In this document: piece by piece, positions 1 to 40,127 of the stretch | How positions within the stretch are numbered: the stretch's first letter is position 1 | Layout of the letters: the number at the start of each line of letters is the position of its first letter | NCBI GenBank assembly: GCA_947452925.1 | Contig: CANGFK010000004.1 | Span: 1-40,127, forward strand | DNA: 40,127 nucleotides | Origin: Chitinophagaceae bacterium | GTDB taxonomy: Bacteria; Bacteroidota; Bacteroidia; Chitinophagales; Chitinophagaceae | Direction of reading: 5' to 3' | Made by a program: the position numbers and the translations under genes | The notes under the pieces: model-generated | Databases searched by the model: none | What the model saw: only the letters and a program-made list of their open reading frames with translations | Told to the model about the DNA's origin: nothing

Positions 1-480
1 GTTTTATTGCACGATTGCTGTCATCCCGCAGGGATCTAACCGAATAATAGGCAAATGTTGGATAGTGTTTGGTTAGATCTCTACGAGATGACAAGCATTA
101 CACTAACTCGCGTCATTTCGAGGCACGAGAAATCTAACCGAGGTTTGAAAGGCTAATGCTGCAATGAGATTTCTCCTAGGGTCGAAATGACGTTTACAGG
201 GTTTGGTGTGGCAGAAGTTGCAGCTATCGGGAGGTGTTTTATTGCACGATTGCTGTCATCCCGCAGGGATCTAACCGAATAATAGGCAAATGTTGGATAG
301 TGTTTGGTTAGATCTCTACGAGATGACAAGCATTACCTTAATTCGCGTCATTTCGAGGCACGAGAAATCTAACCGAGGACTGTAAGCAAAATAGCAGAAT
401 GAGATTTCTCCTAGGGTCGAAATGACGTTTACAGGGGTTGGAATGGCTGACTTTGCAACTATCGGGAAGTGTTTTATTGC
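1..480. repeat. Tandem duplication with 235-bp period (starts at 1, 236 and a 10-bp stub at 471); each copy contains two long inverted repeats (hairpins)
   Basis: gttttattgcacgattgctgtcatcccgcagggatctaaccg recurs at 1 and 236, gttttattgc again at 471. Inverted repeats GTCATCCCGCAGGGATCTAACC...GGTTAGATCTCTACGAGATGAC (20-92) and CGTCATTTCGAGGCACGAGAAATCT...GAGATTTCTCCTAGGGTCGAAATGACG (111-192), repeated in copy 2. Confidence 0.95.
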
Positions 481-568
481 ATCTATTCAATAATTGACTA
501 ACATTGCTCTGTTAAATAGAAAATTAAAAACTATCAAACCAATTAAACGAAACTTTAAAACTATTAAA

Positions 569-1327
569 ATGAAAAAAAACTCGCTCTTGTATTTAGCCAT
601 GCTACTCACCGTATTTGCGACTGCTCAACAAAGCCCTGTAGCTGCTGGAGGTATTGCAACTGGAAACAATGGAACAGTTAGTTTTTCTATTGGGCAATTG
701 GTAGATGACACTTACACTAATGGCAATTACACCATTACACAAGGTTTGCAACAACCTTATGAAGTAGTTGACCCTTTGCCTTTGCAGTTGTTGTCTTTTA
801 CTGCAATGCTTAAAGGAAAACAGACATTGCTTAATTGGAAGACTACCAATGAACAGAATACAGATCATTTTGAATTGGAACGGAAACTTTCAAAGGAAAA
901 TAGCTTTTCTTTTTTAGCAACCATAAAAGCTAAACGGAATAGTAGTGAGGCATTGTATCAGTATGCTGACAATTTACTTACAGCAGGCGTTACTTATTAT
1001 AGATTGAAAGAAATTGATAATAATGGACTAAACAATTATTCGCAGGTTGTATTGGTAAATCTTCAAACCACAAATACGGCAACATTAAAAGTCTATCCCA
1101 ATCCTGTATTAACGCAGATGAATATCGTCTTTAATGCTTCAGAAAGCAAGACCTATCAACTACAACTGGTAGATGCTTTGGGCAGAACGGTGATTAGCAA
1201 ACAGGTGGCTTGCCAACTAGGCAACAATACCATTAACTGGAATGTGGCACAGTTAGCAGCAGGGGAATACACATTGAAAGCAGTTGGAACAGCAGGTTCT
1301 CCAATTAAAATAATCAAGAATAATTAA
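569..1327 (+). CDS. Secreted protein with T9SS type A C-terminal sorting domain
   Basis: Signal peptide MKKNSLLYLAMLLTVFATAQ; C-terminal KVYPNPVLTQMNIVF...LVDALGRTVISKQ...AAGEYTLKA typical of Por-type sorting domains. Start moved from TTG 494 to ATG 569. Confidence 0.85.
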   Translation: MKKNSLLYLAMLLTVFATAQQSPVAAGGIATGNNGTVSFSIGQLVDDTYTNGNYTITQGLQQPYEVVDPLPLQLLSFTAMLKGKQTLLNWKTTNEQNTDHFELERKLSKENSFSFLATIKAKRNSSEALYQYADNLLTAGVTYYRLKEIDNNGLNNYSQVVLVNLQTTNTATLKVYPNPVLTQMNIVFNASESKTYQLQLVDALGRTVISKQVACQLGNNTINWNVAQLAAGEYTLKAVGTAGSPIKIIKNN

Positions 1328-1351
1328 TCAATAAATATCAAAAAAGAAAGC

Positions 1352-2752
1352 ATGAAAAAGATTTATCTATCAATTATCGTTTTGCTTGTTGCAATAAGCA
1401 GCCAAGCACAAGCCCCACAGGCATTTAGTTATCAGGCAGTAATTAGAAACACAAGTAATGCCCTAGTAGCCAACCAACTAGTGGGCGAAAAGATTAGCCT
1501 TGTAAAAGATTCTGCAACAGGAACGGTGGTATACAGCGAGACGCAGAGTGTAAAAACCAATGCCAATGGGCTGGTTAGTTTGCAAATAGGAACAGGAAAT
1601 CTATTAACTGGTAGCTTCAAGGGCATAGAATGGGGGGCTGGCAATTATTATATAAGTATAGAAACCGACCCTACTGGTGGAAGTAATTATACCATAAACA
1701 ATATTACACAATTATTAAGTGTACCTTATGCATTGTATGCTGCAAATGGTGGTACTCCCGGTGCAACTGGACCAAAAGGCGATAAGGGAGATACAGGTGC
1801 ACAAGGTATTCAGGGAATACAAGGACCGAAAGGAGACAAGGGGGATACAGGTGTTGAAGGAATACAGGGTATACAAGGTTTGACTGGTGCTACTGGTGCA
1901 AAGGGTGATAGTGGCGCAAGAGGATTGCAAGGTATTCAAGGAATACAAGGGTTGAAAGGCGACCAAGGAATACAGGGTATTCAAGGTTTAACAGGTGCTA
2001 CAGGAGCAAAGGGTGATAGTGGCGTGAGTGTAAGAACCACAAAAGTTACTGGTGATAGTTTATTTGTTACCCTGAGTACAGGCAAAACATTAAATGCGGG
2101 GTATGTGAGAGGATTGCAGGGTGTGAGTGTTGATAGCTTAAACGTCGTAAATGATTCATTGCTTGTACACAAATCAAATGGAACAACGCAAAATGCTGGT
2201 GCTATTATCACACCATCAGTAGTTGGTTATGGCTTTTCGAACTTTCACGTTTTTGATTCTGCAGGTACATTTATGTGGATACCTCCAACTGGTGTTACAA
2301 AAATTATGGTAGAGGCATGGGGTGCTGGAGGAGGAGGTGGTAGTGGAAATTCTTACATAGGGGGATGTGGAGGGTCTTATGGCAAGGGGATTTATTATGT
2401 AAGCAAAGGCTTTAGTTATTCAATTACAGTGGGTGCTGGTGGCTTAGGAAGTTTAATTACTAATAATTCTGGCGGCAATACAAGTTTTGATACAATAATG
2501 ACAGTTGCAGGTGGAAATAATTGTTGTACTAATGCACCTATTTTCATTGCAGGGGATTCTTCATATTTAAGCTCTACTCACCAACTAGGGCAAAGCTCTG
2601 GGGGGAATGCAGCAAATGGAGGTTATGGTGGAAGATGGAGTGCTGGGTATGTTGCTTATAATGGAAACCCTCCAGGTGGTGGTGGTGGTGCTAGTTTAGT
2701 TGGTTGGCCTGGTGGGGATGGTGCTAGAGGGCGTTTGATTATTTGGTGGTAA
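1352..2752 (+). CDS. Secreted collagen-like (Gly-X-Y) repeat protein with glycine-rich C-terminal domain
   Basis: Signal peptide MKKIYLSIIVLLVAISSQAQ; long G-X-Y run (GATGPKGDKGDTGAQGIQGIQGPKGDKGDTG...); C-terminal GAGGGGGSGNSYIGGCGGSYGKG...GGGGGASLVGWPGGDGARGRLIIWW. Confidence 0.85.
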   Translation: MKKIYLSIIVLLVAISSQAQAPQAFSYQAVIRNTSNALVANQLVGEKISLVKDSATGTVVYSETQSVKTNANGLVSLQIGTGNLLTGSFKGIEWGAGNYYISIETDPTGGSNYTINNITQLLSVPYALYAANGGTPGATGPKGDKGDTGAQGIQGIQGPKGDKGDTGVEGIQGIQGLTGATGAKGDSGARGLQGIQGIQGLKGDQGIQGIQGLTGATGAKGDSGVSVRTTKVTGDSLFVTLSTGKTLNAGYVRGLQGVSVDSLNVVNDSLLVHKSNGTTQNAGAIITPSVVGYGFSNFHVFDSAGTFMWIPPTGVTKIMVEAWGAGGGGGSGNSYIGGCGGSYGKGIYYVSKGFSYSITVGAGGLGSLITNNSGGNTSFDTIMTVAGGNNCCTNAPIFIAGDSSYLSSTHQLGQSSGGNAANGGYGGRWSAGYVAYNGNPPGGGGGASLVGWPGGDGARGRLIIWW

Positions 2753-2778
2753 GGTGTTGAATTAATAAAAAGAGAAAA

Positions 2779-3078
2779 ATGGATTATTTTATAAATGAAG
2801 CTATAAAATTCATAGTGATAGATGGTTCGTATGTATTTGAGAAGGATGAGATTCGAATTGTAATGAAAAGAACTTGGAAGACAAGTCCTCTTATTGAAAT
2901 CAAATTAAATGAGTCAACTGGATATGTGATTATACCAAGTGAAGAGAACCAGGAATCGTATTTAAGTTTCAGTTATAAGGGCAATGATTATTCATTCAAG
3001 GAATTTATTTCTGATGGAAATCTATTTGTAAATGATTTTTTCAAGATGGCAAAAACGGTTATCAGTAAAGGAGTTTAA
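2779..3078 (+). CDS. Hypothetical protein (99 aa)
   Basis: Intact ORF directly downstream of the collagen-like gene; no family recognised. Confidence 0.55.
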   Translation: MDYFINEAIKFIVIDGSYVFEKDEIRIVMKRTWKTSPLIEIKLNESTGYVIIPSEENQESYLSFSYKGNDYSFKEFISDGNLFVNDFFKMAKTVISKGV

Positions 3079-3152
3079 TAATTTATTTCTTCAATTGAAA
3101 AGAAAGTCGTATATTCTTATTAGGGATAACCAAAGCCCTCAATCCAAATTAT

Positions 3153-3431
3153 ATGATAATTAAAAGAAATGAGTTTGACAATTCGATTTTTAAAGGCGAA
3201 CTCCACAGAGTTGATGGTGACGTATTAATTATGTACCAAATATTACTCCCGCGGCATGAACTGTATTGTTGTGCGTTGTACTACAACAAGCAGAAATGTA
3301 AGTTCGAAAAGCTCGGTAATGCAACGTATAATCAACAATGCCTTGCTGATGAGCTTGAAAGAAGGATAAGTAACTATCAGTTTGACCAAATGATGGGGTG
3401 GAGTACATTCAAAATCACTGGAGTTAATTGA
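3153..3431 (+). CDS. Hypothetical protein (92 aa)
   Basis: Intact ORF followed by a terminator-like hairpin; no family recognised. Confidence 0.55.
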   Translation: MIIKRNEFDNSIFKGELHRVDGDVLIMYQILLPRHELYCCALYYNKQKCKFEKLGNATYNQQCLADELERRISNYQFDQMMGWSTFKITGVN

Positions 3432-3441
3432 TAATTGATAG

Positions 3442-3480
3442 AGTGCAGCAACTACCTATGGGTGGGGCTGCACTTTTTGT
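3442..3480 (+). terminator. Intrinsic terminator-like hairpin
   Basis: GTGCAGC...GCTGCAC followed by TTTTTGTTTTT. Confidence 0.7.
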
Positions 3481-3514
3481 TTTTCATTATTGTATCTAAA
3501 GCTGTTTGTATTAT

Positions 3515-4348
3515 TTACAAAGCTTCTATGCCATTGTTGGTGAAGGCAATCTTCTTTTGGCGATAGAGGTTACCTAATGCCATCTTGAAGGTTTTCTTGC
3601 TCATACCAAATACCGAGTAAATAATCTCTGGCGATGTTTTGTCGTTGTAGGGCAGTGTGCCGTTCTTCTCTTTTAATAGCCTCAATATCTTTTCGGTTTC
3701 GGTTTCCACCCGTTGATAGCCATGTTTACCCAATACCACATCTAACTTATTGGTTTCGGGATAAATCTTTTTTATGTACCCTTTACTACTATCTCCAATT
3801 GCTATTGGCCGATAGATTTCATTGTCATATATTAGTCCCAAGTGCTTGTCGTTCACAATAACTGCATAGCCAAGTTCTGTCTTTCTGTATACTTTCAGGT
3901 CTACCTCTTCTAGTTCTTTCACAGTGAGTTCGTCGTTGCTAAATTCGTGTTCAAACCATTCTGTACCAACTAACCGATTGGTTCTTTCATCAATTTTTAC
4001 CACTACAAAATAGCTACCACCCACAATCATTTCGCCTCGTTGTTGAGAACGTGGAACGAAGAGGTCTTTCATCAATCCTAAATCTAGAAAAGCACCTATC
4101 TCTGTAACGGTTCTTACTTTAAGAAAAGCGATATCGCCTACCTTGGCTTTGCTTTGCAGGGTAGTGGCAATGAGTCTATCCTCGGAGTCGTGGCAGATGA
4201 AGACCGTTATTTCATCACCGACTTTGGTGTTTTCGGGCACCCATCTGTTCGGTAACAGAATTCCTTTTTTTCCATCATCCAGGTACACACCAAACTCTAG
4301 TATTCTTTGCACCTGCATCTGATTGTAGTCACCAATTTTTATTTCCAT
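3515..4348 (-). CDS. CvfB-like S1 RNA-binding domain protein
   Basis: MEIKIGDYNQMQVQRILEFGVYLDDGKKGILLPNRWVP... and KVGDIAFLKVRTVTEIGAFLDLGLMKDLFVP (S1-like) plus C-terminal winged-helix-like part. Confidence 0.85.
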   Translation of the reverse strand: MEIKIGDYNQMQVQRILEFGVYLDDGKKGILLPNRWVPENTKVGDEITVFICHDSEDRLIATTLQSKAKVGDIAFLKVRTVTEIGAFLDLGLMKDLFVPRSQQRGEMIVGGSYFVVVKIDERTNRLVGTEWFEHEFSNDELTVKELEEVDLKVYRKTELGYAVIVNDKHLGLIYDNEIYRPIAIGDSSKGYIKKIYPETNKLDVVLGKHGYQRVETETEKILRLLKEKNGTLPYNDKTSPEIIYSVFGMSKKTFKMALGNLYRQKKIAFTNNGIEAL

Positions 4349-4443
4349 GTTTTAAGTTGTATTAAGAGTTGTACGTTCTAAGTATTACGTTGTACGTGAG
4401 CAAGTTATGTAATACTTAAAACGTACAACGTATCACTTGCTGG

Positions 4444-7400
4444 TTAAAAGTCGAAGCCAAGTGATAAATACCAGATTGGTTTACCCAAAAAGAATCCTTT
4501 CATTGGCCATGCAGCATCCAATTTTACGAAATAACCCAACAGATTGCTACGGGCACCAAAACCATATCCTGCCGCAAAAGGGCCAATTCCTCCTGCATCT
4601 ACTTTTACTGATATAGGTCCTTCAGTATATGTTTGAGATGGACGGGTGATTCCGTTGTATAAACCATTCCAAGCTGTACCTAAGTCGAAGAACTGCACTA
4701 ACTGAAAGTTTCTGATGAATGCATTGTTGATTGGCTTGTCTATAAAAGTACTGAAAACGGGTAGCCTGAATTCGCTATTAAATACAACCGCATTGTTTCC
4801 GTTTGCAATATTCTGTATGTAACCCCGCATATTTACAGCCAATGACTGGAAGGCATACGTTGGATCTTTGGGCTGATTGGGATTGAACTGCGGATTTAGC
4901 CAACCGTCTGTGCCACCTAAGTAGTAAACAATCTTTTGTTTTCCCCAGCTAAAATCTGCTGCTCCCCTGACTGCCCATATAAAGTTTCTGTATAGGGGCT
5001 TGTAATACCGGGCATCATATCCCAGGTTGTACGTACTTTTTTCGACTCCTTGTGGAATACCAACAGGTGTGTTTACATCGAAATAAACTTTGTAACGCAA
5101 CCCAGTCCAGATGTTCTGCGATGGATTGAGGGTATTGTCATGAACATATTCTGTGTGCGAAAGCAGATATTTCTGTATAACATCTGGATTTGTAAGTGTT
5201 AGTTGTGAAAACGGTGGCTCAAGATTGCCGTCTGCAACAGTTACTGTTCTATCGGTTCTATAAGCAATGCTGGTACGAATACTTTTTACCTCGTTGATAG
5301 GCAGAGAAAAATTTAGTTGATATAAGTTGGTGTACAGACGCCCGAGAACAGGGTAGCCGTAGTCTAATAAAGAAGCAACCGTTACACCATTGCTACGATA
5401 ATAGGTAAATCCCCAGTCTATCATTCGCTTATTATTGACAAAGGAAAAGAAAAAGTCTTTGCTTGCAAGGTCTGAGAAATCTAATCTGAAGCCACCTGCA
5501 AACTTGATGTCTTCAAGGATATCGCTTGTGGCTACATTGAAATTGAAGTTGAGGTTTGCACCGTTGTTAAGAAAGATGGGGCCAAATCCACCCATATATC
5601 GTTGATATCTGTTTATCAAAATGTTATTTGACACTCCCGCCGATACTTTATCTGCCATAAAACGATTGTCGTAATTGAACAACCTAGACTTGGATAAATT
5701 ATTTTCTTTCTTAGCAGCGAGCCTTGATCTTTCTATTAAAGATGCCACAGTGGAATCGGGCTTCTCATCAGCAAATTCATTCTGAAAAAAGTTGATTGAT
5801 TGGCTCTTTGCGGTATCTTCTGCTACACCTTTTTTATAAATAGTTGCTTTACCCTCCTCGCCTTTGTCTGCTTGTACAATACTTTTCATGTAGGTGGTAA
5901 GAGGCACTTTTATGTTCCTGTTTCTGAGCGCCTCCTCATTTACTTTTATTTTGTAGAGGTTTTTGTAATTGCCATCCAGCTTTGTTTCGCTGATCATTCC
6001 ATTATTTCCTGCAATCCTTGTTTCCAGAATGGAGTTGGAATAATTCGTGAGCGGGAAAGCAAAAGCAGAATCTCTGTACGCCTGATAGTAACCAATGCTA
6101 TCTGGTTCTTGCCTTTGCCAAGCAGCCAATGTAGAATCTAGTTCTTTTGCTGTTGGATTTCTAAGTAGTTCATCGCCTATTTTATACACCGTATCCAATC
6201 CATTTCTTTGGGTAGAAAAGAATCCTGCCCACCTGTTGGCAATACCATTTTCGTCTGAGACAAATGTAAAATGGTTGGTGTTGTATTGCATGGGGAAATA
6301 TGCATTGCCGTGTGGCATATTTGTTAACTGGGTTATTTGTTTGCCGGGCCCATTGTTTAAAATGTCTACCATAAAAATATTGAAGCGATAGCGACTTGGC
6401 AGGGTAGTATCTTTTAAATTATTGCCGTTGGGACGATTTGAGGAAAAGATAATACCTGTTTTGTTGGGAAATGAAACAAATGTGGGATTCAAATCGTCAA
6501 AGGCGTCATTGGTGATTTGCTTTATCTCTCTTTCTTCAATTTTGTAGGTGTAAATATCTGAGTGACCATTCTTTACTGCACTCAACACCACGGTATTTGG
6601 ATCGAGCATGAAAGAGGCATCTAAAATCTGATCGAAATATTCTATCGTCTGGTTATCTTTTTTATAGCCTGCCACCACATCGTACACAAACATCTTCGTT
6701 TTTCCTGCTTCCCAATAGATTACCAACAAGTCGCGCCCCTTCACATCCCAAGAAATGATGGGGTAATTGGGATTGATGTCTCCTTGGTGCGTAAGCACCC
6801 CTCTTTCCAGTAAGGTATGTTCTTCGCCATCGGCATCAATCAGTTTTACTCTATAAATCCCTTTCTTAAATTCAACTTCGGCGTATGTGTTATTACGGTT
6901 GTTGGGGTTTACCTGAAAACGGTAATAATCGTTCTCACTCACATCTTCCGATACACTAATGCTTCCCTTGGGATTATTCTTTCTTTTAGCAACATCATTT
7001 TCATACTTCTCTTGTTCGAACGTCATGAAATCTGCTAACACCTCTTTTATCTTTTTCTTACAAATTTTTTGAGAAGCTTTATTCAAACTTTTGTAGACGC
7101 GTGCCAGATAGAAAAAGTAGGTTACGTTTTCTGGCTTGTACTTCTCGGCTATATAAAACCAAAAGGCATGACCAGCCAATTGTGGTTTTTTATATGCAAA
7201 CGCATAGAATTTGGTATAGTCTCCTGCTTGCATTACTTCTTTCAACTGGTCGTCCAATGTGGTGTTCCAAGGTTCTGCAGCATAAGCAATGTAACCGTCT
7301 GTGAGCCATACTGGTAAATCTAACAGTGCCTGATTACTGGCAAATTCACCAATGTTTTCACCAAATAGTATGTTGGCAGTCAGTACTTTGGCAATACCTT

Positions 7401-7824
7401 CTCTTATCTGACGCTTCAGGTTGCTATGGTTTCCATCAAAATAAACAACTAGTTTATTGTTTACCAGATTGGTAGTACCCCCTTCATTTTTTGTATCCAA
7501 GCCAAGCCCTACATTGGTTTGTTTGTAGTCATCATAGCTGTTGTATACAATGATATCGGTACGCCTGTCTAAGGAATATTCTATAAAGTTTTCCAGAGAT
7601 GGTAGTTCTTCTTCTGCTACTTGTGACACAAACTTGCCCAATTCTGTACCACCCTGTGAAACATAGGTATTGAAATGTTTTGATTGATAAAATTTCCATT
7701 GGAACTTTTTGAATTGAAGTCTGTTCCTTCCAAAGACAACGCTATTTACTTGCGCCATCATTGTAAAAGGAAAAATTAATAGGAGTATCCCAAAAATTAA
7801 TCGACTGCTTATATATTTTCGCAT
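4444..7824 (-). CDS. TolB/WD40-like beta-propeller plus Omp85/BamA-like surface antigen domain protein
   Basis: Signal peptide MRKYISSRLIFGILLLIFPFTMMAQ; propeller-like central region; C-terminal barrel-like segment ending YLSLGFDF. Start moved to ATG at 7824; the 8001 start lies in intergenic repeat sequence. Confidence 0.75.
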   Translation of the reverse strand: MRKYISSRLIFGILLLIFPFTMMAQVNSVVFGRNRLQFKKFQWKFYQSKHFNTYVSQGGTELGKFVSQVAEEELPSLENFIEYSLDRRTDIIVYNSYDDYKQTNVGLGLDTKNEGGTTNLVNNKLVVYFDGNHSNLKRQIREGIAKVLTANILFGENIGEFASNQALLDLPVWLTDGYIAYAAEPWNTTLDDQLKEVMQAGDYTKFYAFAYKKPQLAGHAFWFYIAEKYKPENVTYFFYLARVYKSLNKASQKICKKKIKEVLADFMTFEQEKYENDVAKRKNNPKGSISVSEDVSENDYYRFQVNPNNRNNTYAEVEFKKGIYRVKLIDADGEEHTLLERGVLTHQGDINPNYPIISWDVKGRDLLVIYWEAGKTKMFVYDVVAGYKKDNQTIEYFDQILDASFMLDPNTVVLSAVKNGHSDIYTYKIEEREIKQITNDAFDDLNPTFVSFPNKTGIIFSSNRPNGNNLKDTTLPSRYRFNIFMVDILNNGPGKQITQLTNMPHGNAYFPMQYNTNHFTFVSDENGIANRWAGFFSTQRNGLDTVYKIGDELLRNPTAKELDSTLAAWQRQEPDSIGYYQAYRDSAFAFPLTNYSNSILETRIAGNNGMISETKLDGNYKNLYKIKVNEEALRNRNIKVPLTTYMKSIVQADKGEEGKATIYKKGVAEDTAKSQSINFFQNEFADEKPDSTVASLIERSRLAAKKENNLSKSRLFNYDNRFMADKVSAGVSNNILINRYQRYMGGFGPIFLNNGANLNFNFNVATSDILEDIKFAGGFRLDFSDLASKDFFFSFVNNKRMIDWGFTYYRSNGVTVASLLDYGYPVLGRLYTNLYQLNFSLPINEVKSIRTSIAYRTDRTVTVADGNLEPPFSQLTLTNPDVIQKYLLSHTEYVHDNTLNPSQNIWTGLRYKVYFDVNTPVGIPQGVEKSTYNLGYDARYYKPLYRNFIWAVRGAADFSWGKQKIVYYLGGTDGWLNPQFNPNQPKDPTYAFQSLAVNMRGYIQNIANGNNAVVFNSEFRLPVFSTFIDKPINNAFIRNFQLVQFFDLGTAWNGLYNGITRPSQTYTEGPISVKVDAGGIGPFAAGYGFGARSNLLGYFVKLDAAWPMKGFFLGKPIWYLSLGFDF

Positions 7825-7852
7825 AAATGCTATTGAGTTCTTTATTTGTTTT

Positions 7853-7958
7853 CTACCACAAAGTACACCAAGTAAAAAACACGAGGAACACAAAGGCTGA
7901 ATATATAATTTAGTTCTTTTGTGTCTTTGTGTAAACCCTTGTATGCCTTGTGGTAAAG
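7853..7958. repeat. Imperfect inverted repeat of the CCACAAAG/CTTTGTGTCTTTGTG type
   Basis: CTACCACAAAGTACACCAAG... against the reverse complement of ...TTTTGTGTCTTTGTGTAAACCCTTGTATGCCTTGTGGTAAAG. Confidence 0.7.
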
Positions 7959-8066
7959 TTTTAAGTAGGTAAAAATACTTTATTCGGTCTTGTCGCTGCA
8001 AATGTTTAGTTGTAACGCTGTTAAAATTAGGTAATTCGGTTATAAATTAATTTAAAAACGTAAAAA

Positions 8067-8708
8067 ATGCTCACTGTTCAAAGCTTTACATTCAATCCTG
8101 CAAGTGAAAACACGTATGTGGTTTACAACGAAAAGGGCGATGCCATCATCATCGATCCGGGCTGTTATTTCTCGGAGGAACAAAGAACCCTTCAGACATT
8201 TATTGAGACAAAAAAACTTACCCCGGTTCAGTTAATCAACACCCATTGCCATCTCGATCATGTGTTTGGCAACAAATGGGTACACAAAACTTATGGGTTG
8301 GAGTTGCATATTCATCCCCAAGAAAAACAAGTGCTGGACTTTGCCCCACAGAGTGCGCAACGATGGGGTTTGTCGATAGATAATTATTCGGGACCGATAC
8401 ATTTTATTGATGAAGGCAATATTATTTCTATTGGTGATGACCAGTTTTCTATCCTACTCACGCCGGGACATTCGCCAGGAAGCATTAGTTTTTACTGCGA
8501 GAAGCAAGGATTCGTAATAAGTGGTGATGTGTTGTTTAAGGAAAGCATTGGCAGGACCGATTTGCCCGGTGGCGACTTCGATACACTAATTGAAAGCATC
8601 CAAACCAAGCTATTTACACTTCCACCTACAACATTGGTGTACAACGGACATGGAAGTACGACCACCATTGGGCATGAAATAAAGCATAACCCATTTTTGA
8701 GGGGCTAA
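8067..8708 (+). CDS. MBL-fold metallo-hydrolase (glyoxalase II-like)
   Basis: THCHLDHVFG motif, TPGHSPGSISFY, VISGDVLFKESIGRTDLPGGD, NGHG. Confidence 0.92.
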   Translation: MLTVQSFTFNPASENTYVVYNEKGDAIIIDPGCYFSEEQRTLQTFIETKKLTPVQLINTHCHLDHVFGNKWVHKTYGLELHIHPQEKQVLDFAPQSAQRWGLSIDNYSGPIHFIDEGNIISIGDDQFSILLTPGHSPGSISFYCEKQGFVISGDVLFKESIGRTDLPGGDFDTLIESIQTKLFTLPPTTLVYNGHGSTTTIGHEIKHNPFLRG

Positions 8709-8751
8709 TAAGCCATCGGGAGGGTTATTAGGATTGATAATTTCTGGATTT

Positions 8752-8928
8752 AGGTGATAAAGGTGGCGACCTTTATCGTTCAGGTGGTCACCCATTGCGA
8801 AAAGGTGGTCACCTTTTTCATTTAGGTGAAGACCTTTTACAAAAAGGTGGGGATTTTTATCATTTAGGTGGCCACCTTTATTGTTTGGGTGAGCACCTAG
8901 ATGAATTAGGGGAAGGTATTTTGGTTTA
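8752..8928. repeat. 21-bp-period array A; core AGGTGGYCACCT, about 7 full units plus degenerate ends
   Basis: Units at 8761 AGGTGGCGACCTTTATCGTTC, 8782 AGGTGGTCACCCATTGCGAAA, 8803 AGGTGGTCACCTTTTTCATTT, 8824 AGGTGAAGACCTTTTACAAAA, 8845 AGGTGGGGATTTTTATCATTT, 8866 AGGTGGCCACCTTTATTGTTT, 8887 GGGTGAGCACCTAGATGAATT. Confidence 0.9.
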
Positions 8929-8991
8929 AGAACTGGTGGATGAATGGTATTGAGGGTATATATTTGTGCTAGTAATCAACACCAATAAGTC

Positions 8992-9366
8992 ATGAAAGTA
9001 TTTTCTATATTGTCTTTGTTTTTTATTGCAACCTCTTGTAATTTAGGTGATAGTAAATCAATAAATGACTTATTAAATCACACAAATAAAGTAAGGCTGA
9101 TTAGAATTTTTAATAGCGATACATTAACTCATGACATCGTTGACAAAGAAGGAATTGAAATTTTTAAAGAAATTATTGATGTCAGAGACTATAATTTGCC
9201 TAAAAGTGTAGTGGGTGGTGAGATAATCTATATGTCTAATAATAAAGTTCTTTTGAGGGCATCTGTTACAGATCAAGGCATAGAATATAGTTTTAATAAT
9301 AAATTCTTTCATGAAAGATTCACTTACAGGGCTGGAATGTATTTTTCTGAGATTTGGCAACGATAA
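8992..9366 (+). CDS. Hypothetical lipoprotein
   Basis: MKVFSILSLFFIATSC lipobox-like N-terminus; intact ORF. Confidence 0.6.
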   Translation: MKVFSILSLFFIATSCNLGDSKSINDLLNHTNKVRLIRIFNSDTLTHDIVDKEGIEIFKEIIDVRDYNLPKSVVGGEIIYMSNNKVLLRASVTDQGIEYSFNNKFFHERFTYRAGMYFSEIWQR

Positions 9367-9580
9367 TACAAGGATAAGATTAACAATCAAATTGTCGACA
9401 TAAAATTTCACTACATCCGCTTTCTTTCTGCCCCTTTCCTTCTTCCCTCCTTCATGCCTAAACCTTATCCCTTACGCCTTATCCCTCCCTCTCCTTAAAG
9501 CAATTCTTTCCCGATTCTGATACTCCCAATTACCCATATCGTAATGTTATACCATTCCGTAGGGTTACATTTGCCGCTAA

Positions 9581-11698
9581 TTGAAAAATACACCCTTACA
9601 TATCGCACTGGTAGGCAACCCAAACAGTGGTAAAACGTCGCTGTTCAATGCATTAACAGGACTCAACCAACAGGTTGGCAACTTCCCAGGCGTTACCGTC
9701 GATAAGAAAACAGGGTTTATTAATCTCGATGACGAAATCAAAGCCGAACTTATAGACCTTCCCGGTACTTATAGCCTCTATCCTCGCCGTGCCGATGAAT
9801 GGGTAGCGTACAAAGTATTGATGAATGCCGACACCGAAGAAGTAAAACCCGATCTGGTTTTGCTTGTTGCCGATGCTAGCAACCTCAAACGTAACCTCCT
9901 CTTTTGTAGTCAGATACTAGACCTTAAGATTCCGGTAGTATTGGCTTTGACCATGAACGACCTGGCAGAAAAGAAAGGAATCAAGATAGATGTCAATGGA
10001 TTGGCAACCGATTTGGGCGTTCCGGTTGTCTTGGTCAATCCGAGGAAGAACAAAGGGCTTTCCGAATTAAAAAAAGTCTTGGCAAGGGCGTCTAAAGCTA
10101 CCAGCAAAAAATTTCAACGTTACTTTATCGATGCCGAAAAGCTTGCACCAAAAGCCATTGCTGATGTGCAAAAGCTCTTTCCTCAATTGAGTGACTATGC
10201 TGCCATACATTATCTCATAAATCACGAAAACTTCCCTTTGTCCGACCCACAACAGGAAGCCATTGAGCAGATTGAAATAGATAATAACTTCAATCCCACC
10301 AAAACGCAGGCAGAAGAAATAATGCAACGCTACCAACGTATCAAGACTACGATGGGGCAAAATGTGGTAGAACCCGATCCGCTAGAGAAAAAACTCTTTA
10401 CAGAAAAGCTCGACAACATATTGCTTCACCGTACGTGGGGCTATCTGATTCTCATCACAGTATTGTTCCTCTTGTTCCAAAGTATATTCTGGTTAGCACA
10501 GTTCCCAATGGACGGTATCGAATGGGTATTTCAACAGTTAGCCACTTACCTCAACAATCAATTGCCCGCAGCTTGGTGGAGCGATTTGTTGGTGAATGGT
10601 TTAGTAGCCGGTCTCAGTGGCATCATGGTTTTCATTCCCCAAATAATGATTTTATTTGGATTGATTACCCTCTTGGAAGACACCGGATACATGGCGCGCA
10701 TTAGTTTCCTGACTGATAAACTTATGCGCAAAGTTGGACTCAATGGCAAAAGCGTCATGCCCATGATTAGTGGTTTTGCCTGTGCCGTTCCTGCCATCAT
10801 GAGTACCCGTAACATAGAAAACAAAAAGGAACGGCTACTCACCATCCTCATCACCCCACTCATGAGTTGTAGTGCAAGACTTCCGGTCTATACTATCCTC
10901 ATCTCATTGGTCATCGACAATAAATATTATTTCGGTTTCCTCAGCCTGCAAGGGCTGGTGATGATGGCACTCTATCTTTTAGGCACTGTGATGGCACTCA
11001 TAGTCAGTTTTGTAGCCAAATGGTTTATCCATATCAAAGAAAAAAGCTTTTTCATACTCGAATTGCCCGTTTACCGTAGTCCTCGTTGGAAGAATGCAGG
11101 TATTACCATGGTCGAAAAAGCAAAGATTTTTGTTAGGGATGCAGGAAGGGTAATCATTACCATCAGCCTCTTGTTATGGTTTCTCAGTTCTTTTGGACCC
11201 GGCAACAGAATAGCCAATCTCAAGGACAAGTACACCATTGCTGTTCAACAGCACCCCGAACAGAAGAATGAGCTGAACAAACAATTATCTTCAGAGAAGC
11301 TACAGAATTCCTATGCGGGCATTTTAGGAAAAGCCATTGAACCGGCTATCAAACCATTAGGTTATGATTGGAAAATTGGCATTGCCCTTATCACTTCTTT
11401 TGCTGCGCGCGAAGTTTTTGTGGGCACAATGGCAACGCTTTATAGTGTAGAAGAAGAAAATAATTCGTCTCTTCGCGAAAAGTTACAGGCTGCTCGTCAC
11501 CCCGATGGCAGCAAGGTCTATACCCTACCTGCAGCACTTTCGTTGATGGTGTTTTATGTGTTAGCCATGCAATGTATGAGCACGCTCGCTGTGGTAAAGC
11601 GTGAAACCAAAAGCTGGAAATGGCCCGTCATACAATTCGTGTACATGACTTTACTGGCCTATTCAATGAGTTGGTTGGTCTATCATCTATTTTCATAG
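9581..11698 (+). CDS. feoB: Ferrous iron transport protein B
   Basis: G1 motif GNPNSGKTSLFNALTG, QQVGNFPGVTVDKK, DLPGTYSLYP; C-terminal gate/transmembrane segments. Apparent TTG start. Confidence 0.95.
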   Translation: MKNTPLHIALVGNPNSGKTSLFNALTGLNQQVGNFPGVTVDKKTGFINLDDEIKAELIDLPGTYSLYPRRADEWVAYKVLMNADTEEVKPDLVLLVADASNLKRNLLFCSQILDLKIPVVLALTMNDLAEKKGIKIDVNGLATDLGVPVVLVNPRKNKGLSELKKVLARASKATSKKFQRYFIDAEKLAPKAIADVQKLFPQLSDYAAIHYLINHENFPLSDPQQEAIEQIEIDNNFNPTKTQAEEIMQRYQRIKTTMGQNVVEPDPLEKKLFTEKLDNILLHRTWGYLILITVLFLLFQSIFWLAQFPMDGIEWVFQQLATYLNNQLPAAWWSDLLVNGLVAGLSGIMVFIPQIMILFGLITLLEDTGYMARISFLTDKLMRKVGLNGKSVMPMISGFACAVPAIMSTRNIENKKERLLTILITPLMSCSARLPVYTILISLVIDNKYYFGFLSLQGLVMMALYLLGTVMALIVSFVAKWFIHIKEKSFFILELPVYRSPRWKNAGITMVEKAKIFVRDAGRVIITISLLLWFLSSFGPGNRIANLKDKYTIAVQQHPEQKNELNKQLSSEKLQNSYAGILGKAIEPAIKPLGYDWKIGIALITSFAAREVFVGTMATLYSVEEENNSSLREKLQAARHPDGSKVYTLPAALSLMVFYVLAMQCMSTLAVVKRETKSWKWPVIQFVYMTLLAYSMSWLVYHLFS

Positions 11699-11770
11699 GT
11701 AGAAAAATAGGATGTAGAAAGTACAAACTACATTACTACAATATTTCATACTTCATATCTCCTATTTCTT

Positions 11771-11865
11771 TTTGGCGTGTCCCCGCAGCACGGGGTCGGG
11801 CTTTCCGTTCCAATCTTTTTGCCCAGGGCAGCAAAAAGGATTTCCACTACACTCCCTCACGTACT
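11771..11865. repeat. Dispersed-type intergenic element with small hairpins
   Basis: TTTGGCGTGTCCCCGCAGCACGGGGTCGGGCTTTCCG...CTTTTTGCCCAGGGCAGCAAAAAGGATTTCCACTACACTCCCTCACG; internal stems CCCC/GGGG and CTTTTTGCC/GGCAGCAAAAAG. Recognised from memory as a recurrent Bacteroidota intergenic sequence. Confidence 0.55.
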
Positions 11866-11889
11866 AGTCAATCCGGCTCACAATACACA

Positions 11890-12400
11890 TAAAACACCCC
11901 CTTTGCACCTTTTATTTTCCGCAATACCATCAAAGAAACTGCTTTTGTTCCCCAAAATTGGCGGCAACCTCCAAAAGGAACCTGTTACACACCCTGTTTT
12001 TAAATACAAGTTGTAAAAGGAGTTCCTTATGCAACTTGTATTTGAAGGCAAGCACCAAAAGAAGCTTGTTGCACTACTTGCCCCCACGGCAACTTGTGCG
12101 AGGAACTCCTTACACAAGTTGCCAGCATTTCCAGAGGTTGTAAGAAAGTCCCACGGCATATAATTTAAAATTCAGACACCAAAAGGAGTTCCTTTTATAC
12201 CTTGCCTTTAAATACAATGGCTGTGGGACTTTTTTTGAGGCATTGCGCATAAATACAACCATCAGAAGGAGTTCTTTTTAGTGATTGCAGATAAAGGCAA
12301 GCTATTAAAAAAGTTCCTTTTTGTATTTGTGCTTAACAATAAGATGTCGAAGGAGTTTCGGAAAGAGATTAGTTTATGCTGTAGGTTGTAAATTGGATTG
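11890..12400. repeat. 42-bp-period (2 x 21) degenerate array B; core AAAAGGAGTTCCTTTT
   Basis: GGAGTTCC-like cores at about 11935, 11977, 12019, 12061, 12102, 12144, 12185, 12226, 12268, 12310, 12352: spacing 41-42 bp throughout. Confidence 0.85.
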
Positions 12401-12435
12401 CGTTTGAAGTAGGGGAGTATACTTACTAAATAAAT

Positions 12436-12840
12436 GTACCGTTAGGTACGGTATATTGGTAGCAAACAACCCTACAATTACATTAAAGTGCCGTAGGCAC
12501 GACATATTGTTTTGATTTACAGAACAAATGCCTCATCTATTCCTATAATGACTATCCGCTTGTTGGTAATTCACTTTAATCTTGTGCATAATCTAGCCGT
12601 CATTTCGACGATAGGAGAAATCTAACCGAATAATATGGCTGGTTTCAATTGTATAATTGCGCAATTAATCAGGATTAGATTTCTCCTATCGTCGAAATGA
12701 CGTTCCTTTGGGTTCGAGAAACTTAGTACCAACAAGCGGATACTCATTATTCCTATTTATTATCCAACATGTCGTCCCAAATGGGACTTTAAGAATTTCT
12801 TATTACTAACCTTCTACCAATATTTCGTACCTAACGGTAC
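12436..12840. repeat. Nested palindrome of four inverted-repeat pairs
   Basis: Pairs: 12436-12462/12814-12840 (GTACCGTTAGGTACG..ATATTGGTAG); 12485-12511/12764-12790 (AAAGTGCCGTAGGCACGACATATTG versus AAAGTCCCATTTGGGACGACATGTTGG); 12553-12568/12727-12742 (TATCCGCTTGTTGGTA, perfect); 12598-12625/12675-12702 (CGTCATTTCGACGATAGGAGAAATCTAA, perfect). Confidence 0.9.
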
Positions 12841-12950
12841 TTGACTACAATAATTTCAATCTCTTATTATCATTGATTTTTATTTTTGTGTAATTATTAC
12901 ACATTAATACAGCATCTACGCCTTATTTTTATCAATCAATTACTTGTTTT

Positions 12951-15278
12951 ATGAAAAAGATACTTCTGCCTTTGCTTTTTTTATTGGTTAATTCAACCAT
13001 ATTCTCCCAAACTACTCACCTCAAAACGGAGGATGGTTCGTTTACTTTTATTCCGCTTCGAGAAAATATCATCAAAGTAACATTTCAGCCCATTGGTTAT
13101 ACCCATAATGAAAACATCAGTGATGCAGTCATCTTAAAACCGACTACTATTCCTTATAAATGTTCGGTTGTGCAAAATGGTAACACTGTTTTGGTGAATA
13201 ATACCGTTACAATTGCTGGCACGCACCATACAAATAACTTCAATAGCTTTTATTTTAGTCTATCTCCCGATGAAAAGATATTTGGTGGGGGAGAGAGGGC
13301 GTTGCCTCTAGACAGAAGGGGGTACAAATTGGACCTATACAATGCTCCTTGGTATGGATATGGCGAGGGTGCGGACCATCTGAACTATAGCGTACCCTTT
13401 TTTACTTCCTCTAGGGGATATGGGCTCTTTTTTGACAACCCATCGAGGGGATATGTGGATATTGGCAAGAAAGATTCATCGGTTTTGGAGTATGGTGCTG
13501 CAAGTGGCGAGCTTACTTTCTATATTATTCTAGGAAAAGACTACAAAACAATTCTACAGAACTACTATTCTCTCACTGGTACACAACCTTTGCCCCCACG
13601 TTGGGCATTGGGCAACCTTATGAGTAGGTTTGGCTACACCAGCGAGGCACAAGTGAAATCTATTTACGGTAAGATGAAGAATGATAACATCCCGGTTGAT
13701 GGTGTTATCTTCGATTTGTTTTGGTTTGGCGATAGTATCAAAAACGGTTTGGGCAATCTGGATTGGGTTAACAAAACAAAGTGGCCTGATCCTAAAGGTA
13801 TGATTGCCGGTTTTAGAAAAAACAATGTAAATACCATCCTAGTAACAGAACCTTTCGTTGTAAAAAATACATTGGCATATAATAGTTCAAAGCCTTACCT
13901 GGCAACGGACAGTATTGGTAATCCTGATCAGATTTCTGAGTTCTATTTTGGCAATGCAGGCTTGGTTGACATCTTTAGGAAAGATTCAAAAGACTGGTTT
14001 TGGACGTATTATAAAAAACAAATGACATTAGGCGTAGAAGGTTGGTGGGGAGATTTGGGAGAACCCGAAATGCATCCGACCGCTATGTTCCATAACTTGA
14101 AAGATTTTGGATTTAAAAGACCCTTTTCCGCAGATGAAGTGCATAATGTGTACGGACACAACTGGACTAAAATGTTATTTGATAAATATGCCACAGATTA
14201 TCCCAACAAAAGATTGTTTAGCTTGAATAGAAGCGGGTTTGCAGGTACCCAACGATATAGTATTTTCCCTTGGACGGGCGATGTAAGCAGAAGTTGGAGT
14301 GGATTGAAAGCACAATTACCCGTTTTGTTGGGCATGAGTATGAGTGGCGTTCCTTATGTGCATAGTGATGCAGGTGGTTTTGCAGGTGGGGAGGGAGATA
14401 ATGAATTATATGTCCGTTGGTTGCAATTGGCAGCTTTTACGCCCATCTTCAGACCACATGGTACCGCTTTATTTGAGGTTGATAAGCAAGCTTTTAGTTT
14501 TCCTTCCGAGCCTGCATTAATTGATGAGCCATATAAAACCATCGCTAAAAAGGTAGTAAACCAACGTTACCAGTTTTTGGCGTACAATTACACACTAGCA
14601 TTCCAACAAACCCGCAATAAACAACCGCTTATGCGCCCAATGTATTATGAGAATCCAACAGATTCCATTGCTTGCGCTACCGGTGACGAATATTACTGGG
14701 GAGAGAACATTATTGTGGCACCCGTGTTGGAAAAGGCTACCAACTTCAAAAAGGTTTATCTGCCAAAAGGCGTCTGGTACAACTATAACACGAAAGAAAA
14801 GGAGAAAGGAGAAAAACAATTTAAAGAACCAGTCTCACTTGACGCTATTCCCATTTATGTAAAAGCAGGAACAATTTTGCCACTCTATAAAGAGACGGTT
14901 TTTACCAGCACAACGGCTCTTAAGAATGATAAATTAACGATAGAATACTATCCTTCAGAGGAAAAGTCTGCCTATACGCTTTATCTTGACGATGGAACAA
15001 GCAAGAATGCCTTGGTTTCAAATCAGTATGAATTGATCTCCTTTTCTGCACAGACGGTTGCAGAAAAAGGTTACCGTTTTTCCATCAACTCCAACCAAGG
15101 AAACTACAAAGGGAAACCAGTAAGCACTCTTTTTACTTTATCAATAGTGCAAACGAAGGCCTTTAAAAATGTATTTGTCAATGGAATAAAACAAAATACC
15201 TCAGTAGATTATACCAACAACACCCTGTGTTTTCCAATCAGGTTCACTGGCTCACCATTAAAGATAGAAGTGAAGTAA
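12951..15278 (+). CDS. Glycoside hydrolase family 31 (alpha-glucosidase-like), secreted
   Basis: Signal peptide; PPRWALGNLMSRFGYTSEAQVKSIYGKMKNDNIPVDGVIFDLFWFGD, GWWGDLGEPEMHP, HSDAGGFAGG motifs. Confidence 0.92.
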   Translation: MKKILLPLLFLLVNSTIFSQTTHLKTEDGSFTFIPLRENIIKVTFQPIGYTHNENISDAVILKPTTIPYKCSVVQNGNTVLVNNTVTIAGTHHTNNFNSFYFSLSPDEKIFGGGERALPLDRRGYKLDLYNAPWYGYGEGADHLNYSVPFFTSSRGYGLFFDNPSRGYVDIGKKDSSVLEYGAASGELTFYIILGKDYKTILQNYYSLTGTQPLPPRWALGNLMSRFGYTSEAQVKSIYGKMKNDNIPVDGVIFDLFWFGDSIKNGLGNLDWVNKTKWPDPKGMIAGFRKNNVNTILVTEPFVVKNTLAYNSSKPYLATDSIGNPDQISEFYFGNAGLVDIFRKDSKDWFWTYYKKQMTLGVEGWWGDLGEPEMHPTAMFHNLKDFGFKRPFSADEVHNVYGHNWTKMLFDKYATDYPNKRLFSLNRSGFAGTQRYSIFPWTGDVSRSWSGLKAQLPVLLGMSMSGVPYVHSDAGGFAGGEGDNELYVRWLQLAAFTPIFRPHGTALFEVDKQAFSFPSEPALIDEPYKTIAKKVVNQRYQFLAYNYTLAFQQTRNKQPLMRPMYYENPTDSIACATGDEYYWGENIIVAPVLEKATNFKKVYLPKGVWYNYNTKEKEKGEKQFKEPVSLDAIPIYVKAGTILPLYKETVFTSTTALKNDKLTIEYYPSEEKSAYTLYLDDGTSKNALVSNQYELISFSAQTVAEKGYRFSINSNQGNYKGKPVSTLFTLSIVQTKAFKNVFVNGIKQNTSVDYTNNTLCFPIRFTGSPLKIEVK

Positions 15279-15288
15279 CCATATAATA

Positions 15289-15327
15289 AAATAACCCGAT
15301 TGACTAGATCAATCGGGTTATTTTCTA
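15289..15327. terminator. Bidirectional terminator-like hairpin between convergent genes
   Basis: AATAACCCGATTGACTAGATCAATCGGGTTATTTT. Confidence 0.85.
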
Positions 15328-15351
15328 AACGTATAACGTAATACTTAAAAC

Positions 15352-15867
15352 CTACAACTCTTTTGCTTTCTTATAAATAGGTACTGTGCTGCACGGTTCT
15401 CCATACATGATGCTCTTTGCAAAAGGCCTGAGCTTTGCAGTAACTTCTACATAAGCACTTTCTGGTATGGATACCTCTCCACAACCTTTTACCACCACTC
15501 TTTTATCCAAATATTCCTCTCCTTTAAAGTTCGTGAGTTTTCTTGTTATCAAGGTAGAGATTAACTGCGCTTCATCCCCAAAAACAACCTCTTTAGCCAC
15601 AGGTTGCAGGTAATTAGCCGCCAACATATACGCCCACATTGGTATGACGGCATCTGCGGTACAAGTTACGGCCACATATTTACCCTGATATTTTTCCCAT
15701 TCGGTTGTTTGTAACGCTGCACGGTAGTCCTTTTCTTTTAGAATCAATCCCATAAAAAGATAGTCCTTCAAATCAAAAACTACTATCTCTCCTTTTGGAT
15801 AAAACTCCTCCAGGTCTAATGTTATAATGCCGCTTTCTGCTACTTTATTTACGATGACTGTTTCCAT
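15352..15867 (-). CDS. DUF2480 family protein
   Basis: VNKVAESGIITLDLEEFYPKGEIVVFDLKDYLFMGLILKEKDYR... matches remembered DUF2480 pattern. Confidence 0.8.
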   Translation of the reverse strand: METVIVNKVAESGIITLDLEEFYPKGEIVVFDLKDYLFMGLILKEKDYRAALQTTEWEKYQGKYVAVTCTADAVIPMWAYMLAANYLQPVAKEVVFGDEAQLISTLITRKLTNFKGEEYLDKRVVVKGCGEVSIPESAYVEVTAKLRPFAKSIMYGEPCSTVPIYKKAKEL

Positions 15868-15972
15868 GACTAATGATGATTAAACTGATTTGAATGAAAG
15901 AAATGATTTAGTTGGTTTAATGCGAAAGTACAGTCATCCTTACAATTTTTGTTTTCGGTAATTGCAAAAAAT

Positions 15973-16008
15973 AAGAAGCCGTCCTTTTAAATAAGGACGG
16001 CTTCTTAA
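15973..16008 (-). terminator. Intrinsic terminator downstream of the PPIase gene
   Basis: AAGAAGCCGTCCTTTTAAATAAGGACGGCTTCTT, T-rich on the minus strand after the stem. Confidence 0.85.
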
Positions 16009-16048
16009 TTATTTTTATCTCCTTTATTCCCCTTTAGGGGTTAGGGGC

Positions 16049-18148
16049 TTAATAAAATTTACTTCTATAATCCTTGATGGTTGCTGCTTTACGCAATGCA
16101 TCACCACCTCTGTAGAATGCCGAACGTTGTTGTTGCAATAGGGTTTGCTTCAACGTCTGCTCATCCGTAGTTGTAGATTTTGCTCCTATGTTTTCTACTC
16201 TTATTGCATAAACTCCGATTGATCCTGCAATAGCTTCACTCACTTTTCCTTTAAGATTCTTGTTGAAAGCCGCACCAATTACTTTACTTTCCATACCTAT
16301 TCCTGGTATGAATGCATTGGTAAATGAAAGGCTATCCGCTTTTGTAACTGGTGTACCTGTGCTTTGACTGATTGCTTCTAAAGATGCTCCCTTGAACTTA
16401 CTTTCTATAATTTGTTTCGCTTTCTTTTCGTTACGTGCCAACGATTCTACCTGAGGACGTAGCACAGAAACATCTGGCAAACCAGGTTTGTTAATAATTG
16501 TCTCAATTGCAACAATATACTTGTCACCAACTTCAAATGGTTCAGAAATATCTCCTTTATCGTGTGCATAAACCCAACGAACTAGCTCGCGAGATTGACC
16601 TACTGCACCTACATAAGAATCATTTTCCTTTATTTCATTGGCAGTTAGTCCTGCTTTATTTATTTTCTTAGCATTATCATTAAAATCTTGCAAGCTTTTG
16701 TTTTGTGCAGAGAACTGAGCAGCAGCAGTGCTTGCAGCAGAAACTGTTTCGGAACTAGCAATAATTGGTTTTGCCAAGTAAGCAATCTTATACGCAGGCT
16801 GAGGATTCTTTTGTCCCAATACTTCTATGTAGTGGTAACCATAATCAGTCTTTACTACGCCCTTGCTACCCACAGCTTTGTCGAAAGCAAACTCATTAAA
16901 CTCAGGAACCATTTGTCCTTGAGGGAAGAAATCATATACACCACCCTTATCCTTACTTCCTGGATCAGCAGAATATTTAGCACATAGCTGATCGAAGTTT
17001 GCTCCTCCAGCAATAGCAGTTTGTAGGCTATCGGCCAATTTCTTTGCCACGCTATCTTCTTTTATTTGCTGACCACTCTTAGGGTCTGTAGTAGCAATCA
17101 ATATATGACGCACCTTAGCACTATCAGGCCAGTTCTTTGTGCCAATCAGTTTTGCAATAACATAATTATTTCCATCTTGATAAGGACCATAAGTCTGACC
17201 AGCAGCCAATTTGAAGATGCTATCTTTCTTTGCTGACTCAACTTTTGCTTTAGAGAAATAACCATTTTTGAAAGCTATCTCAGTTCCTACTTTTCCTAGG
17301 TAAGCTTTTTCATCTTTTGTAGCAACAAAATCACCTTTCAAAGCACTGATAGAAGCCAATGTTGCAGCACTGTCAGCTCCACTTGGTGTTGCATCAAATG
17401 CTACATAGGTAATACCCCTTGTTTCCTCTTCTTTGTCGTATTCTTTGTGGTGTTTTTGCGCATAAGCAACAATTTCATCATCAGATACCTTAAGTGTAGA
17501 GTCTATTATAGTATTATATGGAACAGCTACATAACTGATAGATGCAATTGCATTGTTATCTGCTTGTGTTTTTTCAACTAACCATTTTGGTATATAAACA
17601 GAATGTTGCAACAGGTCGCTATATTTTGAACGTAGCTTCTGTTCGATAGTTGGTTTCAGATAAGCTTCATTAATCATCTCAATTTGCTCAGCATTCTTGC
17701 TCTTTTTTACCTGAGTGATGATCTGTTTTGCTTTCTCTACATCAAATACACCTGTTTTTTCGTCAGTAAATTCTCTTTTCAACGGAGATTGTTGAGGATC
17801 GAACAAGATATCAGACAATTCTTTGTCGCTAACAGACAATCCTAGCTTATCATATTCCTGGTTGTTGATGATACGCTCCACATCTTGATTCCAAACATTA
17901 GGAATCAGTTGCTCTCTGTTTCCTGCTTGCTGACCATACAATTTTTGCATCGTAGCCAACTCATTTTCAAAGTCAACACGTTCAATATTTACCCCATTTA
18001 CTTTTCCTAGTGTACTAGTATTAGTAAAAATACCGCCTCTTCCTCCACCGAGTGCCCTATCTTGTAGGATAAATGAAATTAAAGCAATAGCAATCAGCCC
18101 AAACATAATCCAGGCACCCTTATCACGAATCTTTTGAATAACAGACAT
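16049..18148 (-). CDS. Peptidylprolyl isomerase, PpiD/SurA-like (parvulin domain)
   Basis: N-terminal TM anchor MSVIQKIRDKGAWIMFGLIAIALISFIL; parvulin-like VRHILIATTDPKSG...FDQLCAKYSADPGSKDKGGVYDFFPQGQMVPEFNEFAF. Confidence 0.92.
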   Translation of the reverse strand: MSVIQKIRDKGAWIMFGLIAIALISFILQDRALGGGRGGIFTNTSTLGKVNGVNIERVDFENELATMQKLYGQQAGNREQLIPNVWNQDVERIINNQEYDKLGLSVSDKELSDILFDPQQSPLKREFTDEKTGVFDVEKAKQIITQVKKSKNAEQIEMINEAYLKPTIEQKLRSKYSDLLQHSVYIPKWLVEKTQADNNAIASISYVAVPYNTIIDSTLKVSDDEIVAYAQKHHKEYDKEEETRGITYVAFDATPSGADSAATLASISALKGDFVATKDEKAYLGKVGTEIAFKNGYFSKAKVESAKKDSIFKLAAGQTYGPYQDGNNYVIAKLIGTKNWPDSAKVRHILIATTDPKSGQQIKEDSVAKKLADSLQTAIAGGANFDQLCAKYSADPGSKDKGGVYDFFPQGQMVPEFNEFAFDKAVGSKGVVKTDYGYHYIEVLGQKNPQPAYKIAYLAKPIIASSETVSAASTAAAQFSAQNKSLQDFNDNAKKINKAGLTANEIKENDSYVGAVGQSRELVRWVYAHDKGDISEPFEVGDKYIVAIETIINKPGLPDVSVLRPQVESLARNEKKAKQIIESKFKGASLEAISQSTGTPVTKADSLSFTNAFIPGIGMESKVIGAAFNKNLKGKVSEAIAGSIGVYAIRVENIGAKSTTTDEQTLKQTLLQQQRSAFYRGGDALRKAATIKDYRSKFY

Positions 18149-18729
18149 AATAAATATTTATTAATTAATTTTTTAGGTTGGCAAAAATAGGGGAATAATA
18201 TGTTTAAAAAATATGTGGAAAAATCCTTCTAATTCAAGCTCCTTTTATCATTCGTTATGTTAACAAATAGTAAGGCATTTTTTTTATTCTAATGCGAGTG
18301 ATAAATCTCAATTTTCAAAATAAAATAGTACACATCAAACATGTTTATAACCCTCTTTTTTGGTGTATAACGGTCAATTTTCAATTTTAAAAGGGGGATA
18401 TTTGTGTAATAAATAGATTTTAAAATTCTATTAAAAAGCTTACACAGTATTTTTTTATCCTTAGTTATCCATGTTAACCGAATATTAATATAGTGTGAAC
18501 TCATTAATGTGCTAATTGCTTTTAAATTCATATTATTCTGTTCAAAACCCACTCAATCCCTTATCTATAAAGGATTGTAGTTTGTTTATTAAATGTTAGT
18601 ACCGGTGAATAACGCTCATCTTATTAACTTCGCTGCCTGTGTACAACTAAGTTTTCCCGATATCCACATGCATAATAGTAGTAGTGGGTTATATAAATAA
18701 AGTATTATTAAAGAAGTATTACAAGAGTT

Positions 18730-19737
18730 ATGAACATTGAAAAAGCAAAAGAGAAAATTTTTGAAAATGGGTACCTTAATCTAGATGTAGATCCTTCTTT
18801 GGATTTATTTGCGGAGATTGAAAAACTGAAGAAAGAAAAAAATGCCATTATTCTGGCACACTTCTACCAGGAGCCCGACATTCAGGATATTGCTGATTAT
18901 ATTGGAGATAGTTTGGGACTAGCTCAAAAAGCACAGAGCACAGATGCCGATATGATTGTGTTTGCAGGGGTTCATTTCATGGCCGAAACAGCAAAAATTC
19001 TGAACCCTTCAAAAAAGGTTCTCCTCCCCGATTTGAACGCTGGATGTTCTTTAGCTGATTCTGCACCCAAAGACCTGTTTAAGGCCTTTAAAGAGAAGCA
19101 TAGCGACCATTTAGTGATATCATACATTAATTGTTCGGCAGATATAAAAGCCTTAAGCGATATTATCTGCACAAGTAGCAATGCAGAGGCGATAATTAAT
19201 AGTGTTCCTGCCGATCAACCCATCCTTTTTGCGCCCGATAAAAACTTAGGGGCATACCTTAATAAAAAGACGGGAAGGAATATGTTGCTATGGAACGGGG
19301 CTTGTATGGTTCATGAAATATTTAGTCTGGAAAAGATTACGAAATTAAAAATAAGGCATCCCGAAGCGCAGGTTCTTGCTCACCCTGAATGTGAAGAAGC
19401 CATACTTAGAATTTCAGATTATGTAGGAAGCACCACTCAGATACTTAAATATTCAGTTGCTTCTGACTGTAATTCCTTTATTGTGGCAACAGAAACAGGT
19501 ATTCTGCATCAAATGCAAAAAGATGCCCCAAATAAGACGTTTATTCCGGCTCCGCCTACAAACAATTGTGCGTGCAACGATTGTCCGCACATGAAGCTAA
19601 ATACACTAGAAAAACTATACTTATGTATGAAGTATGAACAGCCAGAAATACTGATGGATGAAAACTTAAGAATTGCTTCAAAAAAACCTATTGATAGAAT
19701 GTTGGAGATAAGTAGGAAAGCGGGGCTGATAGGTTAA
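18730..19737 (+). CDS. nadA: Quinolinate synthase
   Basis: [74 protein letters not shown]. Confidence 0.95.
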
Positions 19738-19786
19738 AGAATAGATATTAGTTATTAGATATTAGATATTAGTTTCAGAACAAAAG

Positions 19787-19826
19787 AAAGGGTGTTGATT
19801 TATATTTAAATAAATTAACACCCTTT
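19787..19826. terminator. Terminator-like hairpin between convergent nadA and the downstream hypothetical
   Basis: AAAGGGTGTTGATTTATATTTAAATAAATTAACACCCTTT. Confidence 0.8.
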
Positions 19827-19876
19827 TTATATTTTTTACAATTAATATCTACTATCTAATAACTACTATCTAAAAC

Positions 19877-20503
19877 TTATCCCGCTGCTCTTGTTATTGG
19901 TGTACTATAATTTCTTTCTTTATTGGTGCCACAGGCAGCCATTTTAAACTCATAAGGAATAAAGCTTGGCAATCCAGTAACAACTATCTCATGAGTGGTA
20001 CCAGTTACTGTTTTCCATTCACTAGCATCCGTTGCAGGAGCAAGTGTATATGCTACTTCATAAAACAAAGCTTTAGTAACAGCTTTACAACTAATCAATA
20101 CTTTATTTTTTACTTCTAGAGTAAGTACTTTAAAATCAGAAACAACACCAAATTCACCAACACTTCCGGCAGGTGCTGCTACATGCATTCCAGATGAAAG
20201 AATAACAGATTTAACGCCACCACTAGTCAATTGTACATACGCACCTAATATGTGTAGTAATCCTTCTAGAACTTTTCTTTTTTCATTTTTTGTGGCAGTT
20301 TGGGTAACATTACCATTATGTGCCGCAGCCAATGCAACTTGAAATTCAGTTCGTGCCGTTGTTATTACAGTAATAGCTGGAGAGGGCGTGAGGTAATGTG
20401 CATTTCCTGTAAGACTACCTTCAATGCTCATGGTTTCAGTAACAAGCTGAGCATCATTGTAAACATTTGTTGAATAATCAACTAAAACTTTTTCCGTATG
20501 CAT
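19877..20503 (-). CDS. Hypothetical protein with fibronectin type III-like C-terminus
   Basis: C-terminal ALFYEVAYTLAPATDASEWKTVTGTTHEIVVTGLPSFIPYEFKMAACGTNKERNYSTP resembles FN3. Confidence 0.6.
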   Translation of the reverse strand: MHTEKVLVDYSTNVYNDAQLVTETMSIEGSLTGNAHYLTPSPAITVITTARTEFQVALAAAHNGNVTQTATKNEKRKVLEGLLHILGAYVQLTSGGVKSVILSSGMHVAAPAGSVGEFGVVSDFKVLTLEVKNKVLISCKAVTKALFYEVAYTLAPATDASEWKTVTGTTHEIVVTGLPSFIPYEFKMAACGTNKERNYSTPITRAAG

Positions 20504-20885
20504 CGTTAGTAATTAAATTAAAATATTATTTTGGAAAGATAAACTATTTTTTTGGCACTTAACTAATTATTATTTTTTATTTTAATTTTTAATTTCCAAA
20601 TTAAAGCCATTTTAATGCGGATTAAAATCAAAATAGGCCGGTACTAAGGGCTGTTTCCTTGGCATAGAAAATTTTTACTGGGGTATGATAGGGCTACAGC
20701 TCAGTGTAGGGGGCCTTTAATTGTGCATAAAAGTGTTAAATGGGGTAGTAAGAAGCCAAAAAGAGACAATTAGGTCTTTTTAATACGGATTAAAATTGTG
20801 TTACTTTATTACTAATTATTATTAATAATATTAAACAAAATAAAAATAATGGAAGAGGAGACTTTTGTTGGACTTGAAGAAAAAT

Positions 20886-20917
20886 AAAAAGCACCCAATT
20901 TTATCTGAGTGCTTTTT
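20886..20917 (-). terminator. Terminator-like hairpin downstream of mnmG
   Basis: AAAAAGCAC...GTGCTTTTT, 9-bp perfect stem, 14-nt loop. Confidence 0.7.
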
Positions 20918-20965
20918 ATTTAAACTAGGTTCAATACTTACAACCTATTACTTATTACTTGATAC

Positions 20966-22834
20966 CTATCGTCCCATATAGACCATCAATATCTGAATAT
21001 CACTAGGACTAACGCCACTTATTCTGCTGGCTTGTCCCAATGTACGTGGACGAATAGTCTTGAACTTTTGTTTTGCTTCGCTAGAAATTGCATTTAGTTT
21101 CTCAAAGTCAAAAGTATCTGGGATAACTAAGTTTTCTAGGTGACTTACTTTTTCAACAAGATCCTCTTCTTTGCGAATATAGGTTTCATATTTAACCTGA
21201 ATCTCCGCTTGCTCAAGACTATCCTTATCATAAGTTTCTAAAGCTGTTGCCAAACCAGAAACAGCCTGAAGCATACCATCCAATGTTACATTGGGACGAA
21301 GAATAATTTTGGAAGCTTTTTGTTTATCATCAAGAATAGCAGAATCTATTGTTTCAAAATACGGGTTTATCTCCGTAGCTTCTACATTGAAAGTGCTGAG
21401 AATCTTTTTAATTTCCGATACATTTTTTAGTTTTTGCTCCACTTTATCCAAACGTTCCTGCGAAGCCAAACCAATTTTATTACTTAAAGCAGTAAGGCGG
21501 ATATCAGCATTATCTTGTCTCAGTAGTGTACGGAATTCTGCACGGCTAGTAAACATACGGTATGGTTCATCGGTGCCTTTACTTATCAGGTCATCAATCA
21601 ATACACCAATATAAGCTTCATTTCTTTTCAGAATAAATGGCTCTTCTTCCTTCACGGCAAGATGTGCATTAATACCCGCCATCAATCCTTGGCAAGCTGC
21701 TTCTTCATAGCCAGTAGTACCATTAATCTGCCCGGCAAAGAATAAATTCTTAACCAGTTTAGTTTCTAGTGTATGCGTTAATTGGGTTGGTTGAAAGAAG
21801 TCATACTCAATTGCATAACCAGGACGGAAGAACTTGCAGTTTTCAAAACCAGGTACTTTACGTAAAGCTTTCACTTGCACATCTTCTGGAAGAGATGTAG
21901 AAAAACCATTTACATAAATCTCGACAGTGTTCCAGCCCTCTGGTTCTACAAATATCTGGTGGCGTTGTTTATCTGCAAAGCGATTAATTTTATCTTCTAC
22001 ACTAGGGCAATAGCGTGGTCCACGACCTTCAATTCTTCCCTGAAACATAGGACTTCTATCAAAGCCCGTTCTTAATAAATCGTGTACTTCATTATTGGTA
22101 TAAGTGATGTGACAACTGCGTTGTTGTTCCGGCTTAATCAAAGGAAGATCTAGATAAGAGAAACCAGTTATTACCTCATCCCCCTTTTGTTCTTCCATTT
22201 TACTATAATCCAAACTCCTACTGTCAACTCTTGGTGGTGTACCAGTTTTTAGTCTGTCAGCTTCAAAACCATATTCCACCAGTTGCTCGGTAATACCTGT
22301 TGCGGCCTTCTCCCCTACTCGTCCACCGCCCAATTGTTTTTCACCAATATGTATAATACCATTCAAAAAAGTACCACTTGTTATAACTACACTTTTAGCT
22401 TTTATCTCATTACCCAATCCTGTAACTACACCACAAACCTTTCCTTTTTCAATAATAAGAGAACGCACCATATCCTGATAAAAATCCAGGTTATTGGTAT
22501 GTTCCAGCATTTCTCTCCATTTAGCAGCAAACAACATACGGTCGTTTTGTGCCCTTGGGCTCCACATTGCCGGACCTTTACTTTTGTTCAGCATCCTAAA
22601 TTGAATCATTGTAAGGTCGGTAACAATTCCACTATAACCACCAATTGCGTCTATCTCACGTACAATCTGACCTTTGGCAATACCGCCCATTGCTGGGTTG
22701 CAACTCATCTGACCTATGGTTTGCATATTCATAGTTATCAGAAGTGTTTTACTTCCCATGTTAGCAGCGGCAGCAGCAGCTTCAGAACCAGCATGACCAG
22801 CACCAACTACAATTACATCATATTCTTGAAACAT
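20966..22834 (-). CDS. mnmG: tRNA uridine-5-carboxymethylaminomethyl(34) synthesis enzyme MnmG (GidA)
   Basis: MFQEYDVIVVGAGHAGSEAAAAAANMGSKTLLITMN; CNPAMGGIAKGQIVREIDAIGG; start moved to ATG at 22834. Confidence 0.96.
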   Translation of the reverse strand: MFQEYDVIVVGAGHAGSEAAAAAANMGSKTLLITMNMQTIGQMSCNPAMGGIAKGQIVREIDAIGGYSGIVTDLTMIQFRMLNKSKGPAMWSPRAQNDRMLFAAKWREMLEHTNNLDFYQDMVRSLIIEKGKVCGVVTGLGNEIKAKSVVITSGTFLNGIIHIGEKQLGGGRVGEKAATGITEQLVEYGFEADRLKTGTPPRVDSRSLDYSKMEEQKGDEVITGFSYLDLPLIKPEQQRSCHITYTNNEVHDLLRTGFDRSPMFQGRIEGRGPRYCPSVEDKINRFADKQRHQIFVEPEGWNTVEIYVNGFSTSLPEDVQVKALRKVPGFENCKFFRPGYAIEYDFFQPTQLTHTLETKLVKNLFFAGQINGTTGYEEAACQGLMAGINAHLAVKEEEPFILKRNEAYIGVLIDDLISKGTDEPYRMFTSRAEFRTLLRQDNADIRLTALSNKIGLASQERLDKVEQKLKNVSEIKKILSTFNVEATEINPYFETIDSAILDDKQKASKIILRPNVTLDGMLQAVSGLATALETYDKDSLEQAEIQVKYETYIRKEEDLVEKVSHLENLVIPDTFDFEKLNAISSEAKQKFKTIRPRTLGQASRISGVSPSDIQILMVYMGR

Positions 22835-22902
22835 TCTTTTTCTAATTATTAGTCGGCAAAGATAATCTTGCAACCAATGATGAGGTTAAGTTTTTCCAAA
22901 TT

Positions 22903-22918
22903 CGTTCCACGTGGAACA
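22903..22918. promoter_or_regulatory. parS-like site (one mismatch at the outer base)
   Basis: CGTTCCACGTGGAACA versus consensus TGTTNCACGTGNAACA. Confidence 0.7.
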
Positions 22919-22930
22919 TTGTTATTCCAT

Positions 22931-22958
22931 GTAGGGGTTGAAAATTTTCAACCCCTAC
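22931..22958. repeat. Perfect 28-bp palindrome
   Basis: GTAGGGGTTGAAAATTTTCAACCCCTAC is self-complementary over its whole length. Confidence 0.95.
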
Positions 22959-22961
22959 AAT

Positions 22962-22977
22962 TGTTTCACGTGGAACA
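22962..22977. promoter_or_regulatory. parS site
   Basis: TGTTTCACGTGGAACA, exact reverse complement of the B. subtilis parS TGTTCCACGTGAAACA. Confidence 0.85.
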
Positions 22978-23409
22978 TTATTTTAAAGAGAGGTATTGAT
23001 TGATGTAATAATCTTCTTTCTCACGCATAAGTTTTATGTCTTTTGGTTTCTTGTCTAAGTATCCACATAAATGTAAGCATCCATGAAATATTACACGAAG
23101 TGTTTCGTTTATAAGGTTTGTGTTTTGAGATGCGGCATTGTCTTTAATTCTATCTATACTGATGTAGATTTCTCCAATGATGGATTCTCCTTTTTCATTA
23201 AGAGAGAAAGTAATAATGTCGGTATAGTAATCGTGATTGAGATGGTCTTTATTAATTTGAAGTAAATATTCGTCAGAACAAAAGATGTAGTTGAGTTCAT
23301 TAAGCGGTGTTTTCTCATTTTTAAACAAGGATAAAATAAAAGACTTTAGTTTTGTTTTATCCGAAATGGATAATTTTCTGTCTACATAATTGAACTTGAC
23401 ACTTGCCAT
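22978..23409 (-). CDS. ybeY: rRNA maturation RNase YbeY
   Basis: HGCLHLCGYLDK metal-binding-like motif; EIYISIDRIKDNA. Confidence 0.9.
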   Translation of the reverse strand: MASVKFNYVDRKLSISDKTKLKSFILSLFKNEKTPLNELNYIFCSDEYLLQINKDHLNHDYYTDIITFSLNEKGESIIGEIYISIDRIKDNAASQNTNLINETLRVIFHGCLHLCGYLDKKPKDIKLMREKEDYYINQYLSLK

Positions 23410-23520
23410 AATTAATATTTACTTTTACAACTTCAAAAATCGTAATAAAAGACAAACCTATCTGGTTTATTTTTGCGACATTAAGTATCAGAGAGGATAT
23501 TTTGGTAATAATAATTTGAA

Positions 23521-23748
23521 ATGAGAAGACTAAGTGAGTTAGGAATTGGTCAGAGAGCGGTAATACATTCATTTGAAAAAGATGATATTTTTATTAAGTT
23601 GATGGAGATGGGCTGTGTTCCTGGTGAAGAAGTGAAAGTGATTCAAGTGGCGCCATTAGGTGACCCAATCTCTATTGCTGTTGCTGGATATAATTTGAGT
23701 CTCAGGTTGAGTGAAGCTAATAGTATCTTTCTGGAAGAAGTTAAATAG
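23521..23748 (+). CDS. feoA: FeoA domain protein
   Basis: RRLSELGIGQRAVIHSF...LMEMGCVPGEEVKVIQVAPLGDPISIAVAGYNLSLRLSEANSI. Confidence 0.9.
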   Translation: MRRLSELGIGQRAVIHSFEKDDIFIKLMEMGCVPGEEVKVIQVAPLGDPISIAVAGYNLSLRLSEANSIFLEEVK

Positions 23749-23757
23749 CAATAGAAA

Positions 23758-24330
23758 ATGAATATTGGTTTATACTTTGGTTCTTTTAATCCTATTCATA
23801 TTGGCCACCTGATAATTGCTAATCATGTAATAAACTTTACAGACATGAGCCAAGTATGGTTGGTTATCAGTCCGCAAAATCCTTTAAAACCCAGTCACAC
23901 ATTATTGAATGAGTACCATAGATTGCACCTTGTTCAAAAAGCAATAGAAGATAATCCAAAACTAAAAGCCTCAGATATAGAGTTTAGACTTTCCAAACCT
24001 TCTTATACAATTGATACCCTCATTTATCTGGAAGAAAAGTATCCGAAACATAAGTTTAGCATCGTAATGGGGAGTGATAGCTTTCAAAATATTGATAATT
24101 GGAAGAACTCAGTAATTTTAAAGAAGAACTATTCATTTATTATCTACGAACGACCCGGCTTTGAAATGGATAAAAGTGTAGAAGTAGAAAATATTAAAAT
24201 ATTAAAAGCCCCATTATTAGAAATAGCCGCCACAACTATCAGAAATAATGTAAAAGCAGGAAAAAGTATTCAATATCTGGTGCCCGATACGGTGAACAAA
24301 GAAATAATTGAGAACGGATACTATAAATAA
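23758..24330 (+). CDS. nadD: Nicotinate-nucleotide adenylyltransferase
   Basis: MNIGLYFGSFNPIHIGHLIIANHV; VWLVISPQNPLKP; FSIVMGSDSFQNIDNWKN. Confidence 0.94.
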   Translation: MNIGLYFGSFNPIHIGHLIIANHVINFTDMSQVWLVISPQNPLKPSHTLLNEYHRLHLVQKAIEDNPKLKASDIEFRLSKPSYTIDTLIYLEEKYPKHKFSIVMGSDSFQNIDNWKNSVILKKNYSFIIYERPGFEMDKSVEVENIKILKAPLLEIAATTIRNNVKAGKSIQYLVPDTVNKEIIENGYYK

Positions 24331-24390
24331 AACTTAAACAGTAAGGATATTAAAAAAACTCAGGCATCTTTGTAGCTTGTTTAATATTAT

Positions 24391-27300
24391 ATGGCTGAGT
24401 CACAACAAATTTTTCAAACAAATAATCCATCCCGTTGGCAGAGACTAAAATGGGGATCCAGGATATTCTTTTTCATATTCATCATAGCTATTGTAGTTAT
24501 CGCTATTACATTGAAAAGTGTATCAAAATCCAATGATAAGATACCTGTAGATGTGAGGGCTATCAAAAAAGTATTAGCAGGAGCACCAACCTATCGTGAT
24601 AGTGATATGGGAAAAGAATATAAAGGCTTCAGAAAATATATTAACAACCAATGGGCTGTAGGAAAAGGGGCAGGACAAAAAGACACTGTATTGAACCTAT
24701 CCAACTCCAACTACTTCAGTGATAGTCTTGGTGTAAGAGCTGCTTTTTATATGTCTTGGAATCCACAATCAACCTTTTCATTAAGAAAGAATATTAATAA
24801 ATTAAATCTTGTTCTACCCGAATGGTTTTTTATAGATCCCCAAGGAGATACTTTAATAACAAAATTAGATAAGGAAGCATTTGATATAATCAAAAGAGCA
24901 CATGTAAAAATGATTCCATTATTGTCTAATAGTATAAATAACATATCGACAGTCGCTGCATTGAGTAGAGTAATTGAAAATCCAGCTAAAAGGGAACGAT
25001 TAATAACAGACATATTAAAACAACTAAACAGACTAAAGCTCGCAGGTATTAATATAGATTTGGAAGATGTAAAACTGAAAAATAAAGATCATCTGAATTC
25101 TTTTCAAAAAGAGCTTTATTCGAGATTACATGAAAACAATTTTTTAGTTACACAAAATGTTTCGCCATATGACACATACAACTACAAACAACTGGCTACA
25201 TATAATGATTATATCTTTCTGACAGCTTATGATGAACATTCAGAACATACTAAAGCTGGTCCAATAAGCGATCAAAAATGGATAGAAGAAAGTGTTGACA
25301 GACTTGCTAAAAATGTACCTCCATCGAAAATAGTTCTTGATATAGCGGCACATGGTTTTGATTGGGATTATAAGGATTCTGCGGTAGAACAAACCTATCA
25401 GCAAGCACTAGTTACAGCAAGAGAGAGTGATGCCCATGTAGATTTTGATAATAATACTTACGGAACACACTTTCAATATTATGATGATAAAGACCGGATT
25501 CATAATGTGCATTTTGTAGACGCCGCTACTAATTTTAATGCTATCAGGTTTGCAACAGAATATGGATTAGCAGGAACAGCCTTGTATAGATTGGGTTTTG
25601 AGGATAGCCGTCTTTGGGGATTCTATGATTTACCCATGACAAGAACTGCTCTAAAGAAATTCAATTTTACTGAATTTAATAAAGTTGAAGGGAGTAGAAC
25701 GGTAGATTACATTGGAGAGGGAGAAATTTTGGATGTATTAGCATCACCGACCGATGGTCGTATACAAGCAGAAATAGATATTGCCAGCATGCTGATTAGT
25801 GAGGAAAGTTATGAAGCACTACCCTCATCTTATGTGGTTAGAAAGTTTGGAAAAACGTCTAAACCAAAACTTGTTCTTACGTATGATGATGGACCAGACC
25901 CTAAATACACAAAAGAAATATTAGATACCCTAGCCTATTATCATGTTCCTGCAACATTTTTTGTGGTTGGCATGGAAGCAGAAAATAACATTCCGCTAAT
26001 AAAGAGGATTTTGAAGGAAGGACATGAATTGGGCAACCACACTTTCACCCATCCCGACATGAGTAAAGTGAGTAAGGATAGGGCATTATTGGAAATGGAT
26101 GCAACGAAGCTTTTAATTGAATGTATTACAGGGAGAAGTCTAGTCATGTTTAGGGCACCGTTCAATGCAGATAGCGAACCCGAAAAGAATGAGGAATTGG
26201 TGCCAGTAGCTTTGAGTAGAACCAGAAACTATATTACCGTTGGGGAAAGTATGGATCCAGAAGATTGGCAAAAAGGTGAAATAAAGAACTTTAATGCCGA
26301 TACAATATTCAGTAGAGTTAAACAAGAATACCAAAGAAATTTAGATAAACCCGATAGTAGCAATATCATTCTACTACATGATGGTGGTGGAGATAGAAGC
26401 CAGACAGTATTGGCCACAGGGATGATTATTCGTTACTTTCAAGCAAGGGGATACACGTTTACAACTGTTGCAGATTTACTAGGAAAAACAAGAGACGACT
26501 TGATGCCTTATGCCAATAGCAAAGATTATTATAAATTGAAAATCAATTATTTATGGGTTCTTTTAGTTTATTATGCAACCCATTTGTTCTTTGCTATCTT
26601 CTTGGTATTTATGATAATAAGTACTATCAGATTGATTATTTTGGGAACACTTTCTTTTCTTCAGAGAAAAAGAGAAAGGAGTATTGTTTATGATAAGGTT
26701 ATTGAGCAATATCCATTGGTTTCTATCATAGTACCTGCTTATAATGAAGAAGTAAACATTGTTGGTTCATTGAAGAATTTACTGAAATGTGACTATCCTA
26801 ACTTCAATATTGTTTTTGTAGACGATGGAAGTAAGGACAAAACATGGGAAATGGTGACTAATGAATTTTCTAATGCTACCCCAAACCTGAAATTACTCTC
26901 CAAACCTAATGGTGGTAAGGCTTCTGCTCTTAATTACGGTATTGGTAATACCAATGCTGAATATGTGGTGTGTATTGATGCCGATACCAAGCTCGCACCT
27001 AATGCAGTGAGTATAATGATGAGGCACTTTTTGATGAAAACCGATTCATTGGAAGAAATTGGTGCAGTAGCTGGTGTTGTTAAAGTGGGTAATGAAGTAA
27101 ATATGTTGACTAAATGGCAAAACATAGAATACATCACTAGCCAAAACTTCGATAGAAAGGGTTTTGCTTATGCCAATGCCATCACTGTTGTGCCTGGTGC
27201 AATTGGTGCTTTCAAAAAGAAGGCAATTGAAGATGCAGGAGGTTTCACAACAGATACTTTGGCAGAGGATTGTGACCTTACCATTCGCATTTTGAGGGCT

Positions 27301-27807
27301 GGTTATCTTGTTACCAACGAGCCCAAAGCAATTGCTTATACAGAAGCTCCTGAAACGCTAAAAATGTTTATGAAACAGCGTTTCCGATGGAGCTTTGGTG
27401 TAATGCAAACCTTCTGGAAGCATTCCGATCAGTTGTTTAGCAATACCAACAAGTCGCTTGGATGGATAGCATTGCCCGATATTTTGATATTCAAATACAT
27501 CATCCCAGTCTTCTCTCCTATTGCAGATGTATTGATGATTTTTGGCTTATTTACAGACAACGCAAGTAAAATATTTTGGTATTATGTGCTGTTTACCATC
27601 GTAGATACCACCATTGCCGCCATTTCTTTCTTGTTTGAAAAGGAAAACCCGTTGAAACTTATCTGGCTTATTCCTCAACGCCTCATCTATCGTTGGATCA
27701 TGTTGGTGGTATTGTATCGTTCCCTGAAAAGAGCGTTAAAGGGCGAACTACAAAACTGGGGTGTATTGAAAAGAACAGGTAATGTGAAGGATGTTGTTGT
27801 TGGTTAG
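24391..27807 (+). CDS. Trimodular membrane protein: GH18-like + polysaccharide deacetylase (NodB) + family 2 glycosyltransferase
   Basis: GH18-like INIDLEDV; deacetylase LTYDDGPDPKYTKEILDTL...GHELGNHTFTHPDMS; GT2 PLVSIIVPAYNEEVNIVGSLKNLL...FVDDGSKD, EDCDLTIRILRAGY, QRFRWSFG. Confidence 0.93.
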   Translation: MAESQQIFQTNNPSRWQRLKWGSRIFFFIFIIAIVVIAITLKSVSKSNDKIPVDVRAIKKVLAGAPTYRDSDMGKEYKGFRKYINNQWAVGKGAGQKDTVLNLSNSNYFSDSLGVRAAFYMSWNPQSTFSLRKNINKLNLVLPEWFFIDPQGDTLITKLDKEAFDIIKRAHVKMIPLLSNSINNISTVAALSRVIENPAKRERLITDILKQLNRLKLAGINIDLEDVKLKNKDHLNSFQKELYSRLHENNFLVTQNVSPYDTYNYKQLATYNDYIFLTAYDEHSEHTKAGPISDQKWIEESVDRLAKNVPPSKIVLDIAAHGFDWDYKDSAVEQTYQQALVTARESDAHVDFDNNTYGTHFQYYDDKDRIHNVHFVDAATNFNAIRFATEYGLAGTALYRLGFEDSRLWGFYDLPMTRTALKKFNFTEFNKVEGSRTVDYIGEGEILDVLASPTDGRIQAEIDIASMLISEESYEALPSSYVVRKFGKTSKPKLVLTYDDGPDPKYTKEILDTLAYYHVPATFFVVGMEAENNIPLIKRILKEGHELGNHTFTHPDMSKVSKDRALLEMDATKLLIECITGRSLVMFRAPFNADSEPEKNEELVPVALSRTRNYITVGESMDPEDWQKGEIKNFNADTIFSRVKQEYQRNLDKPDSSNIILLHDGGGDRSQTVLATGMIIRYFQARGYTFTTVADLLGKTRDDLMPYANSKDYYKLKINYLWVLLVYYATHLFFAIFLVFMIISTIRLIILGTLSFLQRKRERSIVYDKVIEQYPLVSIIVPAYNEEVNIVGSLKNLLKCDYPNFNIVFVDDGSKDKTWEMVTNEFSNATPNLKLLSKPNGGKASALNYGIGNTNAEYVVCIDADTKLAPNAVSIMMRHFLMKTDSLEEIGAVAGVVKVGNEVNMLTKWQNIEYITSQNFDRKGFAYANAITVVPGAIGAFKKKAIEDAGGFTTDTLAEDCDLTIRILRAGYLVTNEPKAIAYTEAPETLKMFMKQRFRWSFGVMQTFWKHSDQLFSNTNKSLGWIALPDILIFKYIIPVFSPIADVLMIFGLFTDNASKIFWYYVLFTIVDTTIAAISFLFEKENPLKLIWLIPQRLIYRWIMLVVLYRSLKRALKGELQNWGVLKRTGNVKDVVVG

Positions 27808-27927
27808 CAGCACAATAATAAGATAGTAGAATAAATAGATAGTATGGTGCAACATATTGTGTAGCATCCTCCGCCTTTATTTCTTTACTTTGCGGCGATT
27901 ATTATAAATTAGAAAATAAGTTTACTT

Positions 27928-28890
27928 ATGAAAGTATCAGACATTCAGGTTCAAAACGAAAAAGAAACACGTGCCGGCTTTGGTGAAGGTATCTATGAGA
28001 TAGGAAAGGAAAACGAAAACGTAATTGTGTTGACGGCTGACCTTGCCGGTTCCTTTAAATTAGGACCATTTATTAAAGATATTCCTGAGCGTTTTGTTCA
28101 GTGTGGCATTGCAGAAGCAAACATGATTGGTGTTGCTGCCGGGCTTACAATTGGTGGTAAAATACCTTATACAACCACGTTTGCAAACTTTAGTACAGGT
28201 AGGGTTTACGATCAAATTCGTCAAAGTATTGCTTACAGTGGCAAGAATGTAAAAGTTTGTGCTTCTCACGCTGGTCTTACTTTGGGTGAAGATGGTGCTA
28301 CACACCAGATATTGGAAGATATTGGATTGATGAAAATGCTTCCTGGTATGACTGTTATCGTTCCTTGCGATTTCAACCAGACCAAAATAGCTACTAAAGC
28401 AATTGCTAGCTATGATGGACCAGTTTATCTACGTTTTGGTCGTCCAAAGTGGCCAAATTTCACAAAAGAAGATGGTAGCGACTTTGTTATTGGCAAGGCG
28501 CAACAGTTGAGTGAAGGAACCGATGTTACCATTTTTGCATGTGGTCACTTGGTTTGGAAAGCCATCGAAGCAGGTAAGGCATTGGAAGCAAAAGGCATTA
28601 GTGTAGAGTTGATAAACATACACACCATCAAGCCGTTGGATACCGAAGCCATCATCAAGTCTATCAAAAAGACCAAATGTGCGGTTACTTGCGAGGAGCA
28701 CAATATCATCGGTGGTCTGGGAGACAGTATTGCACAGGTAGCTGCCAAAAATTGCCCTATTCCTATTGAATATGTAGGTACAAACGACACTTTTGGCGAA
28801 AGTGGTACACCTGCACAATTGTTAGCTAAGTATGGTTTGGATACGCCTGATGTGATTGCAGCAGTTGAGAGAGTGCTTGCTAGAAAATAG
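27928..28890 (+). CDS. Transketolase C-terminal subunit family protein
   Basis: RAGFGEGIYEIGKENENVIVLTADLAGS...FVQCGIAEANMIGVAAGLTIGGKIPYTTTFANF. Confidence 0.93.
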   Translation: MKVSDIQVQNEKETRAGFGEGIYEIGKENENVIVLTADLAGSFKLGPFIKDIPERFVQCGIAEANMIGVAAGLTIGGKIPYTTTFANFSTGRVYDQIRQSIAYSGKNVKVCASHAGLTLGEDGATHQILEDIGLMKMLPGMTVIVPCDFNQTKIATKAIASYDGPVYLRFGRPKWPNFTKEDGSDFVIGKAQQLSEGTDVTIFACGHLVWKAIEAGKALEAKGISVELINIHTIKPLDTEAIIKSIKKTKCAVTCEEHNIIGGLGDSIAQVAAKNCPIPIEYVGTNDTFGESGTPAQLLAKYGLDTPDVIAAVERVLARK

Positions 28891-28916
28891 ATAGTAACTA
28901 GTAGTTAGTAGATATT

Positions 28917-28952
28917 AAAACACCCTTGAAGCAATTGTTTCAAGGGTGTTTT
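28917..28952 (+). terminator. Intrinsic terminator
   Basis: AAAACACCCTTGAAGCAATTGTTTCAAGGGTGTTTTTG. Confidence 0.85.
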
Positions 28953-29001
28953 TGTTGATGGAGGAGCGTAAAATATTGTTATTGTCAAATAATTCAATTC
29001 T

Positions 29002-29862
29002 CTAATCTTCTACTTCACAAACACACCTAAAAGTCAGCCAATTACAAGCATCTTGATATGAAGTAGTGAAGTTTATATTTTTCCAAGAAGTAGAATCTTT
29101 CCAATTTCTTCCTTTAGCAACATTTTTATCAGCTACTATTTCAGATAAATCATTCAAAATAAAGTTTTTAGAGACATAATTATGTTTACTTAGATCCGAG
29201 TCACTAAAACTCTGAGTAACCGCTCCTTGACCACTAAATGATATATTTTCATTGAAAGAAAACTTAATTGGCAAATGTGTTACCGCATACTCCCATTCTT
29301 CCTTAGTGGGCAGTCTATATTTTATTTTTTTATGGCAAGGCGCTCTTTCAGACATTTTTTTGTTTGAGGCATAATTCAACAATACCATATCTGTTCGCCA
29401 TTTGCAAAAAGCTTCTGCAACTTGATAAGAAATGTTTTTAACGGGATAATAATTATATCTAGGATCTGTGAGGTATTTAATAAATGGAGGATAACAAGTA
29501 TCTAATTGAATTGTGTGCAAAGCAATTTTAAATTTCGAGCTATCCGGATTAGGGGTAAAAGCAAAATTCTTTTCATACGAAATTCTATCAAATCCAAAAT
29601 AGGGCAAAGAATTAACAAGATTATCGAATTCAGAGAAGTTGTATTTAATTTTCTTTTTCATAAAATATTCATATTCTCTATAATGAACATTACAAACAGG
29701 CATGACATCAATGTACAAATTGTCTTTTAGCCATATAGTTCCCGGAGGATTCTCTTTCTTAACGCTCTCCTTTCGTTGTGCAGTGCAAGAAAAGTGCAGT
29801 CCCAAAATAAACAATAAGACGGCGTAGCAGCCTTTACTTGTTTTTATTTTATTGATAATCAT
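29002..29862 (-). CDS. SUMF1/formylglycine-generating-like domain lipoprotein
   Basis: Lipobox-like LHFSC; VAEAFCKWRTDM, YRLPTKEEWEYAV. Confidence 0.75.
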   Translation of the reverse strand: MIINKIKTSKGCYAVLLFILGLHFSCTAQRKESVKKENPPGTIWLKDNLYIDVMPVCNVHYREYEYFMKKKIKYNFSEFDNLVNSLPYFGFDRISYEKNFAFTPNPDSSKFKIALHTIQLDTCYPPFIKYLTDPRYNYYPVKNISYQVAEAFCKWRTDMVLLNYASNKKMSERAPCHKKIKYRLPTKEEWEYAVTHLPIKFSFNENISFSGQGAVTQSFSDSDLSKHNYVSKNFILNDLSEIVADKNVAKGRNWKDSTSWKNINFTTSYQDACNWLTFRCVCEVED

Positions 29863-29920
29863 ATACTTAATTCGATTTTACATTTTGGTTCATCCCTTAA
29901 TGATAACTCAAATATAAAGA

Positions 29921-29958
29921 CAGTTTGGGGGATATTGACTACATCGTCCCCTAAACTG
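29921..29958. repeat. Hairpin next to array C
   Basis: CAGTTTGGGGGA...TCCCCTAAACTG, 12-nt arms with one G-T position. Confidence 0.75.
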
Positions 29959-29971
29959 CTAATAAAAACAG

Positions 29972-30160
29972 CCAATATATATATGTATATGGTCAATATA
30001 TTCATATATATATCCAATATAGAGTAGTATATGGCGAGTATATACATGTATATGGACGATATATTCATATATATATTCAATATAGAGTAGTATATGGTGG
30101 GTATATACATGTATATGGTCAATATATTCATGTATATATCGTCCATATTCATGAATATTA
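29972..30160. repeat. 21-bp-period array C; nine contiguous 21-bp units with 63-bp superperiod
   Basis: CCAATATATATATGTATATGG / TCAATATATTCATATATATAT / CCAATATAGAGTAGTATATGG / CGAGTATATACATGTATATGG / ACGATATATTCATATATATAT / TCAATATAGAGTAGTATATGG / TGGGTATATACATGTATATGG / TCAATATATTCATGTATATAT / CGTCCATATTCATGAATATTA. Confidence 0.95.
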
Positions 30161-30363
30161 TGGCCCCCCACCGACTGAAACCTTCCTCCTAGAAACTAAT
30201 TGGAATTGCTAGTTGCAATAAGACTACTTTCAAGGGATTATTTTCATTTATTAAATTTAAAACAATGGCCGCAAGAGGAGCTAGTAAAGTGAAGAATTTC
30301 TCTAACCCTATTGTAAGAGCAGCGAATTAGACTCCTATCCCTTAATGGGAGAATAAAAGCAAA

Positions 30364-30957
30364 ATGCAAATAATACAATCCATACAAAACAGAATATACA
30401 CCATTCGTGGCGAAAGGGTCATGCTAGATTTTGATTTAGCAGCCCTTTATGAAGTGGAAACAAGGATATTGAACCAAGCTGTGAAGCGAAACCTAAAAAG
30501 GTTTCCCGATGATTTTATGTTCAGGCTCAGTGCTGGCGAATGGCAAAATATGCAGTCACAAATTGTGACCGGATCACCTATGTCATCACAATTTGTGATG
30601 ACAGAAATGGACAACAACCCAACATCACAATCTGTGATGTTGACATTACCCAAAAATCGTACAGGCAAGTATTTGCCTTATGCTTTTACTGAACAGGGCG
30701 TGGCAATGCTTAGTGGTATATTGAACAGCGATAAAGCAATAAATACCAATATTGCTATTATGCGCGCATTTATAGAAGTGCTAAAAGTGTTGTTGCAACA
30801 AACAGATATCCGCGAACAGTTACGGGAAATTAAAGAGAGAATGGGTGAACACGATACCCAACTTAACCAAATTTATGATGCAATGGAAAACCTCCTAGAT
30901 GAAAAAGCAGCTCAAAGAAAGTGGGATGATAGACAACGAATCGGGTTTAAGCAATAG
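30364..30957 (+). CDS. ORF6N domain-containing protein (KilA-N-like)
   Basis: IYTIRGERVMLDFDLAALYEVETRILNQAVKRNLKRFPDDFMFRLS ... YLPYAFTEQGVAMLSGILNSDKAINTNIAIMRAFIEVLK. Confidence 0.88.
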   Translation: MQIIQSIQNRIYTIRGERVMLDFDLAALYEVETRILNQAVKRNLKRFPDDFMFRLSAGEWQNMQSQIVTGSPMSSQFVMTEMDNNPTSQSVMLTLPKNRTGKYLPYAFTEQGVAMLSGILNSDKAINTNIAIMRAFIEVLKVLLQQTDIREQLREIKERMGEHDTQLNQIYDAMENLLDEKAAQRKWDDRQRIGFKQ

Positions 30958-30968
30958 GATTGGAGTTT

Positions 30969-31685
30969 CTACGCCAGTCCCAATTTTTCTACAGCGGCAA
31001 TGGCTGCGGCCTGGCTAGCGTCTTTTTTATTGAAGCCTTTTCCTTCGGAGAGGGTCTCACCATCCAAAACGGTTTTTATTACAAAGATTCTTCTGGTTCC
31101 TTCTAGTCTTTCCTCGTGCAAATCGAACGTGAGTACTTTGTTGTTTTTGCTGGCCCAACCAATCAATTTATTTTTCAGATTGATGTCTATCAGTTCCAGA
31201 TCATCTACAAACATGTGCGGAATGATGATTTGTTTGAGTACCCAGTTTTGAGTTTTTTTATAACCTTTATCAATGTAGACGGCACCCACAATGGCTTCGA
31301 GGGTATTGCCAAAGATGTGGCTATTTTTGAGGGCATTATCTAGTTTATTGAATAATGCAATCTTTTTGATGCCCATCTTCACAGCAATATCATTCAATTG
31401 CAGGCGGTTTACCATCTTACTACGCATCTCAGTAAGAAAACCTTCGCCTTTGTATGGATAACGTTTAAAAAGATAATCGGCTACAATAGCGCTCAAAATG
31501 GCATCTCCCAAATATTCCAACCTTTCGTTGTTTTCTTCGGGAGATTCCTTTACACTTCTGTGACTGAGTGCTGCCTTGTAGATAACAATATTATCGGGCT
31601 TAATGCCCAATATATTTACTATGCTTTTCTTAAAGGATTTTGCATCAGCATTTTTGTTACCAAAGAAGCGCTCTATTACTTGCAC
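30969..31685 (-). CDS. rnc: Ribonuclease III
   Basis: NERLEYLGDAILSAIVADYLF signature; EAIVGAVYIDKG; C-terminal dsRBD-like KKDASQAAAIAAVEKL. Confidence 0.95.
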   Translation of the reverse strand: MQVIERFFGNKNADAKSFKKSIVNILGIKPDNIVIYKAALSHRSVKESPEENNERLEYLGDAILSAIVADYLFKRYPYKGEGFLTEMRSKMVNRLQLNDIAVKMGIKKIALFNKLDNALKNSHIFGNTLEAIVGAVYIDKGYKKTQNWVLKQIIIPHMFVDDLELIDINLKNKLIGWASKNNKVLTFDLHEERLEGTRRIFVIKTVLDGETLSEGKGFNKKDASQAAAIAAVEKLGLA

Positions 31686-31694
31686 AATGTTTTA

Positions 31695-32948
31695 TTAGGG
31701 TATATATTTTTTCACAATCACACAAGCATTGTGACCACCAAAACCAAACGTATTGCTCAATGCAGCATTTACTGTTCTTGTTTGTGCTTTATTGAAGGTA
31801 AAATTCAATTTGGGATCTAATGCCGGATCATCTGTGAAGTGATTGATGGTTGGCGGAATAATATTGTGAATAACACTTTGTATACAAGCAATCGCTTCAA
31901 TAACACCTGCAGCACCCAAACAGTGACCAGTCATAGATTTTGTACTACTTATATTGAGGTTGTAGGCATGTTCACCAAACACTTGAGTAATTGCTTTTGC
32001 TTCTGCTACGTCACCAATTGGAGTAGAAGTTCCGTGTGTATTGATGTAATCAATATCTTCCGGCTTCATTCCCGCATCAGCCAATGCTGCAAACATTACA
32101 TTTTTTGCTCCCAATCCTTCTGGATGAGGGGCAGTAAGATGATAAGCATCAGCAGTAGCACCGCCACCAGCTATTTCGCAATATATTTTTGCACCACGTT
32201 TAAGAGCGTGTTCATATTCTTCCAATACCAAAACACCTGCAGCTTCACCCATTACAAATCCATCACGGTCTTTGTCATAAGGACGACTAGCTGTTTTAGG
32301 ATCATCATTGCGCTCGCTCATTGCTTTCATCGCATTGAAACCACCCACACCAGCTTCGCTGATTACTGCTTCAGAACCACCAGTTAATACAACATCAGCT
32401 TTTCCTAAACGAATAGTATCGAATGCAGAGATAATTGCGTTTGTACTACTAGCACAAGCACTCACTACTGCATAGTTTGGTCCACGGAAACCATGTTTCA
32501 TAGATATTTGCCCTGCGGCGATATCCAATATCATTTTTGGGATGAAGAAAGGATTGAAACGAGGTGTTCCATCTCCTTTTGCAAAATTGGTTACTTCTTC
32601 CTGAAAGGTAATCAAGCCACCAATACCACTTGCGAATATGACACCAACGCGGTCAACATCAACATTTTCGTGGGTTATATTAGAATCAGCAACAGCCATG
32701 TCGCTAGCCACCAATGCAATTTGTGCAAAGCGATCTAGTTTTCTTGCTTCTTTTACATTCATGTGCTGAGTAGGATCGAAACCCTTTATCTCGCAAGCAA
32801 ATCGTGTTTTAAATTTGGAAGCATCAAAGTTTGTGGTCATCTCTGCGCCCGAAACTCCATTTATCAGACCATTCCAATATTCATCTAAATTATTGCCCAA
32901 TGGGGTCAATGCCCCCATTCCCGTTACAACAACGCGTTTCATTTCCAT
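31695..32948 (-). CDS. fabF: Beta-ketoacyl-ACP synthase II
   Basis: RVVVTGMGALTPLGNNLDEYW; VSACASSTNAI; INTHGTSTPIGD; SNTFGFGGHNACVIVKK. Confidence 0.96.
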   Translation of the reverse strand: MEMKRVVVTGMGALTPLGNNLDEYWNGLINGVSGAEMTTNFDASKFKTRFACEIKGFDPTQHMNVKEARKLDRFAQIALVASDMAVADSNITHENVDVDRVGVIFASGIGGLITFQEEVTNFAKGDGTPRFNPFFIPKMILDIAAGQISMKHGFRGPNYAVVSACASSTNAIISAFDTIRLGKADVVLTGGSEAVISEAGVGGFNAMKAMSERNDDPKTASRPYDKDRDGFVMGEAAGVLVLEEYEHALKRGAKIYCEIAGGGATADAYHLTAPHPEGLGAKNVMFAALADAGMKPEDIDYINTHGTSTPIGDVAEAKAITQVFGEHAYNLNISSTKSMTGHCLGAAGVIEAIACIQSVIHNIIPPTINHFTDDPALDPKLNFTFNKAQTRTVNAALSNTFGFGGHNACVIVKKYIP

Positions 32949-33041
32949 ACGGCTAAAACCCTTTTAAGTGAAAATCCGCCGTTATGATGGCTAAAGCCTC
33001 AAAACTGGCGGATTATAATATTGCTTCAGTAATAAAGATTA

Positions 33042-33278
33042 TTACTTAGCGTTTTCTTCCAAGTAAGTAACCGCCTGACCAACAGTTGTGATGGTTTCTG
33101 CTTGCTCATCTGGAATTGAAATGTTGAATTCTTTTTCAAACTCCATGATTAATTCAACGGTATCTAAAGAATCTGCACCAAGATCATTAGTGAAAGACGC
33201 TTCATTTGTTACCTCAGCTTCGTCTACACCTAATTTGTCTACGATGATTTTCTTTACTTTAGTTGCGATGTCTGACAT
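33042..33278 (-). CDS. acpP: Acyl carrier protein
   Basis: [20 protein letters not shown] phosphopantetheine motif; adjacent to fabF. Confidence 0.97.
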
Positions 33279-33444
33279 TGTAGTAATTTTTTTAGTTACG
33301 GCAGCAAAAATATACTTTTTGGTAAAACTGCAACGTTTTAAATAAATTTTGTTTGAGATTACAGCTAGTTTATTGTTAAGTTTATTAAAATACGCTGTTT
33401 TTACGTTGTAAATAAGTGCTTGAACAACTAAATTTTATTAAAAA

Positions 33445-33888
33445 TTGTTTCAAATGATTTTAAAAAATATCGATTTTGACACCGTTGAATACAAAAAAAT
33501 GGTGCATTTGAGAACAATTATTCTGAGAAAGCCTCTCGGATTAACCCTCACACAGATGGAGTTGGAGTTGGATAAAGAAGATTTTTTGATGGGATGCTTT
33601 GATGATTCTTGTTCGGAATTACTAGCTTGTTGTGTTCTTACAAAAATTGATGAGGATATTATAAAACTCCGACAGATGGCTGTTGCAGAAAAATATCAGG
33701 GAAAAGGAATTGGTAAAGAGTTAATCTTATTTGCCGAAAAATTTGCAAAAAAGAAAGGCTTCAAACAAATGGTGATGAATGCCAGAAAAGTGGCAATAGG
33801 ATTTTATCAAAAGCTGGGATATACGCTGATAGGAAATGAATTTGTGGAAGTAAATATCCCTCATTATAAAATGGAAAAATATTTATAG
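33445..33888 (+). CDS. GNAT family N-acetyltransferase
   Basis: LRQMAVAEKYQGKGIGKELILFAEKFAKKKGFKQMVMNARKVAIGFYQKLGY. Confidence 0.9.
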   Translation: MFQMILKNIDFDTVEYKKMVHLRTIILRKPLGLTLTQMELELDKEDFLMGCFDDSCSELLACCVLTKIDEDIIKLRQMAVAEKYQGKGIGKELILFAEKFAKKKGFKQMVMNARKVAIGFYQKLGYTLIGNEFVEVNIPHYKMEKYL

Positions 33889-34019
33889 ATGAAATAAGGC
33901 CGGTTTTTGTAACCACAAACAGTTGATTAAAGCCATGCAATGGATAATGTTCTATTTCAAATAATTTTTTTTGAGTGCAATTACCTTTATTTTGTGGCTT
34001 AATCAATATATGTCTTTAA

Positions 34020-34448
34020 ATGGATTACAGTAAGTTAGTAGCAATAACAGGGGTTCCTGGTTTATTTGAATTGGCAGGAAATAAGGGAGATGGTATACTT
34101 TTAAAAAGTCTAGAAGATGGTTCTATAAAATTTATTTCATCAAGAAAAGGAGGCTTTTCTCAATTAGAAGCCATCGAAATATTTACTATCAGAGAAAATG
34201 TAAATCTTTCAGAAATATTTGTTGCAATGAGAGATAGTAAGGAGGAGTTGCCTTCTGATAAAGATCCAAAAGCAATTAAAAGTTACTTCGAAAAAGTTTA
34301 TCCCGATTTGGATTTCGATAGGGTTTACGGTAGCGATATGAAAAAAATGGTAAAATGGTTTGCAATTTTGAAAGCAAAAGACATTACCATAAAGGTATAC
34401 AACGACGAATCTGAAGGGGAAGAGCCTACGGAAGACGCATCTAAATAA
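34020..34448 (+). CDS. DUF5606 family protein
   Basis: MDYSKLVAITGVPGLFELAGNKGDGILLKSLEDGSIKFISSRKGGFSQLEAIEIFT matches remembered family pattern. Confidence 0.7.
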   Translation: MDYSKLVAITGVPGLFELAGNKGDGILLKSLEDGSIKFISSRKGGFSQLEAIEIFTIRENVNLSEIFVAMRDSKEELPSDKDPKAIKSYFEKVYPDLDFDRVYGSDMKKMVKWFAILKAKDITIKVYNDESEGEEPTEDASK

Positions 34449-34470
34449 TTATACCCTTTTTATATTATTT

Positions 34471-34504
34471 AAAAAGCCGCATAGAACCCTATGTGGCTTT
34501 TTTA
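34471..34504 (+). terminator. Intrinsic terminator
   Basis: AAAAAGCCGCATAGAACCCTATGTGGCTTTTTT. Confidence 0.85.
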
Positions 34505-34603
34505 GTGGCTGTATATTCCACCTAATAAAATTGAATAATTTTTTTAGGCATAAAAATGGGGGTTAGGTTTCTAATCTTTTTTATAACAGATAATGTAATA
34601 CTT

Positions 34604-35950
34604 ATGTCGAAAACAATACTGATAATTGACGATGAAGAAAAATTGCGTAACCTCTTGGCACGCATTATAAGAGCTGAAGGATTTGAAGTGTTGGAGGCTG
34701 GAACACTGAAGGAAGGTTCTAAAATATTAGCATCCAAACCTGTTGATGTGTTGCTGTGCGATGTTAAATTGCCAGACGGAAACGGCGTTGACTATGTTTT
34801 AAACACCAGAAACCTTCACCCCTCAATAGAAGTTATACTACTTACTGCTTATGGAAATGTAGCCGATGGAGTGCAAGCTATGAAGAATGGCGCGTTTGAT
34901 TACATCATAAAAGGAGACGATAACGATAAAATTATTCCGCTGCTAAATAAGGCATTTGAAAAAGTAAGTCTTCAAAAAAGAATAGAACAGCTTGAGGAAC
35001 AGGTAGGACAGAAATACAATTTTGATAGTATTTTGGGTAGTTCTACTCTTATTCAAGAATCAATCAGTTTAGCCAAAAGAGTGGCGCCAACAGAGGCAAC
35101 CGTTTTATTATTAGGAGATACAGGAACAGGAAAAGAGGTTTTTGCACAAGCAATTCATACTAGTAGTACACGTGCAGGTAAGCCTTTTATGGCTTTAAAC
35201 TGTAGTGCCTTTGGCAAGGAATTGCTGGAAAGCGAAATATTTGGTCATAAAGCTGGCGCATTTACTGGCGCATTGAAAGACAAAAAGGGATTGATAGAAG
35301 AAGCGAGTACAGGAACCTTGTTTTTAGACGAAATAGGTGAGATGCATATTGAATTGCAAAGTAAATTGCTCCGGGTTCTGGAAACAAGTGAGTTTATAAA
35401 AGTAGGAGATACCAAGCCTACCAAAGTAAATGTGCGCATTATTGCAGCCACAAACAGGGATTTGCAAAAAGAAGTGCAAGATGGAAAGTTTAGAGAAGAT
35501 TTGTTCTATCGATTGAATGTGTTTACCATTTTTCTTCCGAGCCTAAAGGATAGAAAGAAGGATATACCGATTCTCGCCAATCATTTTCTGCTTATATTCT
35601 CTACAAAAATCAATCGTAAAGTGACCAAAATGAGTGATGCTTTCTTAGCAACACTTAGCAAACACGATTGGAAAGGAAACATACGGGAACTGAAAAATGT
35701 GATGGAAAGGGCCGTTATTTTATGTGATGAGCAAGAACTTTCTGTGCAAAACCTACCCTTGGATATGCAATTGGCTTCTGATGAAAACAGCAATAAACAA
35801 CTATCTGCCTTCGAATTGGCAAGTGTAGAGAAACTCCATATTCAGCGAGTATTAAACCATTGCAAAGGCAATAAAACCGAAACCGCCAAGCTGTTGAATA
35901 TTGGACTCACTACCCTCTATAGAAAGATTGAAGAATACAAAATCGGGTAG
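34604..35950 (+). CDS. Sigma-54-dependent response regulator (NtrC family)
   Basis: Receiver MSKTILIIDDEEKLRNLLARII; AAA+ LLLGDTGTGKEVFAQAIH, GAFTGALKDKKGLIEEASTGTLFLDEIGEM; Fis-like HTH at C-terminus. Confidence 0.95.
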   Translation: MSKTILIIDDEEKLRNLLARIIRAEGFEVLEAGTLKEGSKILASKPVDVLLCDVKLPDGNGVDYVLNTRNLHPSIEVILLTAYGNVADGVQAMKNGAFDYIIKGDDNDKIIPLLNKAFEKVSLQKRIEQLEEQVGQKYNFDSILGSSTLIQESISLAKRVAPTEATVLLLGDTGTGKEVFAQAIHTSSTRAGKPFMALNCSAFGKELLESEIFGHKAGAFTGALKDKKGLIEEASTGTLFLDEIGEMHIELQSKLLRVLETSEFIKVGDTKPTKVNVRIIAATNRDLQKEVQDGKFREDLFYRLNVFTIFLPSLKDRKKDIPILANHFLLIFSTKINRKVTKMSDAFLATLSKHDWKGNIRELKNVMERAVILCDEQELSVQNLPLDMQLASDENSNKQLSAFELASVEKLHIQRVLNHCKGNKTETAKLLNIGLTTLYRKIEEYKIG

Positions 35951-35993
35951 TTAAATAAGCCCCCTACCTCTATTGGTAATCCATTAATTGTTA

Positions 35994-36140
35994 TCAGGAA
36001 AATATTTCCCGCGTACAGGCATAAGTTTTTTGTAATCGGGAAATGAATTCCCTCATTCGGGAATTCATTTCTTTTTATCGGGAATTGTTTTCCGGTATGC
36101 GGGAATATTTATTTTGTTATCGGGAATAAATTTCCCGGAA
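35994..36140. repeat. 21-bp-period array D; seven contiguous 21-bp units, core TCGGGAAATNAATTCCC
   Basis: TCAGGAAAATATTTCCCGCGT / ACAGGCATAAGTTTTTTGTAA / TCGGGAAATGAATTCCCTCAT / TCGGGAATTCATTTCTTTTTA / TCGGGAATTGTTTTCCGGTAT / GCGGGAATATTTATTTTGTTA / TCGGGAATAAATTTCCCGGAA. Confidence 0.93.
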
Positions 36141-36168
36141 GACTGAAACCTCAAATTCATATACCATT

Positions 36169-36318
36169 ATGAAAACCATTCAACCAAAATGGAGGGATAA
36201 AAACAAAGCCAAAACAAATGCAAGAAAAAACTTTCGTCCGCTGAAATACAATGCCCGGTTGAATTATACAATATCCTTTCTTTTCATAAAACCCTTGCGG
36301 CACTTCCTTTGGCTATAG
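36169..36318 (+). CDS. Possible small basic protein (49 aa)
   Basis: ATG ORF MKTIQPKWRDKNKAKTNARKNFRPLKYNARLNYTISFLFIKPLRHFLWL; no homology seen. Confidence 0.3.
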   Translation: MKTIQPKWRDKNKAKTNARKNFRPLKYNARLNYTISFLFIKPLRHFLWL

Positions 36319-36332
36319 TTCGTGAATTAAAT

Positions 36333-36458
36333 ATGCAAACAATGAAACTTAATAAAACAACCATCATGGACTTTGTGGTAATAGTTTTTGTATGGGCTAT
36401 TTCTATATCAGCACTCTCACTTGTGGTTATGCGCATCGAAATTTTACTCACTAAATAA
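36333..36458 (+). CDS. Possible small membrane protein (41 aa)
   Basis: MQTMKLNKTTIMDFVVIVFVWAISISALSLVVMRIEILLTK, one hydrophobic helix. Confidence 0.5.
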   Translation: MQTMKLNKTTIMDFVVIVFVWAISISALSLVVMRIEILLTK

Positions 36459-36533
36459 AATATACAGTGATGCTTACAATCATTTTGTTTTTACATCATT
36501 TCAAGGAGATAAAATCTAGTAATTAGAGGGGTT

Positions 36534-36588
36534 AGCCGCTGCCTAGTAGTCATCAAACAACTTGGTACGAATGGTGGCGGCTTTTTTA
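36534..36588 (+). terminator. Candidate attenuator/terminator in the kdp leader
   Basis: AGCCGCTGCC...GGTGGCGGCT (10-bp stem with two G-U pairs) followed by TTTTTT. Confidence 0.6.
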
Positions 36589-36637
36589 GATTTTAAGATT
36601 AACTGTAAATATTTTTTCAAACAATAAAAAAACAATT

Positions 36638-36721
36638 ATGCTAACACTCATTTTAGTTATTGCAGGGCTGATAGGCTTTGTTCTCTTTTTTAAAACAATT
36701 GATGTTTTCGACAAAATTTAA
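36638..36721 (+). CDS. Small single-helix membrane protein in kdp operon (27 aa)
   Basis: MLTLILVIAGLIGFVLFFKTIDVFDKI. Confidence 0.6.
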   Translation: MLTLILVIAGLIGFVLFFKTIDVFDKI

Positions 36722-36748
36722 AACAATCACCACTTAAAATTTAAAGAT

Positions 36749-36829
36749 ATGTTTCTATTACTATTTATTCTTTCTATCGTGGCATTCGGCTACCTCTTGT
36801 ATGTTTTAATTAAACCCGAAAATTTTTAA
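36749..36829 (+). CDS. kdpF: KdpF-like small subunit (26 aa)
   Basis: MFLLLFILSIVAFGYLLYVLIKPENF immediately upstream of kdpA; resembles KdpF (GYLxYxLIxxExF). Confidence 0.8.
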   Translation: MFLLLFILSIVAFGYLLYVLIKPENF

Positions 36830-36845
36830 CCTCAAAACAAATAAT

Positions 36846-38564
36846 ATGAATTCAGAATTACTAGGCGTTATCGCTACGTTTTTATTAACCGTGTTGCTTG
36901 CTTATCCACTGGGCAGGTACATGGCAAAAGTGTACAGTGGAGACAGAACCATATTGGATTTTATGAAACCAGTTGAACGGTTAATTTACCGTATTTCTGG
37001 CGTAAATCCTTCTGAAGGTATGGATTGGAAACAATTTTTGAAGGCTATGCTAACCATCAATTTGTTATGGTTTGTATATGCCTTTTTTATGTTTCTATTT
37101 CAGAGTCATTTGCCATTAAATCCGGATGGCAACCCAGATATGACACCAGACTTAAGTTTTAATTCCGCCATTAGTTTCATAACCAATACCAACTGGCAGA
37201 ATTATTCGGGAGAAACGGGCGTTACTTATTTAACCCAGCTTTTTGTTATTACCTTCTTACAGTTTCTAAGCGCCGCTACAGGGATAGCTTGCTTGGTGGC
37301 AATGTTTAACGGGTTTAAAGAAAAGACTACCAATAACCTTGGTAACTTCTGGCAAATATTAACCGTAACAGTTACTAGGATATTATTGCCAATAAGTATT
37401 GTAATTGCTGTTTTACTTGCTTTTAATGGAACTCCGGCAAGCTATGACGGCAAAGACTCCTTCATAAGTTTACAAGGAGATACTGTACAGGTTTCTCGTG
37501 GTCCTGCCGCTGGAATGGTTGCCATAAAACATCTAGGAACAAATGGAGGTGGTTGGTATAATGCCAATTCTGCCCATCCATTGGAAAATCCAAATTACTT
37601 CACCAACATGATGGAAGTGATTGCACAGGTTTTAATCCCTATGTCCTTGCTTTTTGCAATGGGATTTTATATCAAGCGTAGAAAATTTTCTACTGTAATA
37701 TTTGGTATAATGACCCTAGGAATGCTCTGTCTGGTAATTCCGACTATTATAACTGAAGTCCACGGCAATCCCGAAATTGCAAGAATGGGTATATCCCAAT
37801 CAACAGGTGCAATGGAAGGAAAGGAAGTGAGGTTTGGCCCAGCCGCTTCGGGTTACTGGAGTATTGTAACCACTATTATTTCTACTGGATCTGTAAACTC
37901 CATGCATGATAGTTCTATGGCATTGTCTGGATTAATGCAATTGTTGGGAATGTTGGTAAATGGATTTTATGGGGGTTGTGGTGTAGGTATGCTAAATTAT
38001 TTTATCTACATAATCATAGCTGTATTCATATCAGGATTGATGGTAGGAAGAACGCCAGAATTTATGGGGCATAAAGTAGAAGCAAGAGAGGTAAAGATTG
38101 CAGCATTAGTTACCTTGTTATCTGCATTTATCATCAAGGGTGGTTTGGCAATAGCTTGTTATACTTTGTTGCATTATTCCAATGCAGACTGGGCATTCAA
38201 ACCTTCTGGATGGTTGAACAATTCAGGCTTCCATGGTTTTTCTGAAATGATGTATGCCGTTACTTCTGCTAATGCCAACAATGGTAGTGCTTTTGCAGGA
38301 TTGACTGGTAATAACATTTTTTGGAATGTTTTGCTAGGAACTGCAATACTTCTGGGTAGATACCTACCTATTATCGGACCTATCGCAATCATAGGATTGA
38401 TGGCCAAGAAAAAATATGTTCCAGATTCTGCCGGTACTTTAAAAATAGATTCTGTCACATTTGGTGCTATGACATTTGGGGTAATACTCATCCTTACTGC
38501 ATTATCCTATTTCCCTCCTTTGGTTTTGGGGCCCATTGCTGAATATTTAAGTATGCACCATTAA
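36846..38564 (+). CDS. kdpA: Potassium-transporting ATPase subunit KdpA
   Basis: PLGRYMAKVYSG; NTNWQNYSGETGVTYLTQ; GTNGGGWYNANSAHPLENP; ANANNGSAFAGL. Confidence 0.97.
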   Translation: MNSELLGVIATFLLTVLLAYPLGRYMAKVYSGDRTILDFMKPVERLIYRISGVNPSEGMDWKQFLKAMLTINLLWFVYAFFMFLFQSHLPLNPDGNPDMTPDLSFNSAISFITNTNWQNYSGETGVTYLTQLFVITFLQFLSAATGIACLVAMFNGFKEKTTNNLGNFWQILTVTVTRILLPISIVIAVLLAFNGTPASYDGKDSFISLQGDTVQVSRGPAAGMVAIKHLGTNGGGWYNANSAHPLENPNYFTNMMEVIAQVLIPMSLLFAMGFYIKRRKFSTVIFGIMTLGMLCLVIPTIITEVHGNPEIARMGISQSTGAMEGKEVRFGPAASGYWSIVTTIISTGSVNSMHDSSMALSGLMQLLGMLVNGFYGGCGVGMLNYFIYIIIAVFISGLMVGRTPEFMGHKVEAREVKIAALVTLLSAFIIKGGLAIACYTLLHYSNADWAFKPSGWLNNSGFHGFSEMMYAVTSANANNGSAFAGLTGNNIFWNVLLGTAILLGRYLPIIGPIAIIGLMAKKKYVPDSAGTLKIDSVTFGAMTFGVILILTALSYFPPLVLGPIAEYLSMHH

Positions 38565-38618
38565 TTTTTTCAAGACGAGAAATACAGATTATAATAAATA
38601 CAATTAAAATAAAAAATT

Positions 38619-40127
38619 ATGTCAACGGAAAAATCAAATAAGTTGTTCGAGCCTGCCCTTGTAAAAGAGGCGTTGAAACAATCGTTTATTAAATTGAATC
38701 CAAAGATTATGCTCCGTAACCCTGTAATGTTTACAGTGGAAATAGGAACAGCAGTAATGCTTGGCGTATGTATCTGGATTGCAACAGGAGAAAAGGCTCA
38801 GGGTAGTTTTGCCTACAATTTCTCAATCTTCTTAGTATTATTCCTCACTGTGTTGTTCGCAAATTTTGCTGAAGCAATTGCCGAAGCAAGAGGAAAGGCA
38901 CAAGCAGATAGTTTGAGAAAGACTAGAGAAGAAACCCCAGCCAAAAAATTGGTAAATGGCAAAATAGAAATGGTTAGTAGTGCCATTCTTAGAAAAGGGG
39001 ATGTATTTATCTGTGAATCTGGGGATATGATTCCAATGGATGGCGAAATAGTAGAGGGTATCGCAACCATTGACGAAAGCGCTATCACTGGTGAATCTGC
39101 TCCTGTAATCAGGGAATCGGGTGGGGACAAAAGTTCTGTAACAGGTGGCACAAAAGTATTATCTGATAGAATTAAAGTTAAAGTGACCACCGAACCAGGT
39201 GAAAGCTTTTTGGATAAAATGATTGCTTTGGTAGAAGGTGCTAGTCGTCAGAAGACGCCAAATGAAATAGCCTTGACTATCTTATTAGCAAGCTTCACTT
39301 TAATCTTTCTGATTGTTTGTGTAACCTTAAAACCATTTGCAGATTATGCCAATACGCCAATAACCGTATCGGCATTGGTTTCCTTATATGTTTGTTTGAT
39401 ACCCACAACAATTGGCGGATTATTAAGTGCCATTGGTATTGCGGGTATGGATAGGGCATTGAGGGCTAACGTAATTACCAAGAGTGGTAAGGCGGTAGAA
39501 ACTGCTGGCGACTTAGATACATTGTTACTCGACAAAACAGGTACAATCACCATTGGTAATAGAAAAGCAACCAACTTCTGGCCAGCTAACGGTGTTGATC
39601 CAAAGGCTTTTATAGATGCCTGCGTTCTTTCTTCTTTGGCTGATGAAACGCCTGAAGGAAAGTCAATCATAGAATTGGCAAACATTAGCAAGGATTCTTT
39701 CAAGATAGATGGAGCGGTATTTATTGAGTTCACTGCCGAAACCAGATGTAGCGGTATTGATTTGATAACTGGTCTGCGTATTAGAAAAGGAGCTTCTGAT
39801 TCTATAAGAAGGATTGCTGAAAAAGCTGGTAACTCCTTCCCAGAAGAAACAGTTGAGCAAGTGAGAAAGATTTCTTCTAATGGTGGAACGCCGCTAGTTG
39901 TTTCTCAAAACGAACAGATATTGGGGGTCGTCGAATTACAAGACATTATTAAACCAGGCATTCAGGAAAGGTTTGAACGTCTTCGTAAGATGGGTGTAAA
40001 AACAGTAATGGTTACGGGCGATAATCCTTTGACGGCTAAGTTCATTGCAGAAAAAGCAGGAGTGGATGATTTTATTGCCGAAGCTAAACCAGAAGATAAA
40101 ATGAATTACATCAAACTAGAACAACAA
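38619..40127 (+). CDS. kdpB: Potassium-transporting ATPase subunit KdpB (truncated by window end)
   Basis: ATG at 38619 (MSTEKSNKLFEPALVKEALKQSFIKLNPKIMLRNPVMFTVEIG) in-frame to the end; P-type DKTGT motif near 39530. Confidence 0.95.
   Translation, partial: MSTEKSNKLFEPALVKEALKQSFIKLNPKIMLRNPVMFTVEIGTAVMLGVCIWIATGEKAQGSFAYNFSIFLVLFLTVLFANFAEAIAEARGKAQADSLRKTREETPAKKLVNGKIEMVSSAILRKGDVFICESGDMIPMDGEIVEGIATIDESAITGESAPVIRESGGDKSSVTGGTKVLSDRIKVKVTTEPGESFLDKMIALVEGASRQKTPNEIALTILLASFTLIFLIVCVTLKPFADYANTPITVSALVSLYVCLIPTTIGGLLSAIGIAGMDRALRANVITKSGKAVETAGDLDTLLLDKTGTITIGNRKATNFWPANGVDPKAFIDACVLSSLADETPEGKSIIELANISKDSFKIDGAVFIEFTAETRCSGIDLITGLRIRKGASDSIRRIAEKAGNSFPEETVEQVRKISSNGGTPLVVSQNEQILGVVELQDIIKPGIQERFERLRKMGVKTVMVTGDNPLTAKFIAEKAGVDDFIAEAKPEDKMNYIKLEQQ

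Follow-up and report, generated by a model that had tools for sequence, protein, structure and literature searches.

Unrelated intergenic arrays share a 21-bp pitch in one clade of freshwater Chitinophagaceae

Introduction

Bacterial tandem repeats are usually defined by their sequence. CRISPR arrays separate identical repeats by spacers of roughly 26-72 bp; in plasmid iterons and cooperative operator arrays, several weak sites stand in a row at a spacing of about two helical turns and are recognised through dyads or half-sites. According to published descriptions, REPs form large sequence families that carry GTAG or CGTC tags and alternate in orientation (PMC3733652, PMC2817692), and heptamer direct repeats such as TAACTGA are found in Bacteroidetes (PMC4679880). 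BrickBuilt, a 23-nt minisatellite MITE of Porphyromonas gingivalis, is a single sequence family with a leader, a tail and inverted-repeat ends (PMC4596501).

The window analysed here, a stretch of 40,127 nucleotides that is the whole of contig C4 in a 3.37 Mb draft genome of 416 contigs, contains four arrays that we could not match to any named repeat class; a literature search covering little subscription-only work gave no description of this class of array. BrickBuilt is similar in being intergenic, in occurring in the Bacteroidetes, in its head-to-tail units of similar length and in a unit number per site that varies between strains. However, the arrays here comprise dozens of families with dyad units at a 21-bp pitch and without common flanks; a MITE with an internal minisatellite was rejected, as no common leader or tail and no terminal inverted repeats surround them. 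REP and BIME elements are also small, palindromic, extragenic and numerous per genome, whereas the units here are unrelated in sequence and arranged in tandem at fixed pitch. Mobilisation by a RAYT transposase does not fit the counts of Y1_Tnp matches (0-7 per genome of the genus, and present in array-free genera outside the clade), and the 110 arrays compared do not reduce to one or a few families with a shared tag. Heptamers of the TAACTGA type likewise form many short intergenic direct-repeat arrays, and 7-bp arrays co-occur in this genome, but they occur in other genera too, whereas the 21-bp class is clade-confined, contains many unrelated families and does not repeat at 7 bp. Some arrays (L103, L107) recall CRISPR in having a conserved repeat and a variable spacer of fixed length; this candidate failed on spacer length, the variable part being about 7 bp within a 21-bp unit, and one genome holds many unrelated repeat families. 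With iterons and operators the arrays may share the two-turn spacing, the several sites in a row and the dyad or half-site, but they are chromosomal, number in the hundreds, belong to many families and are not located at a replication origin, and the protein is putative. Each of the nearest known kinds fails on at least one tested defining feature or requires a putative protein.

Results

Four arrays in the window

The arrays and their settings are as follows.

Array A, 8752..8928, no strand: 21-bp units, about 8 in number, with core AGGTGGYCACCT and a weak superperiod of 42 bp; the neighbours are an MBL-fold hydrolase gene (8067-8708, +) and an ORF at 8992.
Array B, 11890..12400, no strand: units of about 42 bp (41-42), AAAAGGAGTTCCTTTT-like cores in alternation with inverted arms of greater length, AAATACAAGTTG/CAACTTGTATTT; downstream of feoB, which ends at 11698.
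Array C, 29972..30160, no strand: 9 units of 21 bp, 63-bp superperiod, cores ATATACATGTATAT / ATATTCATATATATAT / ATATAGAGTAGTATAT; flanked by divergent genes (29002-29862, −, and 30364-30957, +).
Array D, 35994..36140, no strand: 7 units of 21 bp, core CGGGAAnnnnTTCCC; it directly follows the gene of a sigma-54-type response regulator (34556-35950, +) and lies upstream of kdpA (36846-38564, +).

A preliminary description of the window had given arrays A, C and D these positions and a 21-bp pitch, with superperiods of 42 bp in A and 63 bp in C, and this was borne out. Whole-array identity is 0.60, 0.60 and 0.57 in A at lags of 84, 42 and 21 bp, 0.81, 0.66 and 0.64 in C at lags of 63, 42 and 21 bp, and 0.68, 0.65 and 0.54 in D at lags of 42, 84 and 21 bp. 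Array B exists as described but its units are not exactly 42 bp: the pitch is about 41.7 bp with indels, and identity (0.44 at lag 42, 0.42 at lag 83, 0.38 at lag 41) is weaker than in the other three. Nor is the unit exactly 21 bp throughout the genome; in other arrays it varies from 20 to 22 bp. Near-palindromic cores had been ascribed to all four arrays. In A and C the dyads are significant against column permutation (p = 0.005 for each, the floor of 200 permutations), whereas the 12 short dyads of B do not exceed shuffled sequence (mean 10.4, maximum 19), longer inverted repeats being visible there by eye. The four families are unrelated to one another, as had been proposed, but not unique: A has relatives on four other contigs of the genome, B has one at L020:15286-15485 and C is likewise related to arrays at other places in the genome, while for D a relative was found in a sister species.

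Array C recurs as a paralogous copy (L011:16081-16341) that is 97.4% identical and free of gaps, which argues against these arrays being fast, hypervariable slippage tracts. The copy forms part of a duplicated locus (window 28913-30230, L011:15071-16426). Here the gene at 29002-29862 reaches only 81% identity between copies, against 96-97% for the flanks and array C to either side of it, suggesting that the gene is diversifying or that the flanks have been converted. A perfect 66-bp repeat adjoining array C (window 30263-30328) is shared with the duplicated locus (L011:16976-17041). Two other elements were noted in the window: a Flavo-1 RNA (RF01705, 49.9 bits) at 11790-11869 (−), directly between feoB and array B, and a dispersed inverted-repeat element (GTCATTTCGACGATAGGAGAAATCTAACCG ... 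and its complement) at 1-481 and at about 12590-12700, part of it a tandem duplication of 235 bp where the window begins.

Extent and pitch in the genome

An autocorrelation scan of 967 kb of the same genome, including a few contigs chosen for matching array A (a small bias), found about 76 arrays, nearly all intergenic, with lags of 21, 42, 63 or 84 bp (±1-2); extrapolation gives roughly 250 per genome. The first 371 kb scanned contains about 30 arrays of the 21-bp type, while a third-order Markov null of the same size, at the same threshold, contains none. Chance had already been doubted as an explanation, and the genome-wide excess, seen in this genome and in its relatives, is larger than had been thought.

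The intergenic pitches cluster at 20-22, 41-43, 62-65 and 82-87 bp. As 21 bp is about two turns of B-DNA, these clusters are consistent with two, four, six and eight helical turns and not with a reading frame. Of the two lengths that the period had been noted to match, two helical turns and seven codons, the first was upheld, as lags that are not multiples of three occur. Non-canonical lags include 20, 41, 43, 62, 65, 83 and 87 bp; those of 41, 43, 62, 65 and 83 bp rule out coding heptad or heptapeptide repeats for the intergenic arrays. Open frames are slightly more frequent than in column-permuted arrays (95% versus 85%). Some 21-bp-lag matches inside real ORFs look like coiled-coil coding sequence (L119:1121-1309) and were set apart.

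A lag-7 identity above 0.5 served to set apart a second class of arrays, the rest repeating at 21 bp and its multiples; besides this class, intergenic periods below 90 bp lie almost only near 21, 42, 63 and 84 bp. The 7-bp arrays (L013:16536-16687, L026:7946-8143, L132:1051-1220 and about 30 more) are tightly packed between genes and are built of inverted arms, as in (TTAGTGA)n - loop - (TCACTAA)n; other genera carry them too. In some arrays (L120:2307-2524, L014:6286-6396, L131:9620-9787, L103:8194-8370) the array's own unit is inverted around a strong palindrome, such as CACGTTTCATCGATGAAACGTG, inside the array or at its end. Several draft contigs end inside arrays (L023:5176-5376, L109:1-140, L133:1-205, L136:1-230); the arrays therefore probably contribute to the fragmentation of these metagenome assemblies.

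Dyads, arms and spacers

Dyad symmetry was compared with a null in which the tandem repeat is kept and the unit columns are permuted. Its mean in this genome is 0.726, against 0.594 in the null, and 23 of 42 arrays of the 21-bp type reach p<0.05 (combined chi-square 276.8 on 84 degrees of freedom); the sister genomes behave alike. The enrichment of dyad cores that had been anticipated is thus present, with a significant dyad in just over half of the arrays and none in about 40%. Variation falls mostly outside the arms, also as anticipated: in dyad arrays, arms are 82% identical between units and the remainder 54% (73% and 66% in the null), and the arms are the more conserved part in 33 of 34. 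The spacers drift with little change in length, and in L103, L107 and L130 the non-arm part is only 34-38% identical with the pitch still kept.

Signals of base pairing were absent. Compensatory changes within units are as frequent as expected (1294 against 1290, z=0.4; z=0.7 over 63 arrays of this genome), and G-U mismatches on the mRNA strand show no excess over A-C mismatches (57 against 53). The dyad therefore looks like a DNA-level feature and would act through independent half-sites. Selection for hairpins or cruciforms, as well as quasi-palindrome correction, was rejected on the missing compensation, and RNA hairpins on the missing G-U bias; the structural element, RNA or DNA hairpin, that had been put forward for the window gains no support from either. 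A conserved dyad or half-site in helical phase, as in operators or iterons, is seen in the dyad-bearing part of the class, about 40% of the arrays having no significant dyad.

Families and neighbouring genes

Grouping of the 110 arrays gave 17 families with more than one member and left 65 singletons, the cores being unrelated. The same family recurs beside unrelated genes, and the flanks contain no convincing common k-mer, the top words being AT-rich sequence or orthologues. Sixty-four arrays lie in gaps between genes: 36 tandem, 25 divergent and three convergent. For comparison, the 361 background gaps over 100 bp are 223 tandem, 92 divergent and 46 convergent. Convergent gaps are depleted of arrays by gap count (3/64 versus 46/361), an effect that is weak by gap length; a role as terminators of convergent genes was discarded, arrays not being enriched there. 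Several arrays separate apparently co-transcribed genes, namely nuoH/nuoI, kdpC/kdpD and gldF/gldG, names that we assigned by inspecting translations.

Solitary cores are not enriched outside arrays (for ACTGnnnnCAGT, 0 intergenic copies against 2.3 expected), which excludes a classic regulon with solitary operators. Among 890 ORFs covering about 30% of the genome there is no expanded family of DNA-binding paralogues, ruling out one expanded regulator family within that part. Involvement of a reverse transcriptase was likewise dismissed, RVT_1 having no match in this genome or in most genus mates.

Distribution in the family

Twelve genus mates, taken as a group, carry the same class of 21-bp arrays; twelve other genera of the family, sampled over 400 kb, gave one marginal match. 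Eighty named loci around feoB were compared, graded by FeoB identity. Where FeoB is at least 82% identical, all in uncultured freshwater Chitinophagaceae MAGs, eight of nine loci contain 21-bp arrays; below 82%, none of 71 does, including those of Sediminibacterium, Hydrotalea, Limnovirga, Ilyomonas and Chitinophaga, and two lag-87 matches among the 71 have no 21-bp component. The outermost members of the genus, G008 and G012, showed no arrays in stretches totalling about 66 kb. All this places the 21-bp class within a single clade of uncultured freshwater Chitinophagaceae.

Orthologous sites in sister species

What an orthologous site holds can vary: the family may be the same or another with a 21-bp pitch, or there may be a single unit or no array at all. 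At the site of array D, all seven units recur in G006, aligned without gaps over 147 bp at 78% identity; G010 has a 21-bp array of similar length and unrelated core, ACTGnnnnCAGT, between flanks that are 88-95% identical, and this family is present elsewhere in the window's genome; in G001 the array is absent. The orthologous arrays at L015 align with zero gaps over 176 bp at 85% identity. At L098 (kdpC/kdpD), the window's genome has about eleven units of TTTAGGNGGAGTCCTAATTCA, G010 has a single copy of the core and is 10 units shorter, and in G006 the site is occupied by another 21-bp family, which in the window's genome is found at L123. Site L124 (nuoH/nuoI) holds one family in the window's genome, another in G006 and none in G010, and the family has changed in one relative each at L015 and L102. 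The L103 site in G010, empty by the first anchor comparison, holds the same family. The array A site of G006 keeps its flanks, with about 6 units fewer in the array. No array matching B follows feoB in that genome, where the downstream gene is also different.

By our own classification, about 14 of some 25 informative site comparisons keep the family, 5 clearly change it (with 3 weaker cases) and about 6 are empty. If arrays arose independently, at the rate of 18% of gaps over 100 bp (64/361), the probability that at least 5 of 11 non-identical sites would carry one is about 0.03 by hand calculation. This is suggestive of an address, the intergenic site, that is retained while the family changes. 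Sites without arrays and differences in unit number had been named as things to look for among relatives and strains, and both occur among the relatives: the former at the D site in G001 and at L124 in G010, the latter, as in minisatellites and VNTRs, at array A in G006 and at L098 in G010. One core against many units at L098 means that unit number changes; the direction, from seed to array, would accord with the proposal that a common mechanism seeds and expands palindromes. Their supposed specificity to one locus is not strict, as many arrays belong to families that recur at several loci. The confinement to a clade and the presence of different families at one site in sister species go beyond the preliminary description.

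Discussion

Our leading explanation, in which we place somewhat less than even confidence, is that the arrays are minisatellites peculiar to this clade, which arise by amplification of short seeds, are maintained as DNA-binding platforms phased at two turns and are replaced out of a common library. The conservation of the arms, the stable length of the drifting spacers, the helical phase and the missing pairing signals together lead us to propose occupancy by a dimeric DNA-binding protein, which would select the arms and their phase. Proteins bound side by side on one helix face would hold the unit at two turns of B-DNA (21 +/- 1 bp). The arrays may thus act in the manner of operators or iterons, offering numerous weak dyad half-sites in phase, but with dozens of unrelated families scattered across the genome. 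An array would start from a short seed and grow through unit duplication, and families would spread between loci as a shared library, replacing each other at favoured intergenic sites. This explanation draws on the genome-wide pitch, the DNA-level dyads and the arms conserved beside length-stable drifting spacers, as well as on clade confinement, changing unit number and family exchange at orthologous sites. The gap-free orthologous arrays at D and L015 and the depletion in convergent gaps, counted by gap, also speak for it. The dyad-less arrays, the lack of solitary cores and, in about 30% of the genome, of an expanded DNA-binding family, the unrelated flanking genes, the several arrays between apparently co-transcribed genes and the absence of an array at the site in some sister species weigh against it.

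Several of these features fit the main rival, which we regard as possible but rather doubtful: neutral or selfish minisatellites without function, in which some process of replication or recombination restricted to the clade would multiply short seeds in increments of about 21 bp, dyads being favoured as seeds. The single seed facing about eleven units at L098, the presence, absence and exchange of families among sister species, the arrays that keep the pitch without a dyad, the unrelated neighbouring genes and the absence of solitary cores elsewhere are all as it would have them. It sits less well with arms conserved above spacers and with gap-free orthologous arrays; the gap-free array C pair at 97% does not look like hypervariable slippage, and a hairpin-templated process predicts the within-unit compensation that is absent.

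A role at the RNA level, in which transcribed arrays fold as hairpins or a long imperfect duplex and influence mRNA stability or processing in a REP/BIME-like manner, appears unlikely. Folding is indeed more stable than in column-permuted arrays (mean z -2.0, with 19 of 42 below -2), and several arrays lie between apparently co-transcribed genes, but the dyads alone explain this excess, the transcribed strand has no G-U bias or compensatory changes, 25 of 64 arrays lie between divergent genes and no Rfam match falls within an array, Flavo-1 being the sole match in the window. We think it very improbable that the arrays serve as decoys or incompatibility elements, in which iteron- or operator-like copies in the chromosome would titrate the replication or repressor proteins of phages and plasmids and turn over as the invaders change. 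The iteron-like size and phasing, the many families and their exchange between sister species would suit such a role. However, in collections that hold little from this clade, viral contigs have no array match for four of five core patterns, and the fifth has five viral matches, among them coding-type repeats but no array between genes that is comparable; array C is unmatched in plasmids and array A in phages. A phage or plasmid origin of the units was set aside for want of a comparable array in the same collections.

More broadly, and more tentatively than the binding platform itself, the arrays may represent a new repeat class in which length (two DNA turns) and address are conserved rather than sequence, with one clade-specific machinery or selective regime building, maintaining and swapping arrays. 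If this is true, the clade has a bacterial counterpart of the eukaryotic satellite library, made of 21-bp-phased arrays of arbitrary families. A two-turn pitch recurs here among unrelated sequences, roughly 250 times in each genome and within a single clade. Either a DNA-binding system responds to phase and not to one sequence, or replication or recombination proceeds by an inherent 21-bp step; each possibility would be new and can be put directly to the test.
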